From Ilumatobacteraceae bacterium (GTDB lineage Bacteria; Actinomycetota; Acidimicrobiia; Acidimicrobiales; Ilumatobacteraceae): DNA of 64,000 nt. Below the pieces are notes generated by a model. It did not search any database. It saw only the letters and a program-made list of their open reading frames with translations, and had not been told where the DNA came from. Location: NCBI GenBank assembly GCA_022843125.1, contig JALHOG010000025.1:1-64000 (forward strand), read 5' to 3'. Numbering within the stretch: position 1 is the stretch's first letter; each line of letters begins with the position of its first letter. This document shows positions 1-64,000 of this stretch, piece after piece. The translations under genes and the position numbers were made by a program.

Positions 1-1035
1 GATGCACTTCGGACCCTCGCCGGCGAACACCGTGATCGCATCGGTGCCCTCCGGCACCCCGAACTGCGACGCGAGCGTGCCGATCGGTGAGGTGTCGTCG
101 GCCTCGGCGAAGCAGAACGACAGCTTGCCGGGGTTGCCGTGCGTGGCCCGGTCGACCTCGCCGGGCCGGCCCCCGCCGACGTTGCGCACGACCAGTTGCA
201 GCGCGCGGCCGATCGTGGCGTTGGCGCGGGTGCCCTGCCCGAGGGCGTTGACGCCCGAGTTCATGCCGATCATCCGGGTGCCGGGCCCGCTGCACACGAG
301 CACCGGGCCGACCGGCATCGTGGTGGCGAGCAGGCCGTGCATGTTGAACTCGTCGTTGCAGACCGCCTCGACCGCGGTGAGCACCCACGGGAGGTGCTCG
401 GGCAGGCAGCCCGCCATCACCGCGGCCACCGCCACCTTCTCGACGGTGACGTCGACGAGGTCGGGTGGCACGGTGGCGACGACCTCGTCGGGGGCGCGGC
501 CGGTGCCGGTGAGCATCCGTAGCACGCGCTCCTCGGTGGGTGGCACCACTGGGAGCCCGTCGGTCCAGCCGCGCTGGTACATCAGCTCGAACTCGTCCTC
601 GGCGTCGGCGATCTCGATGCGCCGTGACCGCAGGATGCTGGCGCCGTGGCGCACCCGCAGTTCGTCGACGAGGTCGGGGTCGACGCTCATCGAGCCGCAG
701 CCCGGCCGCATCGGTGGCAGGTCGACACCGAGCCCGGTCACCTCGGTGATCGCCTCCCACTCGGTGCGCAGCCACCCGACGGTTCGGGCCACCTCGACGC
801 CGTCGTCGATGCGGATCAACGTGGGCACCGTCTCGATCTCGTGGTGCCAGCTGATCGCGAGGTCGTGGTCGTGGAGGGCCGACGGATCATCCGGGAAGTC
901 CGGGTCGTCCTGGGTGTACACGGTGAGCGTTCCTGCGGCGTCGAGCTCGCCGAGCACCGGTACCACCATGCGGCAGGTCTCGCACTCACGCTTGACCACC
1001 ACCACCCAACCGTCCGGCAACGTCGGAGTCCCCAT
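1..1035 (-). CDS. thioredoxin-fold protein with C-terminal GWTDGLPVVPPT domain, 3' part missing
   Basis: The reading frame is open from an ATG at 1035 to the window edge, so the C-terminus lies outside. The first ~100 residues look thioredoxin-like: a CETC active-site-type motif (about residues 18-21) follows a beta-strand (GWVVVVKRE), and a cis-Pro-type VPTLI follows later. A linker contains CGSM, and the rest carries FELMYQRGWTDGLPVVPPT, a motif I associate with UGSC-type redox/selenoprotein-related families, though that link is recollection and not proven here. The frame continues through MAGCLPEHLPWVL and NPGKLSFCFAE to the edge. It lies 40 bp downstream of the GGDEF-EAL gene on the same strand and may be cotranscribed with it. 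Function is unknown; a redox or thiol role is inferred from the CxxC. Confidence 0.75.
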   Translation of the reverse strand, partial: MGTPTLPDGWVVVVKRECETCRMVVPVLGELDAAGTLTVYTQDDPDFPDDPSALHDHDLAISWHHEIETVPTLIRIDDGVEVARTVGWLRTEWEAITEVTGLGVDLPPMRPGCGSMSVDPDLVDELRVRHGASILRSRRIEIADAEDEFELMYQRGWTDGLPVVPPTEERVLRMLTGTGRAPDEVVATVPPDLVDVTVEKVAVAAVMAGCLPEHLPWVLTAVEAVCNDEFNMHGLLATTMPVGPVLVCSGPGTRMIGMNSGVNALGQGTRANATIGRALQLVVRNVGGGRPGEVDRATHGNPGKLSFCFAEADDTSPIGTLASQFGVPEGTDAITVFAGEGPKCI

Positions 1036-1075
1036 GAACTCGCACCGTACCGGGGCCGGCCCGCGCGGCGCTGCG

Positions 1076-2827
1076 TCAGGCGGTGCCGAGCGAGCGGATC
1101 ACGTCGCCGGCGCGGGTCATCCGGGCGTCGAGCTCGTCGGCTCGCACCGGAGCCGCCATCAGGTAGCCCTGCCCGTGTGTGACGCCGAGATCGAGCAACG
1201 CCTTTGCCTGCTCGACGGTCTCGATCCCCTCGAACACGAGCCCGAGCTCGAGCGCGTCCGCCATGTTGACGATCGTCTCGAGATATCGCAGGCGGCGGTT
1301 CGAATCGAACAGTCCGGCGAGGAACGTGCGATCGACTTTCAGGTAGTCGACGGCGAGCGTCTCGAGCTGAGCGAGCGACGAGTGGCCGGTCCCGAAGTCG
1401 TCGAGGGCGATGCGCACGCCTTCACGTCGGAGGGTGTCGAGCTGTTCGCCGAGCGAGTCGTCGTACTCGACACCGATCGACTCGGTGACCTCGAGTACCA
1501 CCCGAGCGGGGTCGAAGTTCGCGGTCTCGACGATCTGGAGCGTCGCCCGTGCGAAGTCGTCGTTGGTGAGGTGGATGGTCGAGATGTTGACCGTGACGCT
1601 GATGAGCCGGCCCGTCGACGGATCGCGCTGATCTGCGATCTCGCGACATGCCTTGCGCAGGACGTGCCGGTCGAGCTGATCGATGATGCCCATGTGTTCG
1701 GCCATGGCGACGAACCGGTCAGGGCCGATCGGGCCCTGCGTCGGGCTGTGCCAACGAGCGAGCGTCTCGACGGCATACGTGTCGCCGGTGCGCAGATCGA
1801 CGATCGGCTGGAACACCACCGAGGGGCCCGAGCCGATCAGCGAGCGCCGCAGCTGCCCTTCGAGCTCGGTGCGCACGACGACGCGCTGCTCCATCTCGGG
1901 GCGGAACGAGGTGACCGATCCGCGCACGACGCGCTTGCCCTCGTACATGGCGATGTCGGCGCGACGAACCGCCTCATCGGCGTTCACGAACGAGCCGCGC
2001 TCGATCAGCGCGACGCCGACCGAGGCCGAGGTGTAACACGGACGGCCGCCGAGCACGATCGGCTGGCGCAACGAGTCACAGAGCTGTTGCGCCATGAGCG
2101 CAGCCCGCTCGTGGTCGCACCCGTCGACGAACAGCACGAACTCGTCACCGCCGATGCGGCCCCACTGATCGGGGGCGGGGCAGACGTTCAGCAGCCTGCT
2201 CGTCGTCGAGCGCAGCATCGCGTCACCGGCGGTGTGTCCGAGCGCGTCGTTGATCGCCTTGAAGTCGTCGAGGTCGACGAAGAAGACGGCGATGTCTCCG
2301 CTCCCGAGATGCAGTGACTCCTGGAGCCGTTCGAGGAAGAGCCGCCGGTTGGGCAGCCCGGTGAGCTCGTCGGTGAGCGCCGCCTTCACGCTCTGGTCGA
2401 GGAGCCGTTGGCGTTCGAGGCTCGCCCGGAGCGCCTCCTCGTGCACCAGGTTGCGGAAGCAGACCACGATCCCGCACACGCCGGGCGTGCTCAGATGGTC
2501 GGTGAGGGAGACCTCGACGGGCAGCTCACCGTTCGGCAGCTGAAGCCGCACACGCGCTGACGCATGGCCATCGGAACGGACACGTTCGAGCGCGGTGAGC
2601 GCGGCGTCGATGTCGTCAGGGTGGACCAATCGTGTGGCGATGCCGCCGAGGTCGGCAGGTGAGCCGTCCGGTGTCGCCGTCAGGATCAGCGCGGCCTGGT
2701 TGGCGTAGCGGATGTCGAGTCCGTCGCCGAGCACGATGATTGCGTCGTCGACGCAGTCGAGCAGGGTGTGGGCCACCGCGTCGCTCAGCGACACCGGCGA
2801 GAACGGACCCGACATCGTGCCGTCCAT
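1076..2827 (-). CDS. PAS-GGDEF-EAL cyclic-di-GMP signalling protein
   Basis: Bifunctional-type regulator of cyclic di-GMP. In order it has an N-terminal PAS-like sensor (about residues 10-125, with DDAIIVLGDGLDIRYANQAA), a GGDEF domain beginning DELTGLPNRR and carrying an intact GGDEF active site (RIGGDEFVLF), and an EAL domain. In the EAL domain the signature reads ETL (YAVETLARW); the other metal and catalytic residues are visible: VTVNIS, EVTES, LDDFGTGHSS, LKVDR and EGIET. The inhibitory RxxD site before GGDEF is not present (APDQWG). No transmembrane segment is visible, so it is probably cytosolic. The frame is open up to 3028, but the upstream part is low-complexity and Arg-rich; I chose ATG 2827 (MDGTMSG), with 2815 as alternative. 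Which activity dominates cannot be told from sequence. Confidence 0.9.
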   Translation of the reverse strand: MDGTMSGPFSPVSLSDAVAHTLLDCVDDAIIVLGDGLDIRYANQAALILTATPDGSPADLGGIATRLVHPDDIDAALTALERVRSDGHASARVRLQLPNGELPVEVSLTDHLSTPGVCGIVVCFRNLVHEEALRASLERQRLLDQSVKAALTDELTGLPNRRLFLERLQESLHLGSGDIAVFFVDLDDFKAINDALGHTAGDAMLRSTTSRLLNVCPAPDQWGRIGGDEFVLFVDGCDHERAALMAQQLCDSLRQPIVLGGRPCYTSASVGVALIERGSFVNADEAVRRADIAMYEGKRVVRGSVTSFRPEMEQRVVVRTELEGQLRRSLIGSGPSVVFQPIVDLRTGDTYAVETLARWHSPTQGPIGPDRFVAMAEHMGIIDQLDRHVLRKACREIADQRDPSTGRLISVTVNISTIHLTNDDFARATLQIVETANFDPARVVLEVTESIGVEYDDSLGEQLDTLRREGVRIALDDFGTGHSSLAQLETLAVDYLKVDRTFLAGLFDSNRRLRYLETIVNMADALELGLVFEGIETVEQAKALLDLGVTHGQGYLMAAPVRADELDARMTRAGDVIRSLGTA

Positions 2828-3115
2828 CAGCACTCGCCGATCTGCGACTCGGGTCGCGCATCCTCGTGACGCGCGGGTGCGAAGTTGCACACGAGCGGGA
2901 ACACGCTCGATCGATTGGCCATGGGTGGGTTCGGTTCGTCGTGGGCGGACACGGAGTTCTGGAGTGTAGAGCGCACGGGTTGCGTGAGTCAAGAGAGCGT
3001 AAAATCCTGTCCGGACTGCGTTATGCATTCCAATTCTGATCGCTCCACGTCACATGAGAGCCACGCACGGTGCAGAAGATGTTCGGGCGGTGGGTCGATG
3101 GGTACGTTCTGACGC
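2828..3115. promoter_or_regulatory. divergent intergenic region
   Basis: About 290 bp between the divergent GGDEF-EAL and aldo/keto reductase genes. It is visibly more AT-rich than its surroundings around 2990-3055 and must hold promoters for both sides. No convincing gene, hairpin or operator pair was seen. Confidence 0.4.
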
Positions 3116-3997
3116 ATGCTCCCGCTCGCTCAGTTCGGCCGTACCGGCCACCAGTCGACCCGGCTCGTCTTCGGCGCCGCCGGCATCGGTTCGATGTCCC
3201 AGGAGCGCGCCGACCAGACGCTCGCCATGGTCGAGGCAGCGGGCATCAACCACATCGACACCGCCGCGTCGTACGGCACGTCGGAGGATCTGCTCCGAGG
3301 GTTCCTGGCCACGCGTCGTGAGCGCTACTTCCTCGCCACGAAGACGGGCGAGCGCACGGGCGACGCCGCTCGCGCCGAGCTCGAGCGATCGCTCGTGCGG
3401 ATGGGCGTCGGTTCGGTCGACCTCATCCAACTGCACAACCTGGTCGAGGCCGACGAGTGGGAGGTCGCGTTCGCGCCGGGCGGCGCCGTCGAGGCGCTCG
3501 TGCGTGCTCGCGACGAAGGGCTCGTCCGGTTCATCGGCGTGACCGGCCACGGTGTGCGCATCCCCGGAATGCATCTGCGCAGCCTCGACCGCTTCGACTT
3601 CGACAGCGTGCTGTTCCCGTACAACCACGCCCTGCTGTGCGACGCTGCCTACCGGACCGACGTCGAGCGCCTGCGCGAGCTGTGCGCGTCGAGGGGGGTT
3701 GCCGTCCAGACGATCAAGTCGATCGCGCGTGGCCGCTGGCAGCCCGACGACGATCGTCCGCGCTTCAGCTGGTACGAGCCCCTGACCGATCCGGGAGCTG
3801 TCTTGCGTGCGGTCCACCACGTGCTCGGCCAGGACGATCTGTTCCTCAACACGACGAGCGACGCCACCCTGCTCCCACTCCTGCTCGACGCGGCGAACGC
3901 TCCGCTCTCACCGCCGACGGAGAGCGAGATGAACGCCGACATCGAGCACTTCGGCATCACGCCGCTCTTCGACGGAGCCGCGCTCGAGGTGATCTGA
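3116..3997 (+). CDS. aldo/keto reductase family protein
   Basis: NAD(P)H-dependent carbonyl reductase of the aldo/keto reductase superfamily, cytosolic. The TIM-barrel signature residues are present: the catalytic Asp and Tyr in HIDTAASYGTSEDLL, the Lys strand in YFLATKTGERTG, and LIQLHNL in the usual fourth-strand position. The 293-residue length fits the family. It starts at the ATG at 3116 next to the divergent promoter and stands alone, with the convergent membrane protein gene ending 30 bp downstream. Substrate is unknown. The final third (DAANAPLSPPTESEMNADIEHFG) is typical of the small AKRs that act on sugars or quinones, but that is only a family resemblance. Confidence 0.9.
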   Translation: MLPLAQFGRTGHQSTRLVFGAAGIGSMSQERADQTLAMVEAAGINHIDTAASYGTSEDLLRGFLATRRERYFLATKTGERTGDAARAELERSLVRMGVGSVDLIQLHNLVEADEWEVAFAPGGAVEALVRARDEGLVRFIGVTGHGVRIPGMHLRSLDRFDFDSVLFPYNHALLCDAAYRTDVERLRELCASRGVAVQTIKSIARGRWQPDDDRPRFSWYEPLTDPGAVLRAVHHVLGQDDLFLNTTSDATLLPLLLDAANAPLSPPTESEMNADIEHFGITPLFDGAALEVI

Positions 3998-4026
3998 CCG
4001 ACCTCGCCGGGGCCGGTCAGGGGCCG

Positions 4027-4992
4027 TCAGGGGCCGGTGGCCGGCTCGAACGCCTGGTCGGAGTACTCGAGACGCTCCCACGTCCAGCCCGCTGTGGCGG
4101 CGCGCAGGCGAACCATCACGTCGTCCTGGTCGAGCCACATGGTGACCGGCACGGCTTCCGCACGATCGACGGACGGGATCGTCTGCTGGCCGAACGACGT
4201 CCAGAGCAGCGGGTTGCTGTCGCTGAAGCCGACGGTGTCGACGAACATCTCGTATCGCTCGACGGCGTTCGGGCCCACGCCCTCGGTCTCCTGGCGTTCG
4301 AGGTCGACGAACGGTCGCAACCGGTTGGACAGCACGTCGTCGGCGCCGTCGACGGCAGCGAGATACGGGATGATCGTGCGAACGCTCGACACGGCCGGGT
4401 CGTCGGGGGCGGGCGTGCTCCAGGCGGCCCCGTCACGCGTGACGAGCACGTCGCCGCCGTCGACGCTGGCGATCGTCAGCCCCGCCTGCGGGCCCCCGGT
4501 GCTGCCGGTGAACTGGAACGCCTGCGTGACCTCGTCGATCGTGATCGTGCCGTCGACAGCAGGCGACGGACCACCCGACGTCACGAGGAAGGTGCTCGAC
4601 CGGATGACGGGGAGCTCGGCGCCGATACCGGGGAGGCGATCGCGCGACAGGTAATCCTGCAGCTCGCGGGCGCCGAAGTACATCGCGCCGCCGACGATGA
4701 CGACGAGGGACAGTGCGGTGACACCGCGGGCGAGGCGTCGGTACCACGGGTTGGCGCGGCGGTACACGCTTCGCGCCCGTTCGGAGTCGGACCGGTACAC
4801 CGGGCGGTGAGGCACCCGCGAGCTGACGCGGCTGTTCGGGGTGGCTTCGGCGTTGCGATCGAACGCCCTGGGCGGGGCAGGCTCGGAGGCCGGCAACGTG
4901 GGTGGTGCGACCGTGAGATCGAACACGCTCGGGCGCGCACGAACGGCATCAGGGGCGCCCGAAGAGGCATCGATGTCCGGTCCGCCGCTCAT
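4027..4992 (-). CDS. single-pass membrane protein of unknown function
   Basis: I do not recognise this family. The 321-residue product has a ~95-residue N-terminal cytoplasmic region rich in Pro, Arg and Ala, one transmembrane helix (TALSLVVIVGGAMYFGA, about residues 105-122), and a ~200-residue presumably extracellular domain with beta-rich character (SSTFLVTSGG, VDGTITIDEV, FQFTGSTGG) ending in AVPVTMWLDQDDVMVRL. The C-terminal part loosely recalls lipoprotein-like lipid- or substrate-binding domains, but the resemblance is weak. The start is ATG 4992 (MSGGPDID); the frame is open further upstream but enters the divergent kgd promoter region. It is convergent with the aldo/keto reductase. 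Confidence 0.75.
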   Translation of the reverse strand: MSGGPDIDASSGAPDAVRARPSVFDLTVAPPTLPASEPAPPRAFDRNAEATPNSRVSSRVPHRPVYRSDSERARSVYRRANPWYRRLARGVTALSLVVIVGGAMYFGARELQDYLSRDRLPGIGAELPVIRSSTFLVTSGGPSPAVDGTITIDEVTQAFQFTGSTGGPQAGLTIASVDGGDVLVTRDGAAWSTPAPDDPAVSSVRTIIPYLAAVDGADDVLSNRLRPFVDLERQETEGVGPNAVERYEMFVDTVGFSDSNPLLWTSFGQQTIPSVDRAEAVPVTMWLDQDDVMVRLRAATAGWTWERLEYSDQAFEPATGP

Positions 4993-5204
4993 CGGACACA
5001 ATTTGGCAGACCCCCTGCGTTCGGGAAAGCCGCTTGACCAAGATGTGAGGTTCGTGAGCTGGCTTTTTCCGGGTCGGGCCCGCAATGTTGCGGTGATGTG
5101 ACGACGGGGGCTCCGAAGATGTCTGCGCAGCCCCGCGAGACCGCTTCGGGTTGCATCGCTCGACATCGGTGCGCAGCAGGCACACCGCAGTACGATCGCC
5201 CACG
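4993..5204. promoter_or_regulatory. divergent promoter region of kgd and membrane protein
   Basis: 212 bp between two divergent start codons. It must contain the kgd promoter, but no strong -35/-10 pair or operator stands out by eye. Confidence 0.4.
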
Positions 5205-8200
5205 ATGGCTTCTGAAACCTCTGGTGTCGCGTTCGGCGCGAACTCGTGGCTCGTCGAGGAGATGTACGAGCAATATGTCGCCGACCCCGACTCGGTCGGT
5301 GCGTCATGGCGGGAGTTCTTCGAGGACTACCGCTCGATCCATGCAGCGGCTCAACCTGCCACTGTTCAGCCGGCGGCTGCGGCCCCGCTTCCCGAGCCGG
5401 CGACGAGTTCCACGGCGAGCCCCGCCCCCCACCCAACACCCGTAGCGGCGCCGCCCGCCACCGCCGCAGCCGCCCCCGTGGCAGAGCCCGGCGAGCTGAT
5501 CAAGGGTGTCGGGGCCGCGATCGTGAAGAACATGGAGGCGTCGCTCGACGTCCCGACGGCCACGAGTTTCCGCAACGTCCCGGCGAAGCTGCTCGAGGTC
5601 AACCGCAAGGTCATCAACGGCTATCGCTCCCGGTCGGGCCAGGGCAAGGTCAGCTTCACCCACATCATCGGGTTCGCGATCATCCGCGCCATCGCGACCG
5701 CCGTGCCCAACATGCGCAACGGGTACCTCGAGGGCGCCGACGGCAAGCCCAGGATCATCCGGCACGACCACGTGAACATGGGGCTGGCGGTCGACGTCGA
5801 CAAGGGCGACGGCCAACGCGCCCTCATCGTGCCAGTCCTCAAGAACGCCGACGCGCTCGACTTCGCCGGCTTCCTCGCTGCGTACGAGGAGCTGATCCGC
5901 AAGGTCAAGAACAACAAGCTCACGATCGACGACTACGCCGGCGCGAACATCACGCTCACCAACCCCGGCACGATCGGCACGGTCCAGTCGGTGCCGCGCC
6001 TGATGCCCGGCCAGGGCGTCATCGTCGGGGTCGGCAACATCGACTACCCGGCCGAGTTCGAGGGCGCCGACCGGCGCAACCTCTCGTCGCTCGGCATCTC
6101 GAAGGTCGTCACGATCACGAGCACGTACGACCACCGGATCATCCAGGGCGCCGAGTCGGGCATGTTCCTGAAGCGGGTGCACGAACTCCTGCTCGGCGAG
6201 CACGGCTTCTACCAGGAGATCTTCCACGCGCTCGACATGCCGTACGAGGCGGTCAAGTGGCGGCCCGACCTCAACCCGATCGACCGCGAAGAGGCGATGC
6301 TCGCCAAGCAGATGGCGGTCGCCAAGCTGATCCGTGTGCACCGCGTCCGCGGGCACCTGATGGCCGACCTCGACCCCCTGCACTGGAAGCGGCCGCAGAC
6401 GCCGCTCGAGCTCGACCCCGCCACCTACGGCCTCACCATCTGGGACCTCGACCGCGAGTTCCTCTGCGACGGTGTCGGCGGCCAGGAGAAGATGTCGCTC
6501 GGCGACCTGCTCGGCGTGCTGCGCGATGCGTACTGCCGCACCATCGGTGTCGAGTACATGCACATCCAGAACACCGAGGAGCAGGCCTGGCTGCAGGAGC
6601 GCGTCGAGCGCAAGCCACCGAGTTACTCGAAGGCCCAGAAGGACCGCATCCTGGAGCGGCTCAACGCGGCCGAGGCGTTCGAGAAGTTCCTCGCCACCAA
6701 GTACGTCGGGACCAAGCGCTTCGGCATCGAGGGCGCCGAGTCGGCGATCCCGATCCTCGACGAGATCCTGTCCGGCGCCGCCGACGAGGAGCTCGACGGC
6801 GCCGTGCTCGGCATGGCCCACCGCGGTCGCCTCAACGTGCTGTCCAACATCATGGGCAAGAGCTACGAGGCGATCTTCTCGGAGTTCGAAGGCCACGTCG
6901 ACCCCGCCACCGTGCAGGGCTCGGGTGACGTCAAGTACCACCTGGGTGCCACCGGCAAGTACGAGAGCCCCTCGGGTGCCGACATCAAGGTCGAGCTGGC
7001 CGCCAACCCGAGCCACCTCGAGACCGTCGACCCGATCGTGATGGGCATGGTCCGCGCCCAGCAGGACCGCATCGACCCGCCGGGGTCGTTCTCGATGCTC
7101 CCGCTGCTCATCCACGGCGACGCCGCGTTCGCCGGCCAGGGCATCGTGGCCGAGTGCCTCGCGATGAGCGACATCGCCGGCTACCGGGTGGGCGGCACGA
7201 TCCACCTCATCATCAACAACCAGATCGGCTTCACCACGGCACCCGAGATGAGCCGCTCGTCGTTCTATTGCAGCGACGTCGCGAAGACGATCCAGGCGCC
7301 GATCTTCCACGTCAACGGCGACGACCCCGAGGCGTGCGTGCGCGTCGCCCGGCTCGCATGGGACTACCGCCAGCAGTTCCACAAAGACGTCGTGATCGAC
7401 ATGGTGTGCTACCGCCGCCACGGTCACAACGAGGGCGACGACCCGAGCTACACCCAGCCGCTCATGTACAAGGCGATCGCCGAGCGACGCAGCGTCCGCA
7501 AGCTCTACGTCGAGGCGCTGGTGAAGCGCGGCGACATCACGGTCGAGGAGGCCGAGCAGGCGCTCGGAGACTTCCAGCACAAGCTGCAGGTGGCGCTCGA
7601 CGAGACGCGCGCAAAGGTGGTCGACACACCGAAGGTGCCGCGGCCGCCGAAGCCGCTCGGCGTGCTGCCCCACGTGCCGACCGGGGTGGAACGAGCCACG
7701 CTCGACCGGATCTTCCACCAGCTGACCAACTACCCGGAGGGCTTCACGCCACATCCGAAGCTGGCCAAGCAGTTCGACGGGCGCAGCAAGCAGTTCGAGG
7801 CCGAGCACGATGTCGACTGGGCGACCGGTGAGGCGCTCGCGATCGGTTCGCTGATCCTCGAAGGGCACGGGGTCCGTCTCGCCGGCGAAGACTCGCGACG
7901 CGGCACGTTCAGCCAGCGCCACGCAGCACTGGTCGACTTCGAGACCGGCGAGCCCTGGATCCCGCTGCAGACCCTCGAGGGCGCGACCGGGAACTTCTGG
8001 GTGTACGACTCGCTGCTGTCGGAGTACGCCGCGCTCGGCTACGAGTACGGCTACTCGCATTCGAGCCCTGACGCACTGGTGATGTGGGAGGCGCAGTTCG
8101 GCGACTTCGTCAACGGCGCGCAGATCATCATCGACCAGTACCTCGTCGCCGCAGAAGACAAGTGGGGTCAGAACAACGGACTCGTGCTGTTGCTGCCGCA

Positions 8201-8855
8201 CGGGTACGAGGGGCAGGGTCCCGAGCACAGCTCGGCGCGGATCGAGCGGTTCCTCGTGCTCGCCGCGGAAGACAACATTCAGCTCGTCAACGCCACGACC
8301 GCATCGCAGTACTTCCATCTGCTGCGTCGCCAGATCCACCAGGAGCGTCGCACGCCGCTCGTCGTGTTCACGCCGAAGCAGGGGTTGCGGATGAAGCAGA
8401 CCCGATCGCACATCGACGAGCTCACCACCGGTTCGTTCCAGGAGGTGCTCGACGACCCGGCCACGGCGCCGGGTGGCCCGGTCGATGCGTCGACCGTGAA
8501 GCGCGTCGTGTTCTGCTCCGGCAAGGTGGCGTGGGATGCGATCAGCGAGCGCGACCGTCGTGGCGCCCCGGTCGCCGTCGTTCGCGTCGAACAGCTCTAC
8601 CCGTTCCCGGTCGAGCAGATGTTCCAGCTGCTCGACCGCTACCCGAACGCCCGCGAGCTGCGCTGGCTCCAGGAGGAGCCGGAGAACATGGGCCCGTGGC
8701 CGTTCGTCGAGCGGCGCACATGGCGCGTCAAGGAGCGCGGCTACGACATCGCCGTGATCGCACGCGTCGAGTCGGGCAGCCCCGCCACCGGTTCCAAGAC
8801 GGTCCACGACCAAGAACTCGCCGACCTCATGGACGCCACCTTCGCCGACCTCTGA
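5205..8855 (+). CDS. kgd: multifunctional 2-oxoglutarate dehydrogenase E1/E2 (KGD type)
   Basis: Thiamine-diphosphate enzyme of the TCA cycle that decarboxylates 2-oxoglutarate and, with lipoylated E2 and E3 partners, forms succinyl-CoA. The 1216 residues show the mycobacterial/corynebacterial architecture. The N-terminal E1 segment (SWLVEEMYEQYVADP, WREFFEDY) is followed by a Pro/Ala-rich linker (about 45-105). An E2 succinyltransferase-like domain comes next, with the catalytic DHRIIQG near residue 308. The E1 core carries GMAHRGRLNVL, IHGDAAFAGQGIVAE near 640 for thiamine diphosphate binding, and FGDFVNGAQIIIDQ. No lipoyl domain is fused, as is normal for this class. The start is ATG 5205 (MASETSG), since an in-frame upstream ATG adds only non-conserved sequence. 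Confidence 0.97.
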   Translation: MASETSGVAFGANSWLVEEMYEQYVADPDSVGASWREFFEDYRSIHAAAQPATVQPAAAAPLPEPATSSTASPAPHPTPVAAPPATAAAAPVAEPGELIKGVGAAIVKNMEASLDVPTATSFRNVPAKLLEVNRKVINGYRSRSGQGKVSFTHIIGFAIIRAIATAVPNMRNGYLEGADGKPRIIRHDHVNMGLAVDVDKGDGQRALIVPVLKNADALDFAGFLAAYEELIRKVKNNKLTIDDYAGANITLTNPGTIGTVQSVPRLMPGQGVIVGVGNIDYPAEFEGADRRNLSSLGISKVVTITSTYDHRIIQGAESGMFLKRVHELLLGEHGFYQEIFHALDMPYEAVKWRPDLNPIDREEAMLAKQMAVAKLIRVHRVRGHLMADLDPLHWKRPQTPLELDPATYGLTIWDLDREFLCDGVGGQEKMSLGDLLGVLRDAYCRTIGVEYMHIQNTEEQAWLQERVERKPPSYSKAQKDRILERLNAAEAFEKFLATKYVGTKRFGIEGAESAIPILDEILSGAADEELDGAVLGMAHRGRLNVLSNIMGKSYEAIFSEFEGHVDPATVQGSGDVKYHLGATGKYESPSGADIKVELAANPSHLETVDPIVMGMVRAQQDRIDPPGSFSMLPLLIHGDAAFAGQGIVAECLAMSDIAGYRVGGTIHLIINNQIGFTTAPEMSRSSFYCSDVAKTIQAPIFHVNGDDPEACVRVARLAWDYRQQFHKDVVIDMVCYRRHGHNEGDDPSYTQPLMYKAIAERRSVRKLYVEALVKRGDITVEEAEQALGDFQHKLQVALDETRAKVVDTPKVPRPPKPLGVLPHVPTGVERATLDRIFHQLTNYPEGFTPHPKLAKQFDGRSKQFEAEHDVDWATGEALAIGSLILEGHGVRLAGEDSRRGTFSQRHAALVDFETGEPWIPLQTLEGATGNFWVYDSLLSEYAALGYEYGYSHSSPDALVMWEAQFGDFVNGAQIIIDQYLVAAEDKWGQNNGLVLLLPHGYEGQGPEHSSARIERFLVLAAEDNIQLVNATTASQYFHLLRRQIHQERRTPLVVFTPKQGLRMKQTRSHIDELTTGSFQEVLDDPATAPGGPVDASTVKRVVFCSGKVAWDAISERDRRGAPVAVVRVEQLYPFPVEQMFQLLDRYPNARELRWLQEEPENMGPWPFVERRTWRVKERGYDIAVIARVESGSPATGSKTVHDQELADLMDATFADL

Positions 8856-8910
8856 TCCCGAGCAGCGCTCGTCACCGTCCGGGACGTTCGACGGTTAGAG
8901 TCCTGCGACG

Positions 8911-10938
8911 ATGCGCATGCGGATGGTGGTCGCGGGACTGCTGGTGGCGATGATCCCGGTCGTGGCCGCGGGCGCGGGGCCGGCGGCGGGCGTCGGGCCG
9001 CTCGTGCCGCAGCAGCGCTCGTGCTTCGCAGTCGCCGGCACACCGGGCGATGTCGCGGTCGTGAACCTGACGCCGGTATTGGCGAAGGGGCCGGGGAGCG
9101 GGTTGTTGGTGTCGTCCGACATCGCCCAGCCGCCGGTGGCGTCGAACGTGAACTTCGGTCCCGGTTCGGTCGATCCGAACGTGGCGTTCGCGCCGATCGG
9201 GTCGGACGGGCGGGTCTGCTTCGTCAACTCGAACAACAGCCGGGTCGATCTGATCGCCGATCATCTCGGCACGATCGCGATCGAGAGCTTCACGCCCGCA
9301 AACGTCGATGCCACGCCGAAGCGAACCGTCGACACACGGATCGGGACCGGCGGGACGACGGTGACTCCCGGTGGCCGCGTGTGCTTCGAGGTCGCCGGAG
9401 CGCGGGGCGATGTTGCGGTCGTGAACCTGACGCCGGTGCTGGCGACCGGCCCCGGCAGCGGGCTGCTCGTGTCGTCCGACATCGCCCAGCCACCCGTGGC
9501 GTCGAACGTGAACTTCGGTCCGGGTTCGGTCGATCCGAACGTGGCGTTCGCGCCGATCGGGGCGGACGGGCGGGTGTGCTACGTCAACTCGAACAACAGT
9601 CAGGTCGATCTGATCGCGGATCATCTCGGCACGATCGCGATCGAGAGCTTCACGCCCGCCCAGCCCGACGCCACGCCGAAGCGCACCGTCGACACCCGGA
9701 CCGGGCTCGGTGGGACGACCGTGTCGCCGGGCGCCCGCGTGTGCTTCCGGGTCGCTGGATCGCCCGGCGATGTCGCGGTCGTGAACCTGACGCCGGTGCT
9801 GGCCACCGGCCCGGGTTTCGGGTTGTTGGTGTCGTCCGGCATCGCCCGGCCGCCGGTGGCGTCGAACGTGAACTTCAATCAGGGTTCGGTCGATCCGAAC
9901 GTGGCGTTCGCGCCGATCGGGTCGGACGGGCGGGTGTGCTTCGTCAACTCGAACAACAGCCGGGTCGATCTGATCGCCGATCACCTCGGCACGATCGCGA
10001 TCGAGAGCTTCACGCCTGCAAACGTCGATGCCACCCCGAAGCGGACGGTCGACACTCGCGACTGGCGACCCGACGTGTACCTCAACTTCCACGGGAGCGA
10101 GCAGCTCCTCGGGGCGACCGATGCGCGGTGGCCGTTCGTGCGGGCGAACCTCGACGGGTTCTGGGGCCACTGGTCGTCCGCCCCCGATCTCGAGAGCCAG
10201 TTCCGGAACACGATCGAGCTCACTCGCAAGGTCGCCGGTCGCGAACTCGTCTACGAGCATCCCATCGCTCTTCCGGACGGCTCGTGCGTGTCGTTCCTCG
10301 AGGACTGGTTCTACTCGGGCGTGCCCGGCGTGCCGGGCTCGGGTGTCGAAGGGAGGGCGCCCGACATCCGCTACGACCGCGTCGCGATGGCGCTGTACGC
10401 CGGCGACAACCCGAACTGCTGGGGCACGCTGGGCGGCTACCCGGGCATGCTCGCCAGGTTCCAGCTGCAGGGGTACGACGAGGTGTGGTCGCTCTGGCAG
10501 GCGTCCAACCTCGTCGACAACGGCGAACCACAGAACGGGACGTTCCCGCTGATCCGCCCCGGTTCCTCGGGCGATGCTGCGTACCGCAGCGGTGGCGCCG
10601 TCGTGATCGAGTGCCAGATGGACGACTGCCTCCACGATTCGGTGCGCGAGCAGTTCTTCCAGGTCATCCGCGACACCCATGCACGCGGTCAGTCGTTCGT
10701 CTGGTTCACCGGCTACTACGTCGAGTCGGGCATCGGTTCGTCGGGCTGGCTCGCGAAGGTGCAGCGCACCTACAACGCGATCGCCGACGCCGGCCTCTGG
10801 CGGCCGGGTGACGCCGTCACGATCATCAACTACTTCGGCGCCTACCCCGCGCTCCCCGAACGCAACCCGAACGGCACCCCCGCCGACACCGTCACCGGCG
10901 TCCTCGCCTGGCTCCTCGAACAACGCCCCGCCCGCTGA
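8911..10938 (+). CDS. secreted protein with three 120-residue repeats and a unique C-terminal domain
   Basis: An N-terminal signal peptide (VVAGLLVAMIPVVAAGAG) implies export. Residues ~20-380 are three nearly identical 120-residue repeats, each with VAVVNLTPVLATGPG, SNVNFGPGSVDPNVAFAPIG, GRVCFVNSNNS and VDLIADHLGTIAIESFTP; each ends in KRTVDTR. This domain type (DTR ... NLT ... SNVNF ... VDLIxD) is related to the one in the two secreted proteins at 54.3-56.3 kb. Residues ~385-675 form a different, non-repeated domain (VYLNFHGSEQLLG, RYDRVAMALYAGDNP, IECQMDDCLHD, FVWFTGYYVES, TIINYFGAYPALP) that I do not recognise; its alternating strand/helix pattern could be a barrel hydrolase, but no catalytic motif is certain. 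Probably a cell-surface or extracellular protein. Confidence 0.9.
   Translation: MRMRMVVAGLLVAMIPVVAAGAGPAAGVGPLVPQQRSCFAVAGTPGDVAVVNLTPVLAKGPGSGLLVSSDIAQPPVASNVNFGPGSVDPNVAFAPIGSDGRVCFVNSNNSRVDLIADHLGTIAIESFTPANVDATPKRTVDTRIGTGGTTVTPGGRVCFEVAGARGDVAVVNLTPVLATGPGSGLLVSSDIAQPPVASNVNFGPGSVDPNVAFAPIGADGRVCYVNSNNSQVDLIADHLGTIAIESFTPAQPDATPKRTVDTRTGLGGTTVSPGARVCFRVAGSPGDVAVVNLTPVLATGPGFGLLVSSGIARPPVASNVNFNQGSVDPNVAFAPIGSDGRVCFVNSNNSRVDLIADHLGTIAIESFTPANVDATPKRTVDTRDWRPDVYLNFHGSEQLLGATDARWPFVRANLDGFWGHWSSAPDLESQFRNTIELTRKVAGRELVYEHPIALPDGSCVSFLEDWFYSGVPGVPGSGVEGRAPDIRYDRVAMALYAGDNPNCWGTLGGYPGMLARFQLQGYDEVWSLWQASNLVDNGEPQNGTFPLIRPGSSGDAAYRSGGAVVIECQMDDCLHDSVREQFFQVIRDTHARGQSFVWFTGYYVESGIGSSGWLAKVQRTYNAIADAGLWRPGDAVTIINYFGAYPALPERNPNGTPADTVTGVLAWLLEQRPAR
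8971..10050 (+). repeat. three tandem 360-bp coding repeats
   Basis: The DNA repeats with an exact 360-bp period: gtgaacctgacgccggt occurs at 9061, 9421 and 9781, and the KRTVDTR junction falls at 9331, 9691 and 10051. Units 9331-9690 and 9691-10050 are complete. The first copy (8971-9330) is divergent at its 5' end, where the signal peptide region lies. Near-identity at nucleotide level indicates recent duplication or gene-conversion between units; copy number could vary between strains or be mis-assembled. Confidence 0.95.
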
Positions 10939-10962
10939 CGACTTCGACAACGGCATTCGCTC

Positions 10963-11403
10963 GTGGACGCATCGAGGATCGACCACTCTGGAGCCGTGTT
11001 GCAGGGCAGCGCGTTCGCGATCCATGTGTACTGCGACCTCGTGACGGTTGTGCTCCCCGTGATGGTTCTTGTTCTGGCGGGCATCGTCGGCGGCCCCCTC
11101 CTGGTCGTGCCGGTCCTTCTGGTGGGACTGCCGCTGCTGCTGTGGCGAGTTCGAGGGACTCATGCGCGCGTCGATGGCAACACGGTGATCGTCAGGAACG
11201 TCTTTTCGACGCACGTGCTCGAGGGGCCGGTACGGATGTGCGATGCCACGAACCGTTTCAACACTCGTCTCGGGTCGAGCCGAGCGCTCAAGAATTCGAC
11301 CGGGCGGTGCGTCGTGGTCCATGCCGCACTCCGCCTGACGGACTCGGGCAGTGACGCTGCTGAGGCGTGGCTTCTGGGCGTGACTCGACGGTCCCGTCGT
11401 TGA
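10963..11403 (+). CDS. small membrane protein, possible PH-like domain
   Basis: A 146-residue protein with two hydrophobic stretches (VTVVLPVMVLVLAGIVGG and LLVVPVLLVGLPLLLW, about residues 27-62) separated by a short turn, followed by a ~80-residue soluble part with ARVDGNTVIVRNVFSTHVL. Two helices followed by a beta-strand-rich xVDGxxVxVRN region resembles actinobacterial PH-domain membrane proteins, but this is a structural guess. The start is a GTG at 10963, 24 bp after the preceding stop. The coding potential is less certain than for the neighbours. Confidence 0.55.
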   Translation: MDASRIDHSGAVLQGSAFAIHVYCDLVTVVLPVMVLVLAGIVGGPLLVVPVLLVGLPLLLWRVRGTHARVDGNTVIVRNVFSTHVLEGPVRMCDATNRFNTRLGSSRALKNSTGRCVVVHAALRLTDSGSDAAEAWLLGVTRRSRR

Positions 11404-11409
11404 ACCCGA

Positions 11410-11427
11410 CGGGGCCGGAGTGCCCCG
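11410..11427. terminator. hairpin between convergent genes
   Basis: A perfect 6-bp stem CGGGGC/GCCCCG with a 6-nt loop lies in the 55-bp gap between two convergent genes. There is no T-run on either side, so it may act as a weak bidirectional terminator or merely an RNA-end stabiliser. Confidence 0.4.
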
Positions 11428-11458
11428 GATCGCTGTCAGACGCGGCCGTCAGGGCCAG

Positions 11459-12724
11459 TTAGCCCGGGCGGGTGGGGCCGTTCCGCTCGCGGAGTTGGTC
11501 GAGGGGGAGGGCGATGACGGTCCAGTCTCGTCGTCGGAGGCGCCATCGTCGACGGGCGCACTGTTCGTCGGCTCGTGTGACGGTGCGTTCGGGGTGGGGG
11601 CGGGCGCCGTGGTCGTGCTTGGCGGCGTTGCGGTTGTGGGTGGGGCACTGGAGGCGGCCGTTGTGCTGGGCGGTGGGGCCGCCCTGTGCGTAGGGGACGA
11701 TGTGGTCGACGTCGCAGCGATCAGCAGGCACATCGCACGCTGATGGGTGTTGGCAGTGCATGTCGCGAGCCTCGATCGCGCGGCGGAGGGCGCCGGTGAA
11801 CGAGCGCTGCTTCGATACCGACACCACGGTGGTGGGGCCGTCGAAGAGGACGACCTCCAACATGGCATCGGTGAGGTACGGCGCCAGATGGGCGGGCGTG
11901 ATGACCACGCCGTTTGCGAGTTCGCACAGCTCGGCGATGGTGCCGTCACCGACGTGGGCGACGAACAAAGGTCGTGGGACGACGGCGTCGGGTGGCATGG
12001 CGGCGGAGCGGGTGGCCATGAGCACCATGGCGGCAGCGCGTCGTTGGGCGGGTGTGCGTTCGACGCCGGCGGCGAGGTCGGCCAGCTTGAGTTCGTCGGT
12101 GAGACGGGTGAGCTCGGTCGCGAAGATCGCGCCGCCGACAGGGTCGAGCTGAGCGTCGATGACGGTCATGCCGTCGAGGGTCTGGGAGCAGTGAGCGTGG
12201 GCGTCGGCCGCGTGCTGGTCGGCGGCGCGGTCTTGGCGGCCGAGTGCGGCGTCGGCGCGGTGTTCCCAGTAGCGCACGATGCGCACGGCGTCGGGGAACC
12301 ACAGGTCACGGACCTGGCCGAGGAGCAGCTGCTCGTCGCGGGCGAACAACTCGCGGCGTGCAGCGCTGTTGGCGCGGGCGAGCAGGTCGACCTGGTCCAA
12401 CGACACGTCGCCCGCTGACCCGGCCGCCGCGGTGGCGGGCATCGACGACAACACCCCCGAACGTTGCAGCACCCGCGCAGCGGTCTTCTTCGCAGCGCCG
12501 GTCTCGCGGGACAGTCGGGCGGCGGCGCTCTTGGAGCCGTCGGACGCCCACACCTGCCGCCGCTGCCACCGCTCCACCAACGGAGCACCCACCACGGCGA
12601 GCCGATCACCCAGCCGCTGGACCGACACGACCAACGCATGCAACTCGGCATCGGTCAGCCCGTCCACATCGACAGCAGCGAGCGCATCCACCGCTCCGCT
12701 CAGAAGACCGACCGCAGGCTCCAT
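11459..12724 (-). CDS. DUF222 / HNH endonuclease domain protein (13E12 family)
   Basis: A 421-residue protein with an N-terminal DUF222 region (about 1-290, largely helical: ALVVSVQRLGDRL, ARANSAARRELFARDEQ) and a C-terminal HNH nuclease domain (RDMHCQHPSACDVP, CDVDHIVPYAQGG, CPTHNRNAAKH). All HNH elements are visible: the paired cysteines, DH, Asn and the final His. These proteins are multicopy in actinobacteria (the 13E12 repeat family of mycobacteria) and are suspected of mobile or selfish behaviour; their role is not established. Thr, Arg and Pro codons in the extreme C-terminus differ in style from neighbours. The start is ATG 12724, which leaves a 162-bp divergent promoter to the next gene. 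Confidence 0.92.
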   Translation of the reverse strand: MEPAVGLLSGAVDALAAVDVDGLTDAELHALVVSVQRLGDRLAVVGAPLVERWQRRQVWASDGSKSAAARLSRETGAAKKTAARVLQRSGVLSSMPATAAAGSAGDVSLDQVDLLARANSAARRELFARDEQLLLGQVRDLWFPDAVRIVRYWEHRADAALGRQDRAADQHAADAHAHCSQTLDGMTVIDAQLDPVGGAIFATELTRLTDELKLADLAAGVERTPAQRRAAAMVLMATRSAAMPPDAVVPRPLFVAHVGDGTIAELCELANGVVITPAHLAPYLTDAMLEVVLFDGPTTVVSVSKQRSFTGALRRAIEARDMHCQHPSACDVPADRCDVDHIVPYAQGGPTAQHNGRLQCPTHNRNAAKHDHGARPHPERTVTRADEQCARRRWRLRRRDWTVIALPLDQLRERNGPTRPG

Positions 12725-12886
12725 GCAGAAATACTAGCAAACACCAGTTCGATTTGCAACCCCGACGTCGGATCTTTCTGACTCGTTGGGACGCTCCGGG
12801 CGTGGGTGCGAGCGGGGGACAACCCCCGACCACCCCACCGGGTCACACCATGGTTCGGGGAGGTCACATCCCGGATCGTGTGCAGC

Positions 12887-14128
12887 ATGAACCGAACCCG
12901 CCAGGTCCCTCGTCGTCGCGCACTCGCCCTGATCGGCGTCACCCTCGCTCTGACGCTCGCCGCATGCGGCACCGAGACGCAGGAGGCCGCGGTGGTCACG
13001 ACCGCTCCAGCGACAGCGGCACCGACGACCGCACCCACCACCACCGCGTCGACAGCGCCGACGACCGCGGCCACGACCACCGCGCCGACGCCGCCGACGA
13101 CGGCTCCGCTGCCGATCCAGGCGGTCGCCGACCTGCTCGCCGCGCACGACGACGGGACCGAGTTCGTGGGCGCGGTCGTCGGCATCGGTGACGCCACGGG
13201 CGCCACCGCGATCACGACCGCCGGCCGCATCTCGCTGGCGGGCGCAGACCCGGTCGACCCGGACGTCGCGTGGAACATCGGCAGCGTCACCAAGGTGTTC
13301 GTGGCCGTGGTGGCCCTGCAGCTCGTCGACGAAGGCGCGCTCGACCTCGACAGCGGGATCGACCCCTGGTTCCCGGCACTCGACGACGCTCCTGCGATCA
13401 CGCCCCGGATGCTCCTCCGGCACACGAGCGGCCTGGCGGAGTACCTCGACCTCGCCGCGCAGGAACCGGCACGTCGATGGGAACCAGCCGAGCTCATCGC
13501 GCTCGCGGAGACCCGCGGGCGCGTCGGTGCACCCGGTGCCGGCTACGCCTACTCGAACGCGAACTACATCGCACTCGGCGAGATCATCGAGCAGGTGACG
13601 GGCAACTCATGGGACGAGGAGGTCCGGCGGCGCATCGTGGAGCCGCTCGGTCTCACGGGCACGCAGCTCGTGAACGCCACGGGTCGCGTGCCTGGGCACG
13701 CGCTCGTCGACGGCGCCTGGGTCGACGTGGCCGGCTCGGCCGATCCGTCGATCGGTGGGGCAGCCGGTGCGCTCGAGTCGACCGTCGCCGACCTGCTGCG
13801 GTTCGCCGGCGCCCTCGCCGGCGGCTCGCTCGTGTCGGCCGAGCTCCGCTCCGAGATGGAGACGTTCGCCCCCGCCGAGGACTATTCGGCGTTCGGGGTC
13901 GAGCACTCGTACGGCCTCGGCCTCGAGCGGTACGAGACCGCGGGGGTCACGGTGCTCGGCCACCTCGGCGTCGGCGACGCGGCAGGGCACAGTGCGTTCG
14001 TCGGCTTCGACCCGGACCGGGGCAACATCGTGACCGTCCAGTTCAACACCGCTGTTCCAGGGCCGCAGGCGGTCCTCGCCATCGAGATCCTCGAGGCGCT
14101 CGCAGCGGACGGCGTCAGCGCAGGCTGA
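12887..14128 (+). CDS. serine beta-lactamase-family lipoprotein (class C / PBP4-like hydrolase)
   Basis: An exported lipoprotein: the signal sequence ends in a lipobox (LTLAACGT), and a Thr/Ala/Pro-rich linker of ~45 residues precedes the catalytic domain. The domain is of the beta-lactamase/transpeptidase-like superfamily (PF00144 type) with SVTK as the nucleophile SxxK, YSN as the YxN element, the conserved HTSGL, and GHLG near the end in the KTG position. Members act as esterases, DD-peptidases or peptidases, rarely as true beta-lactamases, so no resistance function should be read from it. The start is ATG 12887 because the upstream in-frame extension lacks a signal peptide. The last 14 bp overlap the convergent HAD gene. 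Confidence 0.9.
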   Translation: MNRTRQVPRRRALALIGVTLALTLAACGTETQEAAVVTTAPATAAPTTAPTTTASTAPTTAATTTAPTPPTTAPLPIQAVADLLAAHDDGTEFVGAVVGIGDATGATAITTAGRISLAGADPVDPDVAWNIGSVTKVFVAVVALQLVDEGALDLDSGIDPWFPALDDAPAITPRMLLRHTSGLAEYLDLAAQEPARRWEPAELIALAETRGRVGAPGAGYAYSNANYIALGEIIEQVTGNSWDEEVRRRIVEPLGLTGTQLVNATGRVPGHALVDGAWVDVAGSADPSIGGAAGALESTVADLLRFAGALAGGSLVSAELRSEMETFAPAEDYSAFGVEHSYGLGLERYETAGVTVLGHLGVGDAAGHSAFVGFDPDRGNIVTVQFNTAVPGPQAVLAIEILEALAADGVSAG

Positions 14129-14732
14129 TGGCGAGGACGGCTTCGAGGTCGGTGATCGCCTGGTCGGCGGAGAGGACCTTGATGGTGGTCATGCCCATCG
14201 CCTTGGCCGGCTTGAGGTTGATGCCGAGGTCGTCGAGGAAGACCACCTGGTGTGGCTCGACCCCGGCGGCGCGGCACGCGATCTCGTAGAACTCGGTCTC
14301 GGGCTTGCGCACGCCGACCTTGCTCGACTCGACCACATGACCGAAGCGGGTCATGATCGCGTCGATCTCGTCGCGGTGACCATCGGTCGCGAAGTTGTTC
14401 GTCAGGCAGGCGGTGACGTAGCCCGCCTCGATGACGCGATCGAGAGCGGTCACCATCTCCGGCCGCACGGTGCCGTACAGCATCCCGATCACGTCGCGCC
14501 CCGGGACCCGATGCCCGAGCGCCTCAGATTCGGCCGCGAACAGGGTGTCGAACTCCTCGTGCGACACCTCCCGCCGCTCGATCTTCGCCCACGCGTTGTC
14601 GTCGGGATCGGTGGCGTTGACGGTGCGGATGTGGTCGATCGGGATGCCGTTCGCCCGCTCGTACGCGTTGAACGCCTCGAAGGGGCTCGACAGGATCACG
14701 CCCCCGAAGTCCCAGAACACTGCGGTGATCAC
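14115..14732 (-). CDS. HAD superfamily hydrolase, subfamily IA
   Basis: A cytosolic phosphatase-like enzyme of 205 residues. Motif I is FWDFGGV near the N-terminus, motif II is CLTNNF, motif III is the Lys in SSKVGVRKPETEF, and motif IV is VFLDDLGINL, so all four HAD elements are present. The helical cap between motifs I and II places it in subfamily IA, close to the epoxide-hydrolase N-terminal / haloacid dehalogenase-like group. The start is the GTG at 14732 (VITAVFWDF), directly before motif I; it is divergent from the NYN gene with only 16 bp between the start codons. Substrate is unknown. Confidence 0.88.
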   Translation of the reverse strand: MITAVFWDFGGVILSSPFEAFNAYERANGIPIDHIRTVNATDPDDNAWAKIERREVSHEEFDTLFAAESEALGHRVPGRDVIGMLYGTVRPEMVTALDRVIEAGYVTACLTNNFATDGHRDEIDAIMTRFGHVVESSKVGVRKPETEFYEIACRAAGVEPHQVVFLDDLGINLKPAKAMGMTTIKVLSADQAITDLEAVLAISLR

Positions 14733-14748
14733 AGCGGCGCACTCTACG

Positions 14749-16338
14749 ATGAAGCCTCGCATGCCTCGTAGTTCCTCGTCAGCGGCGTCATCAGCCGCAC
14801 GCAGCGTCCACTTCGTCGTCGATGGATCCAACATCGCCACGGAGGGTCGCAGCCAACCCAGCCTCCAACAGCTCAACGAAGCGGTGCTCGCCTTCATGGA
14901 AGAGCACCCCGGCGCGCTGATCACCGTCGTCGTCGACGCCACCTTCGGGCACCGCATCGACAAGAAGGAGGTCACCGAGTTCGACGAAGCCGTCGCCAAC
15001 AACGAGCTCGTCACCCCTCCCGCCGGTGCCGTCGGTCGCGGCGACGCATTCGTGCTGTCGATCGCGAACAAGGCCAAGGCGGGCATCCTCTCGAACGACT
15101 CGTTCCAGGAGTTCCACGGTCAGTACGACTGGCTGTTCGACCAGGGCCGCCTCATCGGGGGCAAGCCGGTTCCGCACGTCGGCTGGGTGTTCGTCGAGCG
15201 CACACCGGTCCGCGGGCCGAAGAGCCGTCAGTCGGTGAAGGAAGCCAAGCGCGTCGACAACGGTGAAGCGCCCGCGCCGGCCTCCTCGGGGCGCCGCGGC
15301 CGCCGGGGCAGCACGAAGTCGGGCTCGGTACTCGCGAACGCACCGCTCCCTGTGCCCACCACTCCGCCGCCCGGTCCGGCTCGCTCCATCGCCCCGGAAG
15401 CCGCTCCCGACGACGACGTCGTCGAGCACGTCGCCCAGGCGGTTGCGGCGGCGGCTGCGCCGCCTCCGGCCAAGGGCCCGGTGAACGACCTCATGCCGTT
15501 CCTCGAGTTCGTCGAACGTCATCCAGTGGGCACGAGTTGCACCGCGGTCATCGAGTCGTATTCCTCGCACGGTGCGTACGCCCGGTCCGACTCGGTCCTC
15601 GTGTACATCCCCCTGCGCCTGATGGACGAGCCGCCGCCTCGCAGCGCCCGTTCGCGCCTGCGGCTCGGTGAAGCGGTGACCCTCGTCGTGGTCGGCTACG
15701 CGCCCGAGCGGCGCAGCGTCGACGCCGCGCTGCCGCACATGTCGCCGGCTGCGCCCGAGGCCCCCGCCGAGGCCAAGCGGCCCCGACGTTCCCGGGCTGC
15801 GGCGAACGTGGCCGACACCGTCGACGCTGCCGAGGCCGCAGCCGCAGCGCCTGCGAAGCCGTCGCGTTCGCGGCGTGCCAAGGCAGCGCCCGCCGTGTCC
15901 ACACCCGATGCCGCCCCGACGGAGCCGTCGGTCGCCGCCGAGCCGGTCGCCGTCGCTGATGGTGCTGTGCCCGAGCGGCCGGCGACGCGACGCCGCAGTA
16001 CGAAGCGTGCCTCGCCCGAACCCGTCGTCGAACCCGTCGTCGAGCCCGCCGCCCCGGCCAGCCGCACGAGGCGAGCGCCGAAGGCGGCGCCCGCAGCTGC
16101 TCCCGCCGTCACCCCGGCTGCCACTCCTGCCGCATCGACGAAGCAGGCACCCGCCAAGAAGCCCGCCACGAAGAAGGCGGCTGCGAAGAAGGCGCCGGCT
16201 GCCAAGGCACCCGCCGCCGTCAAGGTGCCGGTCGTCAAGGTGCCGGTCGCCAAGGTGCCGGTCGCCAAGGCGGCAGCGAAGCGAGCCCCCGCCCGCCGCC
16301 CGGCCAAGGGCGCGGCACCGGCCACCGGCGAGGGCTGA
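14749..16338 (+). CDS. NYN (PIN-like) RNase-domain protein with histone-H1-like tail
   Basis: Three regions are visible. Residues ~18-170 are a NYN/Zc3h12a-type PIN-fold nuclease domain with acidic residues in HFVVDGSNIATEGR, TVVVDATFGHRID and GRGDAFVLSIANK, which suggests metal-dependent RNA cleavage. A middle ~85-residue domain (FLEFVERHPVGTSCTAVIES, SDSVLVYIPLRL, LGEAVTLVVVG) resembles an S1/OB-like fold. The rest is a ~180-residue tail of Ala, Lys, Pro, Arg and Val ending in KKPATKKAAAKKAP and VPV-x-KVPV repeats, like histone H1 or the tails of mycobacterial HupB, so nucleic-acid binding is likely. I chose ATG 14749; ATG 14761 is also possible. The stop overlaps the xth start by one base, so the two may be translationally coupled. 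Confidence 0.85.
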   Translation: MKPRMPRSSSSAASSAARSVHFVVDGSNIATEGRSQPSLQQLNEAVLAFMEEHPGALITVVVDATFGHRIDKKEVTEFDEAVANNELVTPPAGAVGRGDAFVLSIANKAKAGILSNDSFQEFHGQYDWLFDQGRLIGGKPVPHVGWVFVERTPVRGPKSRQSVKEAKRVDNGEAPAPASSGRRGRRGSTKSGSVLANAPLPVPTTPPPGPARSIAPEAAPDDDVVEHVAQAVAAAAAPPPAKGPVNDLMPFLEFVERHPVGTSCTAVIESYSSHGAYARSDSVLVYIPLRLMDEPPPRSARSRLRLGEAVTLVVVGYAPERRSVDAALPHMSPAAPEAPAEAKRPRRSRAAANVADTVDAAEAAAAAPAKPSRSRRAKAAPAVSTPDAAPTEPSVAAEPVAVADGAVPERPATRRRSTKRASPEPVVEPVVEPAAPASRTRRAPKAAPAAAPAVTPAATPAASTKQAPAKKPATKKAAAKKAPAAKAPAAVKVPVVKVPVAKVPVAKAAAKRAPARRPAKGAAPATGEG

Positions 16339-17111
16339 TGCGCGTCGTCACGTGGAACGTCAACTCGCTACGCGCACGGTTGGAGCGCGTCGAGGAGTGG
16401 CTGCGTGAGGTCCAACCCGACGTGCTCTGCATGCAGGAGACCAAGCTCGCCGACGACGCCTTCCCGGCGCTCACGTTCGAAGCGCTCGGCTACGAGTGCG
16501 CACACCACGGCCAGGGGCAGTGGAACGGGGTCGCGATCCTGTCCAAGGTGGGGCTCAGCGATGTGGTTGCCAACTTCGCCCCGGGTATCGAGCCCGATCC
16601 CGACGCGCGCGTCATCACCGCGACCTGCGGCGGGGTGCGCGTCACCTGCTGCTACGTGCCCAACGGGCGATCGCTCGACGACGACCACTACGTCTACAAG
16701 CTGAGCTGGCTCGACCGGCTGCACGCCCACCTGCTGGCCGACACCGACCCGGGCGCCGACGTGATCGTCACCGGCGACTTCAACATCGCCCCGGACGACC
16801 GCGACGTCTACGACCCCGCGAAGCTCGTCGGGGCGACGCACGTGAGCGAGCCCGAACGGGAGCGTCTGCAGACCCTCCTCGACTGGGGCCTCGTCGACCT
16901 GTTCCGACACCAGTATCCCGACGCGGCGTCGGTCTACTCCTGGTGGGACTATCGGGCGGGTGACTTCCACCAGGGCCGCGGGTTGCGGATCGACCTCGTG
17001 CTCGGATCGCGTTCGGTGACCGATCGCCTCGAGTGGAGCACCGTCGACCGGAACGCGCGCAAGGGCCAATCGCCCAGCGATCACGCACCCGTCATCGTCG
17101 ACCTCGCCTGA
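16338..17111 (+). CDS. xth: exodeoxyribonuclease III
   Basis: AP endonuclease / 3'-5' exonuclease for base excision repair, 257 residues as expected. Catalytic motifs of the exonuclease III family are intact: TWNVNSLRAR, MQETKL with the metal-binding Glu, NGVAILSK, TGDFNIAP with the catalytic Asp/Asn pair, LRIDLVL, and the final SDHAPVIVDL. The start codon shares a base with the preceding stop (TGATG), and the 3' end overlaps the convergent helicase gene by 31 bp. Confidence 0.96.
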   Translation: MRVVTWNVNSLRARLERVEEWLREVQPDVLCMQETKLADDAFPALTFEALGYECAHHGQGQWNGVAILSKVGLSDVVANFAPGIEPDPDARVITATCGGVRVTCCYVPNGRSLDDDHYVYKLSWLDRLHAHLLADTDPGADVIVTGDFNIAPDDRDVYDPAKLVGATHVSEPERERLQTLLDWGLVDLFRHQYPDAASVYSWWDYRAGDFHQGRGLRIDLVLGSRSVTDRLEWSTVDRNARKGQSPSDHAPVIVDLA

Positions 17112-18991
17112 TCCGCGGCGAGCGCCGCCTCGATACCGGGGAACAGCCGCCGGCTCGTGATCGCTCCGAGGCCGGTGACCGCGTCGAGCTCGTCTGGCGA
17201 GGCAGGGGTGTGTTCGGCGATCGCAGCCAACGCGGCGTCGGTGACCAAGGCCTCGGGGAGGACCCCACCGTGGCGGGCCGCCGCATCCCGCCACGCACGC
17301 AAGCCGATCAGACGCTGCTCGCGAGCGGGTCGCTTCGGGAGCGCGATGTCGGCCGGCGGCGCGATCGGCTCGGGCACGACACTCTCGAACCCGTCGAGGA
17401 GCGGGGTCAGCTTGCGCTGGTACCCACCCCGACGTGCGGCCCAGTTGACGATCAGCTGATCGGTGGCGCGGGTGCACGCGACATAGAGCAACCGCGCCTC
17501 CTCCGCCTTCGCGGCAGCGGTCGTGGCCGTGCGCAGCGGAACGAGGCTCGTCTCGCAGCCCGCGAGGAGCACGGTGTGCCACTCGCGGCCCTTCGCGGCG
17601 TGGAAGGTGAGGAGCTGGACCCCGGCGGTCGCGCGGCCGAACGGATCGCTGGCGTCGACCCACGCCCGGAGTTCCGGGCCGGTGCCGACCGGGTTCGAAC
17701 GGAGGAACTCGAGCACTGCGCGACCGACCTCTTCGTCGGCGGTGAGCGCGTCGTCGGGCCGATCGGGGCTGCTGTTCTCGAGCGCGTTCTGGGCCCACCA
17801 GCGGAGCTCGTGCGGGTCGGTCAGTCGGAAGAGGTGCTGGAGTGCGGCCCCGATGGTGTCGCCGGGGTGGACACGGCGTTGCGTGGCGATGCCGGCCGCT
17901 GCGAGCGCCGACTCGATCGGGGGGAGCTGGGCGTTGGTACGGGCGAGCACGGCGACGCTGCTGGTGCGCACCAGCGAGGGATCGAGCCGGGTGACGATCG
18001 CGGCGATCCCCCGGGCCTCGGCGTGCTCGTCATCATGCGCCAGGACGCGAGTGGCCACGCCGTCGGAACGTGCCGAACGGACACCGGTGGGTTGACCGTC
18101 GGCTCGCAGCGCATGCGCGCCGGTGTCGACGACCTGCGGCGTCGAGCGGTGGTTGGTGGGCAGCCGGACCACCTCGATGCCGGGGAACCGGGACGAGACG
18201 TCGAGCAGCAGACCCGGGTCGGCGCCGTTGAAGCCGTAGATCGCCTGGGCGGGATCGCCGACGAGGAACAGGTCGTCGCGGGCGGCGCGGAGCTCGTCGA
18301 TGAATCGGTGCTGGAGCGGGTTCAGGTCCTGCGCCTCGTCGACGAGCACGTGCCGGTACTGCCACCGCACCGCCTCGGCGAACACGGTGTCACGCCGGAT
18401 CGCCTCGATCGTGCGTCCGAGCAGATCGTCGACGTCGAGCACGCGGTTGCGCTGCTTGGCGGCGGCGAACCGGTCGATCAGGTCGGCCATACGCGCCGAC
18501 TCACCCGGCGCTGTGCGCTCACCGCGACGCACCGCAGCCTCGTAGGCCCGCCCGTCGAGCAGCCGTGAGCCGGCCCAGTCGATCTCGGCGGCTGCGGTGT
18601 CGACGTCGATGCTGCGCAGATCGTCGGCGAGCAGGCGGCGCATCAACCGTCGACGGTCGTCGACGGTCCACGGGCGCTCGTCGCGATCGCGCCATCGCTG
18701 CTGCAGCATCCGCAGCGCGATCGAGTGGAACGTGCCCGCCGTGAAGCGACCCTGGAGGCCGAGCCGACCGAGCCGACGGCGCAGCTCGCCCGCCGCCTCG
18801 CGGGTGAACGTGAGCACCAACGTGTGCGCCTCGTCGGCTGTCCCCGTCGCGACCCGGTACGCGGCCCGCCGCGTGAGCACCCGGGTCTTGCCGGATCCGG
18901 CTCCGGCGATCACTGCGACGAGCTGGGACTCGGTGGTGACCGCGAGCCGCTGATCGTCGTCGAGATCGGCGATCAGGTACGCGACGTCCAC
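17081..18991 (-). CDS. uvrD2: UvrD/Rep-family helicase with C-terminal HRDC domain (UvrD2-like)
   Basis: SF1A DNA helicase for repair or replication restart. Helicase motifs are in order: Q-motif region DLDDDQRLAV, motif I AGAGSGKTRVL, motif Ia LTFTREAAGEL, motif II LVDEAQDLNPLQ, motif III LVGDPAQAIYGFNGAD, motif IV LPTNHRST, motif V TFHAAKGREW, motif VI LLYVACTRATDQL. After the helicase core an HRDC domain is present (LRAWRDAAARHGG through TGLGAITSRRLFPGI), the architecture of mycobacterial UvrD2. The start is GTG 18991 (MDVAYLIADLDDDQ) with GGTGGG upstream, because longer versions run into the divergent gene at 19059. The 3' end overlaps xth. Confidence 0.93.
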   Translation of the reverse strand: MDVAYLIADLDDDQRLAVTTESQLVAVIAGAGSGKTRVLTRRAAYRVATGTADEAHTLVLTFTREAAGELRRRLGRLGLQGRFTAGTFHSIALRMLQQRWRDRDERPWTVDDRRRLMRRLLADDLRSIDVDTAAAEIDWAGSRLLDGRAYEAAVRRGERTAPGESARMADLIDRFAAAKQRNRVLDVDDLLGRTIEAIRRDTVFAEAVRWQYRHVLVDEAQDLNPLQHRFIDELRAARDDLFLVGDPAQAIYGFNGADPGLLLDVSSRFPGIEVVRLPTNHRSTPQVVDTGAHALRADGQPTGVRSARSDGVATRVLAHDDEHAEARGIAAIVTRLDPSLVRTSSVAVLARTNAQLPPIESALAAAGIATQRRVHPGDTIGAALQHLFRLTDPHELRWWAQNALENSSPDRPDDALTADEEVGRAVLEFLRSNPVGTGPELRAWVDASDPFGRATAGVQLLTFHAAKGREWHTVLLAGCETSLVPLRTATTAAAKAEEARLLYVACTRATDQLIVNWAARRGGYQRKLTPLLDGFESVVPEPIAPPADIALPKRPAREQRLIGLRAWRDAAARHGGVLPEALVTDAALAAIAEHTPASPDELDAVTGLGAITSRRLFPGIEAALAADQARSTMTGA

Positions 18992-19058
18992 GGCGGCCCA
19001 CCGTACCGTCGCCGTCGAGAGCCTTCCCACGTGCTCAGCCGTTGGTACTGTTCGCAGC

Positions 19059-19682
19059 ATGCCGTATCCGAGGAAGCTGCTGAACGACCACGAGACGATC
19101 GCGCTCGATCTCCACCCGCACTGGTGGTCGTTCTCCGAGCCGGCCAGCGCGCTGATCGCCTCGATCGTCGTCGGCATCGTGTCGTTCTTCGTGCCCGACT
19201 CGGTACAGAACGTGCTCCGGGTCGTCGCGCTGGCCGGAATCATCATCTGCGGGGTCTGGCTGGCGATCCGCTACCTCAAGTGGGCCACGACCAACTTCGT
19301 GATCACGAGCGACCGCATCATCTTCCGCCAGGGCGTGCTCGCCAAGCGCGGCATCGAGATCCCGCTCGAGCGCGTCAACAACGTGTTGTTCAACCAGTCG
19401 ATATTCGAGCGGATCCTGGGCGCCGGCGATCTGCTGATCGAGTCGGGTGGTGAGACCGGGCAGCAGCGGTTCACCGACGTCCGCCAGCCCGAACGGGTCA
19501 AGAACATGATCCACGCCCAGAAGGAGCAGAACGAGATACGCAAGGGCAGCTACAGCGGCGGCCCAGCTGGCGGTGGCGCCGCCGACATCGCGTCGCAGCT
19601 CGAGAAGCTCGAGGGCCTGCTCTCGCGCGGAACGATCTCGGCCGAAGAGTTCGAAGCGCAGAAGCGCAAGCTGCTCGGCTGA
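19059..19682 (+). CDS. PH-domain membrane protein with SHOCT motif
   Basis: A 207-residue protein. Two transmembrane helices (ALIASIVVGIVSFFVP and VLRVVALAGIIICGVWLAI) precede a bacterial PH (bPH_2, YdbS/YdbT-type) domain with FVITSDRIIFRQGVLAKRG and LERVNNVLFNQSIFERI, which is the core signature of the family. A Gly/Ala linker leads to a C-terminal SHOCT motif (LEKLEGLLSRGTISAEEFEA), a short alpha-helical element thought to mediate oligomerisation. It faces the cytoplasm and is probably involved in membrane-associated processes; no enzymatic activity is expected. It starts 67 bp from the divergent uvrD2 start. Confidence 0.9.
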   Translation: MPYPRKLLNDHETIALDLHPHWWSFSEPASALIASIVVGIVSFFVPDSVQNVLRVVALAGIIICGVWLAIRYLKWATTNFVITSDRIIFRQGVLAKRGIEIPLERVNNVLFNQSIFERILGAGDLLIESGGETGQQRFTDVRQPERVKNMIHAQKEQNEIRKGSYSGGPAGGGAADIASQLEKLEGLLSRGTISAEEFEAQKRKLLG

Positions 19683-19751
19683 TCCGTCCGGCTCCACTGC
19701 GACCGTGTCCGCGTTGAGATCCGGCGAGATGCGCATGCCAAGCTCTCGCCC

Positions 19752-20654
19752 ATGACGCGTGCCCAACTGCCCAGCGGGATCGAGCTCGAGTACGACACGT
19801 TCGGGTCGCCCGCCGATCCGACCGTGATGCTCGTGATGGGGTTCACCGCGCAGATGACCGCATGGGACGAGCGATTCTGTGAGCTCATCGCCTCGCATGG
19901 TCGCCACGTCGTCCGGTTCGACAATCGTGACTGTGGGCTGTCGACCAAGCTCGATGGCCAGCACATCGACGCGACGGCCGTGATGCAGGCGGTGATCGGC
20001 GGCACCGACTTGCCTCCGGTGCCGTACACGCTGACCGAGATGGGAGCCGATGGGATCGGCCTGCTCGATCACCTCGGCATCGAACGTGCTCACGTCGTCG
20101 GTGCGTCGATGGGGGGCATGATCGTGCAGACGATGGCGATCGAGCACCCACACCGCCTCGCGAGCGCCACCTCGATCATGTCGACCATCGGCGATCTGGC
20201 ATACGGCAAGCCGTCGCCCGAGGCGCTCGGTGTGCTCCTCGCCCCGCCACCGCCCGATCGCGACGAGTACATCGCCCGTGCCGCCGACTATGCGGTCTGG
20301 TCGTCGAAGCGCTACTTCGACGTCGAGAACGCAAGCGTGATGGCGGCGGCCGCCTTCGACCGCTCGTTCTACCCGGAGGGAGCCACCCGCCAACTCGCCG
20401 CCATCTACGCAAGCGGCGATCGCAGCGCCCACCTGCCAGCGGTCACGGTGCCGACGCTCGTCATCCACGGGCTGGATGACACCTTGATCTCGCCGTGTGG
20501 TGGGCGCCGCACAGCAGAGCTCGTCCCGGGCGCGACCCTGCTCGAGATCACCGACATGGGGCACGACATGCCCGAGCCGCTCTGGGCCACGATCGTCGGA
20601 GCGATCATCGACCACACCCACCGATCCGAGCGCTCGATGGGGGTGCCGGCGTGA
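19752..20654 (+). CDS. alpha/beta-fold hydrolase
   Basis: A 300-residue serine hydrolase. The nucleophile elbow is GASMGG, the acid is in HGLDD and the catalytic His in DMGHDMP; the oxyanion region is [27 protein letters not shown] is typical of the RdmC / methylesterase-like group of this superfamily, which hydrolyses methyl esters or lactones. Its stop codon overlaps the following CoA-transferase-family gene (GTGA), so the two are translationally coupled. Because a PIG-L-type deacetylase follows directly, all three probably form one operon. Substrate is unknown. Confidence 0.9.
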
Positions 20655-21808
20655 GCGGGCCGCTCACCGGGTTCCGCATCGTCGAGCTCGCAGGCATCGG
20701 ACCCGGCCCGTTCGCGGCGATGATGCTCGCCGACATGGGCGCCGAGGTGATTCGCATCGAGCGCGCCGGTGCCGTTCGCGGCAAGGCGCCCGACGCCCCG
20801 CACCCCGACACGCTGCTCCGGAACCGTCGCAACGTCGCCGTCGACCTCAAGCACCCGGACGGCGTGGCCGTGCTGCTCGACCTCGTCGAGCATGCTGACG
20901 CACTGATCGAGGGCTTCCGTCCCGGCGTGATGGAACGCCTCGGCATCGGACCCGACGAATGCCTCGCCCGCCAGCCGAAGCTCGTCTACGGTCGAATGAC
21001 CGGCTGGGGACAGACCGGGCCGTATGCGCCCGCCGCCGGCCACGACATCAACTACATCTCGCTCGCCGGGGCGCTCGCCCATTTCGGTCGCGCCGGGCAG
21101 CCGCCCACGCCGCCGCTCAACATGGTCGGCGACTTCGGTGGTGGCGGCATGATGCTCGCGTTCGGGGTCGTGTGCGGCCTGCTCGAGGCGCAGCGCAGCG
21201 GCGCCGGTCAGGTGGTCGACGCGGCGATGGTCGACGGTTCCGCCGTCCTGATGACCATGTTCTGGGCGTTCAACCAGATGGGTGTGCACGACATCTCCCA
21301 GCGCGGCATCAACATGCTCGACACCGGCTCCCACTTCTACGACGTCTACGAGTGCGCCGACGGGGAATACGTGTCGATCGGCTCGATCGAGCCCCAGTTC
21401 TACGCCGAGCTCCTGCGGCTCACCGGCCTGGAGGGCGACGCGGAGTTCGCACGCCAGCACGACCCGGCGACGTGGCCGGTGCTCAAGGAGCGCTTGGCCG
21501 CACTGATGCGGACCAAGACCCGCGACGAGTGGTGCGCCGTGATGGAGTACACCGACGTGTGCTTCGCCCCGGTCCTGCGGATGGACGAGGCAGCACGGCA
21601 TCCGCACAACGTCGAGCGGGGCACCTTCGTCGAGGCGTTCGGGCGCCTGCAGCCGGCGCCTGCACCACGGTTCAGCCGCACCGAGCCGGCGCTCGACCTC
21701 CCGCCCGCTCACGGGGGCGAGCACACGGTCGAGGTGCTGACGCAGTGGGGTGTCGCCGCCGACCGCATCGAGACGCTGCTCGCGTCGGGTGCGGTGAAGC
21801 AGGCCTGA
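20651..21808 (+). CDS. CoA-transferase family III protein, alpha-methylacyl-CoA racemase-like
   Basis: A 385-residue member of the family III CoA-transferase / alpha-methylacyl-CoA racemase group. Family features: [20 protein letters not shown] at the N-terminus, [35 protein letters not shown]-like [13 protein letters not shown], and GQTGPYA. The racemase-type residues appear in [12 protein letters not shown] (catalytic His/Asp region), followed by [17 protein letters not shown] and [12 protein letters not shown], which match racemases better than transferases. It converts 2-methylacyl-CoA R/S epimers for beta-oxidation of branched lipids or sterol side chains. The GTG start at 20651 overlaps the previous stop; the end overlaps the next ATG. 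Confidence 0.92.
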
Positions 21809-22635
21809 TGGGCACGCTGGTCACGTTCCACGCCCACCCTGACGACGAAGCGATCGCCACCGGCGGTTCCATGGCTCGCGCCCACGCCGAAGGCCACCGT
21901 GTGGTGCTGGTGGTCGCCACCGGCGGTGAGCACGGCGAGGTGCCCGACGATCTCGCACAGGGCGAGTCCCTCGCCGACCGCCGGCGGGTGGAGACCGAGC
22001 GCTCGGCCGCAGCGTTGGGGATCGACCGGATCGTCTGGCTCGGGTACACCGACTCGGGCATGACGGGGTGGGGTCAGAACGACCATGATCACGCCTTCTG
22101 CCAGGCCGAGCTCGACGAGGCCGCCGGGCGGCTCGCCACGGTGCTGCGCGACGAACTCGCCGACGTGCTCACCATCTACGACTGGCACGGCAACTACGGT
22201 CACCCCGACCATGTGCAGGTGCACCGGGTCGGATGTCGGGCGCACGAGCTCGTGGCCGATGAGCTCCCCGGCCTGCGGGTGCTCGAAGCGACGATGAATC
22301 GCGACGAGCTGCGCCGCCAGATGGAGATGGCGCGCGAGGGCGGTGACGGGTTCGGCCCGGAGGACGACTTCGATCCCGACGGCCCCATGGACGACGGCAA
22401 TCCGATGGGTCTGCCCGAATCGGAGCTCACCCTGGTCGTCGACGTGCACGCGTTCGTCGCACAGAAGCGCGCGGCGATCGCCGCCCACCGGAGCCAGGTG
22501 ACCGACTCCAGCTTCTTCCTCCAGATGCCCGACGAGATGTTCGCGGTCGCGTTCGGGCGCGAGTGGTACCGAGAGCAGGGCCTCGACGAACCACCTGATC
22601 GCGGCCCCCGACCGGGTTGGATGTTCGACGCCTGA
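21808..22635 (+). CDS. PIG-L / LmbE-family deacetylase (MshB/Mca-like)
   Basis: A zinc-dependent deacetylase or amidase of 275 residues. The zinc-binding AHPDDEA is at residues ~9-15 and the third ligand is in YGHPDHVQVH (about 130-140). Family members include MshB and Mca of mycothiol metabolism; FVAQKRAAIAAHRSQVTDSSFF in the C-terminal half and FGREWYR at the end are typical of the mycothiol group. Whether this is MshB, Mca or another member cannot be decided from sequence alone. The start codon shares one base with the stop of the racemase gene. Confidence 0.88.
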   Translation: MGTLVTFHAHPDDEAIATGGSMARAHAEGHRVVLVVATGGEHGEVPDDLAQGESLADRRRVETERSAAALGIDRIVWLGYTDSGMTGWGQNDHDHAFCQAELDEAAGRLATVLRDELADVLTIYDWHGNYGHPDHVQVHRVGCRAHELVADELPGLRVLEATMNRDELRRQMEMAREGGDGFGPEDDFDPDGPMDDGNPMGLPESELTLVVDVHAFVAQKRAAIAAHRSQVTDSSFFLQMPDEMFAVAFGREWYREQGLDEPPDRGPRPGWMFDA

Positions 22636-22692
22636 ATCTTCGCCGCGGTGTGCCGCGCTCGGCCCGTGTCGTTCCACCACAATGGCGGGAGC

Positions 22693-23517
22693 ATGAGCCT
22701 GTCGTCGAAACCCATCACTCGTCGCGCGCGTCGCCCTCGCACGACCCCTCAGGCCGTCGCCGTGCTCGTCGTCGGTGTCGCCCTTGCGGCGTGCAGTTCC
22801 GCCGAGAACAGTGAGACGCTGCCCACCCCGGTCCCCACGATTGCGCTGCCTGTGACGGGCGGGAGCGTCGCCGTGCTCGAGACGATCGCGACCACCGTTG
22901 CCCCCACGTCGCCCGCCTCGACCGGTGCGCCGGTGACCACAGCGCCGACCACGCCGCCGCCGGCGACGGTGCCGGTCACCGTGGCGCCGTCCGCTCCGCC
23001 GGTCAGCACCGAGCCGCTCGCGGTGCGCGAACTCCTCCTGAGCGGCGACGGCATCGGCTCGGCGGTCTTCGGAGCCGACCCCGACGGCGTGGTGACCTAC
23101 GTGTCGTCCATCCTCGGCAGCGATACAGCCGACACCGGCTGGGTCGCCCCCGACACGTTCGCGGTCTGCGAGGGCACCACGGCGCGTCGCGTCGACTGGG
23201 GTGTGCTGTCGTTGCTGTTCACCGACGAGTCGCCGTTCGCGAGCGGTCGGCGCCACTTCATGGGGTACGAGTACGGGCGTGTCGGCGGCATCGGCGACGA
23301 TCCCGTCGGATTGCGGACACCCGGAGGAACCACGCTCGGGTCGCGGGTGATCGACCTCGCCGCCGAGTACCCGGATGCAGCGGTCAACGAGGGTGACCAG
23401 GAAGTCGGTATCCCCGACAACTTCTACGTGAGCAACGTGTTCTACGGCCTGCTGACCGGGATCACGGCCGACGACTACGTCACCGTCCTGTTCGGCGGCT
23501 ACGGCTGCGGCGAGTGA
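22693..23517 (+). CDS. hypothetical lipoprotein with Thr/Pro-rich linker
   Basis: I do not recognise the family. The first ~40 residues form a twin-Arg-rich start (TRRARRPRTT), a hydrophobic core (AVAVLVVGVALAAC) and a lipobox ending at Cys, so it should be a surface lipoprotein. Then comes a ~65-residue Thr/Ala/Pro/Val-rich linker. The C-terminal ~165 residues (LLLSGDGIGSAVFGADPDGV, GTTARRVDWGVLSLLFTDES, NFYVSNVFYGLLTGITADD) form a compact domain with a repeated G-S-A-x-F-G-like start, conserved in spirit with other actinobacterial lipoproteins. The start is ATG 22693, with GGCGGGAGC upstream. Confidence 0.75.
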   Translation: MSLSSKPITRRARRPRTTPQAVAVLVVGVALAACSSAENSETLPTPVPTIALPVTGGSVAVLETIATTVAPTSPASTGAPVTTAPTTPPPATVPVTVAPSAPPVSTEPLAVRELLLSGDGIGSAVFGADPDGVVTYVSSILGSDTADTGWVAPDTFAVCEGTTARRVDWGVLSLLFTDESPFASGRRHFMGYEYGRVGGIGDDPVGLRTPGGTTLGSRVIDLAAEYPDAAVNEGDQEVGIPDNFYVSNVFYGLLTGITADDYVTVLFGGYGCGE

Positions 23518-23527
23518 TGATGGTGCC

Positions 23528-23887
23528 GTGCGTACGGCTCACGAGATCACCGCCTGGTTGCTGATCTCGGCCAATGCGATCGCCGGGGTCTGGTGCCTGC
23601 TCGCGCATCGGATCGAGGGCCTGCGCGGCAAGCCGGTGTGGGGTGCGGTGATCGTCGCCCAGGTGATCGCGTTCGTACAGGCGATCTTCGGGGCACTGCT
23701 CGCTCAGCAACCGGGCGTGGTCCTCGACGACATGCACGCCCTGTACGGATTCTCCGCCATCGTCGCGGCGATGATCCTGTACGGCTACCGCACGAGCCCC
23801 TTCATGAAGGGCAAGGAGCACCTGCTCTACGGGTTCGGATGCCTGTTCATCATGGGCCTCGGCCTGCGCGAGCTCGCTCTCAACTGA
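23528..23887 (+). CDS. four-helix membrane protein
   Basis: A 119-residue, strongly hydrophobic protein with four predicted helices (AWLLISANAIAGVWCLLAH, WGAVIVAQVIAFVQAIFGAL, ALYGFSAIVAAMILYGY, YGFGCLFIMGLGLRELAL). No catalytic motif; function unknown. Two conserved-looking acidic/His residues (LDDMHALYG, KEHLLYGFG) may mark a ligand or cofactor site. It starts at a GTG 11 bp after the preceding stop, so it may be cotranscribed with the lipoprotein gene. Confidence 0.75.
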   Translation: MRTAHEITAWLLISANAIAGVWCLLAHRIEGLRGKPVWGAVIVAQVIAFVQAIFGALLAQQPGVVLDDMHALYGFSAIVAAMILYGYRTSPFMKGKEHLLYGFGCLFIMGLGLRELALN

Positions 23888-23993
23888 GCCGTCTGTCGCC
23901 GGGGCGGGGCGCGGACCATCGCCCCTCCCGTCGCGCCGCACAGCGGCGCACGATGGAGTTGGAGCCACCCGCAGCTCCGAAGGAGGTCCGGTC

Positions 23994-24971
23994 ATGGCGC
24001 CTGCGACGATCGAACGGCAGGAGCGAGCGGTTCGTGATGACCGTCAGCTCGACCAACGGGTGACGGCCTGGACGTGTGCCGGGCTGATCACCGAGGAACA
24101 GGCGGCGGCGCTGCGTGCCTACGAGTCGATCGGACGGCCCGAGACCCCGACCGTGCGCCTCGGCCCCGTCGCGGAAGCGGCGGCCTTCGTCGGGACGATC
24201 CTCGCCATGATCGGGGGCGGTGTCGGCTTCGGGCCGCAGTGGGGTGACATGGCACTGTGGCTCCGTCTCACCGTCGCCGCGTTGATCGCCGCGGTGGGTT
24301 TCGTCGCCGGACGGTGGTTGATCGGTCTCGGCGAAGCCGGGACGTTGCGGCTGGGTGGCTTCCTCTGGGTGCTCGGAACCGCCGGTGTCGTGCTGGCTTC
24401 GGGCACGCTGATGAACGAGGTGCGTCCAGACTCGCCGTGGATGAGCGTCGCGATCGGTGCGCCGGCGCTGGTCATCGGCGCCTCACTGTGGCGGAACCGT
24501 GACCGCCCGTTCCAGCTCGTGACGGCAGCCGCCGGTCTGAGCAGCACCGTCGGTGGGGTCATGGCGCTCGCCGAGATCGACCCGTGGCGTGGTGCGCCGG
24601 CCACGTGGCTGGTCGGAGCGGCGTTGTGGGTGCTGTCGACCCGGGCGGTGCTCCGCCCGCTCCCGGTGGTGCGGGCCATGGCGAGCATCGCTGCGGTGGC
24701 GGGCGCGTTCATGCTGTGCGACCTGAGCGTCCGGTTCGGCGCCGTGCTCGCGCTGCTCACGGCATCGGCCGTGATCGTGCTCGCGCTGCGCACGGCGGAG
24801 AACCTCTCGCTGCTCGTCGGCACGATCGGTGCGTTCATCGCAGTGCAGACGCTGGTGCAGACGACCTTCCACGGCCCGGCGGGCGGCGCGATCCTCGCGC
24901 TCGCCGGCCTCGCGATGGTGCTGCTGGTGGTGCTGCGGGCCCGTGGCGGGCGACGGCCGACGGTGAGCTGA
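23994..24971 (+). CDS. DUF2157-type multi-pass membrane protein
   Basis: A 325-residue protein with a short helical N-terminal region (TAWTCAGLITEEQAAALRAYE), the signature of DUF2157 membrane proteins, followed by about eight to nine transmembrane helices (AFVGTILAMIGGGVGFG, LRLTVAALIAAVGFVAG, LGGFLWVLGTAGVVLASG and others). Function of the family is unknown. The start is well defined: a near-perfect AAGGAGG Shine-Dalgarno lies 7 bp before ATG 23994. Confidence 0.85.
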   Translation: MAPATIERQERAVRDDRQLDQRVTAWTCAGLITEEQAAALRAYESIGRPETPTVRLGPVAEAAAFVGTILAMIGGGVGFGPQWGDMALWLRLTVAALIAAVGFVAGRWLIGLGEAGTLRLGGFLWVLGTAGVVLASGTLMNEVRPDSPWMSVAIGAPALVIGASLWRNRDRPFQLVTAAAGLSSTVGGVMALAEIDPWRGAPATWLVGAALWVLSTRAVLRPLPVVRAMASIAAVAGAFMLCDLSVRFGAVLALLTASAVIVLALRTAENLSLLVGTIGAFIAVQTLVQTTFHGPAGGAILALAGLAMVLLVVLRARGGRRPTVS

Positions 24972-24995
24972 CCGCGACGTCGGGGGCCAGCAGCG

Positions 24996-26789
24996 TCAGC
25001 CGTCGAGGCGGGCTTCGAGCGTGTCGACGGCCACCTGCAGCTGGGCGGGGAGGCGGTCGCCGAACTGGGCGTAGTGCTCGCGGATCTGCGGAATCGCGCT
25101 CTGCCAGCCTGCGGTGTCGACCGAGAGGATCGTGTCGAGGTCGGCCGCTTGGATGTCGAGGCCGCTCGTGTCGAGGTCGGCCGTGGACGGGAGCCGTCCG
25201 ATCGGCGTGTCGATCGCGTGGGCAGTGCCGTCGACGCGCTCGAACACCCACTTGAGGACCCGGCTGTTGTCGCCGAAGCCAGGCCACAGGAAGCGGCCGT
25301 CGTCGTCGCGGCGGAACCAGTTCACGAAGAAGATCCGCGGCAACTGCTCGGGCGTGGTCGACTTCCCGATCGCCAGCCAGTGCGCGAAGTAGTCGGCGAA
25401 GTTGTAGCCGCAGAAGGGCAGCATCGCCATCGGATCGAAGCGCAGCACGCCGGCGGCACCCTGCTGGGCGGCGGTGGTCTCCGAAGCCATGATCGAGCCG
25501 AGGAAGACGCCGTGCTCCCAGTCGAACGCCTCGGTGACGAGCGGGACCGTCGTGCGCCGGCGGCCACCGAACAGGATCGCCGAGATCGGGACGCCGGCGG
25601 GATCCTCCCATTCGGGCGCGCACACCGGGTTCTGGGACGCGGGCACCGTGAAGCGGGCGTTGGGATGGGCCGCCGGTGAGCCGCTGGCGGGCGTCCAGTC
25701 GTTGCCCTTCCAGTCGGTCAGATGGTCTGGCGCGGGCCCGTCGATGCCCTCCCACCAGATATCGCCGTCGTCGGTGAGCGCCGTGTTGGTGAAGATGCAG
25801 TTGGCGTGCAGCGTCGCCATCGCGTTCGGGTTGGTGTCGATGTTGGTGCCGGGAGCGACGCCGAAGAATCCGGCCTCCGGGTTGATCGCGTAGAGGCGGC
25901 CATCGTCGCCGAACTTCATCCAGCAGATGTCGTCGCCGATGGTCTCGGCCTTCCAGCCCGGGATCGTCGGGACCAGCATCGCGAGGTTCGTCTTGCCGCA
26001 CGCGCTCGGGAACGCCGCAGCGATGTACTTGGCCTCACCGGCAGGGTTGGTGAGCTTGAGGATGAGCATGTGTTCGGCGAGCCAGCCGTCGTCGCGAGCC
26101 ATCACCGACGCGATGCGCAAGGCGAAGCACTTCTTGCCGAGCAGCGCGTTGCCGCCGTAGCCCGAGCCGAACGACCAGATCTCACGGGTCTCGGGGAAGT
26201 GGACGATGAACTTGTTGTCGGGGTTGCACGGCCACGGCACGTCCTGTGACGAGTCATCGAGTGGCGCGCCCACCGAGTGCAGGCACGGCACCCAGTCGCC
26301 GTCACCCAGCACGTCGAGCGCCCCTTGGCCCATCCGGGTCATGATGCGCATCGACACCGCGACGTAGGCCGAATCGGTGAGCTGGACGCCGATGTGGGCG
26401 ATCGGGGAGCCGAGTGGGCCCATCGAGAACGGGACCACGTACATCGTGCGGCCGCGCATGGCACCCGTGTAGTGCTCGGTCATCTCGGCTCGCATCTCGG
26501 CCGGCTCTCGCCAGTTGTTGTTGGGGCCGGCCTCGGCCTCGGTGGCCGAGCAGATGAACGTGCGGTCCTCGACGCGGGCGACGTCACCCGGGTCGGAGTG
26601 CGCCCAGTAGCTGTTGGGGCGCTTGGCCTCGTCGAGGCGGGTGAAGGTGCCGGAGGCCACGAGTTCGGCGGCGAGGCGGTCGTACTCCTCGGCGCTGCCG
26701 TCGCACCAGTGGATCGCGTCGGGCTGCATGATCGCTGCCCAATCGGCCACCCATTGCGTGAGACGTCGATTGCCCGTGGTTCCGCTCAT
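24996..26789 (-). CDS. pckG: phosphoenolpyruvate carboxykinase (GTP)
   Basis: Gluconeogenic enzyme converting oxaloacetate plus GTP to PEP plus CO2, cytosolic, 597 residues (typical of the GTP class). Signature elements: the kinase-1a P-loop [14 protein letters not shown], the metal/oxaloacetate site [33 protein letters not shown], and the purine-binding/closing-lid region. The N-terminal [16 protein letters not shown] and [13 protein letters not shown] are also diagnostic. A strong Shine-Dalgarno (AAGGGGG) precedes ATG 26789. The promoter region upstream contains two inverted repeats that could bind a regulator. Confidence 0.98.
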
Positions 26790-26896
26790 CGTGCCCCCTT
26801 GGCGCCGCGACTGAAACTCCGATCGACGTCACTGTCGTCCGAGAGTTCCACCAGTGTGGTGGATCGACAGGTGCGGCGCTCCTGTTGAATCGCTTC

Positions 26897-26908
26897 ACTC
26901 CGCGGAGT
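26897..26908. promoter_or_regulatory. 12-bp perfect palindrome upstream of pckG
   Basis: ACTCCGCGGAGT is its own reverse complement and sits about 108 bp upstream of the pckG start in a 228-bp gap. It may be an operator for a regulator of pckG; nothing else identifies the regulator. Confidence 0.4.
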
Positions 26909-26956
26909 TTGTGCAGATGTGAAGATCGGAAAAACAGATGGGCCAGCGCTCGAGGT

Positions 26957-26971
26957 AACGCTGAAAGCGTT
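26957..26971. promoter_or_regulatory. inverted repeat upstream of pckG / downstream of CSD-like gene
   Basis: AACGCT and AGCGTT are perfect 6-bp arms separated by GAA. It could be a LacI/GntR-type operator for pckG or a weak hairpin after the CSD-like gene, since both lie on the same strand and the repeat is between them. No T-run follows, which argues against a terminator. Confidence 0.35.
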
Positions 26972-27017
26972 TGCATGGGCCGGCGCCAGGGGAGCGCGGC
27001 AGGTGGGGCGATGACGA

Positions 27018-27242
27018 TCAGTCGAAGCCGGGCGTGCCCATGTCGACCTCGGATCCGAGGCGCAGGCGGGTCGCCCGGCCTGTCTCGTCGAGATCGAACA
27101 CGACCCGCTGCCCCTGCCGGACCATGCGGAAGATCGAGCCCGCGAGGGCGTTCGTCGCAAGGTCGTAGTCGGCGAGATCGGTGTCGCAGACGAGCACACC
27201 GATGCCGGTGCCGGGATCGTAAGCCTTGATGACGCCCTGCAT
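27018..27242 (-). CDS. small cold-shock-domain-like protein
   Basis: A 74-residue protein that looks like a diverged cold-shock/OB domain: MQGVIKAYDPGTGIGVLVCD recalls the G-x-V-K-x-F-x-x-x-x-G-F-G-x-I of CSPs, and GQRVVFDLDETGRATRL matches the C-terminal strands. The aromatic RNP residues typical of CspA are not conserved, so nucleic-acid binding is uncertain. It lies 44 bp downstream of rpmB on the same strand and is probably cotranscribed. The start is ATG 27242, because the longer frame overlaps rpmB. Confidence 0.7.
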   Translation of the reverse strand: MQGVIKAYDPGTGIGVLVCDTDLADYDLATNALAGSIFRMVRQGQRVVFDLDETGRATRLRLGSEVDMGTPGFD

Positions 27243-27286
27243 GTCGTGGACGCTACCGCGAGGTGGGGGAGCCGATGTGAATCGGC

Positions 27287-27478
27287 TCAGCCCGCCTTGA
27301 CGATCTTGCCCGACTTGATGCAGCTGGTGCAGACGTTGACCCGCTTCGGGGCACCCTTCACCACCGCGCGGACGCGCTGGATGTTCGGGTTCCAACGACG
27401 CTTGGTGCGACGGTGCGAGTGCGACACCGACATGCCCCACGAGGGGCCCTTGCCACACAGTTCACATACCGATGCCAT
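27287..27478 (-). CDS. rpmB: ribosomal protein bL28
   Basis: Large-subunit ribosomal protein, 63 residues, with the family pattern [28 protein letters not shown] and the C-terminal [13 protein letters not shown]. Two CxxC pairs (CELC and CTSC) make this the zinc-binding C+ form. The start is ATG 27478 with AGGAGATCTG just upstream; the in-frame extension to 27529 is not conserved. It is divergent from the fakA-like gene, with 154 bp between the starts, as in many actinobacteria. Confidence 0.97.
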
Positions 27479-27632
27479 CTCAGATCTCCTGAATACGATC
27501 CGCACCGGCTCGACCGGCGGCGGGGTCACCTGGACGGCAGCCCGTCCACACAGCCTCGACAGGGTATCAGCGGTTGCGAAAACGCGGACGGGTCAGCGGC
27601 GCGTGGCACGGGCCCGCCTCTACGATGATTCC

Positions 27633-29357
27633 GTGCCGACCCTCGAACGCCTTGATGCGCGTGCGCTCCGCGACGTGATCACGACGTTCCGTGATGCCGT
27701 CCGGGATCATGCCGGCGGCCTCAACCGCCTCAACGTCTACCCCGTGCCCGACGGCGACACCGGCACCAACATGGCCCGCACCCTCGACGCGGTCGTCGCC
27801 GAGATGGAGACCGCGTCGCCCGAAGACCTCGGCGCCACGTGCGACGCGATCAGCCATGGATCGCTGATGGGGGCCCGCGGGAACAGCGGCGTCATCCTCA
27901 GTCAGATCCTCCGTGGCCTGTCGTCGACCCTCAAGCACGGTGCCGAAGCGGCCGAAGCGGGCGGCCACAAGGTGGCCGAGGCCCTGTCGGCGGCATCGGC
28001 CGGGGCGTACCAGGCCGTGCTCAAGCCGATCGAGGGCACGATCCTCACGGTCGCTCGCGAGTCGGCCGAAGCCGCCAAGGCGGCGTCTGCTCGCGGCGCG
28101 ACGCTCGCCGAGGTGCTGCAGGCGGCTCGCGACGCCGGCAAGATCGCGCTCGACAACACACCCGAGCTGCTGCCGGTCCTGAAAGATGCCGGGGTCGTCG
28201 ACGCCGGCGGCGCCGGCTACCTGCTCCTGCTCGACTCGGCGCTCCACGTGGTCGACGGCTCGCCGCTGCCGCTGCCCGATGCCGAATCGCAGGAGTACGG
28301 CCTGGGCCCGAGCGGTGCTCGATTCGATGCCGTCGCGCACCGCCACTCCGCGGTCGACGGCGAGCTCGACGTCAGCGAGCAGCGCTACGAGGTGATGTAC
28401 TTCCTCGAGATCGACGACGCCCGGATCGAAGTGTTCAAGCAGGGCTGGGGCGAGATCGGCGACTCGATCGTCGTGGTGGGCGGCGACGGGCTGTGGAACT
28501 GCCATGTCCACACCAACGACATCGGCGCCGCGATCGAGGTCGCGCTCGACGAGGGTGGCCGACCCCGCCAGATCCGGGTCACCGACCTGTTCGAGGAGGT
28601 CGCCGACGAGCACGCCGCTCGTGAAGCGGCCCTCGCCGGCGGCGGGTCACCTGCCGCTCCCGGCCTCGCGACGCGAGCGGGCGCTGGGCTGCCGCCCGTC
28701 ACCACGGCGGTCGTCGCCGTGTGCAGCGGCGACGGCCTGGCCGAGTTGTTCTCGAACCTGCGGGTGCAGGGCATCGTCGGCGGCGGCCAGACGCTCAATC
28801 CGTCGACCGCCGAACTGCTCGACGTGGTCGAGCACGTCAACGCCGAGCAGGTGGTCATCCTGCCGAACAACAAGAACATCATCCCGGTCGCCGAGCAGGT
28901 CGACGCTCTGACGTCGAAGTCGGTCGTCGTGGTGCCCACCCGCACGATGCCCGAGGCGCTCGCCGCCCTGATCGTCTACGACCCCGAGGCCGGGGTCGAG
29001 CAGAACGCTGCCGAGATGAACGAGGCGATCGAGTCGATCGCCACCGGTGAGGTCACCCAGGCCGTGCGCGACTCGAACAGCGACGCCGGCCCGATCGCCA
29101 CCGGCGACTGGATGGGCATCGTGCGCGGCGACGGCATCGTCGCGGTCGCGCCGAACGTCGTCGAGGCGTCGATCCGCCTGCTCGACCGCTTGATCGGCCC
29201 CGACCGTGAGCTGCTCACGGTGATCACCGGTGCCGACGCATCGTCGGCCGACCTGGCCGCGATCGAGGGTTGGGTCGCCGACGAACGCGCCGACGTGCAG
29301 GTCGAGGTGCATCAGGGCGGCCAGCCCCTGTATCCCTTCCTGTTCGGCGTCGAGTAG
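27633..29357 (+). CDS. fakA: DAK2/DegV-like protein, fatty acid kinase FakA-like
   Basis: A 574-residue protein with an N-terminal DhaL/DAK2 kinase domain (NVYPVPDGDTGTNMARTL for ATP/metal binding, SHGSLMGARGNSGVILSQIL, and DAGGAGYLLLLDSAL) and a C-terminal DegV-like/FakA-C region (LFSNLRVQGIVGGGQTLNPS, VILPNNKNIIPVAEQVD, VVVPTRTMPEALAAL). In Firmicutes FakA phosphorylates fatty acids bound to FakB; the actinobacterial copy sits next to recG, as here. No FakB gene is in this window. The start is GTG 27633 (VPTLERLDARAL); the frame is open upstream into the rpmB promoter. Confidence 0.9.
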   Translation: MPTLERLDARALRDVITTFRDAVRDHAGGLNRLNVYPVPDGDTGTNMARTLDAVVAEMETASPEDLGATCDAISHGSLMGARGNSGVILSQILRGLSSTLKHGAEAAEAGGHKVAEALSAASAGAYQAVLKPIEGTILTVARESAEAAKAASARGATLAEVLQAARDAGKIALDNTPELLPVLKDAGVVDAGGAGYLLLLDSALHVVDGSPLPLPDAESQEYGLGPSGARFDAVAHRHSAVDGELDVSEQRYEVMYFLEIDDARIEVFKQGWGEIGDSIVVVGGDGLWNCHVHTNDIGAAIEVALDEGGRPRQIRVTDLFEEVADEHAAREAALAGGGSPAAPGLATRAGAGLPPVTTAVVAVCSGDGLAELFSNLRVQGIVGGGQTLNPSTAELLDVVEHVNAEQVVILPNNKNIIPVAEQVDALTSKSVVVVPTRTMPEALAALIVYDPEAGVEQNAAEMNEAIESIATGEVTQAVRDSNSDAGPIATGDWMGIVRGDGIVAVAPNVVEASIRLLDRLIGPDRELLTVITGADASSADLAAIEGWVADERADVQVEVHQGGQPLYPFLFGVE

Positions 29358-29386
29358 CCCGTCGCCGGCGCGACACACTGTGGGCC

Positions 29387-31528
29387 GTGAGTACCCGACC
29401 GCCGATCACGCTGCGCCACCTCGCCGGCATCGACGTCGGCCAGCTCAAGGGCGTCGGCGAGAAGCGGCGTGCCGGGCTGGCGGCGTTCGATATCGACACC
29501 GTGCTCGACCTCGTCACCACATACCCACGCCGATGGGTCGACCGCACGAACGAGGCGCGCATCAGCGATCTCGTCCCCGGCCAGGAAGCCCTCGTGTTGG
29601 TGACCGTGCGCTCGGTCACCAAGCGCGCCACCCGCAACCGGCGAACGATGGTCAACGTCAACGTCGGCGACGGTTCGGGACGGATGGAGGTCGTGTTCTT
29701 CAACCAGCCGTGGCGCGAACGCCAGCTCAAGGAGGGGCTGCAGATCTCGCTGTACGGCAAGGCCGACACCTACCGGGGCGGACTCCAGATGACGAACCCG
29801 ATCGTCGACCTGATCGGCGATCGGACGGGCCGGATCGTGCCGATCTACCCGCAGAGCGAGAAGGCGCAGATCAGCACCTGGGAGATCGCCGGGCTGGTGG
29901 AAGAGGCGCTGCGCCGCTGCCACGACCGCGGCATCGCCGACCCCGTCCCGATCGAGATCCGCCGGCGCCTCGCGCTCGTCGACCGGGGGATGGCCTTCAC
30001 GCTCATCCACCTCCCCGAGACGATGCGCGACAAGGAACACGCGCGCCGCCGGCTCGCCTTCGACGAGCTGCTCCGGGTCCAACTGGTGCTGGTGATGCGC
30101 AAGCGCGAGCTCGAACGCACGAGCCGCGGTCTCTCGCACGAGATCGGCGGCGAGCTGGTGCGTCGCTTCCATGCGGCGTTGCCCTATCCGCTCACCGGTG
30201 CGCAGTTGCGTGCGATCGCGGAGATCGACGGCGACCTCGCGTCGGCGAATCCGATGCACCGGTTGCTCCAGGGTGATGTGGGTGCCGGCAAGACCGTGGT
30301 CGCGGTGTCGACCCTGCTCGCCGCGGTGCAGGGCGGCCACCAGGGCGCGCTGATGGCGCCCACCGAGGTGCTCGCCGAGCAGCACGCCACCGGCGTGCGT
30401 GCCCTGCTCGGCGACCTGCGCGTGCCCGATCCCGACAACCTGTTCGGGGAGCGTCCGCTGCGGGTCGAGCTGCTCACCAACCGGATCACCGGGACCGAAC
30501 GCAAGGAGGTGCTGGCCGGCCTCGCCGACGGATCGGTCGACATCGCGATCGGCACCCATGCGCTGATCCAGGAGGGCGTCGCGTTCCACTCGCTCGGCGC
30601 CGTGGTGGTCGACGAGCAGCACCGGTTCGGGGTGGAGCAGAGGGCGGCACTGCGCGACAAGTCGAGTGGGCACGTCCCCGATCTGCTCGTGATGACCGCA
30701 ACCCCGATTCCGCGTACCGCAGCGATGACCGTGTACGGCGATCTCGACGTGAGCGTGCTCGACGAGCTCCCGCCCGGCCGCACGCCGATCACGACCCGGT
30801 GGGCGAACGGCCCGCTGCTCGAAGCCGAGGTCTGGGGCGACGTGCGCACCGAGGTTGCGGCCGGCCGGCAGGCGTACGTGGTGTGCCCGCTGATCGATGA
30901 GAGCGAGAAGCTCGAGGTCGCGTCCGCGGAGGAGACCTACCAGCGGCTTGCCGCGGACGAGCTGCGGGGTCTGCGGCTCGGGCTCCTCCACGGCCGGCTG
31001 TCGTCGGGCGAGAAGGAGGCGACGATGGGCCTGTTCCGTGCGGGTCAACTCGACGTGCTCGTCGCCACCACCGTGATCGAGGTCGGGGTCGACGTTCCGA
31101 ACGCGACGATCATGGTGATCCTCGACGCCGACCGGTTCGGCATCGCCCAGCTCCACCAGCTCCGTGGGCGCGTCGGCCGCGGCCAGCATGCGTCGCGGTG
31201 CTGGCTGGTGACCCAGCCCGGCGACGACCCGCTCGACCAGAGCAATCCCAGGGTCGAGGCGCTGGTGAAGTCGACCGACGGGTTCGAGCTCGCCGAGATC
31301 GACCTCGACCTACGCGGCGAGGGCACGCTGATGTCGACCGCGCAGAAGGGCCGCAGCGACCTGAAGCTGGCATCACTGCGCCGCGACCGCGAGCTCGTGC
31401 AGCTCGCCCGCGACGCAGCATTCGAGATCGTCGACGCCGACCCCCATCTCGCCGGTCATGAGGTGTTGCGCGACGAACTCGACCTCCTCTTCACCGAGGA
31501 GGACGAAGGTTTTCTCGCGAAGAGCTGA
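29387..31528 (+). CDS. recG: ATP-dependent DNA helicase RecG
   Basis: Branch-migration helicase for replication-fork rescue and recombination, 713 residues. It has an N-terminal wedge/OB domain (ARISDLVPGQEALVLVTVRS, VNVNVGDGSGRMEVVFFNQ), then SF2 helicase motifs: Walker A GDVGAGKTVVA, motif Ia MAPTEVLAEQHA, DEQH box VVDEQHRFGVEQ, ATPIPRTAA, and in the second lobe GLLHGRLSSGEKEA, VATTVIEVGVDVPNAT and QLRGRVGRGQHAS. The GTG start at 29387 follows the fakA stop by 29 bp, consistent with one operon. Confidence 0.97.
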   Translation: MSTRPPITLRHLAGIDVGQLKGVGEKRRAGLAAFDIDTVLDLVTTYPRRWVDRTNEARISDLVPGQEALVLVTVRSVTKRATRNRRTMVNVNVGDGSGRMEVVFFNQPWRERQLKEGLQISLYGKADTYRGGLQMTNPIVDLIGDRTGRIVPIYPQSEKAQISTWEIAGLVEEALRRCHDRGIADPVPIEIRRRLALVDRGMAFTLIHLPETMRDKEHARRRLAFDELLRVQLVLVMRKRELERTSRGLSHEIGGELVRRFHAALPYPLTGAQLRAIAEIDGDLASANPMHRLLQGDVGAGKTVVAVSTLLAAVQGGHQGALMAPTEVLAEQHATGVRALLGDLRVPDPDNLFGERPLRVELLTNRITGTERKEVLAGLADGSVDIAIGTHALIQEGVAFHSLGAVVVDEQHRFGVEQRAALRDKSSGHVPDLLVMTATPIPRTAAMTVYGDLDVSVLDELPPGRTPITTRWANGPLLEAEVWGDVRTEVAAGRQAYVVCPLIDESEKLEVASAEETYQRLAADELRGLRLGLLHGRLSSGEKEATMGLFRAGQLDVLVATTVIEVGVDVPNATIMVILDADRFGIAQLHQLRGRVGRGQHASRCWLVTQPGDDPLDQSNPRVEALVKSTDGFELAEIDLDLRGEGTLMSTAQKGRSDLKLASLRRDRELVQLARDAAFEIVDADPHLAGHEVLRDELDLLFTEEDEGFLAKS

Positions 31529-31594
31529 CGTCTGGCAGCGCTCCGCGCAGGTGAGTGATCGACTGGGCTCCTCGCCGGGAGGGAGATGTGCTCG

Positions 31595-32476
31595 TCACAG
31601 TGCGAGCAATGATGGGGCGAGCGTGCGGAGTTCGACCATGGGGAAACCTGCCGACTCCGTGATCACCTGAATGCAGACGTGGTCGGCGCCCGCATCGAGA
31701 TGCTCCTCGACGCGAGCCGTGACGGCGTCGCGATCGCCCCACGCCACGAGATCGTCGATCAGACGATCGCTGCCGCCGTCTGCGACGTCGTCGTCGCCGT
31801 AGCCGAGCCACAGGAGCGCATTCGTGTAGTTGGCCTTGCTCAGGTAGAAGGGCGTGAACGACCGCGCGATCCGGCGAGCTGTGTCTGGGTCGTCCTCGAG
31901 CACGACCGTCACCTCGGTGGCGAGCAACTTGCCCTCACCCAGGATCTCGCGCGCCCGGCGCGTGTGCTCGACCGGCACGAAGTAGGGGTGGGCGCCCGAG
32001 GTCCGATCGCGGGCCAGGCCGAGCATCGCCGGGCGGAGCGCTGCGAGCAACCGGGTGGCTGGCACCTCGGGCTCGGTCGAGATGTTCGGCGTCGCATCCA
32101 TTCGATCGAGGTAGTCGCGCATCATCGAAATCGGCTTCGAGTAGTCGAACCCGTGGGCCGACACCTGCTCGGGATGACTCACGCCGAGACCGAGCACGAA
32201 TCGTCCCGGAAACGCATCGGCCAATGTGCGTTCACCGGTCGCCATCGTCATGGCGTCACGAGCCCACAGGTTGGCGATCCCGGTCGCCACGTTGACGTGG
32301 TCGGTCGCGGCGAGCACGATCGCCGCCGCGGCGAACGCGTCCTTCGCGATCAGCGGCTCCGGGTACCAGAACGTCCCGAAGCCGAGTTCTTCCAGCTCCG
32401 CAGCGGCTGCTCGCACGTCGGCGGCCGTCTCCGTGACGAACTGCGCCTGCCAACAACCGATGCGTCCGAGATCCAC
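31595..32476 (-). CDS. LLM-class (F420-type) oxidoreductase
   Basis: A luciferase-like TIM-barrel flavin/F420 oxidoreductase of 293 residues. It starts RIGCWQAQFVTETAADVRAA with EELGFGTFWYPE, followed by VNVATGIANLWARDAMTMA and GRFVLGLGVSHPEQV. These match the F420-dependent group often called the MSMEG_4141 family, in which the cofactor is thought to be deazaflavin F420; direct proof is lacking here. It lies 43 bp downstream of mftC on the same strand and is probably in the mft operon. Its link to mycofactocin is by position only. Confidence 0.88.
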   Translation of the reverse strand: MDLGRIGCWQAQFVTETAADVRAAAAELEELGFGTFWYPEPLIAKDAFAAAAIVLAATDHVNVATGIANLWARDAMTMATGERTLADAFPGRFVLGLGVSHPEQVSAHGFDYSKPISMMRDYLDRMDATPNISTEPEVPATRLLAALRPAMLGLARDRTSGAHPYFVPVEHTRRAREILGEGKLLATEVTVVLEDDPDTARRIARSFTPFYLSKANYTNALLWLGYGDDDVADGGSDRLIDDLVAWGDRDAVTARVEEHLDAGADHVCIQVITESAGFPMVELRTLAPSLLAL

Positions 32477-32519
32477 GAGTGCTCCTGTGTCGATGTGTGG
32501 GTCGGCGACGCCGACACGT

Positions 32520-33767
32520 TCAGCGCTCGGCCGGCGCGAAACCGGCGAGCGGATGCTCGGCGCACGCCGAGACGGGCGGGGCCGACCGGTCGACGAGGCG
32601 TCGGCTCAGGCTCACCATCACCGGCTCGTGGCGCGTCGGCGCGGACTTCGAATGGTCGATGCTCATCGGCGGGATCGTCCGCTCGCCAGCGAGCGCCAGT
32701 TCGCCGTAGCCCCGCACGCACTCCGGGTCCGGGCCGTCGAGCGGCAATCCGGTGAAGAACTTGGCCGCCATGCAGCCGCCCCGGCACGAGTCGTAGAAGT
32801 TGCACTGCTCGCACGCGCCGCCGCTCTGCGGAGCACGCAGATCTCGAAAGAGTTCCGAGGTCTGCCACACCTGCTGGAAGCCGCCGTCAGTGAGGAGGTT
32901 GCCGGCGAGGAACTCGGAGTGGATCGCGAACGGGCAGGCATACACGTCGCCGATCGGGTCGATCAGGCAGACCACCCTGCCGGCGCCGCACAGGTTCAGA
33001 CCGGGCAGTGCCTGGCCGAACGCGGCGAGGTGGAAGAACGAGTCGCCGGTGAGCACCCGATCACCGTGCGCTACCAACCAGTCGTACAGTGTCCGTTGCT
33101 GGTCGGGAAGGGGATGGAGTTCGTCCCACACGTTGATCCCCCGGCCCGAGGGGCGAAGTCGCGTCAGCCGCAGCGTGGCACCGTACTCGTCCGCCAGCGC
33201 CTTGAACTCGTCGAGCTGGTCGATGTTCTGCCGCGTGCAGACCACCGAGATCTTGCCGTCGCGGAACCCGGCAGTGCGAAGGTTCTCCAACGCCGTGATC
33301 GCCATGTCGAACGACCCCGGGCCGCGCACGTAGTCGTTCACGTCGGCCGTGGCCCCGTCCAGCGAGATCTGCACGTCGACGTACCCGCCGCATGCCGGCG
33401 ACGCGAGGAACGCGGCGCGCTCGGGGGTGAGGCGCGACCCGTTGGTGGAGAACTTCACACCCACCTGATGGTCGACGGCGTACTCCAACAGGTGCCAGAA
33501 GTCGGGTCGGATCGTCGGCTCGCCGCCGCCGATGTTCACGTAGAACACCTGCATCCGTTGCAGCTCGTCGATGATCGCCTCGCACTGCGTTGTCGTGAGT
33601 TCTCTCGGATCGCGCATCCCGCTACTCGAGAGGCAGTGGGCGCACTCGAGATTGCAGGCGTACGTGATCTCCCACGTCAGGCAGATCGGGGCGTCGAGGC
33701 CGCGCTCGAACTGCTGCACCAGCGACCCCGCCGACGGGCGTGCCGCTGTGTCCGTCCCGGCGGTCAT
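32520..33767 (-). CDS. mftC: mycofactocin radical SAM maturase MftC
   Basis: Radical SAM / SPASM enzyme that processes the C-terminal Val-Tyr of the MftA peptide (decarboxylation and crosslinking) in mycofactocin biosynthesis. The radical SAM CxxxCxxC cluster is CNLECAHC, followed by FYVNIGGGEPTIRPDF, VGVKFSTNGSRLTPE and DVQISLDGATADVNDYVRG. The SPASM region contains NLCGAGRVVCLIDPIGDVYACPF, CEQCNFYDSCRGGCMAAKF. The match to MftC is very close along its whole length. I chose ATG 33767, which overlaps the mftA stop by one base (TGATG); the longer frame to 33782 lies inside mftA. It is 415 residues, slightly longer than usual, with extra residues at the C-terminus. MftC normally needs the RRE protein MftB, which is not found beside it. 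Confidence 0.96.
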   Translation of the reverse strand: MTAGTDTAARPSAGSLVQQFERGLDAPICLTWEITYACNLECAHCLSSSGMRDPRELTTTQCEAIIDELQRMQVFYVNIGGGEPTIRPDFWHLLEYAVDHQVGVKFSTNGSRLTPERAAFLASPACGGYVDVQISLDGATADVNDYVRGPGSFDMAITALENLRTAGFRDGKISVVCTRQNIDQLDEFKALADEYGATLRLTRLRPSGRGINVWDELHPLPDQQRTLYDWLVAHGDRVLTGDSFFHLAAFGQALPGLNLCGAGRVVCLIDPIGDVYACPFAIHSEFLAGNLLTDGGFQQVWQTSELFRDLRAPQSGGACEQCNFYDSCRGGCMAAKFFTGLPLDGPDPECVRGYGELALAGERTIPPMSIDHSKSAPTRHEPVMVSLSRRLVDRSAPPVSACAEHPLAGFAPAER

Positions 33768-33913
33768 CAGTACACGCCGCACATACCGTCGATCGAGATC
33801 TCCTCGATCAGGAGTTCATCCAGCAGATCTTCGGCGCCAGCCTCGCTCGCCATGCTGTCCGTCACGCGGTCTGTCACGCGGTCATCGACGTCGTGGTTCG
33901 TGAGGCTGTGCAC
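33767..33913 (-). CDS. mftA: mycofactocin precursor peptide MftA
   Basis: A 48-residue precursor whose last eight residues are IDGMCGVY, the diagnostic MftA C-terminus; the Val-Tyr core is modified to make mycofactocin. The leader is acidic and Leu-rich (AEDLLDELLIEEISIDG), as expected. I chose the GTG at 33913, because AAGGAG lies 7 bp upstream; an internal ATG would give a 28-residue peptide. The stop overlaps the mftC start. It is the first gene of a minus-strand operon and is divergent from the NDMA-type alcohol dehydrogenase gene. Confidence 0.93.
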   Translation of the reverse strand: MHSLTNHDVDDRVTDRVTDSMASEAGAEDLLDELLIEEISIDGMCGVY

Positions 33914-33956
33914 CGTGGGGCTCCTTGCGTGGGCCACTCGAAGGGTGGGGAGCACC

Positions 33957-33989
33957 ACCCTCCCACTCGAATTGTCGATTGTCAACAGT
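33957..33989 (-). promoter_or_regulatory. mftA promoter with conserved 12-bp element
   Basis: On the minus strand ACTGTTGACAAT occupies 33989-33978. It contains a consensus -35 TTGACA; 17 bp later the hexamer GAGGGT keeps the A and T of a -10 (xAxxxT). The mftA GTG follows at 33913. An extra ATTGTC half-site lies at 33971-33976. The same 12-mer recurs at two other promoters of the island. Confidence 0.65.
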
Positions 33990-34043
33990 CATCTGCCTCG
34001 ATCATCTGGGGCGGTCACCGGGTCAGCGAACTGTCAATTGCTC

Positions 34044-34076
34044 ACTGTTGACAATCAGCAATCCAGGTTGGAGACT
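34044..34076 (+). promoter_or_regulatory. alcohol dehydrogenase promoter with conserved 12-bp element
   Basis: ACTGTTGACAAT at 34044-34055 gives -35 TTGACA (34048-34053), a 17-bp spacer and the hexamer GAGACT (34071-34076). A TGTCAA at 34033-34038 forms an inverted repeat with the TTGACA. The dehydrogenase ATG is at 34105. Confidence 0.65.
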
Positions 34077-34104
34077 GCCACCAACTTCGACCATGGGGGT
34101 CCAC

Positions 34105-35214
34105 ATGAAGACACGTGCCGCGGTGATGTGGCAGGAGACCGGCAAGTTCGAGATTGACGAACTCGAACTCGACGGCCCCAAAGACGGCGAGGTCCTCGTT
34201 CGATTCGACTACGCAGGGTTGTGCCACACCGACGAGCACCTCCGCAACGGCGACCTCGGCTTCACCCCGCCGATGGTCGGCGGCCACGAGGGCTCCGGCG
34301 TCGTCGAGGAAGTCGGCGCCGGCGTCACCCACATCCGCCCCGGCGACCACTTCGTCACGTCGTGGATGCCGTCGTGCGGCCGCTGCCGGTTCTGCGTCAC
34401 CGGCCAGACCAACCTCTGCGACAACGGCCAGTACCTGATGGCCGGCAAGATGCTCGACGGCACCCAGCGTCTCCACGGTCGCGGGTGCGGCGTCGGCTGC
34501 GTTGACCTGCTCGGCACGTTCTCGCAGTGGAACGTCATCCCTGCGGCGTGCGTGGTCGTGCTCGAACCCCACATCCCCCTCGACGCCGCGGCGATCACCG
34601 CCTGCGGCGTGCCGACCGGTTGGGGCTCGGCCGTGTACGCGGCCCGCACCCGCCCCGGCGACAACATCGTGATCTACGGCATCGGCGGCATCGGCATCAA
34701 CGCGGTGCAGGGTGCCGTGCACGCCGGCGCCGAACTCGTCGTCGCCATCGATCCGGTCGAGTTCAAGCGCGACATGGCACTGAAGCTCGGCGCCACCCAC
34801 GCCTTCGCCGACCCCGCCGAAGCCCACGAGTTCGTGTGGTCACACACCCGCGGCGTCGGCGCCGACGCCGCGATCATCACCGTCGGCCTCGTCGACAAGC
34901 AGGTCGTCAACGATGGCTTCGCCATGATCCGCAAGGGCGGCCGGTTGGTCGTCACGGCGGTGTCCAACCCCGACCTGCGCATCGAGATCCCGAGTTTCGA
35001 GCTCACGCTCTACCAGAAGGAGATCGTCGGCAGCCTCTTCGGGTCGGGCAACCCCCACTACGACATCCGCAACCTGATCAACCACTACATGAACGGCCGG
35101 TTGAAGCTCGACGAGCTCATCACCCGCCGCTACTCGCTCGACGACGTCAACAAGGGCTACGACGACATGCTCGACGGGATCAACATCCGCGGCCTGCTCG
35201 AGATCACCCACTGA
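34105..35214 (+). CDS. NDMA-type (mycofactocin-dependent) zinc alcohol dehydrogenase
   Basis: A 369-residue zinc-dependent medium-chain dehydrogenase. The catalytic zinc site is in YAGLCHTDEH and GGHEGSGVV; the structural zinc site is the four-Cys lobe CGRCRFCVTGQTNLC; the nucleotide site is GIGGIGINAVQG. The C-terminal GSGNPHYDIRNLINHY and LDGINIRGLLEITH are characteristic of the nicotinoprotein NDMA-dependent alcohol dehydrogenases, where NAD is not released and mycofactocin is the presumed electron acceptor. It is divergent from mftA, which fits that role. The start is ATG 34105 (MKTRAAVMW), the usual start in this family; ATG 34093 would add four residues. Substrate alcohol is unknown. 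Confidence 0.93.
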   Translation: MKTRAAVMWQETGKFEIDELELDGPKDGEVLVRFDYAGLCHTDEHLRNGDLGFTPPMVGGHEGSGVVEEVGAGVTHIRPGDHFVTSWMPSCGRCRFCVTGQTNLCDNGQYLMAGKMLDGTQRLHGRGCGVGCVDLLGTFSQWNVIPAACVVVLEPHIPLDAAAITACGVPTGWGSAVYAARTRPGDNIVIYGIGGIGINAVQGAVHAGAELVVAIDPVEFKRDMALKLGATHAFADPAEAHEFVWSHTRGVGADAAIITVGLVDKQVVNDGFAMIRKGGRLVVTAVSNPDLRIEIPSFELTLYQKEIVGSLFGSGNPHYDIRNLINHYMNGRLKLDELITRRYSLDDVNKGYDDMLDGINIRGLLEITH

Positions 35215-35242
35215 CACCGCGGAACGCGGGGGACACGACACC

Positions 35243-36151
35243 ATGACGAAATTCGACAACAAGTTCGACCGGTACCCGTTCTCCATCCTGCCGGATCGGC
35301 CGACGTACACCTGGCCGAACGGCACCACGCTGGCGGTGTACTTCGCCCTCAACGTGGAGGCCTTCGAGTTCGGTCGTAACCCCGGGCCCGACTTCACGTC
35401 GCTGCCCGCAGCACCGTTCCACCGTGGCTACGCGTACCGCGACTACGGCAACCGGGTGGGCATCTGGCGCATCCTCGAGCTCTTCGAGCGCTACGACATC
35501 CCACTCGCCATCCTCACCAACACCAGCGTCTACGACGTGTGCCCCGAGGTGCTCGTGCCGTTCCGTGAGCGGGGCGACGAGTTCGTCGGTCACGGCCGCA
35601 CCAACTCCGAGCGCCAGATCGACATGGAAGAAGACGTCGAGCGGGCCATGCTCGAAGAGGTCCGCGACCGATTCATCGCCGAGGAGGGCCACGCGCCCAA
35701 GGGCTGGCTCGGCCCCTTCATCTCGCAGAGCGCGAAGACACCCGAGCTGCTGCTCGAGTCCGGCTACAGCTACATGATGGACTGGTACTTCGACGAGCAG
35801 CCGCAGTGGTTCCGCACGGACAGCGGGCCGATCCTCAGCGTGCCATACCCGACGATGGAGCTCAACGACATCCCGGCGTTCATCAACCGCGGGTCGAGCG
35901 ATCCTGACTTCACCCGCATGGTCACCGACGGCTTCGACCAGCAACTCGCCGACGGTGAACGCCATGGCTGGCCGCTCGTGTGCGCCGTTTCGCTGCACAC
36001 CTTCCTGATGGGCCAACCGCACCGCGCCCACCAGCTGAACCTCATGCTCGAACACATGGCGGCGCACCGATCGCAGATCTGGTTCGCCACCCCGGGGCAG
36101 ATCGCCGACCACGTCGCAGGGCTCCCCGACGGCGTCGTCGCCAAACCCTGA
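35243..36151 (+). CDS. polysaccharide-deacetylase-family hydrolase (PuuE-like)
   Basis: A 302-residue member of the NodB/carbohydrate esterase 4 fold, closer to the PuuE-type (allantoinase-related) branch than to chitin deacetylases. The region YFALNVEAFEF replaces the usual TFDD metal strand, and EFVGHGRTNSERQIDME takes the place of the HxxxH motif. LGPFISQSAKTPELLLESGY and YMMDWYFDEQPQWF match the PuuE-like group. It probably acts on a C-N bond (ureido, amide or formyl group) and not on a polysaccharide; this is inference. It follows the alcohol dehydrogenase by 28 bp, so is likely cotranscribed. Confidence 0.85.
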   Translation: MTKFDNKFDRYPFSILPDRPTYTWPNGTTLAVYFALNVEAFEFGRNPGPDFTSLPAAPFHRGYAYRDYGNRVGIWRILELFERYDIPLAILTNTSVYDVCPEVLVPFRERGDEFVGHGRTNSERQIDMEEDVERAMLEEVRDRFIAEEGHAPKGWLGPFISQSAKTPELLLESGYSYMMDWYFDEQPQWFRTDSGPILSVPYPTMELNDIPAFINRGSSDPDFTRMVTDGFDQQLADGERHGWPLVCAVSLHTFLMGQPHRAHQLNLMLEHMAAHRSQIWFATPGQIADHVAGLPDGVVAKP

Positions 36152-36312
36152 CCCACCCGAATTCGGCAGCCTCGACGACACGTCGAGGCCAGGCCCGGTG
36201 ATGTTCTGCCGCGCCTGAGGGCACATGTCGGGCGACCGGTAAACCGGCTCTGACCAGGAAGAACACCCTCGAAACGTCTCCGATTGGGTCCATTGTCGAG
36301 AGTCGAGAGAAA

Positions 36313-36345
36313 ACTGTTGACAATCTACAAGCCGAGTGAAATGGT
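36313..36345 (+). promoter_or_regulatory. third promoter with the conserved 12-bp element
   Basis: ACTGTTGACAAT at 36313-36324 provides -35 TTGACA (36317-36322), then a 17-bp spacer and AATGGT (36340-36345), keeping the -10 A and T. An upstream ATTGTC at 36293-36298 forms an inverted pair with GACAAT. It should drive the MoaF-like gene and the genes behind it. Confidence 0.65.
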
Positions 36346-36390
36346 GAGGAATACGAGATGAACGCCACCGGGCGAGATCAAGGGGAAGAC

Positions 36391-36723
36391 ATGTCGGAGA
36401 CGTTTCCAGCAGCCGATCGGAAAGTTGTCGTCGACTTCGGCGACGACGGGCCGTTCGGGCCGTTCGCAGCCGAGCTGACCTTCTCGGCCGCCGACAAGAC
36501 CGTGTCGTTCCTCGTGACACGCGGCTCGCTGCTCGGCAAGGCCGAGACGTGCCCGTTCGGCGCCACCCAGGTCGGCGACGACCTCTGGCTCGTGTCGTGG
36601 CGCGAGGAGGACGGACTCACCGTCGTGCAGGTGCAGGACTTCGCCCAGGGCAAGGTCACCTCGGCGGTCACCACACCCGACCACCAGCTCATCCAGCTCG
36701 ACGGCTCGATCACCCTCGTCTGA
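36391..36723 (+). CDS. MoaF-like small protein (calycin-type fold)
   Basis: A ~110-residue protein with alternating beta-strands (KVVVDFGDDGP, FAAELTFSAADKTVSFLV, AETCPFGATQVGDDLWLVSW, EEDGLTVVQVQDFAQGKVTS, LIQLDGSITLV). The pattern DLWLVSWxExDGxTVVxVQDF matches the MoaF-related / phenolic-acid-decarboxylase-like calycin domain. These proteins bind small molecules or catalyse simple lyase reactions. I chose ATG 36391, with AAGGGGA 5 bp upstream; the frame also permits ATG 36358, but that leaves almost no leader after the predicted promoter at 36313-36345. First gene of its transcript. Confidence 0.75.
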   Translation: MSETFPAADRKVVVDFGDDGPFGPFAAELTFSAADKTVSFLVTRGSLLGKAETCPFGATQVGDDLWLVSWREEDGLTVVQVQDFAQGKVTSAVTTPDHQLIQLDGSITLV

Positions 36724-36763
36724 TGGACCGACCGTCGGCCCCGTGCTCCCGAGCGGAGGCATC

Positions 36764-37645
36764 GTGACGTCGTTCCGATCGACACTGCTCGCGGCCCACG
36801 CCGCCGGACGAGCCGTCGTCCTGCCCGGGGCGTACGACTCGCTCAGCGCCCGGCTCATCGAGCAGGTGGGCTTCTCGGCGCTCTACGCCACCGGCGCCGG
36901 CTTCGCGAACTCCAGCCTCGGTGTGCCCGACATCGGTCTGGTCACAGCCACCGAACTGCGCGACCACGTGGCCCGTCTCGCCGACGTCGTGTCGATCCCG
37001 ATCGTCGTCGACGCCGACACCGGATTCGGCAGCGCCATCAACATGTATCGCACGGTGCGCCTCCTGGAACGGGCGGGTGCGTCCGCAATCCAGATCGAGG
37101 ACCAGGTGTTCCCGAAGAAGTGCGGCCACTTCGCCGGCAAGGAAGTGATCTCCGCGCAGGAGATGGTGCAGAAGGTGCACGCCGCGGTCGACGCCCGACT
37201 CGATGACGACACCGTCATCATCGCCCGCACCGACGCCCGCGCCGTCACCTCGCTCGACGACGCGCTCGAGCGTGTCTCGCTGTACCGCGAGGCGGGTGCC
37301 GACGTGCTGTTCGTCGAGGCGCCCGAATCCGAGCAGGAGCTGAAGACGATCGGCGCCCACTTCGACGTCCCCCTCGTCGCCAACATGGTCGAGGGCGGCA
37401 AGACCCCGTTGCTGAGCGTCGACCAGCTCGCCGACGCCGGATTCTCGATGGTGCTGTTCGCGAACGCCGCTCTGCGCGTCGCCCAATACTCGATGACGGA
37501 GATGTTCCGCGAGTTGTCCCGCTCCGGGTCGACCAGCGCGCTGCTCGACCGGATGGCCACGTGGGACGAGCGCCAGTCGATCGTCGGCAAGCCGTTCTTC
37601 GACGCACTCGAACTGAAGTACTCGACGCAGGACGGAGCGTCATGA
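36764..37645 (+). CDS. isocitrate lyase / PEP mutase superfamily C-C lyase (methylisocitrate lyase-like)
   Basis: A 293-residue TIM-barrel enzyme. The metal site is VVDADTGFG, and the diagnostic catalytic loop is FPKKCGHFAG, whose KKCGH is the signature of C-C bond-cleaving members (isocitrate, 2-methylisocitrate and dimethylmalate lyases); phosphonomutases lack that Cys. Also seen are LPGAYDSLSARL, SAIQIEDQ and IIARTDARAV. It probably splits a 2-hydroxy or 3-hydroxy dicarboxylic acid to a ketoacid plus a smaller acid. The GTG start at 36764 has GGAGG 6 bp upstream. Its stop overlaps the next ATG, so the two are coupled. Two MmgE/PrpD proteins in the same island could supply its substrate. 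Confidence 0.9.
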   Translation: MTSFRSTLLAAHAAGRAVVLPGAYDSLSARLIEQVGFSALYATGAGFANSSLGVPDIGLVTATELRDHVARLADVVSIPIVVDADTGFGSAINMYRTVRLLERAGASAIQIEDQVFPKKCGHFAGKEVISAQEMVQKVHAAVDARLDDDTVIIARTDARAVTSLDDALERVSLYREAGADVLFVEAPESEQELKTIGAHFDVPLVANMVEGGKTPLLSVDQLADAGFSMVLFANAALRVAQYSMTEMFRELSRSGSTSALLDRMATWDERQSIVGKPFFDALELKYSTQDGAS

Positions 37646-38340
37646 CGAACGCAGCTCCTTGGGACGGCGTCATCTCCGACGACGACAAGCGCCGCTACGA
37701 ACTCGCCGGCTTCGGCCGACCGTCGGGTGTCGGCACACGCCCGGCGCTGCTGATCATCGACGTGCAGTACCGAACCCTCGGCGATTCGCCGAAGCCCTTC
37801 GACGAAGCGATCGAGGATTACACCACCGCCTGCGGCGACGTCGGCTGGAAGGCCCTCGAACAGATCACCCGGCTGCTCGCCCTGTTCCGACAGCACGACT
37901 TCCCCGTGCTCTACCCGCACGTGGCACCCAAGCGTCCCTACGACGCCGGCACCCTCGGCGCCAAGGTGCCCTCGATCATGGACGTCCCCGAGCAGGGGTA
38001 CCGGATCCCGCCGCAGATCGAGCCGGCCCCGCAGGACGTCATGCTGCCGAAGAAGCACCCGAGCGCGTTCTTCGGCACCCCGCTCGCCAGTCACCTCATC
38101 GACCTGCGGGCCGACACCCTCGTCGTCACCGGCTGCAGCACCAGCGGCTGCGTGCGCTCCACGGTCGTCGACGCGTTCGCCTACAACTTCAAGGTCCTCG
38201 TGCCGCATGACGCCGTGTACGACCGCAGCGAGACCGTGCACCAGGTGAACCTCTTCGACATGGGGCAGAAGTACGCGGACGTCGTCTCCACCGACGACGC
38301 CCTCGCCGTGATCGACGGCCTCGGCACGGGGCGAGGCTGA
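37642..38340 (+). CDS. isochorismatase-family amidohydrolase
   Basis: A 232-residue cysteine hydrolase of the isochorismatase-like / N-carbamoylsarcosine amidase group. The catalytic triad is visible: Asp in LLIIDVQYRT, Lys in LPKKHPSAFFGT, and Cys in TGCSTSGCVRSTVVDAF, which is the CSHase-type nucleophile motif. An amide or carbamoyl group is the likely target; maleamate and carbamoylsarcosine are precedents. The ATG at 37642 overlaps the preceding stop (ATGA). With the deacetylase-family hydrolase at 35243, it hints that the island's substrate contains nitrogen; this is inference. Confidence 0.9.
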   Translation: MTNAAPWDGVISDDDKRRYELAGFGRPSGVGTRPALLIIDVQYRTLGDSPKPFDEAIEDYTTACGDVGWKALEQITRLLALFRQHDFPVLYPHVAPKRPYDAGTLGAKVPSIMDVPEQGYRIPPQIEPAPQDVMLPKKHPSAFFGTPLASHLIDLRADTLVVTGCSTSGCVRSTVVDAFAYNFKVLVPHDAVYDRSETVHQVNLFDMGQKYADVVSTDDALAVIDGLGTGRG

Positions 38341-38341
38341 C

Positions 38342-38710
38342 ATGTACGCCGTCAACTGGAACGACGTCCCCGAGACCGAGAACCTGCCCAACAACTTCCG
38401 CGTGGCGGTCGCCGGCAAGGAGATGGGCATCAACCGCATCCGCTGGGTGCACCCCACCAGGCTGCCCGCCCACTCGCATGACGACGCCGAACAGGCCGTC
38501 ATCGTGATCGAAGGGTCCATCCGCTTCAACATCGGCGACGAGCAACTCACCCTCGGCGTCGGCGACGTCGCGGTGATCCCACGCACCGTCGTGCACTCAG
38601 GCGAGAGCATCGAGGGCACCGCCGTGTTCGTCGAGATCTTCGCGCCGCTGCGACTCGAGAACCTGTACGGCTTCCTCGGCAACAGCGCCGTCGCTCCAGG
38701 AGAGGACTGA
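38342..38710 (+). CDS. cupin-domain protein
   Basis: A single-domain cupin of 122 residues, starting one base after the previous stop. The metal-binding motifs are PAHSHDDAEQAVIVIEGSI (H-x-H and Glu) and, in the second half, VAVIPRTVVHSGESIEG with the third His. The fold is a small beta-barrel that binds a metal; family members are isomerases, dioxygenases, lyases or sensors. Which one cannot be told here. It is in the middle of the catabolic operon. Confidence 0.88.
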   Translation: MYAVNWNDVPETENLPNNFRVAVAGKEMGINRIRWVHPTRLPAHSHDDAEQAVIVIEGSIRFNIGDEQLTLGVGDVAVIPRTVVHSGESIEGTAVFVEIFAPLRLENLYGFLGNSAVAPGED

Positions 38711-38714
38711 ATCC

Positions 38715-39578
38715 ATGGCCCGTCAATGGATCTCGCCCCACGTCGTCGTCGAAACCGAGCACTACGGCAGCAACCAGTCGGCGATCGTCGGCTCCGACGG
38801 TGTCGCCCTCGTCGACGCTCCCCACATTCCCTCCGACGCATTGACGTGGCGCCACTTCGTCGAACGGCTCGGCACGGTGCGGTTCCTCATCAACACCGAT
38901 CATCATCCCGACCACACGATCGGTAACCGGTACCTGCCCGGCGAGATCGTCGCCCACCACGAGACGAGGCGGCGGCTCGAGACGGAAGCGCCGTCGATGC
39001 AGTACCTGCACGACCTCATCGGTCGGCTCGACCCGCACGGCGTGCACCTGCTCGACGGCTACACCGTCCGACTGCCGACGATCCTCGTCGACCAGTCGAT
39101 GAGTCTGCACCTCGGCGACGTCCACCTCGAACTCCGCTACCAGCGCGGACACACCCGCAACAGCATCCTCATCCACCTGCCCGAGGACGGCGTCCTGTTC
39201 AGCGGCGACATCGTCTGCGAGGCAGGTCTCCCGTCCTTCCAGGACTCGCGCCTGCAGGACTGGTTCGATGCGATCGACGCCGTCGAGACCTACGACTTCG
39301 AGCTGCTCGTGCCCGGTCACGGCGAGGTGATCGATCGGGCAGGCGTCGATCGCTACCGAGAGCTCGGCCGAGCCGTCGTCGCCGACATCGTGCAACGGCT
39401 CGACGCCGGCCACGAACGCGAGCAGATCCTCGCCGAGGTCCGCTTCGAGGACAACATCCACGTGGCCACACCGAGGACCGCCGGCTACCCGGACGACCTC
39501 ATCGAGGGGTTCCAGGTCAACTCCGTCGCCCGTCTGCTCGACGACCTCCAGGCACAACCAGAACTGAGACACCGCTGA
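38715..39578 (+). CDS. metallo-beta-lactamase-fold hydrolase
   Basis: A 287-residue MBL-fold protein with the zinc ligands in NTDHHPDHTIGNR (HxHxDH-like; here HHPDH), ELRYQRGHTRNSI, SGDIVCEAG and LLVPGHGEVIDR. The order of motifs matches the family (lactonases, thioester hydrolases, glyoxalase II). In a catabolic operon it would suit hydrolysis of a lactone or thioester, which is a guess. It starts 5 bp after the cupin gene. The C-terminal ~70 residues are helical (DIVQRLDAGHEREQILAEVR). Confidence 0.88.
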   Translation: MARQWISPHVVVETEHYGSNQSAIVGSDGVALVDAPHIPSDALTWRHFVERLGTVRFLINTDHHPDHTIGNRYLPGEIVAHHETRRRLETEAPSMQYLHDLIGRLDPHGVHLLDGYTVRLPTILVDQSMSLHLGDVHLELRYQRGHTRNSILIHLPEDGVLFSGDIVCEAGLPSFQDSRLQDWFDAIDAVETYDFELLVPGHGEVIDRAGVDRYRELGRAVVADIVQRLDAGHEREQILAEVRFEDNIHVATPRTAGYPDDLIEGFQVNSVARLLDDLQAQPELRHR

Positions 39579-39660
39579 CACCCGTTCCGGGTCGCCGTCT
39601 CCCGTCCTCCCCACCAACCCACCAACTCAACGCACTCACCATCCAAACAAAGGAATGTCC

Positions 39661-40932
39661 ATGACGAAGCGCCCACACATCATTGGGGGGATACTCCTCA
39701 GTGCTGCCCTGATCCTGTCGAGCTGCGGCTCCGACGACGACGCCGACGACGGTGCCGCACCCGCGGCCACCGACGAGGCACCCGCGGCCACCGACGAGGC
39801 ACCCGCGGCCACCGACGAGGCACCCGCCGCCACCGACGCCGCACCCGCCGCCACCGACGCCGCACCTGCAGAGACCGCGACCGAGGCAGGCGGCAGCTCC
39901 GATGTCGTCGCCGCGGCACAGGCGATCATCGACGCCGCCAAGGAGATCCCGAGCTCGTCCGATCTCGGTGATCCGATCGACGTCACGGCGCTGGCCGGTG
40001 AACTGATCGTCAGCATCCCGATCGACGCAGGGCTCGAGTTCTACCAGGTCGGCGAGAACGCGATGCAGACCATCGCCGAGGCCGCCGGCCTGACCTACGA
40101 GACCTTCCCGACCGACGGCAGCCCGACCTCGTTCCAGCAGGCCTTCGCCCAGGCGATCGCGAAGGACGCCGGCGCCATCCTCCTCAACGGCCCGCTGCCC
40201 GAGACCCTCGAGCCGCAGATCGAAGAGGCGGCTGCCGCCGGCATCCCCGTGATTCCGGTGCACCTGTCCGACCAGTCCGAGCCCGTGCTCGACATCACCC
40301 CGTACGAGGCGTTCGCACCCTTCAACCTGGGAGCCGAGCTCTCCGCGCTGTACGCCGTCACCGATCTCGGAGGTGAGCCCGTGAAGGCGCTCGTCCTCGA
40401 GGCATCCGGCACCGGCCCGTCCGACGGCATGGTCCAGGCGATCCGCGACGTGCTCGCCAACCAGGCGCCCGAAGGCAGCGAAGTGGTCGAGAGCCTGAAC
40501 ATCCAGGTTCCCGAGTGGGCGACCGACATCCAGCCCGCAGTGCAATCCGCACTGCTGGCCAACCCGGACATCAACGCCGTCATCCCGATCTACGACTCGA
40601 TGGCACTGTTCGCCATCCCCGGCATCGAGCAGGCCGCCGCCGACCGCAACCTCGGCGTCTACTCGTTCAACGGCACGCCCGCCGTGCTCAACCTGATCCA
40701 GGACGGGATCATGCGGTCGAACGTGGCCGAGAGCCCGGACTGGGTGGCGTATGTGAACCTCGACACCGCCTTCCGGGCGATGCTCGGGGTGCCGCCGATC
40801 GAGAAGGTCAGCGGGCCCGTGCGCCTCATCGACGCCAGCAACGTCGCCGAGACGGGCAACCCGCCCGAAGCCGGCCTCGGCTTCGGCGACGAATTCCCGA
40901 GCGCCTACATGCAGCTCTGGGGACTTGCGTGA
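39661..40932 (+). CDS. ribose-type ABC transporter substrate-binding lipoprotein
   Basis: An exported, lipid-anchored solute-binding protein. The signal ends in the lipobox ALILSSCGS, then a flexible Ala/Pro/Thr/Asp-rich linker containing five 7-residue repeats (APAATDE/A). The mature domain is of the periplasmic binding protein type I (ribose/sugar) fold: GELIVSIPIDAGLEFYQVGEN, AIAKDAGAILLNGPLP, GIPVIPVHLSDQS, VKALVLEASGTGPSDGM, INAVIPIYDSMALFAIPGI and LGVYSFNGTPAV. The ligand is probably a small polar compound, not necessarily a sugar. The start is ATG 39661, with AAAGGA 7 bp upstream. Its stop overlaps the ATPase start. Confidence 0.9.
   Translation: MTKRPHIIGGILLSAALILSSCGSDDDADDGAAPAATDEAPAATDEAPAATDEAPAATDAAPAATDAAPAETATEAGGSSDVVAAAQAIIDAAKEIPSSSDLGDPIDVTALAGELIVSIPIDAGLEFYQVGENAMQTIAEAAGLTYETFPTDGSPTSFQQAFAQAIAKDAGAILLNGPLPETLEPQIEEAAAAGIPVIPVHLSDQSEPVLDITPYEAFAPFNLGAELSALYAVTDLGGEPVKALVLEASGTGPSDGMVQAIRDVLANQAPEGSEVVESLNIQVPEWATDIQPAVQSALLANPDINAVIPIYDSMALFAIPGIEQAAADRNLGVYSFNGTPAVLNLIQDGIMRSNVAESPDWVAYVNLDTAFRAMLGVPPIEKVSGPVRLIDASNVAETGNPPEAGLGFGDEFPSAYMQLWGLA
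39757..39861 (+). repeat. five 21-bp repeats in lipoprotein linker
   Basis: Tandem units of 21 bp encode APAATDE three times then APAATDA twice, within the linker after the lipobox. Such repeats vary in copy number by slippage; they lengthen the tether between membrane anchor and binding domain. Confidence 0.85.
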
Positions 40933-42509
40933 GTTCTGAGCAGTCCGTGGAACCGGGTGGGGGCGCACTCGGTGCCCCCACTGCGGGCACCGCCCTCCTC
41001 GAGGTCATCGGCCTGTCGAAGGCGTTCAGCGGTGCCCCCGCTCTCCGCAGCGTGGATCTGACGATCCGCGCCGGAGAGATCCACGGACTGCTCGGAGCCA
41101 ACGGCTCCGGCAAATCGACGCTCATCAAGATCCTCGCGGGGTTCCACCAACCCGACGACGGTCGCATCATCGTGAACGGTGACGAGCGTCCCATGCCACT
41201 CGGCCCCCGTGGTCTTCGCGATCACGGCGTGGCCTTCGTCCACCAGGACCTCGGGCTGATTCCGGCGTCCACCGTGCTCGAGCACATGGCGCTCGACTCC
41301 CACGGTGCGGCGCCGGGTCTCCGACGGATCTCCTGGCGTGACGAACGACTGCGGGTCGAAGAACTCCTCGCCCGCTTCCAGGTGTCGATCGACCCGGACG
41401 CCCTGATCGAGATCCTCTCGCCCGTACAACGGGCGATGGTCGCAGTGGTGCGCGCGGTCGGCGACCAGGAGCGAGCGATCGGCAACGCACGCTCCTTGCT
41501 CGTGCTCGACGAACCGACCGTCTTCCTGCCCCGTGACGAGATCGACCTGCTCTTCGCACTGCTGCGGCGGCTGAAGAGCCAAGGGAACTCCGTCGTGCTC
41601 GTGTCCCACGACCTCGACGAGGTGCTCGCCGTCACCGACCGCGTCACGGTGCTGCGCGACGGCTCGCTCGCCGGCACGCGCGACGTGGCCGGCCAGACCC
41701 GACAGGACATCGTCGAGCTGATCCTCGGCGCGCCTGACGAACACGTGCCGCACGGCAAGCCGACGGTGCGGACCGACCTCCCGCCCCTCATGGCCGCCGA
41801 GGGCCTGACCGGCGACCGGATCCAGAACCTCTCGATCGAGCTGCGCGGCGGCGAGGTGGTCGGCGTCACCGGACTCGCCGGTTCCGGCTTCGAGGAACTC
41901 CCCGAACTGCTCTTCGGCGCACGAACACGCCGAGCAGGCACGATCCTCGTCGATGGACGGGAGGTGACCCGCCCGACGCCTCGCGAGATGCTCGACCGTC
42001 GGATCACCCTCGTCCCGTCCGACCGCAAGGCCGAAGGCGCCGCCCAGGACCTCACGGTCAACGAGAACCTCGCCCTGCCGTTCTTCGGCGACCATTCCGG
42101 CGGCTGGCTCATCCGATGGAGCGCCCTGCGCGAGCAGGCGCAGCGCATCTGCCGACGGTTCAACGTCGTGCCGCCCAGCGTCGAACTCACCTTCAGCAAC
42201 CTGAGTGGCGGCAACCAGCAGAAGGCGCTGCTCGGCAAGTGGTTCCAGACCGACCCGCTGGTGATGCTCCTCAACGAGCCGACCCAGGGCGTCGACGTGG
42301 GCGCCAGACGCGAGATCTTCAAGCTGATCCGCGAAGCGGTCACCGACGGGATGTCGGCACTGTGCGCCACATCCGACTACGAGCAGCTGGTCGAACTCGC
42401 CGACCGGGTGCTCATCCTGCAGGACGGACAGGTCCGCCACGAGCTGCACGGGGCCGAGATCACCAAAGACTCCCTGGCAGCCCTCATCTACTCGGAGGCA
42501 GCGGCATGA
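40929..42509 (+). CDS. ribose-type ABC transporter ATPase (double domain)
   Basis: A 526-residue RbsA-type ATPase with two nucleotide-binding domains. The first has Walker A GANGSGKSTL, a degenerate signature LSPVQRAMVAV, and Walker B LLVLDEPT. The second has a degenerate P-loop (TGLAGSGFEEL), signature LSGGNQQK and Walker B-like VMLLNEPTQGVDVG. Both degeneracies are normal for RbsA. The GTG start at 40929 overlaps the stop of the binding-protein gene, and its own stop overlaps the permease start. Confidence 0.92.
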   Translation: MSSEQSVEPGGGALGAPTAGTALLEVIGLSKAFSGAPALRSVDLTIRAGEIHGLLGANGSGKSTLIKILAGFHQPDDGRIIVNGDERPMPLGPRGLRDHGVAFVHQDLGLIPASTVLEHMALDSHGAAPGLRRISWRDERLRVEELLARFQVSIDPDALIEILSPVQRAMVAVVRAVGDQERAIGNARSLLVLDEPTVFLPRDEIDLLFALLRRLKSQGNSVVLVSHDLDEVLAVTDRVTVLRDGSLAGTRDVAGQTRQDIVELILGAPDEHVPHGKPTVRTDLPPLMAAEGLTGDRIQNLSIELRGGEVVGVTGLAGSGFEELPELLFGARTRRAGTILVDGREVTRPTPREMLDRRITLVPSDRKAEGAAQDLTVNENLALPFFGDHSGGWLIRWSALREQAQRICRRFNVVPPSVELTFSNLSGGNQQKALLGKWFQTDPLVMLLNEPTQGVDVGARREIFKLIREAVTDGMSALCATSDYEQLVELADRVLILQDGQVRHELHGAEITKDSLAALIYSEAAA

Positions 42510-43603
42510 CCGCCATCGACGACACGCCCGCCACGTCCACGGCCACGTCGGACGCCGCCGCGCCGCCGCGCCGCCGCTTCCGAGAACCCGAACGGTTCGC
42601 CCTCATCGGGGTGTGGATCGTCCTGATCGTCTTCTTCGTGCTGCGTGTGCCCGACACCTTCCCGACGACCGCCAACCTGTCGAACATGCTCGGCTCGCAG
42701 GCCGTGCTGCTGATCCTGGCGCTCGGGCTGATCATCCCGCTGCGCGCCGGTGACTACGACCTGTCCGTGGCGTCGGTGCTCACCCTGTCGGCGGTGATCG
42801 TGGCGGCGCTCAACGTGACGCACGGCTGGTCGATCTGGATCGCGTCCGTCGTCGCCATCCTGGCGGGCGTCCTCGTCGGCGTCGTCAACGGCTTCATCGT
42901 CGCCCGATTCGGCATCGACCCGTTCATCGTCACGCTCGGCATCGGCACCATCGTGGTCGGCCTGTCGTCGATCGTGGCCGACTCCCGCACGGTCAGCGGC
43001 GTCGACCCGGTGCTGTCCGACGTGATGCTCTCCAAGCCCTTCCTCAACATCCCCGTCGACTTCTACTACGCCGTCGTGCTCTGCGCGATCGTGTGGTACG
43101 TCTTCGAAAAGACCGCACTCGGGCAACGGCTCCTGTTCGTCGGCCAGAACCGCGACGTCGCCCGACTCAACGGCGTGGCGGTGCAGAAGCTGCGCTGGAT
43201 CGGGCTGATCTGCTCGGCCACGATCGCCGCCTGCGCCGGCGTGGTGTACGTCGGCACGACCCGTAGCGCCGACCCCGGCTCTGGCGCCGGTTTCCTCCTT
43301 CCCGCCTTCGCGGCGGCGTTCCTCGGCTCGACCACCCTGCGCATCGGCCGGTTCAACCCCTGGGGCACGCTCATCGCGGTGTACTTCCTCGTCACCGGCA
43401 TCACCGGCCTCCAGCTCATGGGCGCCGAGCAGTACGTGCAGCAGCTCTTCTACGGCAGCGCCCTCGTGATCGCCGTGGTGCTGTCGCAGGCGGTGCGTGT
43501 GCGCAGCCTTCACAAACGCGTCGCCACCGCCATCCCGGTCTCGGCCACGCCCACCACCGACCTCGCCGAGGGCGAGAACCCAACAGAAAGGTCCGACTCA
43601 TGA
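42506..43603 (+). CDS. ribose-type ABC transporter permease
   Basis: A 365-residue RbsC-type permease with about nine or ten transmembrane helices (GVWIVLIVFFVLRVP, LLILALGLIIPLRAG, IASVVAILAGVLVGVVNGFI and more) and the cytoplasmic EAA-like loop GQRLLFVGQNRDVARLNGV. The family landmark GDYDLSVASVLTLSAVIVA is present. It completes a one-permease importer with the preceding two genes. Coupled to both neighbours by ATGA overlaps (42506, 43600). Confidence 0.92.
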   Translation: MTAIDDTPATSTATSDAAAPPRRRFREPERFALIGVWIVLIVFFVLRVPDTFPTTANLSNMLGSQAVLLILALGLIIPLRAGDYDLSVASVLTLSAVIVAALNVTHGWSIWIASVVAILAGVLVGVVNGFIVARFGIDPFIVTLGIGTIVVGLSSIVADSRTVSGVDPVLSDVMLSKPFLNIPVDFYYAVVLCAIVWYVFEKTALGQRLLFVGQNRDVARLNGVAVQKLRWIGLICSATIAACAGVVYVGTTRSADPGSGAGFLLPAFAAAFLGSTTLRIGRFNPWGTLIAVYFLVTGITGLQLMGAEQYVQQLFYGSALVIAVVLSQAVRVRSLHKRVATAIPVSATPTTDLAEGENPTERSDS

Positions 43604-44715
43604 AGGCACGAGGAGCAGTCATCCACGAAATCGGCGGCAAGTGGGAGGTCGAGGATCTCGAACTCTCCGGCCCGGGCGATCACGAGGTCCTCGTGCAGGT
43701 CATGGCCAGTGGCCTCTGCCACTCCGACGACCACTTCGTCACCGGCGACCTCGCCGTCACCCTGCCGATGGTCGGCGGCCACGAAGGCGCCGGCATCGTC
43801 AAGGAGGTCGGGTCGAAGGTCAGCCGCGTGAAGGTCGGCGACCATGTGTCGACGCTGTTCATCCCCGCCTGCGGCACCTGCCGCTACTGCGCCCGCGGCC
43901 AGTCGTACATCTGCAACAACGGTGCCGGCATGGAGCACGGGCTGGCGATGGACGGCACGCCGCGGTTCCACCTCGCCGAGTCCGGCAAGGGCATCGGCGG
44001 CGTCACCCGGCTCGGCACGTTCGCGAACTACCTCGTGTGCCACGAGAGCCAGACCGTGAAGCTGCCCGACGACATCCCCTTCGACGTCGCCTGTCTCGTG
44101 TCCTGCGGTGTCGCCACCGGCTGGGGCGCCGCGGTCAACGCCGCGGTGATCCGCCCCGGCGACGTCGTGCTCGTCATGGGCGTCGGCGGCGTCGGCATGA
44201 ACGCCGTGCAGGGTGCACGCCACGCCGGAGCCGACCACGTGCTCGTGGCCGAGCCCGTCGAGTGGAAGCGCGAGGCGGCCATGAACTTCGGTGCCTCCGA
44301 GGTGTTCGCCAGCGTCGACGACGCCCGCGAGCGCATCGCACACCTCACCAACGGCCAGGGCGTCGACGCCGCCATCATCACCGTCGGCCGCGTCGACGGC
44401 GACATCATCGGGCAGGCCTTCGAGGTGACCGGCAAGGCCGGCGCCACGATCCTCGCCTCGATCGGTTCGAGCGACAAGTACATCGCCGCCAGCCCGCAGG
44501 ACTTCACGAACTTCGCGAAGCGCATCCAGGGCGTCATGTACGGCCTGTGCAACCCGGTGGTCGACATCCCCCGCCTCCTGCAGATGTACCAGGACGGCCG
44601 GATCAAGCTCGACGAGCTCGTCACCAAGCGGTACGACGTCTCGGAGATCAACGAGGCCTACGCCGACATGCACGCCGGCAACAACATCCGCGGCGTCATC
44701 GTCCACACCCACTGA
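43600..44715 (+). CDS. second NDMA-type (mycofactocin-dependent) zinc alcohol dehydrogenase
   Basis: A 371-residue paralogue of the enzyme at 34105. Catalytic zinc ligands are in ASGLCHSDDH and GGHEGAGIV, the structural zinc site is CGTCRYCARGQSYIC, the dinucleotide site is GVGGVGMNAVQG, and the C-terminus has NPVVDIPRLLQMYQDGR and NNIRGVIVHTH, the NDMA-type pattern. The pair differs mainly in the substrate region (GMEHGLAMDGTPRFH here against a longer loop there), so the two enzymes probably act on different alcohols. It is coupled to the permease by ATGA. The aldehyde dehydrogenase follows. Confidence 0.92.
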   Translation: MKARGAVIHEIGGKWEVEDLELSGPGDHEVLVQVMASGLCHSDDHFVTGDLAVTLPMVGGHEGAGIVKEVGSKVSRVKVGDHVSTLFIPACGTCRYCARGQSYICNNGAGMEHGLAMDGTPRFHLAESGKGIGGVTRLGTFANYLVCHESQTVKLPDDIPFDVACLVSCGVATGWGAAVNAAVIRPGDVVLVMGVGGVGMNAVQGARHAGADHVLVAEPVEWKREAAMNFGASEVFASVDDARERIAHLTNGQGVDAAIITVGRVDGDIIGQAFEVTGKAGATILASIGSSDKYIAASPQDFTNFAKRIQGVMYGLCNPVVDIPRLLQMYQDGRIKLDELVTKRYDVSEINEAYADMHAGNNIRGVIVHTH

Positions 44716-44741
44716 CGCTCGCGTCCCGAGGAGCAGCCCCC

Positions 44742-46217
44742 ATGACCGATCCAGTGCCCGATCCCAACGCCCCGATCACCCGAACCCGTCTCCTCATCGG
44801 TGGCGAGTGGGTCGACGCCGCCGACGGCAAGGAGTTCGACGTCTACAACCCCTCGAGTGGCGAGGTGCTCTGCCGCGTCGCCGAGGCCGGCCCGGCCGAC
44901 ATCGACCGCGCGGTGCGATCCGCCCGCCAGGCACTCGAGGGACCGTGGGCGCAGATGTCGCCCCTCGACCGATCGAAGTGCCTGTGGCGGCTCGGTGAAC
45001 TGCTCGAGCAGCACGCGCCCGAGATCGGTCGCGTCGAGACGCTCGACCAGGGCAAGCCGTACGGGGCGGCCGTGCACGCCGAGGTGCCCTCGGCGGCGAA
45101 CCTCTTCTATTACATGTCCGGCTGGGCGACGAAGCTCGAAGGCGAGGTCATCCCCATCTCCGCCGGGCCCAACTTCCACGTCTACACCCGGCGCGAACCG
45201 GTCGGCGTCGTCGGCTGCATCGTGCCGTGGAACTTCCCGTTGGTGATCGCCGCCTGGAAGGTGGCGCCTGCGCTGGCTGCCGGGAACACCGTCGTGCTCA
45301 AGCCCGCCGAACAGACGCCGCTGTCAGCTCTGCTGCTCGGCGAGCTCGCACTCGAAGCCGGACTGCCGCCGGGCGTGCTCAACGTGGTGCCTGGATTCGG
45401 CCCCCGCGCCGGCCAGGCGATCACCGAGCACAACGACGTGGACAAGGTGTCGTTCACCGGCTCGACCGCCACCGGCCGCCGCGTCATCGACGCTGCCAAG
45501 GGCAACCTCAAGAAGCTCTCGCTCGAGCTCGGCGGCAAGAGCGCCAACATCATCTTCGCCGACGCCGACATCGAGGCCGCCATCGCCGGATCGGCCGGGG
45601 GCATCTTCTTCAACGCGGGTCAGGCGTGCGCCGCCGGCTCGCGGCTCTACGTGCACGAGGACGTCTACGACGACGTCGTGGCCGGCATGGCGGCGGCCGC
45701 CGCCGCCATCAAGGTGGGCGACGGCTTCGACCCCGCCACCGACATGGGGCCGATGGTCAGCCAGGAGCACTTCGACCGGGTGTCGGGCTACCTGCGCACC
45801 GGTCTCGAAGAGGGCGGCCAGGCCGTGACCGGCGGCCAGCGTGTCGGCGACCGCGGCTACTTCATCGCCCCGACCGTGTTCGCCGACGTCCGCGCCGACC
45901 ACACGATCGTGCGCGAGGAGATCTTCGGACCGGTCGTCGTGGCGATGAAGTTCCGCGACGAAGACGAGGTGATCGCCGCCGCGAACAGCTCCCCATACGG
46001 GCTCGCTGGAGGCGTCTGGACACGCGACGTTTCCCGGGCACATCGGATCTCCGCTGCGTTCCGGTCGGGTACCGTCTGGGTCAATTGCTACCAGGTGTTC
46101 GATCCGGCAATGCCGTTCGGCGGGTACAAGGAATCGGGCTGGGGTCGGGAAATGGGCCACGAGGTCCTCCACGACTTCACCGAACTCAAGACCGTCTGCG
46201 TGAGTCTCAGCAACTAA
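44742..46217 (+). CDS. NAD(P)-dependent aldehyde dehydrogenase
   Basis: A 491-residue aldehyde dehydrogenase superfamily member. Landmarks: CIVPWNFPLVIAAWKVAP, ALAAGNTVVLKPAEQTP, VSFTGSTATGRRV, the general-base Glu in LELGGKSANIIF, the catalytic Cys in FFNAGQACAAGSRLY, EEIFGPVV and PFGGYKESGWGRE. It oxidises an aldehyde to the acid; in this operon it is expected to take the product of the two alcohol dehydrogenases. The start is ATG 44742, with GAGGAGCAGC upstream. The long upstream reading frame that overlaps the alcohol dehydrogenase is a shadow. Confidence 0.95.
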   Translation: MTDPVPDPNAPITRTRLLIGGEWVDAADGKEFDVYNPSSGEVLCRVAEAGPADIDRAVRSARQALEGPWAQMSPLDRSKCLWRLGELLEQHAPEIGRVETLDQGKPYGAAVHAEVPSAANLFYYMSGWATKLEGEVIPISAGPNFHVYTRREPVGVVGCIVPWNFPLVIAAWKVAPALAAGNTVVLKPAEQTPLSALLLGELALEAGLPPGVLNVVPGFGPRAGQAITEHNDVDKVSFTGSTATGRRVIDAAKGNLKKLSLELGGKSANIIFADADIEAAIAGSAGGIFFNAGQACAAGSRLYVHEDVYDDVVAGMAAAAAAIKVGDGFDPATDMGPMVSQEHFDRVSGYLRTGLEEGGQAVTGGQRVGDRGYFIAPTVFADVRADHTIVREEIFGPVVVAMKFRDEDEVIAAANSSPYGLAGGVWTRDVSRAHRISAAFRSGTVWVNCYQVFDPAMPFGGYKESGWGREMGHEVLHDFTELKTVCVSLSN

Positions 46218-46226
46218 AGGAGTGGC

Positions 46227-46904
46227 GTGTCCGCCAAGAACATCGACCGTGATTCGGCAACGCTCACATATCGGGTCACCGAGATGTTGCGTCGCGAAAT
46301 CGTTCGTGGTGAGCGGGAGGCCGACTCCCGACTCAGCGAGGCCGCCATCGCCGCGGCCTACGACGTCAGCCGCGGCCCGGTCCGGGAGGCCATCCAACGG
46401 CTGGCCAGCGACGGTCTCGTCGTCGTCGAGCCGCATCGCGGCGCGTTCGTCAAGCGACTCGAACGACGCGACGTGATGGAACTCTTCGAGATCCGTGTCG
46501 CGCTCGAATGCGAGGCGGCCTCGCTCGCCGCTGAGAAGATGACCGACGAGGGGCTCGCCCAGCTGCGGTCGATGCAGAAGCAGGCTGCCGAGGCGATGAC
46601 CGAGGAGCCCGACGGCTTCCCGGACGTCGTGGACCTGCATGGGCTGATCTCGATGCTGTCCGGCAACCGTCGCCTGGCTGCCCAGATCGAACAGATCAAC
46701 ACCGAACTCCGCCTCGCTCGGGCGCGCTCCGGCTCGACGCCCGCTCGCGCCGCGCTCGCGCTCGTCGAGCACGAACAGATCATCGGACACCTCGAAGCAC
46801 GAGATCCGGAGAAGGCCGCCCTTGCGATGCGCCGGCATCTCTCGGGCGCCTTGGCCAACACCCTGGCACTCGTCTACTCACCGAACGAACCCGAGAGCAG
46901 ATGA
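46227..46904 (+). CDS. GntR-family transcriptional regulator (FadR/FCD type)
   Basis: A 225-residue regulator with an N-terminal winged helix (LTYRVTEMLRREIVRGERE, SEAAIAAAYDVSRGPVREAI, GLVVVEPHRGAFVKRL), which fits GntR precisely, and a C-terminal helical FCD ligand domain (DVMELFEIRVALECEAA, LALVEHEQIIGHLEARDPEK). FCD regulators usually bind carboxylic acids or their CoA derivatives and recognise TNGTNNACNA-like sites. The shared 12-bp element ATTGTCAACAGT fits that pattern imperfectly, so this protein is the best candidate to bind it. The start is GTG 46227, with AAAGGAG 6 bp upstream. Confidence 0.92.
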   Translation: MSAKNIDRDSATLTYRVTEMLRREIVRGEREADSRLSEAAIAAAYDVSRGPVREAIQRLASDGLVVVEPHRGAFVKRLERRDVMELFEIRVALECEAASLAAEKMTDEGLAQLRSMQKQAAEAMTEEPDGFPDVVDLHGLISMLSGNRRLAAQIEQINTELRLARARSGSTPARAALALVEHEQIIGHLEARDPEKAALAMRRHLSGALANTLALVYSPNEPESR

Positions 46905-46908
46905 CCAC

Positions 46909-47994
46909 ATGAGCCTCTTCGACCCGTGGACCCTGGGGCGGATCACCCTCGCCAACCGGGTCGTGATGGCACCGATGACCCGCAACCGCGCCGCCGACGA
47001 CGGTGTCCTGCCGTCGTATGTGGCCGAGTACTACGGCCAACGCGCCGGAGCGGGCCTCATCGTCACCGAAGGCACCCAGCCGAGTGAAGGTGCCCGCGGG
47101 TACGCCGGCACCCCCGGCCTCCACAACGACGAGCAGCAGGCCGCCTGGGCGGAGGTGGCCGACGCGGTGCACGCCGGTGGCGGCAGCGTCTTCTGCCAGC
47201 TGATGCACACCGGCCGGATCGGTCACTCGTCGCTGCTCCCCGCACCGTGGGACCTCGTCGCCCCGAGTGCCGTCACCGCCGACGTCGCCGTCACCGACGC
47301 ATCGGGGCGTGAGGTCCCCGCTGAAACGCCGAGGGCGCTCGAGACCGACGAGATCCACGACATCGTCGAGGTGTACGCGCGGTCGGCCGAGCGCGCAGTC
47401 GAAGCCGGCCTGGACGGCGTCGAGTTGCACGGCGCCAACGGCTATCTCCCACACCAGTTCCTCTCCAGCGGGACCAACCTGCGCGAGGACGACTATGGCG
47501 GTTCGCCCGAGAAGCGCGCTCGCTTCGTCGTCGAGGTGTTGACCGCGATGGCGCAACGGATCGGTTCCGACCGTGTCGGGCTCCGTCTGTCGCCCGGTGG
47601 GAAGTTCAACGACATGCAGGGCCTCGACGACGACGAGACCTATCTCGCGCTCCTCGACGGACTCGACGGCCTCGGCCTCGCCTATCTGCATGTGTTGCGT
47701 CGGCGATCGACCCCGCTGCACGAGGAGCTGCGCCGACGCTGGAACACGACGTTCATCCTCAACACCGGCTACTTCGGTTCCTCCGACTTCGAGGAACTCG
47801 ATGCGATCGTCGCCGCCGGAGAAGCGGACCTCGTGAGCGTCGGCCGATGGTTCATCTCGAACCCCGACCTCGTCGAGCGCTGGAGGCAGGGCGTGGCCCT
47901 GTCGCCGTGGAACGAGGACACCTTCTACACACCGGGCCCTGTCGGCCTCACCGACTACCCGGCTGCCACCGGTCCCACCGCGGCGATCAGTTGA
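46909..47994 (+). CDS. NADH:flavin oxidoreductase / Old Yellow Enzyme family
   Basis: A 361-residue FMN enzyme of the Old Yellow Enzyme family. Motifs: TLGRITLANRVVMAPMTRNR at the N-terminus, VTEGTQPSEGARGYAGTPG, QLMHTGRIGHSS (FMN and substrate site), and HGANGYLPHQFLSSGTNLRE with DDYGGSPEKRARF, which is diagnostic. LVSVGRWFISNPDL lies near the end. It reduces activated C=C bonds of enones, nitroalkenes or related compounds. The start ATG 46909 follows the regulator stop by 4 bp. No 4Fe-4S or second domain is present, so it is not a trimethylamine-dehydrogenase-type enzyme. Confidence 0.93.
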   Translation: MSLFDPWTLGRITLANRVVMAPMTRNRAADDGVLPSYVAEYYGQRAGAGLIVTEGTQPSEGARGYAGTPGLHNDEQQAAWAEVADAVHAGGGSVFCQLMHTGRIGHSSLLPAPWDLVAPSAVTADVAVTDASGREVPAETPRALETDEIHDIVEVYARSAERAVEAGLDGVELHGANGYLPHQFLSSGTNLREDDYGGSPEKRARFVVEVLTAMAQRIGSDRVGLRLSPGGKFNDMQGLDDDETYLALLDGLDGLGLAYLHVLRRRSTPLHEELRRRWNTTFILNTGYFGSSDFEELDAIVAAGEADLVSVGRWFISNPDLVERWRQGVALSPWNEDTFYTPGPVGLTDYPAATGPTAAIS

Positions 47995-48031
47995 GCGCCG
48001 TGACCGCGACCCTTCGATCAGAGGAGCTGCA

Positions 48032-48760
48032 ATGACAGAGCACGAAGGACGCATCGTCGTCGTCACCGGCGCAGGCTCCGGCATCGGTGCCGCCTGCTGC
48101 GAGCTGTTCGGTTCCGCCGGCGCCACCGTGATCGGCTGGGATCTGCGCCCGAGCGACGAGTCGAGCACTGCGGTCGACGTCGGCGACTGGGATGCCGTCA
48201 GCGCTGCGGCGGACGTGCTCGCCGACCTTCACGGCCGCGTCGACGTGCTCGTGAACTGCGCCGGTGTCATCACGCCGAACCTGTCGGCCGAAGACGTGGA
48301 TCCGCAGGACTACCGCCGCAACTTCGACGTGAACGTGATGGGAATCGTGCACGCCACCAAGGCACTGCACCGGCTGCTGGTCGCCTCCGACTCTGCGGCG
48401 ATCGTCAACGTGGCCAGCCAGGCAGCGCTCGTGTCGCTCCCATGCCAGACCGCCTACTCGGCGTCGAAGGGTGCGGTGGCCGCACTCACCCGTGCGCTTG
48501 CGATCGACTGGGCTGCACAGGGCATCCGCGTCAACGCCGTGTGCCCGGGCTTCACCGCCACCCCGATGGCGATGGGGCAGATGACCCCCGAGCTCGACGC
48601 TGCCGTGTCGCGCCGGGTGCCGCTCGGTCGTATCTTCCAACCAGCCGAGATCGCCGAGGCGATCGCCTTCCTGGGAAGCCGCCGGGCCTCGGCGATCACC
48701 GGCGTCGTCCTCCCGGTCGACGGTGGCTGGACCGCCGGCGAACCCGCGCTCCCGATGTGA
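48032..48760 (+). CDS. SDR-family oxidoreductase
   Basis: A classical short-chain dehydrogenase of 242 residues. Cofactor site TGAGSGIGAACC, the LVNCAGV strand, the catalytic Ser in IVNVASQAAL, and the YSASKGA Tyr/Lys motif are all intact. The segment VNAVCPGFTATPM and the final VDGGWTAG are standard. It lacks the GxxRGQGR motif of mycofactocin-coupled SDRs, so it probably uses free NAD(P). Likely oxidises a hydroxy group in the island's pathway. Confidence 0.93.
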   Translation: MTEHEGRIVVVTGAGSGIGAACCELFGSAGATVIGWDLRPSDESSTAVDVGDWDAVSAAADVLADLHGRVDVLVNCAGVITPNLSAEDVDPQDYRRNFDVNVMGIVHATKALHRLLVASDSAAIVNVASQAALVSLPCQTAYSASKGAVAALTRALAIDWAAQGIRVNAVCPGFTATPMAMGQMTPELDAAVSRRVPLGRIFQPAEIAEAIAFLGSRRASAITGVVLPVDGGWTAGEPALPM

Positions 48761-48829
48761 CACCGGCCGAACGGGACGCATCCCAGTTCGTATTCCACAC
48801 AACCGACACCTGAGGGACCGGTACGCACG

Positions 48830-49588
48830 ATGACATTCCAGGGAAAGATCGCTTACGTGACAGGCGCGAGTTCGGGGATCGGCCGTGGCGCGGCGATTCG
48901 GCTCGCGAACGACGGGGCTGCGGTCGTGCTGATCGGTCGTCGCCGGAGGCATCTCGACGAGGTCGCCGAGCTCTGTGGTGAGCACGCGGCTGTGCTCGAA
49001 CTCGACGTGGCCGACGGCGCCGCGGTCGCCGAGGTCCTGCCGAACGCCCTGGCCGAACACGGACCACCCGACATCGTGGTCCACGCCGCCGGCATCACCG
49101 TCCTCGGCGCACTCGATGCCCTCAGTGAGGACGAGTGGGACCGGCAGATGGACACCAACGTCAAGAGCATCTTCCACTTGAACCGGGTGCTGTGGCCAGC
49201 GATGCAACCGACCGGTGGTGCGATCGTGATCGTGGCGTCGACCGCGAGCTTTGCCGCGTTCCCGCAGGACGCCGCCTACGTCGCGTCCAAGGGCGCTGTG
49301 CTGGCGTTGACCAAGGCGATGGCGCTCGACGGCGCCCCGCACGGGATCCGCGTCAACGCGGTGTGCCCCGGCTTCATCCTCACCCCGAACCTCCAGGGCT
49401 ACTTCGACGGTCAGCCGGACCCTGCTGCGGCGGTCCGAGGCGCCGCGGAGGCCGCACCGCTCGCCCGACTCGGGACGCCCGAGGACGTCGCCGGTGCCGT
49501 GGCGTTCCTCGCCGGCGACGACGCGGCCTTCATCACCGGCACGTCGGTGCTGATCGACGGCGGGCTGCTCGCACGCGTCCCGACCTGA
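48830..49588 (+). CDS. SDR-family oxidoreductase
   Basis: A second classical SDR of 252 residues, paralogous to the previous one. Features: TGASSGIGRGAAIR, IVVHAAGITVLGALDAL, the catalytic Ser in VIVASTASFAAFPQ, YVASKGA and VNAVCPGFILTPNLQ, ending in IDGGLLARV. It also has the free-NAD(P) type of glycine motif. A 69-bp gap precedes it. The two SDRs may interconvert different oxidation states of the same intermediate. Confidence 0.93.
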   Translation: MTFQGKIAYVTGASSGIGRGAAIRLANDGAAVVLIGRRRRHLDEVAELCGEHAAVLELDVADGAAVAEVLPNALAEHGPPDIVVHAAGITVLGALDALSEDEWDRQMDTNVKSIFHLNRVLWPAMQPTGGAIVIVASTASFAAFPQDAAYVASKGAVLALTKAMALDGAPHGIRVNAVCPGFILTPNLQGYFDGQPDPAAAVRGAAEAAPLARLGTPEDVAGAVAFLAGDDAAFITGTSVLIDGGLLARVPT

Positions 49589-49677
49589 ACCCTGCGGGGT
49601 GCGACGCCCCGCAACGAGCACCACCCGGCCGACGACCAACCCTGGACGCGGCCGTTCATCAGAGAGGCAAGTCCACG

Positions 49678-51063
49678 ATGAACGAACACCCAACGGACAA
49701 CGGTGCCGATCGTGACGTCGATGTGATCGTCGTCGGCGCAGGCGCCGGCGGGCTGACCGCTGCGCTCGCCGTCGCGGACGCCGGACGCTCCGTGGTCGTG
49801 CTCGAGAAGCTCGACCGCGCGGGCGGCAACTCGGCGCTCTCGACCGGCTCCATCCCGGCTGCCGGTTCCCGCCAACAGCGTGACGCCGGCGTCGACGACG
49901 ACGCCGAGCGGATGATCGCGGACCTGCTGCAGCAGAGCGGCGCCCACGAAGCCGAACACCTGACACGTCGGCTCGCCGAGATCTCCGCCGAACTCGTCGA
50001 CTGGCTCGTCGAGCAGCACGGCGTCGGCCTGCGGCTCATCACCGACTACAAGCACGTCGGCCACTCGGTCACCCGGCTCCACGCCCCGGTCTCCCGGCGC
50101 GGCGCCGACCTCGTCGACGACCTGCTCGCCGCGTGCGAACGCGCCGGCGTCGACGTGCTCGTCGGCAATCCGGTGACCGCACTGATCACCGATGACCAGT
50201 GCGTGCGCGGCGTCGTGGTCGAAGGCGAACGCCTCGCCCGGTACGAGTTGCGCGCCGACGCCGTGATCCTCGCGAGCAACGGCTTCGGCAACAGCCCGGC
50301 CCTGCTCCGCCAGTGGGTTCCCGAGATCTCCGATCTCGAGTACTTCGGCGCCCGGGGGTCCACCGGCGAGGCGCTGCAGTGGGGGCTCGAACTCGGCGGC
50401 TACCTCCAGAACCAGCACGCCTACCAGGGCTACGCCGCCGTGGCGTACCCGCACGGATCGATCCTGTCGTGGACCACCGTCGAGAAGGGGGCGATCCTGG
50501 TCGACGCGTCCGGTCGTCGTCTCGGCGACGAGTCGATCGGCTACTCCGGGTTCACCGCCGACGTGCTGCGCGGCGAAGGTCCCGTGCACGTCGTGTACGA
50601 CAGCCGCATCAAGGCCCACGCCATGCGCGAAGAAGAGTTCGCCGAACTCGACGACATGGGCGGCGCGCGCGAGTTCGACGACGTCGAGACGCTGGCCGAG
50701 GCGATCGGTGTCGACGCGGCGGCGCTCGGTGCGACGCTCGCCGAGTACGGCGACGCTGCCGCCGGCCGGATTCCCGACCCGTTCGGCCGACACGACTTCG
50801 GGCTCGCCCCACTCCAACCGCCGTACGCCGCGTCCCGCGTCAGCCCCGGGTTGTTCCACACCCAGGGCGGGCTCGCCATCGACGCCGACGGCCGGGTGCT
50901 CACCGCATCCGGCGCGGCGGTGCCCGGGCTCTTCGCCGTCGGTGGTGTCGCCGCCGGCATCAGCGGCCAGCAGGGGGGCAAGGGATACTCGTCGGGCAAC
51001 GGGCTCCTCACCGCCGTCGGCCTCGGCCGGCTCGCCGGACTCGCCGCGATCGGGCCGCGATGA
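49678..51063 (+). CDS. FAD flavoprotein of the fumarate reductase / KstD family
   Basis: A 461-residue member of the FAD-binding domain 2 family (fumarate reductase / succinate dehydrogenase flavoprotein, 3-ketosteroid dehydrogenase). The N-terminal Rossmann motif is VVGAGAGGLTAALAVADAG, with VVLEKLDRAGGNSALSTG; later come VILASNGFGNSPALLR, LFHTQGGLAIDADGRV and the FAD loop GGKGYSSGNGLLTAVGLG. There is no heme or Fe-S domain. It probably dehydrogenates a CH-CH bond alpha,beta to a carbonyl, or reduces the double bond. Its stop overlaps the next ATG, so it is coupled to the first PrpD gene. Confidence 0.9.
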   Translation: MNEHPTDNGADRDVDVIVVGAGAGGLTAALAVADAGRSVVVLEKLDRAGGNSALSTGSIPAAGSRQQRDAGVDDDAERMIADLLQQSGAHEAEHLTRRLAEISAELVDWLVEQHGVGLRLITDYKHVGHSVTRLHAPVSRRGADLVDDLLAACERAGVDVLVGNPVTALITDDQCVRGVVVEGERLARYELRADAVILASNGFGNSPALLRQWVPEISDLEYFGARGSTGEALQWGLELGGYLQNQHAYQGYAAVAYPHGSILSWTTVEKGAILVDASGRRLGDESIGYSGFTADVLRGEGPVHVVYDSRIKAHAMREEEFAELDDMGGAREFDDVETLAEAIGVDAAALGATLAEYGDAAAGRIPDPFGRHDFGLAPLQPPYAASRVSPGLFHTQGGLAIDADGRVLTASGAAVPGLFAVGGVAAGISGQQGGKGYSSGNGLLTAVGLGRLAGLAAIGPR

Positions 51064-52427
51064 CCGTCGACGCCGCCTGGACGGCCTGGCACGACGACCT
51101 CTTCGCCCGTGTCGCCACCCTCGGAAGCGGCGCACTCGACGCGGCCACCCGCCGACGCGCCGCGCTCGTCGCCGTCGACGACCTCGCCGCGATGGTCGCC
51201 GCGGTCGACGAACCCCAGGTCACGGCCCTGTCCGCGTCGGCCGCGCGCAGCGCACCGATCCCGGAGGCGAGCCTGGTCGGCGGTGGACGGGTCGGTCGCG
51301 GGTGGGCTGCGCTCGTCAACGGCACGGCCGCGTGCTGGCACGAACTCGACGAGGGATATCGGCCCACCCCGTGCCACGGCGGGCTGTACTCGCTGCCCGC
51401 CGCGATGGCCGAGGTGGAGGCCAACGGCGACGACGTGGGCACGCTCCTGCGGGCGCTCGTGGCCGGGTACGAGGTGTCGACGGCGTACGCCCGGGCGATG
51501 CCCCAACCCCGACCGCTGGTGCTCCACCCCCACGCCACCCTCGCGCCCGTCGGCGCGGCCGCGGCCATCGCGACCGCCCGGGGCATCAGCGGCGCCGATG
51601 TCGCCGCCGCCGTGCACGTGGCCGTCACCCTGGCGGCGGTCGGACCCTTCTCGCACGCCACCTCAGGCGTCCTCGTGCGCAACGGCTGGGCCGGACACGG
51701 TGCGATGAGCGGGTTCACCGCGGTCGAGCTGGCGGCTGCCGGCGTGGCGGGACACGAGGGCGGACCGGTCGAGGTGCTGCACCACACACTCGGCAACGGG
51801 TTCTCGACCGACGAACTCCAACGGCGCACCGATCGCTGGGCGATCCACGACGGCTACCACAAGCTCTATGCGTGCTGTCAGTACATCCACAGCGCGGTCG
51901 AAGCCGCCTTGGAACTGTCGGCCGGGCCGCTCGCATCCGTGCGCTCCGAGGACGTCGCCCGCATCGTGGTGGAGACTCACCCGCTCGCACGGGCGCTCGA
52001 CGACGTGTCGCCGAGTACGGTCCTCGGCGGCCAGTTCTCCCTCCCACACGCCGTCGCCGCCGTGCTCGTGTCCGGCTCCGCGGCGTCGAGCACGTTCGGG
52101 CCGGCGGGCCTCGACGACGAGGCCGTCGCCGCCGTGCGCTCGGTCGTCGAGCTCGAGCCCTATCCGGGCGACCTCGTCGCCCCGCACGACCGGCCGGCGC
52201 GCATCGGTGTGACGCTGCGGTCGGGTGAGCAGTTCGTCGCCGAGTGTCCGAGCGCGATCGGTGGTCCCGACCGACCGCTCACCGAAGCCGACGTGTTGGA
52301 GAAGGTGGCACGCATGACCGCCGGTCGAGCTCCGCGGTTCGCTGCGGTGGCCGAAGCGCTCGTCGACGGCGCCGTTGACGACACCGCCGACTGGCGTGAG
52401 GTGCTCGAGGAGCTGTGGAGCCGATGA
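51060..52427 (+). CDS. MmgE/PrpD family protein (first copy)
   Basis: A 455-residue MmgE/PrpD family protein; relatives include 2-methylcitrate dehydratase, cis-aconitate decarboxylase and iminodisuccinate epimerase. Two-domain pattern: LVNGTAACWHELDEGY, ALVAGYEVSTAYARA, HPHATLAPVGAAAAIA, the long helical part with DGYHKLYACCQYIHSAVEA (the conserved K-x-Y-x-x-C-x-x-x-H region), and a C-terminal lid (GVTLRSGEQFVAECPSAIGG). It is coupled by ATGA to the flavoprotein before it and by ATGA (52424) to the second copy. The two may act on the same or successive intermediates. Confidence 0.9.
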   Translation: MTVDAAWTAWHDDLFARVATLGSGALDAATRRRAALVAVDDLAAMVAAVDEPQVTALSASAARSAPIPEASLVGGGRVGRGWAALVNGTAACWHELDEGYRPTPCHGGLYSLPAAMAEVEANGDDVGTLLRALVAGYEVSTAYARAMPQPRPLVLHPHATLAPVGAAAAIATARGISGADVAAAVHVAVTLAAVGPFSHATSGVLVRNGWAGHGAMSGFTAVELAAAGVAGHEGGPVEVLHHTLGNGFSTDELQRRTDRWAIHDGYHKLYACCQYIHSAVEAALELSAGPLASVRSEDVARIVVETHPLARALDDVSPSTVLGGQFSLPHAVAAVLVSGSAASSTFGPAGLDDEAVAAVRSVVELEPYPGDLVAPHDRPARIGVTLRSGEQFVAECPSAIGGPDRPLTEADVLEKVARMTAGRAPRFAAVAEALVDGAVDDTADWREVLEELWSR

Positions 52428-54208
52428 CCGACGGCACGGACGGGCTCGTCGACGGCGTGCTGCGCGCCGTCGGGCAGGTCCCCGACCACGTCGCCCGTTC
52501 GGCGCGGCTCCACCTGCTCGACGCGTTCGGCGTGGCGATGGCGGCCGCCGCGGCCGGACCGGTCCAGGGCGTCGTGATGCTCGCCGACGACACCCCCGGA
52601 CCCAGCACGGTGCTCGGAACGGGACGCACGACGTCGCCCGCGGTGGCCGCGCTCGTCAACGGCACGCTGATGCACTCGCTGGAATACGACGACACGCACG
52701 TGACCTCCGTGGTGCACGGCAGCAGCGTCCTCGCCGCAGCCGCACTGGCGGTTGCCGAGGAGGTCGGTGCGACCGGACGTGAACTCGTCGACGCCTTCGC
52801 AGTCGGCTGGGAGCTGCTGATCCGCATCGGACTCGCCAGCCCCGGTCGGCTGCAGGCGAACGGTTTCCAGGTGACGGCCGCCGGCGGGGCGTTCGCGGCG
52901 GCCGCCGTGTCCGCGCTGTTGCACGGCGACGATCCGGCGACGCTCGCCGACGCGATCGGCATCGCCGGATCCCAGGCCGGGGGAACGTTCGCGTTCCTGG
53001 CGGGGGGCGACACCGTCAAGGCCGTGCAACCCGGCTGGGCGGCGCACGCCGGCGTGATGGCCGAACAGCTCGCACGCGCCGGGGTCACCGGCCCGCGACA
53101 CGTGTTCGACGGACCCTTCGGCTTCTATCGTCTGTACGCCCACGACCCGGACGCCGCCGACCGGCTGCTCGTGTCCTGTGCGGACCTCGGCACGGTGTGG
53201 CACCTGCCCGACGCGGCGTTCAAGCTACTCCCGTGCTGCCACTACCTGCACCCGTTCGTCGAGGCGATGCACGAGGTGCTCGACGACGGAGTCGACGCCG
53301 CAGACGTCGTGGCCGTGCACTGCGAGGTGCCGAGCGAGGTGGTGGCGATCATCGCCGAGCCGTGGCCCGACCGCCAGCATCCCCGGACCGCGCAGGACGC
53401 GAGATGGAGCCTTCCCTACGTGCTCGGACTCGTGCTGTGCCACGGGCGGGTCGATGCGGCAGCGTTCGTCGGTGACGTCGACGAACTCGTCGTCGAGACG
53501 GCGCGGACGGTGCAGTACACCCCGTGGGAGGGGAGTGGCTTCCCGGCGCGGTTCCCGGCCCGCGTCCGGGTGCGGCTCCGCGATGGCAGCGAACGCACCG
53601 CCGAGGTGCTGGACGTGCTCGGCAGTGCCGGACGGCCGGTCGGCGACGAGGCCGTACTCGCCAAGGCGCGGAACAACCTGTGCGCCGGCGGGCTGTCGCC
53701 CGCCGAGGCCGAGGACGTCGTCGCAGCCCTCCTCGCCGACGACATCGATCTCGCCCGGCTGGTGGTCGTGCTCGGATCTCGCGGCAGCGACTCCCCTCCG
53801 ACGGACGGCGTGGTCATGACACGGCGGGGCGTGGCCGCCTCCGGTGGCGAGTCCGATCGAGCGGCCTACTCGGCGGCCATCCGGGTCGGCGACCTCGTCT
53901 TCGTGTCGGGTCAGGTCGCGATGAGCGACGACGGCGAACCGCTCGCAGTCGGCGACTTCCATGCACAGGCCGAGGTGGCATTCGGTCGGCTCCGCGACGT
54001 GCTGGTCGCCGCCGGGTCCGGCCTCGAGCACGTCGCCAAGGTCACGATCCACCTCACCGACCGGGCAAACGTGAGCGCGCTCGTCGACCTGCGCCGCCGG
54101 TGGTTCAGTGAGCCGTTCCCCGCCGACACCACCGTTGTCGTCGCCTCCCTCGCACGTCCGGAGTGGTTGATCGAGATCGACGCCGTGGCGGTGCTGCCGC
54201 ACGCATGA
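52424..54208 (+). CDS. MmgE/PrpD protein fused to a Rid (YjgF/RidA) domain
   Basis: A 594-residue fusion. Residues ~1-460 are MmgE/PrpD: LVNGTLMHSLEYDDTHVTSV, ALAVAEEVGATGRELVDAF, GGTFAFLAGGDTVKAVQPG and FKLLPCCHYLHPFVEAMH. Residues ~465-594 form a complete Rid-family domain: AYSAAIRVGDLVFVSGQVAM, QAEVAFGRLRDVLVAAGSGL, KVTIHLTDRANVSAL and WLIEIDAVAVLPHA. No stop separates them. An in-frame ATG at 53816 could also start a free Rid protein. The position of the catalytic Arg of RidA (P-A-R-S) reads PADTT here, so ordinary imine deaminase activity is doubtful. Last gene of the plus-strand run. Confidence 0.9.
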   Translation: MTDGTDGLVDGVLRAVGQVPDHVARSARLHLLDAFGVAMAAAAAGPVQGVVMLADDTPGPSTVLGTGRTTSPAVAALVNGTLMHSLEYDDTHVTSVVHGSSVLAAAALAVAEEVGATGRELVDAFAVGWELLIRIGLASPGRLQANGFQVTAAGGAFAAAAVSALLHGDDPATLADAIGIAGSQAGGTFAFLAGGDTVKAVQPGWAAHAGVMAEQLARAGVTGPRHVFDGPFGFYRLYAHDPDAADRLLVSCADLGTVWHLPDAAFKLLPCCHYLHPFVEAMHEVLDDGVDAADVVAVHCEVPSEVVAIIAEPWPDRQHPRTAQDARWSLPYVLGLVLCHGRVDAAAFVGDVDELVVETARTVQYTPWEGSGFPARFPARVRVRLRDGSERTAEVLDVLGSAGRPVGDEAVLAKARNNLCAGGLSPAEAEDVVAALLADDIDLARLVVVLGSRGSDSPPTDGVVMTRRGVAASGGESDRAAYSAAIRVGDLVFVSGQVAMSDDGEPLAVGDFHAQAEVAFGRLRDVLVAAGSGLEHVAKVTIHLTDRANVSALVDLRRRWFSEPFPADTTVVVASLARPEWLIEIDAVAVLPHA

Positions 54209-54269
54209 CTCGTCGCGGCATCGCTGCGCCGTCCGAGCCCGGGCCACACGAGACGCCGAGAGGTGACGA

Positions 54270-55367
54270 TCAGGCAGCGGCCTCGCGGACGACGAGGCCC
54301 GTGACCATCATCCCTTCACAGGTGTCGTCGACCTCGTCCCCGTCGCGGTTGAGTGTCAGGTTCAGGATGTCGCCCGGCTGCAGCGCTGAACCGGCGATGG
54401 TCATGGTCGCGGTCCCGACGGTGTCGGTGTTGAACTGAGCTGCGGTCGCCGTGACACGCGTCTGGCTCGTGTTGCCGCCGCGAGGGGGCTGCCACGTCGT
54501 CGCTGCGATCACGCCCGCAGACCCGGGCCGGTTGACGACCGGGTTGTTGGCCCACCACACCGAATCGCACGGCAGGACCGGTGCACCGAACCCGGTGATC
54601 GGCAACCATCGCATCTCGACCTCCAGGTCGGCGCCGGCGTTGTACCGCTCGGGCAGGGCGATGCCGTAGAACACGCGACTGAACACGCCGTCGTCGAACG
54701 CCATGCCGGTGGCGATGCCGCTGCCGAACGTGATCGCGGGCCAGTTCCCGGATCCGGACGGTTGCAGATCGGCAGCGGCGATCGCGATCGACCACGGCTG
54801 GTCGGCGATCGCCTGCTCGATCTTGGTGTCGACCTGCGCCTTCGTGTCGTAGCGGTCGTCGTGGTTGTGGTCGGCGTAGTAGCCGTTGACGTCGACGAGG
54901 ACGTCGACGTTGCCTTGCAGGTTGAAGATGCTGAATCGTCCGTCGATGGACAGGTCGGTGGTGACGGCGTTGGGGGTGGGCGGTTGGCCGGGGCTGGGGT
55001 TGAGGCTCGATGCGTCGGGTCGTGTCGCTCCGGCGGGCCAGATCGCGAGGAAGGTGGGGGTGGTGGCGCCGAGGGCGGTGACGTTGAGGGAGAGGGCGAC
55101 GGCGTTGGCGGGGATGGTGCAGTCGCCGTTCGTGCCGTGGGCGGTGACGGTGTGGGTTTCGGCCGGGCCGACGGGCGAGGACTTGGGGCCGACGGTGCTG
55201 GCTGGTCGGGTGTCGACGAGGCGGCAGGGGGTGATCGCGACGAACACGGTGCGTTCGCCCGAGGTGACGGTTGCGTCGACGACGGCGAGGCCGCCCGTGC
55301 CGAGGGTGACGGCGACAGCGGCGCCGATCGCCGCCCATCGGGTTCGGAGCAGGGATGTGTTGGCCAT
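54270..55367 (-). CDS. secreted protein with N-terminal DTR/NLT-type domain
   Basis: A 365-residue exported protein. The signal peptide (WAAIGAAVAVTLGTGGLAVV) is followed by a ~130-residue domain with CRLVDTRP, TNGDCTIPANAVALSLNVTA, NAVTTDLSIDGRFSIFNLQG and VDVLVDVNGYYAD. This domain belongs to the same type as the repeats of the protein at 8911. A HDDRYDTKAQVDTKIEQ linker, seen in other actinobacterial surface proteins, precedes a ~170-residue C-terminal beta-rich domain (AAQFNTDTVGTATMTIAGSA, LNLTLNRDGDEVDD) that I do not recognise. It is the downstream half of a tandem paralogous pair and shares an operon with the next entry. Confidence 0.88.
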   Translation of the reverse strand: MANTSLLRTRWAAIGAAVAVTLGTGGLAVVDATVTSGERTVFVAITPCRLVDTRPASTVGPKSSPVGPAETHTVTAHGTNGDCTIPANAVALSLNVTALGATTPTFLAIWPAGATRPDASSLNPSPGQPPTPNAVTTDLSIDGRFSIFNLQGNVDVLVDVNGYYADHNHDDRYDTKAQVDTKIEQAIADQPWSIAIAAADLQPSGSGNWPAITFGSGIATGMAFDDGVFSRVFYGIALPERYNAGADLEVEMRWLPITGFGAPVLPCDSVWWANNPVVNRPGSAGVIAATTWQPPRGGNTSQTRVTATAAQFNTDTVGTATMTIAGSALQPGDILNLTLNRDGDEVDDTCEGMMVTGLVVREAAA

Positions 55368-55394
55368 GGTGGGTCTCCTCGATGTGTGCGGCGG

Positions 55395-56261
55395 TCAATC
55401 GGCGATCAGGTACTGGAACGACGTCGTCACGGGGGCACCGGCGGCGTCGTAGCAGTCGAAGCGCACCGTGTAGGTCGTGGCGTTCACCGTCTGCAGCGAA
55501 CGGCTGATGCACGTGCGGGCTGCGGCCGCCCCGTTGTGCGGGGTCACGAGCACGATCGGCACGTCATCGGTGTCGGCACCGGTGATCGTCAGTTCGATCC
55601 TCCCGACAACAGGATTGGTCGCCCCCACGGTGACCCCTGGCCGTGTCCGTCCGTCTTGGATCGTGGGTCCGGCGGCGTTCAGGAATCCCATCGCCACGAC
55701 GTCGCCGGACGATCGGGCATCGATCTCGGCTCGCGTGGGGTACCGGTCGTCATGGTCGTGGTCGGCGTAGTAGCCGTTCACGTCGACGAGCACATCGACG
55801 ACTCCCTGCAGGTTGAACATCGAGAACATGCCGCTCGCCGACAGTTCGGTCGTGACGGCGTTGGGGGTGGGCGGCGCGCCGGGCTGGGGGTTGAGACTCG
55901 AGGCTTCGGGCCGGTCGCCACCGTCGGGCCAGACCGTCAGGAACGTCGGCGCGCTCGCACCGATCGCGGTGACGTTGAGCGACAGCGCGACGGCGTCGGT
56001 GGGGATCGTGCAGTCGCCGTTCGTGCCGTGGGCGAGCACGCGGTGTGTGTCGGCTGCGCCGAGCGGCTGGTCGCGCGGCCCGACGGTGCTGCCCGCCCGG
56101 GTGTCGACGATTCGGCACGGCGAGATCGGCACGAAGATGCTCCGCTCCTCGGATGGCTGCGCGGCCTCGACCCCGGCCAGCCCGCCCGCGCCCAGCGTGA
56201 CCGCGACCGCGGCGCCGAGGGCCGCCCAGCGGGTTCGCAACATGGTGGTGGGTCTGGGCAT
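55395..56261 (-). CDS. secreted paralogue with N-terminal DTR/NLT-type domain
   Basis: A 288-residue protein whose first ~175 residues closely match the preceding protein: the signal MLRTRWAALGAAVAVTLGAG, CRIVDTRAGSTVGP, DCTIPTDAVALSLNVTA, NAVTTELSASGMFSMFNLQG, and VDVLVDVNGYYADHDHDDRY. The C-terminal ~100 residues (GRIELTITGADTDDVPIVLV, CISRSLQTVNATTYTVRFDC) differ, and hold two Cys that may form a disulfide. The start ATG 56261 has GGAGGAG upstream; it is upstream of the other copy with a 27-bp gap. The divergent promoter is shared with nth. Confidence 0.88.
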   Translation of the reverse strand: MPRPTTMLRTRWAALGAAVAVTLGAGGLAGVEAAQPSEERSIFVPISPCRIVDTRAGSTVGPRDQPLGAADTHRVLAHGTNGDCTIPTDAVALSLNVTAIGASAPTFLTVWPDGGDRPEASSLNPQPGAPPTPNAVTTELSASGMFSMFNLQGVVDVLVDVNGYYADHDHDDRYPTRAEIDARSSGDVVAMGFLNAAGPTIQDGRTRPGVTVGATNPVVGRIELTITGADTDDVPIVLVTPHNGAAAARTCISRSLQTVNATTYTVRFDCYDAAGAPVTTSFQYLIAD

Positions 56262-56367
56262 GGCGAACTCCTCCGGTCGCGGTTCCGACAGGTGCACAGA
56301 GCGACGAACCCGGCGGCTGATACGCGGGCCGGCCCGGGCAGCGCCGGTGCGTCGTAACATCGCCGCC

Positions 56368-57012
56368 GTGAAGCGGCAGGACAAGGCGGACCGGATCGGC
56401 GAGATCCTCGACGATCTGTATCCCGACCCGCCGGTGCCGCTCGACCACACCGACCCGTACACGCTGCTCGTGGCGGTAGCGCTGTCGGCGCAGACCACCG
56501 ACAAGAAGGTCAACGAGGTGACGCCGGCACTGTTCGCCGTGGCCGACACGCCGGAGAAGATGTCGGCCCTCGGGCCCGATCGGATCCTGGAGTTCATCCG
56601 TCAGGTCGGGCTCGCACCGACGAAGGCGAAGAACCTGTGGCTGGCCGCGAACCAGATCATCGACGCCGGGGGCGACCTGATCCCGACGTTCGAGTTCCTC
56701 GAGTCGCTCGCCGGGGTGGGTCACAAGACGGCCGGCGTCGTGATGGCGCAGGCCTACGGTGTGCCCGCGTTCCCCGTCGACACCCACATCCACCGCCTCG
56801 CGGCGCGTTGGGCGCTGTCGAACGGCACCACCGTCGAACGCACCGAGCGTGACCTGAAGGCGGTGTTCCCACGCGACACCTGGAACCGGCGCCACCTGCA
56901 GATCATCTTCTTCGGTCGTGAGTACTGCCCGGCACTGCGCCACGACCTGATGGACTGCCCGATCTGTGGCTGGGCTGCGAACAAGAAGCGGATCGCGCTC
57001 GAAGCCCGCTGA
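56368..57012 (+). CDS. nth: endonuclease III
   Basis: A DNA glycosylase / AP lyase of 214 residues for oxidised pyrimidines. Family features are VAVALSAQTTDKKVNEVTPAL, the helix-hairpin-helix LAGVGHKTAGVVMAQA with the catalytic Lys, and FPVDTHIHRLAARW with the catalytic Asp. The C-terminal cluster region reads YCPALRHDLMDCPICGWAANK: three Cys are present, but the spacing is not the standard C-X6-C-X2-C-X5-C and the fourth Cys is missing. Thus the 4Fe-4S cluster may be absent or altered. The start is GTG 56368. Confidence 0.94.
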   Translation: MKRQDKADRIGEILDDLYPDPPVPLDHTDPYTLLVAVALSAQTTDKKVNEVTPALFAVADTPEKMSALGPDRILEFIRQVGLAPTKAKNLWLAANQIIDAGGDLIPTFEFLESLAGVGHKTAGVVMAQAYGVPAFPVDTHIHRLAARWALSNGTTVERTERDLKAVFPRDTWNRRHLQIIFFGREYCPALRHDLMDCPICGWAANKKRIALEAR

Positions 57013-57036
57013 ACCGGGCGCGCCGACCGCTCGGGG

Positions 57037-57231
57037 TCAACCCCAGGTGTCGGGGTCGTCGCCGCTCGCCGGGTCGTCGTCGAGGACGAGGTCCCAGCGG
57101 TCGAGGCAGTCCTCGCAGCGGTAGGCCACGAAGTCGCCCGCTTCCCAGATGCCGTCTTCGCGGGGCGCGGTGAGGAGGAACGCGCGCCCGCCACAGTCGA
57201 TGCAGGTGATCTGCGGGTCGGGTTCCAGCAC
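57037..57231 (-). CDS. small zinc-ribbon-like protein
   Basis: A 64-residue protein with two CxxC pairs: CIDCGGRAFLLTAP and CEDCLDRWDLVL, in a zinc-ribbon arrangement about 33 residues apart. It is convergent with nth and divergent from rsmD by 30 bp. I chose GTG 57231 (VLEPDPQITCIDCGG). The function is unknown; proteins of this size with two CxxC often bind zinc and partner a nucleic-acid enzyme. Confidence 0.7.
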   Translation of the reverse strand: MLEPDPQITCIDCGGRAFLLTAPREDGIWEAGDFVAYRCEDCLDRWDLVLDDDPASGDDPDTWG

Positions 57232-57261
57232 GGCGCCAGCGTACGGCCGTAGCCTGGCCCG

Positions 57262-57795
57262 ATGCGTGTGGTGGCAGGTGAGCTGCGGGGTCGGCGGATC
57301 GAGGCCCCTCCGGGGAACGACACACGACCCACGACCGACAAGGTCCGCGAGGCGGTCTTCAACGCCCTCGGCAGCCTCGACCTCGTCCGCGACGCCCGGG
57401 TCGCCGACCTCTGGGCGGGGAGCGGGGCGCTCGGCATCGAGGCGTTGTCGCGCGGCGCTGCGCACTGCACGTTCGTCGAGCGTGATCGCACTGCCCTGCG
57501 GGTCCTGAAGGACAACCTCGAGCACCTCGGGCTCGGCGCGGTGACCCGTGTGGTCGCCGGCGACGCAGCGGCACATGCGAAGACCCTGGATGTCGACCTC
57601 GTCCTCGCCGATCCTCCCTACGGCTTCGACGGCTGGCTCGATGTGCTGAAGGCCGTGACCGCTCCGTTCGTCGTCGCCGAGGCGGCGCAGCCACTCGATC
57701 GGATCGACGGCCTGGAGGAAGCCGGGTGGCGTGCCACGCGGGCCAAGCGGTACGGGCGCAGCTGGGTGACGTTCCTCGAGCGGATCGACCCCTGA
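57262..57795 (+). CDS. rsmD: 16S rRNA (guanine(966)-N2)-methyltransferase RsmD
   Basis: A 177-residue methyltransferase with MRVVAGELRGRRIEAP at the N-terminus, TTDKVREAVFNALGSL, ADLWAGSGALGIEALSRGA for SAM binding, and the LADPPYGF catalytic motif. All are diagnostic of RsmD, which modifies G966 of 16S rRNA. It precedes coaD, its typical partner. In many actinobacteria recG comes just before; here that neighbour is ~25.7 kb away. Confidence 0.95.
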   Translation: MRVVAGELRGRRIEAPPGNDTRPTTDKVREAVFNALGSLDLVRDARVADLWAGSGALGIEALSRGAAHCTFVERDRTALRVLKDNLEHLGLGAVTRVVAGDAAAHAKTLDVDLVLADPPYGFDGWLDVLKAVTAPFVVAEAAQPLDRIDGLEEAGWRATRAKRYGRSWVTFLERIDP

Positions 57796-57826
57796 CCATC
57801 TGCGCAGCACTACCGTGGAGCCACCC

Positions 57827-58333
57827 ATGACAACGGTGTTGATCCCCGGCAGCTTCGATCCGATCCACCTCGGCCACATCGATGTGGTGGATCAGGCGCT
57901 CGAGCTCTTCGGTCGCGTGGTCGTCGGCGTGCTCGTCAACCACGAGAAGCCGTCGGGATTGTTCACTGCCGACGAGCGAGTCGAGCTCGCCGAGGCGAGC
58001 CTCGCCGGACGCTCCGATGTCGCCGTCCGTGCGTACGGCGGGCTGGCGGTGCAGGCTGCCGCCGACGCCGGCGCCGAGTTCATCGTCAAGGGTCTGCGCA
58101 ACCCCATGGACTTCGACATCGAGCAGCAGATGGCCCTCATGAACCACTCCACGGCAGGGGTGCGTACCGTGTTCCTGCCGTGCCGTCCCGACCTCGGGTT
58201 CGTGTCGAGTCGCTTCATCCGCGAGATCGCCTCCCGGCACGGCGTCGTCGACCATCTCGTAGCTGCCCCGGTCGCGGCGGCGCTGACCGCTAGATTCGGC
58301 CCGCCTTCTCATCCAAGCGGGACCACCACATGA
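57827..58333 (+). CDS. coaD: phosphopantetheine adenylyltransferase
   Basis: A 168-residue enzyme of CoA biosynthesis that adenylates 4'-phosphopantetheine. The nucleotidyltransferase GSFDPIHLGH (HxGH site) is at the N-terminus; VKGLRNPMDFDIEQQMALMN and LPCRPDLGFVSSRFIREIAS close the active site. I chose ATG 57827 with GGAG upstream; a GTG at 57815 would add four residues. The 3' end overlaps the next ATG, so the genes are coupled. Confidence 0.97.
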   Translation: MTTVLIPGSFDPIHLGHIDVVDQALELFGRVVVGVLVNHEKPSGLFTADERVELAEASLAGRSDVAVRAYGGLAVQAAADAGAEFIVKGLRNPMDFDIEQQMALMNHSTAGVRTVFLPCRPDLGFVSSRFIREIASRHGVVDHLVAAPVAAALTARFGPPSHPSGTTT

Positions 58334-59001
58334 GCTACGACGACCGACACGACGACCGTTCGCGAGGGGTTCGCGGCATGCCTGCCCGCGACCACCGCTA
58401 CGACGACGGTGACGACTACGACGACTACGCCGAGATCGACGACCACTATCCCGATCCCGTTCAGCACACCAACCACGTGGGTGATGCCGAGACCCTGCTG
58501 CGGCGCGCGATCGACATCATCGCGAACGCGCCCACGATGCCGCTCTCGTCGTCGCCGCGCATCGACCGAGACGAGATCATCGAGCTGCTCGACGAGGCGC
58601 TCGCCCGGCTGCCCGAAGAGCTGCGCCAGGCACGCTGGATGCTCAAGGAGCGCCAGGACTTCGTCAACAAGACGCGCCGTGAGGCCGACGAGATGCTCGA
58701 AGCCGCGCGCGTGCAGGCCGAGCGCATGGTGCAGCGCACCGAAGTGGTCCGTGCGGCCGAGCAACGCGCCCGGCAGGTCGTCGACACCGCCGAGAACGAC
58801 TCCCGCCGGCTCAAGCTCGAGACGGAGGACTTCCTCGACCAGCGCTTGGCCAGCTTCGAGATCCTCCTCGACAAGCTCGGCAAGACGGTGGCCGCCGGAC
58901 GCCAGAAGCTGTCGATCGGCTCCGGCGGTGACCGCATCGGTGACGTCGAGGTCGACAACGAGGAAGACCCCACCAAGGGCTTCTTCGACCAAGACCGCTG
59001 A
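58330..59001 (+). CDS. DivIVA-like coiled-coil protein
   Basis: A 223-residue acidic protein. The first ~50 residues are Asp/Tyr/Arg-rich and disordered; residues ~50-200 are predicted coiled coil (DEIIELLDEALARLPEELRQ, RREADEMLEAARVQAERMVQ, RRLKLETEDFLDQRLASFEI). Conserved between coaD and yceD in many actinobacteria, where it is annotated as DivIVA-like or ATP-synthase-B-like. A role in cell-pole or division organisation is possible, but there is no direct evidence. The start overlaps the coaD stop (ATGA), and its own stop overlaps the next ATG. Confidence 0.85.
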   Translation: MSYDDRHDDRSRGVRGMPARDHRYDDGDDYDDYAEIDDHYPDPVQHTNHVGDAETLLRRAIDIIANAPTMPLSSSPRIDRDEIIELLDEALARLPEELRQARWMLKERQDFVNKTRREADEMLEAARVQAERMVQRTEVVRAAEQRARQVVDTAENDSRRLKLETEDFLDQRLASFEILLDKLGKTVAAGRQKLSIGSGGDRIGDVEVDNEEDPTKGFFDQDR

Positions 59002-59516
59002 TGGGTCTCACGTCGGCGCTCCGGGTCAACGCTGTCGAGTTGCTGCGCGCGCCCGGGTCGTCGCGGCCGGTCGAGGTGTCCCTGCCGGCCGAGGCGATCG
59101 GGGTCGACGACGCCAGGGTGACCGGCGACGTCGACATCGCCCTCGTCGCGACGTCGAGCGTCGACGGGATCACCGTGCACGGCACCATCTCGACGCCGTG
59201 GCACGACCGGTGCCGTCGCTGCCTCATCGACGTCGACGGCGTCGCCGTGGCCTCGGTCGACGAGGTCTTCCAGCACGACCCGCGTGTGGCCGACGCAGTC
59301 GAGATCGTCGGCGACCAGATCGACCTGGCGCCGATCGTGCGCGAGTACGTCCTGCTCGAACTGCCTGATGCGCCGCTGTGTCGCGACGAATGCGCCGGTA
59401 TCTGCCCGCACTGCGGTACCGACCGCAACGAGACGAGCTGCGGATGTGACACCGAGGCACGAGACCTTCGCTGGGCGGCGCTCGAGGGTTTGCGGCTCGA
59501 TGAACCGGGCGAGTGA
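59001..59516 (+). CDS. yceD: YceD (DUF177) family protein
   Basis: A 171-residue DUF177 protein. The N-terminal beta-rich region (DARVTGDVDIALVATSSVDG) and the C-terminal zinc-like cluster CRDECAGICPHCGTDRNETS with a further Cys-Gly-Cys are typical. DUF177 genes usually sit before rpmF, as here, and are linked to 23S rRNA or ribosome assembly. Cys residues CRRCLIDVDG in the middle add another metal-type pair. Its start overlaps the stop of the previous gene. Confidence 0.92.
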   Translation: MGLTSALRVNAVELLRAPGSSRPVEVSLPAEAIGVDDARVTGDVDIALVATSSVDGITVHGTISTPWHDRCRRCLIDVDGVAVASVDEVFQHDPRVADAVEIVGDQIDLAPIVREYVLLELPDAPLCRDECAGICPHCGTDRNETSCGCDTEARDLRWAALEGLRLDEPGE

Positions 59517-59639
59517 CCTGGCCACGCGTCGGGTTCGTTCCGCGACGATCCGCCGCTAGCCTGGCGCAGCCCGATTCGTGCGCCCCTCGGGGCGTGTGCG
59601 CTGGTGCGAAGTTCGCAGCAGAGATCCTGGAGACCCGCC

Positions 59640-59819
59640 GTGGCCGTTCCGAAGAAGAAGAAGTCGAAGATGAAGAGCCGCAGCCACCGTGCTGGTGCCT
59701 GGAAGCTCGGCGCGCCGGCCCGGAGCACCTGCCCGCGCTGCGGCAACGCGAAGACCCCCCACACGGTCTGCCCGACCTGTGGTTGGTACAAGAACCGCGT
59801 CGCCATCGAAGTCGGCTGA
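59640..59819 (+). CDS. rpmF: ribosomal protein bL32
   Basis: A 59-residue large-subunit protein starting VAVPKKKKSKMKSRSHRAG and carrying two CxxC pairs (CPRCGNAKTPHTVCPTCG), the zinc-binding C+ form. The GTG start at 59640 is preceded by a GGAG. It follows yceD and precedes plsX, the standard order. Confidence 0.96.
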   Translation: MAVPKKKKSKMKSRSHRAGAWKLGAPARSTCPRCGNAKTPHTVCPTCGWYKNRVAIEVG

Positions 59820-59838
59820 TCAAGGCGACACGCTGATC

Positions 59839-60876
59839 ATGCTGCCCATTGCGGTCGACGCGATGGGCGGCGACCACGCACCCGGCGCGATCGTCGCCGG
59901 TGCGAAGGCTGCCGCCGCGCAGGGCACGCCGATCGTGCTCGTTGGCCCGCCCGATCTCGGGAGCCGGGTCGACATCGGTGATCTCCCCCTCATCGAGGCG
60001 AGTGAGGTCATCGAGATGGACGAGGACGGTGGTCGTGCCGTCCGCCGCAAGAAGGACTCGACGCTCGTGCGCGCCGCGGAAGCGGTGCGCGACGGCCAGG
60101 CGTCGGCCATGATCTCCGCCGGCAACACCGGCGCCACGATGGCATCGGCACTGCTGCGGATGGGGCGGATCAAGGGGGTCAATCGTCCGGCGATCGCGAC
60201 GATCCTCCCGGTGCCGGGTGGCCGACCGACGGTGCTGCTCGACGCAGGCGCCAACGCCGAGGTGCAGCCCGACTGGCTGGTCCAGTTCGCCCAGATGGGC
60301 TCGATCTTCTCCCGCCACCGCTTCGGTCTCGCATCGCCCGCGGTCGGCCTGCTGTCGATCGGCGAGGAGCCGGGCAAGGGCGACTCGCTGCGCAAGGAGA
60401 CCTACGAGTTGCTGGTGGCCGCCGCAGCCGAACCGGGCGCCGCCCTGCACTTCGTCGGCAACGTCGAGGGTCGCGACATCATGACCGACGACGTCGACGT
60501 CGTGGTCACCGACGGGTTCACCGGCAACGTCGTGCTCAAGACGCTCGAGGGAGCGATGAAGGCCGTGATCCGCGGCCTGCTCGACGCATTCGCGTCGTCC
60601 CCCGAGTTCAAGGCGCCCGCCGACGCGCTGATGCCCGCGCTGCTCCCGCTCTACACGACGCTCGACCCCGAGACCTACGGCGGGGCGATGCTGCTCGGCG
60701 TCGACGGCGTGTGCATCATCTCGCACGGCTCGTCGAGCGAGCGCGCGATCCTGAACGGCATCAACGTCGCCCGCGAGATGGTCGAAGGCGACGTCGTCGG
60801 CGAGATCAGCCGCGCGATCCGCCCACCCGAAGCCACCCATCTCGACGCCGCCCCCGAAGACGCCGACGGCGGCTGA
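59839..60876 (+). CDS. plsX: phosphate acyltransferase PlsX
   Basis: A 345-residue enzyme of phospholipid synthesis that makes acyl-phosphate from acyl-ACP. It begins IAVDAMGGDHAPGAIVAGA, the diagnostic start, followed by ISAGNTGATMASALLRMG, LLDAGANAEVQPDWLVQFA and VVTDGFTGNVVLKTLEG. The frame runs 20 bp from the rpmF stop. No fabD or fabF gene follows in this window; the next genes are convergent. Confidence 0.96.
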   Translation: MLPIAVDAMGGDHAPGAIVAGAKAAAAQGTPIVLVGPPDLGSRVDIGDLPLIEASEVIEMDEDGGRAVRRKKDSTLVRAAEAVRDGQASAMISAGNTGATMASALLRMGRIKGVNRPAIATILPVPGGRPTVLLDAGANAEVQPDWLVQFAQMGSIFSRHRFGLASPAVGLLSIGEEPGKGDSLRKETYELLVAAAAEPGAALHFVGNVEGRDIMTDDVDVVVTDGFTGNVVLKTLEGAMKAVIRGLLDAFASSPEFKAPADALMPALLPLYTTLDPETYGGAMLLGVDGVCIISHGSSSERAILNGINVAREMVEGDVVGEISRAIRPPEATHLDAAPEDADGG

Positions 60877-60910
60877 GAGCCGGAGTGGCGCAGAGGGCAG
60901 CCGAACCCTG

Positions 60911-60923
60911 CACGGAATCCGTG
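60911..60923. terminator. short hairpin between convergent genes
   Basis: CACGG-AAT-CCGTG forms a 5-bp stem with 3-nt loop in the 66-bp gap between plsX and the convergent membrane gene. No T-run on either side, so only a weak candidate. Confidence 0.3.
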
Positions 60924-60942
60924 AGCGCACATCGGTAGGCCG

Positions 60943-62904
60943 TCACAGGGTCTCGTCCTCGACAGGGCGAATCGAGCCGAGAATCGTCAACGAGGTGAGC
61001 TGGTCCGCCCCGACTCCCACGCGGACCACTATGCCCGAGGGCCTCAGGCCACCGAGCGCTTGATCCGCCTCGTCGTAGGCACGGACACTCGATGGCCGCT
61101 CCGCCTCGGTCGTCGAGAACGCCCGGACGCCGTTCCTCAGCGGAGTGAGCACGGGCTGGTCGCAGTCGGCATCGCTGGTCACGGTCCCGCGTCCGAGCAG
61201 CACGGCGTCGGTCGGGATCGCTCCGGGCAGCGACTCGTCGCCGTTCACGAACGAGCACTGGTCGGGGTCTGCAGCATCACCGGACAGGCTGGTCACGGGC
61301 CAGTTCGGTGGCACTGCGAACTCGATGTCGCCGTGGCGCACCCAGCGCCAGTCGTCTGGCGTTGGCCACGGCGAGACGTCGTCGCCGACGTAGGTGTTCA
61401 TCGACCGGAATCCCGTCGACACCGTTGTCGTCGCGAACACCCCTTCGCGAGTCGCGGCATCGACTCCGGTGATGCGCAGCCCGCCGTAGATCGGGGATGC
61501 GATCGTGTCCGGATCGGGCTCCGCAACGGGGATGGTGTCGACAGCGCCGACGATCGGTGCGTCAGCCAGCAGGTCGGTGCTGGCCTCGACTGCCGTGTCA
61601 CCGCAGGTGATCCTCAGGTGGTCGTCGAATTCGCCCCAGGTCGACGCCGCACAGCCGGTGCGGGCGTCGAACGGTGACAGCTCGGGCGGGAGTGCGAACC
61701 GGATCTGCCCCCATTCCACCGGCACCCAGCCGTCCGGGTCGTCCGGCCACGGGATCTGGTCGATCTCGATGACGTACGGCTCGCCCTGATACTCGATCTG
61801 GATCCACGGTGTGACCGGCTCGGGAGTGGCGGGCGCCGTCGTGACGGTCGGCGCCGGAGCGTCCCGGACGGTGAGCGAGCCGAGGATCGTCCGTCCGATG
61901 GTTCCGTCTCCGCCGAAGCCGACGAGGATCACCTGCGGCGGGGTGACCGAGTCGATGATGCGCGAGACGTACGGGTTGCCGAGCGACCGCGGGCCGTCGC
62001 CGGTGTCGTCGGGGTACACGCGCACGCCGTCGGTGGGCAGGGCGAGGACGCTGTCGGCGGCGCAGTTGATGGCGCTGGCGTCGAGCGACCCGCGCGCGAT
62101 CATCACTCCGGAAAAATCGCCGGCGAAGCCGCACACATCGGGGTCGAGTTCGGGCGGGAGTTCCGTCACCCGCCAGTCGGCGGGCACCCGGAACAAGTAG
62201 CCGTCGCGCTGCACCGTCTGCCAGTCGGCGGGCACGGGCGGCGGCGGCTCATTGGCGGCCCGCCACACCGACGACACGCCGACGGTCTCGACGATCGCGG
62301 CGATCTCGTCGTCGGCGAACCCGGTGAAACGCACGACCGACTGGGTGTCGCCGATCAGCAGCTGCGTGGGTCCATCGAGGTCGGGCACCGGCTGCAGCTC
62401 GGTGGTGAGGCCGTTGCGCACGACGCCCGCGTCGATGGTCGTGCCGACGATGCCTGACAGGATCGTCAGCGTGCGGTCGCCGCAGGTGATCGCGAGCTGC
62501 GACCCGTCGCTGGCCGTCGAGGAGCACGCCGGGCCGGGTCCGACGCCGAGCTCGGGTGGGAGCGACACGCGGACGTCGCCCCACTCGACCACCTGCCAGC
62601 CGTCGGGGGTGGGCGGCACCGGCATGCCCTCGAACGGCTGCGGTGGTGCGGTGACGGCGCTGGTGACCGTATCGGGGCCAGCGGTCGCTACAGGCGCCTC
62701 GGCGGTGTCGTCGCGGGCGAGCAGCACGAGGCCGCTGACCAGCACCGCGAGGGTCGCTGCGGCCGCCCCGACGAGCACCCAGGGCCGACGCGGCGGAACC
62801 GGACCGGCGAGCTCGAGGACGGAGGGGTCGGGTGCGTCGCCGAGGAGGCCGACGAACTCGTCGAGGTCGGCGCGGAGGCGGTCGAGGAGCTGGTTGTCGT
62901 TCAT
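60943..62904 (-). CDS. single-pass membrane protein, probable ECF sigma partner with duplicated domain
   Basis: A 653-residue protein with a ~45-residue cytoplasmic start (NDNQLLDRLRADLDEFVGLL), one transmembrane helix (VLVGAAAATLAVLVSGLVLL, about 45-65), and a large extracellular part of two similar halves: EWGDVRVSLPPEL in the first and EWGQIRFALPPEL in the second, each with a later ITCGD and a VPADW or VPPNW element. Its start overlaps the sigma factor stop (TGATG), so the two are coupled; that position is typical of anti-sigma factors, but no zinc-binding anti-sigma motif is visible. The function of the outer domain is unknown. Confidence 0.82.
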   Translation of the reverse strand: MNDNQLLDRLRADLDEFVGLLGDAPDPSVLELAGPVPPRRPWVLVGAAAATLAVLVSGLVLLARDDTAEAPVATAGPDTVTSAVTAPPQPFEGMPVPPTPDGWQVVEWGDVRVSLPPELGVGPGPACSSTASDGSQLAITCGDRTLTILSGIVGTTIDAGVVRNGLTTELQPVPDLDGPTQLLIGDTQSVVRFTGFADDEIAAIVETVGVSSVWRAANEPPPPVPADWQTVQRDGYLFRVPADWRVTELPPELDPDVCGFAGDFSGVMIARGSLDASAINCAADSVLALPTDGVRVYPDDTGDGPRSLGNPYVSRIIDSVTPPQVILVGFGGDGTIGRTILGSLTVRDAPAPTVTTAPATPEPVTPWIQIEYQGEPYVIEIDQIPWPDDPDGWVPVEWGQIRFALPPELSPFDARTGCAASTWGEFDDHLRITCGDTAVEASTDLLADAPIVGAVDTIPVAEPDPDTIASPIYGGLRITGVDAATREGVFATTTVSTGFRSMNTYVGDDVSPWPTPDDWRWVRHGDIEFAVPPNWPVTSLSGDAADPDQCSFVNGDESLPGAIPTDAVLLGRGTVTSDADCDQPVLTPLRNGVRAFSTTEAERPSSVRAYDEADQALGGLRPSGIVVRVGVGADQLTSLTILGSIRPVEDETL

Positions 62905-63401
62905 CAGAGGCTCCCTGGGTCGAGCGAACGGAGGGTGTCGAGGGCGCGCTTCACGTGTGAGCGCACCGTGGCGGGCCGGCATCCCATGGCGTCGGCGATC
63001 GCCGCCTCGTCCCAGTCGGCCCAGTAGCGCAGCACCAGCGCGGCGCGCTGGTCGTCGGGGAGTCGGCCGAGGGCGCGCAGCAGGTCGGAGCCCGCCGCGA
63101 ACGGCTCGTCGGCGGGCCGCCGCAGCGTGCGGTCGTCCTCGACGCGCGACTCTCGGCGTGTGCGACGGTCTGCAGCACGGTGCTCGGTGCGGGCGAGGTT
63201 GACGATCGATCGGCGCAGGTACCCGGCGGGGTTGTCGAGCCGGTCGAAGCGGTCGCCGACGGCGGCGAACGCCGACTGGGCGACGTCCTCACCGGCGGCG
63301 TGACTGCCCGTCAGCGCCGTTGCCCACCGGACAGCGTCACGCCAGGTCTCGCGGTAGAAGGCCTCGAACCCGCCGGACGTGCGGTCCATCCTCCCGATCA
63401 T
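62904..63401 (-). CDS. ECF sigma factor (SigE-like family)
   Basis: A 165-residue RNA polymerase sigma factor. Region 2 is FEAFYRETWRDAVRWATALT with SHAAGEDVAQSAFAAVGDRF and LDNPAGYLRRSIVNLAR; region 4 is LGRLPDDQRAALVLRYWADW with AIADAMGCRPATVRSHVKRA. It lacks extra C-terminal domains. I chose ATG 63401 (MIGRMDRTS); ATG 63389 is possible. It is first in a two-gene operon with the membrane protein downstream and may respond to a cell-envelope signal. Confidence 0.9.
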   Translation of the reverse strand: MIGRMDRTSGGFEAFYRETWRDAVRWATALTGSHAAGEDVAQSAFAAVGDRFDRLDNPAGYLRRSIVNLARTEHRAADRRTRRESRVEDDRTLRRPADEPFAAGSDLLRALGRLPDDQRAALVLRYWADWDEAAIADAMGCRPATVRSHVKRALDTLRSLDPGSL

Positions 63402-63516
63402 GGTCGCTGATGTCCCGCCCACACGACCACTGACGCCGCCACCCATCCCTACCGTTGCACCGAACGCGTTCGCCCTGGTCAGGGGGGTGCAACACCCCTT
63501 CGTCAGGATGGGGGGC

Positions 63517-64000
63517 ATGATCTTCGAGAGCCAGTGTGCAGGGTGTCGTCGTCCGGGGCCGGTGCTGTGCCGCACGTGCCGGTTCGCCCTCGCAGCCCCG
63601 ACCGGGTTGCCCCGCTCCACCGATGTGGTTGCCGCCTTGCCCTTCGCCGGGCGTGCGCGTGATGTGCTGTTGGGCTTCAAGTACGGCAACCGGCGTCAAC
63701 TCGCTCACCACCTCGCCGGGCTGCTGGTCAACCGCCTCGTCGCCGATGGGCTGCGACCCACCGATGTCGACGTCGTCACCTGGGCGCCCACCAGCCGGCG
63801 ACGTCGGCACCAGCGTGGGTTCGATCAGGCCGAACTCGTCGCCCGCCGGGTCGCTGCCCAGCTCGGCCTGCCCTGCCGGCGCCTGCTCGAGCGCGATGGT
63901 GCGAGCGGGCCGCAGACCGGCCGGGACCGGGTGGAACGCCTGCACGGCCCGACGTTCCGGGTACATCCCCGCGTTAGCGGGGCGCGCGTGCTCGTGATCG
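63517..64000 (+). CDS. comF: ComF-family phosphoribosyltransferase, 3' end missing
   Basis: The open frame runs to the window edge. A four-Cys zinc-finger region (CAGCRRPGPVLCRTC) starts the protein; FKYGNRRQLAHHLAGLL and WAPTSRRRRHQRGFDQAELV are the standard ComF and PRTase elements. ComF proteins support DNA uptake or are linked to purine-like PRPP chemistry. I chose ATG 63517 (MIFESQCAGC) with GGGGGG upstream; ATG 63508 adds three residues. A GC-rich hairpin-like sequence (GGGGTGCAACACCCC) lies about 25 bp upstream in the divergent region. Confidence 0.9.
   Translation, partial: MIFESQCAGCRRPGPVLCRTCRFALAAPTGLPRSTDVVAALPFAGRARDVLLGFKYGNRRQLAHHLAGLLVNRLVADGLRPTDVDVVTWAPTSRRRRHQRGFDQAELVARRVAAQLGLPCRRLLERDGASGPQTGRDRVERLHGPTFRVHPRVSGARVLVI

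Follow-up and report, generated by a model that had tools for sequence, protein, structure and literature searches.

Gene content and borders of the island

The window (the whole stretch of 64,000 nucleotides analysed here) carries a block of 22 genes that, judged by gene order in related genomes, is a horizontally acquired genomic island of 22.6 kb, inserted behind recG. By our own gene calling, 19 plus-strand genes (34105-54208) lie divergent from three minus-strand genes (31595-33955), as follows.

31595..54208, no strand: genomic island at the site after recG (recG then nth in 6/6 congeners)
31595..32476, minus: g23, F420-type LLM oxidoreductase, TIGR03620 subfamily (329 bits, cut-off 220)
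32520..33767, minus: g24, MftC, mycofactocin radical SAM maturase, second genome copy (TIGR03962 634 bits, cut-off 265)
33767..33955, minus: g25, MftA precursor, ends IDGMCGVY (TIGR03969 47 bits, cut-off 25)
34105..35214, plus: g26, NDMA-type alcohol dehydrogenase, outside the orthologous operons (TIGR03989 502 bits, cut-off 440)
35243..36151, plus: g27, PuuE-like, proposed ring-opening cyclic-amide hydrolase (PDB 3cl6, PuuE, E 1.5e-25; 3qbu, E 1e-7)
36358..36723, plus: g28, MoaF-like small protein (PF22036 83 bits)
36764..37645, plus: g29, isocitrate-lyase / PEP-mutase family C-C lyase, KKCGH loop and NMVEGGKTP motif (family match, motifs)
37642..38340, plus: g30, isochorismatase-family cysteine amidohydrolase, proposed second C-N hydrolase (PF00857 99 bits)
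38342..38710, plus: g31, cupin, operon-conserved (family match; 57-59% in orthologous operons)
38715..39578, plus: g32, metallo-beta-lactamase-fold hydrolase, operon-conserved (PF00753)
39661..40932, plus: g33, solute-binding protein, ribose-type family (Peripla_BP_4, PF13407)
40947..42509, plus: g34, ABC importer ATPase (PF00005)
42506..43603, plus: g35, ABC importer permease (BPD_transp_2, PF02653)
43600..44715, plus: g36, NDMA-type alcohol dehydrogenase, the operon-conserved one (TIGR03989 476 bits, cut-off 440)
44742..46217, plus: g37, aldehyde dehydrogenase (PF00171 620 bits)
46227..46904, plus: g38, GntR/FCD regulator (family match)
46909..47994, plus: g39, Old Yellow Enzyme (OYE), ene-reductase (PF00724 259 bits)
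48032..48760, plus: g40, SDR oxidoreductase (family match, orthologues)
48830..49588, plus: g41, SDR oxidoreductase (family match, orthologues)
49678..51063, plus: g42, fumarate-reductase-family flavoprotein (FAD_binding_2) without the usual carboxylate-binding residues (active-site comparison)
51060..52427, plus: g43, MmgE/PrpD protein, proposed hydratase (PF03972, PF19305)
52424..54208, plus: g44, MmgE/PrpD protein fused to a RidA domain (PF03972, PF19305, PF01042)

In all six congeners (L167-L172) nth (g46) follows recG with zero to two genes between them (g45-like or one unassigned), and matches to g23-g44 are absent from that interval in all six. The stretch missing in the congeners coincides with the borders that the first-pass annotation had drawn. 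The border stretches have no word of at least 10 bases in common, direct or inverted; their longest common word is 9 bases, and 412 of 494 pairs of stretches drawn at random from the window share a word at least as long. There are no repeats inside either border stretch and no tRNA in the whole window, and family searches, which covered few genes far outside the island, gave no integrase family among the island proteins. No Rfam family reached gathering score in 27000-57000, and no sigma-70-type promoter was found in 31400-50000.

The first-pass annotation had described genes packed on one strand with repeated overlaps, divergent from mftA-mftC, and this description holds: 14 of the 18 junctions between the 19 co-directional genes have gaps of at most 50 bases and five of the 18 are 4-base overlaps. 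The gene callers were home-made, and a second caller splits g36 in one of the comparison genomes (G548). Profile matches agree with the families listed earlier, namely MftA, MftC, two NDMA-type alcohol dehydrogenases, an aldehyde dehydrogenase, the importer, an isocitrate-lyase / PEP-mutase-family lyase, an isochorismatase, a PuuE-like protein, an OYE, two SDRs, a flavoprotein and two PrpD proteins. Missing from that list were the LLM oxidoreductase g23, the MoaF-like g28, the cupin g31, the metallo-beta-lactamase-fold g32, the GntR/FCD regulator g38 and, in g44, the RidA domain that the second PrpD protein carries as a fusion.

A conserved operon

Comparison of gene content across genomes indicates a conserved operon made up of the sixteen genes g29-g44. 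The full set is present in four genomes from another family of the same phylum (G548, G446, G518 and G109); the gene order of the window is kept in G548 and G446, apart from a moved regulator, and a fifth genome, G648, stays collinear as far as g42, at the end of its contig. Two stops are counted inside the G109 match to g35, for which our own caller gives an open frame of 346 aa. The orthologous operons lack g26, g27 and g28; in all five genomes a dihydropyrimidinase-like gene adjoins the lyase, in the place where the window has g27, and no match to g27 was found in the stretches read of these five. A further genome, G667, has the lyase, ring hydrolase, isochorismatase and flavoprotein with no adjoining PrpD gene, and a LeuC/LeuD pair and a second lyase lie about 8 kb further on.

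The joint recurrence of g29-g44 in four genomes, two of which keep almost the order of the window, supports the earlier treatment of the block as one catabolic unit and would speak against a set of unrelated transcripts. We also found no described pathway with this gene set in open PMC papers (gene-set, maleimide, dimethylmalate lyase, imide hydrolase and mycofactocin literature, for several topics the papers ranked highest), in agreement with the first reading. A patchwork of unrelated small units (polyol oxidation, methylcitrate-like and amide) beside a spare mft pair is, in our estimation, quite improbable. Such a patchwork would fit the finding that Rubrobacter marinus and plasmid pMNOD02 of Methylobacterium nodulans have the lower part but not the upper, the plasmid genes standing with a different importer, and that a Rhodococcus plasmid has a cassette of importer, NDMA-type dehydrogenase and aldehyde dehydrogenase that lacks the lower part. 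It does not fit the presence of the sixteen genes together in four other genomes in two arrangements, nor the linkage in G387 of a homologous importer (permease 56%) to a lyase, LeuCD and the ring hydrolase HyuAB.

Importer, alcohol oxidation and mycofactocin genes

For the ligand of the importer, solved structures gave just weak ribose-type matches. The proposal of two NDMA-type alcohol dehydrogenases is sustained in that g26 and g36 both score above the TIGR03989 cut-off in a genome that encodes MftC, as expected of NDMA-dependent enzymes; only g36 is conserved in the operon (71-75% in the orthologous operons), however, and g26 is not. A homologue 84% identical to g26 was found in locus L007, where a g28-like gene also adjoins the lyase.

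Both g25 and g24 score above the cut-offs of their mycofactocin biosynthesis models, and the true start of g25 may lie within the called frame. The suggested link of the block to mftA-mftC stands as far as position is concerned, the two genes lying divergent beside it, but has to be qualified in that the pair is a second copy in the genome and lacks mftB. The MftB motif RPE.F[GA]AL was not found in six frames of the window; MftB is encoded in the other mft locus of the genome, on contig C6 (TIGR03967 103 bits, cut-off 33). In a tree built from a small sampling (25 rows, G648 left out), the island MftC groups with operon-carrying genomes (support 99/98), apart from the other MftC copy of its own genome. 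The second mftC of G966 has an MftB motif nearby, and the extra pair in the window is the only one known to lack mftB. Presumably the island's own mftA-mftC would supply mycofactocin together with MftB of the other locus and with putative later enzymes. NDMA-type alcohol dehydrogenases are known near mft clusters, as far as the accessible text of PMC3023750 goes, and the island likewise combines mftA and mftC with two TIGR03989 dehydrogenases above cut-off; it differs in that a second mftA-mftC pair without mftB sits with dehydrogenases in a catabolic island.

The lyase and its neighbours

The description of g29 as a methylisocitrate-lyase-type enzyme was not upheld. It scores below the PrpB cut-off (TIGR02317, 308 vs 354 bits) and has VEAP and (A)NMVEGGKTP, as in the petal death protein (1zlp), rather than the PrpB-type NITEFGATP; on this score and motif a role for g29 in the methylcitrate cycle was rejected. 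Lyase motifs vary (ANITEFGQTP in L164, VNMSETGLTP in G387, ANIVFGGKTP in L162), and the frequency of the NMVEGGKTP motif among the 80 lyase loci that we gathered is biased, the peptide patterns used for gathering having included ANMVEGGK. The lyases of all five independently found operons (G548, G446, G109, G518 and G667) have EGG.

One of the 80 loci (L044) was dropped, no lyase gene having been called there, and 28 shorter ones fall outside the count of 51 loci of at least 17 kb. An isochorismatase is present in 26 of these 51, and every one of the 26 also has a cyclic-amide hydrolase from one or more of three unrelated families (HyuAB in 13, PuuE-like in seven, dihydropyrimidinase-like in five and all three in one). 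A hydratase accompanies 25 of the 26 (LeuC only in 22, LeuC and PrpD in two, PrpD only in one), LeuCD-type hydratase genes being the commonest neighbours of g29-like lyases. In a set thinned to 21 lyases, a cyclic-amide hydrolase is found in ten of ten isochorismatase loci (p = 2e-4); across all 79 loci, 33 have an isochorismatase, 32 of them with a ring hydrolase and 28 of those with a hydratase as well. No other lyase locus with an isochorismatase in this survey combines PuuE-like and PrpD genes. What the comparison shows, on these gene assignments, is an exchange of unrelated enzymes at the predicted ring-opening and hydration steps.

Predicted C-N hydrolases, ring-redox enzymes and hydratases

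The protein g27 has no Pfam match, and only the fold family fits: it shares this family with the PuuE allantoinase and with the cyclic imide hydrolase of Pseudomonas putida YZ-26 but reaches 120 bits against the PuuE model (TIGR03212), whose cut-off is 425. Polysaccharide deacetylation is unsupported, five of six plasmid homologues lying near an amidase, carbamoyl hydrolase or ring-opening amidohydrolase. One of these five contexts also has a molybdenum hydroxylase, and the sixth, in Bosea, lists no C-N hydrolase alongside in a gene table that is incomplete. The P. putida enzyme is described as related to the PuuE allantoinase, and 3qbu as the structure nearest to HxnM, in the part of PMC9304392 available to us. 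From the locus contexts and the cyclic imidase precedent, hydrolysis of a cyclic amide (an imide or a ureide) is a likelier role for g27 than that of the "deacetylase" of the first-pass annotation, and the protein is better read as a ring opener.

The best PDB match of g30 is N-carbamoylsarcosine amidohydrolase (E 3e-33); 3ot4/3uao match at E 6e-27. A g30-like isochorismatase lies within 5 kb in three of the five other genomes in a phylum sample that have a strong match to g27.

Among NCBIfam models g39 fits N-ethylmaleimide reductase best (329 bits, cut-off 403), and it has no plasmid matches at E 1e-80. In g42 the equivalents of His365, Glu378 and Arg544, which we take to be the residues that bind both carboxylates in fumarate reductase, are not kept, whereas what are presumably the catalytic Arg and His are. 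These two residues are retained in 30 of 30 flavoproteins from different variants, in which GYxxGNG stands at the position of the carboxylate-binding Arg. This active-site comparison disfavours a free dicarboxylate as the substrate of g42. The orthologues of g44 are shorter (446-472 aa) and have no RidA domain. Breakdown of vitamin B6, suggested by the two alcohol dehydrogenases, an SDR and the metallo-beta-lactamase fold, was considered and set aside: no B6-pathway lactonase is among the 60 of 66 PDB matches listed for g32, and the island genes gave no match to a pyridine-ring oxygenase.

Discussion

The reading that we favour, to which we give about even credence, is that the operon encodes a catabolic route for an alcohol-bearing cyclic imide or closely related cyclic amide, on a horizontally acquired island. 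The ribose-type ABC importer (g33-g35) would take the compound up, and the mycofactocin-dependent g36 and then g37 would convert its alcohol group to an acid. The OYE g39, the SDRs g40 and g41 and the flavoprotein g42 may adjust double bonds and carbonyls on the closed, uncharged ring before g27 opens it and g30 strips the remaining amide nitrogen to leave an unsaturated diacid. The PrpD pair g43/g44 would add water to this diacid, and the lyase g29 would split the resulting hydroxy-diacid into a 2-oxo acid such as pyruvate and a smaller carboxylic acid. The steps that the first-pass annotation had put together (uptake, oxidation of an alcohol, C-N hydrolysis, C-C cleavage) fit this scheme, except for its dehydration: PrpD here more likely adds water than removes it. 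In favour of the reading are the conserved operon, the constant company of isochorismatase and cyclic-amide hydrolase in the long lyase loci, the active site of g42 and the fungal precedent discussed below.

Against this reading, the dihydropyrimidinase-like, PuuE-like and HyuAB families all include members that cleave hydantoin or allantoin. The varied lyase motifs, the arrangement in G667, the lack of another locus in the survey that combines PuuE-like and PrpD genes with an isochorismatase, and the Bosea context also weigh against it. A hydantoin-like ureide is the main rival to a cyclic imide as substrate, possible but in our view distinctly less probable: the ring would be a cyclic ureide (a hydantoin or a reduced or unsaturated pyrimidine), g27 a hydantoinase or allantoinase and g30 an N-carbamoyl amidohydrolase, with the RidA domain of g44 clearing an enamine or imine and PrpD and the lyase processing the carbon skeleton. 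RidA-like clearing of this kind occurs in the Rut pathway for uracil. Consistent with a ureide, the models that the three ring-hydrolase families match are those of allantoinase, dihydropyrimidinase or hydantoinase, and the best PDB match of g30 acts on an N-carbamoyl compound. Furthermore, G168 has a related importer next to HyuAB and an amidase of the hydantoinase/carbamoylase family (379 bits, cut-off 204), with no lyase beside them, and a PuuE-like homologue on a Sulfitobacter plasmid accompanies an N-carbamoyl-D-amino-acid hydrolase and a dihydropyrimidinase. Double hydrolysis of a ureide would nevertheless yield an amino acid, with no obvious use for an aconitase-family or PrpD hydratase and a malate-type lyase, yet a hydratase is present in nearly all of the long isochorismatase loci; and the RidA fusion is peculiar to the window, the orthologues read having none.

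A cyclic imide pathway has a partial parallel in the hxn nicotinate pathway of Aspergillus nidulans, in which, according to the accessible text of PMC9304392, an OYE alkene reductase, an SDR and a PuuE-related cyclic imidase are followed by an amidase. The island would offer counterparts in g39, g40/g41, a cyclic-amide hydrolase (g27 or its dihydropyrimidinase-like replacement in the orthologous operons) and g30. It is unlike the fungal pathway in other respects: the latter starts by ring hydroxylation and ends at 2-hydroxyglutarate, and the same portion of that source names no NDMA-type dehydrogenase, PrpD or C-C lyase, all three of which the island has. The fungal amidase is of family PF01425 (PMC8478523, in the part available), whereas that of the island is an isochorismatase. 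The shared order of OYE, SDR, imidase and amidase could also mean that the route begins with a pyridine-type N-heterocycle and passes through a six-membered imide only as an intermediate. On two Variovorax plasmids, isochorismatases 54-56% identical to g30 adjoin a molybdenum hydroxylase and a flavin monooxygenase, which would fit such a start. We consider it quite improbable as well, given that none of the 22 island genes matched a molybdenum hydroxylase or an aromatic flavin monooxygenase and that a ribose-type importer and an alcohol dehydrogenase are foreign to the fungal route.

For the lower steps of the cyclic imide route, the methylcitrate cycle (PrpB, PrpD) shares the superfamilies of g29 and g43/g44; it differs in that no citrate-synthase-type gene was matched in the island, which has C-N hydrolases. 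Nicotinate fermentation in Eubacterium barkeri reportedly uses dimethylmaleate hydratase and then 2,3-dimethylmalate lyase, which forms pyruvate and propionate. The likeness lies in a hydratase acting before a lyase that belongs to the superfamily of g29; the differences are that the window has PrpD proteins instead of LeuCD and that its genes gave no match to a coenzyme B12 mutase or an enamidase.

As to the substrate itself, 3,4-disubstituted maleimides from chlorophyll, haem and bilin breakdown (methylethylmaleimide and side-chain-hydroxylated forms) are a long shot. With these, the OYE or flavoprotein would reduce or oxidise the ring double bond, the imidase and half-amidase would give a dialkylmaleate, and after hydration by PrpD or LeuCD the lyase would release pyruvate and a short fatty acid.

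The comparison defines a testable pathway core of ring-opening amide hydrolase, second amidase, hydratase and lyase that recurs in bacteria and archaea, related lower modules being found in Clostridiales, Thermoplasmata, Rhodobacteraceae, Methylobacterium and Rubrobacter. That unrelated enzymes replace one another at two of its steps suggests a common, useful substrate, and Methylobacterium nodulans ORS 2060 and Rubrobacter marinus are carriers in which that substrate could be found. The presence of mycofactocin precursor and maturase genes in an acquired island, together with dehydrogenases presumed to require the cofactor, is relevant to the spread of cofactor-dependent catabolism. If the maleimide reading were true, the pathway would be a widespread and unrecognised sink for tetrapyrrole carbon and nitrogen.

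Gene content and layout

Gene calling and family searches bore out the genes that the first-pass annotation had named, i.e. two NDMA-type alcohol dehydrogenases (g26 and g36), a PuuE-like protein (g27), a lyase (g29), an isochorismatase (g30), an importer (g33-g35), an aldehyde dehydrogenase (g37), an OYE (g39), two SDRs (g40 and g41), a flavoprotein (g42) and two PrpD proteins (g43 and g44), but that list had omitted a MoaF-like protein (g28), a cupin (g31), a metallo-beta-lactamase-fold protein (g32), a GntR/FCD regulator (g38) and a RidA domain carried by the last gene:

52424-54208, plus strand: g44, the second PrpD of the window, fused to a RidA domain

Nineteen plus-strand genes span 34105-54208, and at their 18 junctions the gap is 50 bases or less in 14 and a 4-base overlap occurs in five. 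mftA, mftC and a gene for an F420-type LLM oxidoreductase are divergent from them. The g44 orthologues in G548, G446, G109 and G518 (genomes of another family of the phylum) and in Rubrobacter are 446-472 aa long, too short for a RidA domain.

A conserved operon inserted after recG

In an evenly drawn sample of 396 genomes of the phylum, only two others had g30 matches above 50% identity, G109 (61%) and G290, which is Rubrobacter marinus (54%). Searching 301 genomes of G109's family with g42 gave matches of at least 61% identity in six. G548 and G446 share the order g38, g29, a dihydropyrimidinase-like gene, g30-g37 and g39-g44; G648 follows it until its contig stops at g42; all 16 genes (g29-g44) are also present in G518 and G109, rearranged and with MFS-type transporters added; and G667 has a reduced set (g38, g29, ring hydrolase, g30, g42). 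Identities to the window are about 45-75%; the exceptions are the ring hydrolase and the regulator, the latter at 36-39%. This recurrence means that the sixteen window genes travel as a set, and g29-g44 is almost certainly a conserved operon. g26, g27, g28, the mft pair and the LLM gene had no match in the operons of G109's family. A 4.7-kb contig (L007) carries homologues of g26 (84%), g28 (66%) and g29 (74%), followed by a dihydropyrimidinase-like gene.

We also observed a paralogous second cluster at six loci of family f57 (L156-L161). Identity of its flavoprotein to g42 is about 40%, and its most frequent other members are a dihydropyrimidinase-like gene, a Liv-type importer, PrpD, a CaiB-type gene and a protein of 210 aa, of which the one example tested matched nothing in Pfam or NCBIfam. 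In 29 of the 301 genomes the best g42 match was at this level.

All six congeners examined (G001, G009, G008, G002, G006, G004) have recG, 83-85% identical to that of the window, and then nth, with zero to two other genes between them (g45-like, or one without assignment) and no match to g23-g44. Given this interval, 31595-54208 was in all probability inserted after recG, and its status as a genomic island is near certain. Across 61 genomes, made up of this one and 60 relatives, g30 had no match beyond the window better than 40% identity. We found no repeat common to both borders beyond chance, no tRNA in the window and no integrase-family match among the island proteins.

The spot of g45 (54270-55367; no family match; relatives at L167, L168, L171 and L172) is a variable site adjoining the island: three congeners, G009 and G006 with two copies and G004 with one, have relatives in the recG-nth interval, that of G001 sits beyond nth, and G008 and G002 have none there.

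Origin of the second mftA-mftC pair

This genome has two MftC copies, one in the island and the other on a different contig, within an mftA-mftB-mftC locus; the island pair lacks mftB. The five congeners searched have one copy each, and MftC was present in all 13 genomes of that search, in Rubrobacter by partial match only. In a class sample MftC occurred in 66 of 296 genomes and twice in only two, this one and G966 (loci L185 and L186). In a tree of 25 sequences the island MftC does not group with the genome's other copy; the other five members of its six-member clade (support 99/98) come from genomes of the other family, all with the operon in full or reduced form. On the simplest view, mftA-mftC arrived with the island from an operon-carrying donor of that family. 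As the sole mftC of G446 and G109 is remote from the operon or sits on a separate contig, the pair would have become joined to the operon at some point.

Two tiers and a candidate substrate

From gene content we infer that the operon has two tiers. The upper genes (g33-g37, g39-g41) would import and oxidize an alcohol-bearing form, and the lower genes would open a ring and then cleave the product. Lower genes alone (lyase, ring hydrolase, isochorismatase, flavoprotein, two PrpD) occur in Rubrobacter marinus, there with cupin and lactamase-fold genes, and on one Methylobacterium nodulans plasmid, adjoined by MHS-type or Liv-type importers. On two more Methylobacterium plasmids, match positions place a lyase, an isochorismatase and a flavoprotein inside about 8 kb, and a Variovorax plasmid has lower genes with no lyase nearby. 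Conversely, on a Rhodococcus plasmid a dehydrogenase of NDMA type, 58% identical to g36, forms a cassette with an importer and an aldehyde dehydrogenase, and the lower genes are missing.

By eye, the Rubrobacter marinus module (L021/L118) is followed by asparaginase-, second FAD flavoprotein- and ornithine cyclodeaminase-like genes, a split amidase and a third PrpD. On two Variovorax plasmids (L165 and L166) a g30-like isochorismatase (54-56%) clusters with a molybdenum hydroxylase and an FAD monooxygenase, which suggests N-heterocycle breakdown.

We fetched 80 loci of g29-like lyases, dropped one, and sought partner families within 9 kb in the remaining 79, of which 51 span at least 17 kb. 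Among these 51, a cyclic-amide hydrolase was present in 26 of 26 loci having isochorismatase (HyuAB 13, PuuE-like 7, dihydropyrimidinase-like 5, all three 1) and in 3 of the 25 lacking it; a hydratase was present in 25 of the 26 (LeuC-type only 22, LeuC and PrpD 2, PrpD only 1). Because relatedness inflates these counts, we thinned the set until all lyases were below 65% identity, which left 21, and the pattern persisted: the ring hydrolase then accompanied 10 of 10 with isochorismatase versus 2 of 11 without (p = 2e-4), and the hydratase 9 of 10. The exchange of families implies that unrelated enzymes substitute for one another at two steps. The window alone pairs PuuE-like with PrpD among lyase loci with isochorismatase. 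G387 has a homologous importer, 56% identical in the permease and 45% in the ATPase, alongside lyase, LeuC, LeuD, HyuA and HyuB, and this independently links importer and ring chemistry.

Ring opening followed by a second amidase is the likely chemistry. A cyclic imide best explains the pattern, since two hydrolyses would yield a diacid that a hydratase and a malate-type lyase could finish; we hold the chances of this to be about even. Its main rival is a hydantoin-like ureide, mostly on account of G168, where a related importer adjoins HyuAB and a carbamoylase-family amidase.

g42 is nearest to flavocytochrome c3 and lacks the residues that we take to bind carboxylate, so that its substrate is more plausibly an uncharged ring than succinate or fumarate; FHTQGG and GYxxGNG are common to all 30 flavoproteins compared. 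g29 has the VEAP and NMxEGGKTP motifs of petal death protein and lacks the NITEFGATP of PrpB, although related lyases include exceptions to the petal-death-protein-type motif. In the PDB, g27 matched PuuE (3cl6) at E 1.5e-25 and 3qbu at E 1e-7. Six gene contexts, drawn from 20 listed matches among 74 plasmid records matching g27, were examined: an amidase, carbamoyl hydrolase or ring-opening amidohydrolase lay near the g27-like gene in five, and none was listed by it in the sixth, Bosea. Five other genomes of the phylum sample had a strong g27 match, three of them (G290, G001, G021) with a g30-like isochorismatase within 5 kb.

A search of open PMC papers, in which long result lists were covered at the top only, found no pathway with this gene set. 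There is partial precedent in fungi. For HxnM, a fungal cyclic imidase, PMC9304392 gives 3qbu as the nearest structure and 64% identity to the Pseudomonas putida cyclic imide hydrolase, and describes a nicotinate route in which OYE, SDR, cyclic imidase and amidase act in sequence. The window is not a member of that route, but by analogy with the fungal order it may work likewise from OYE to amidase.
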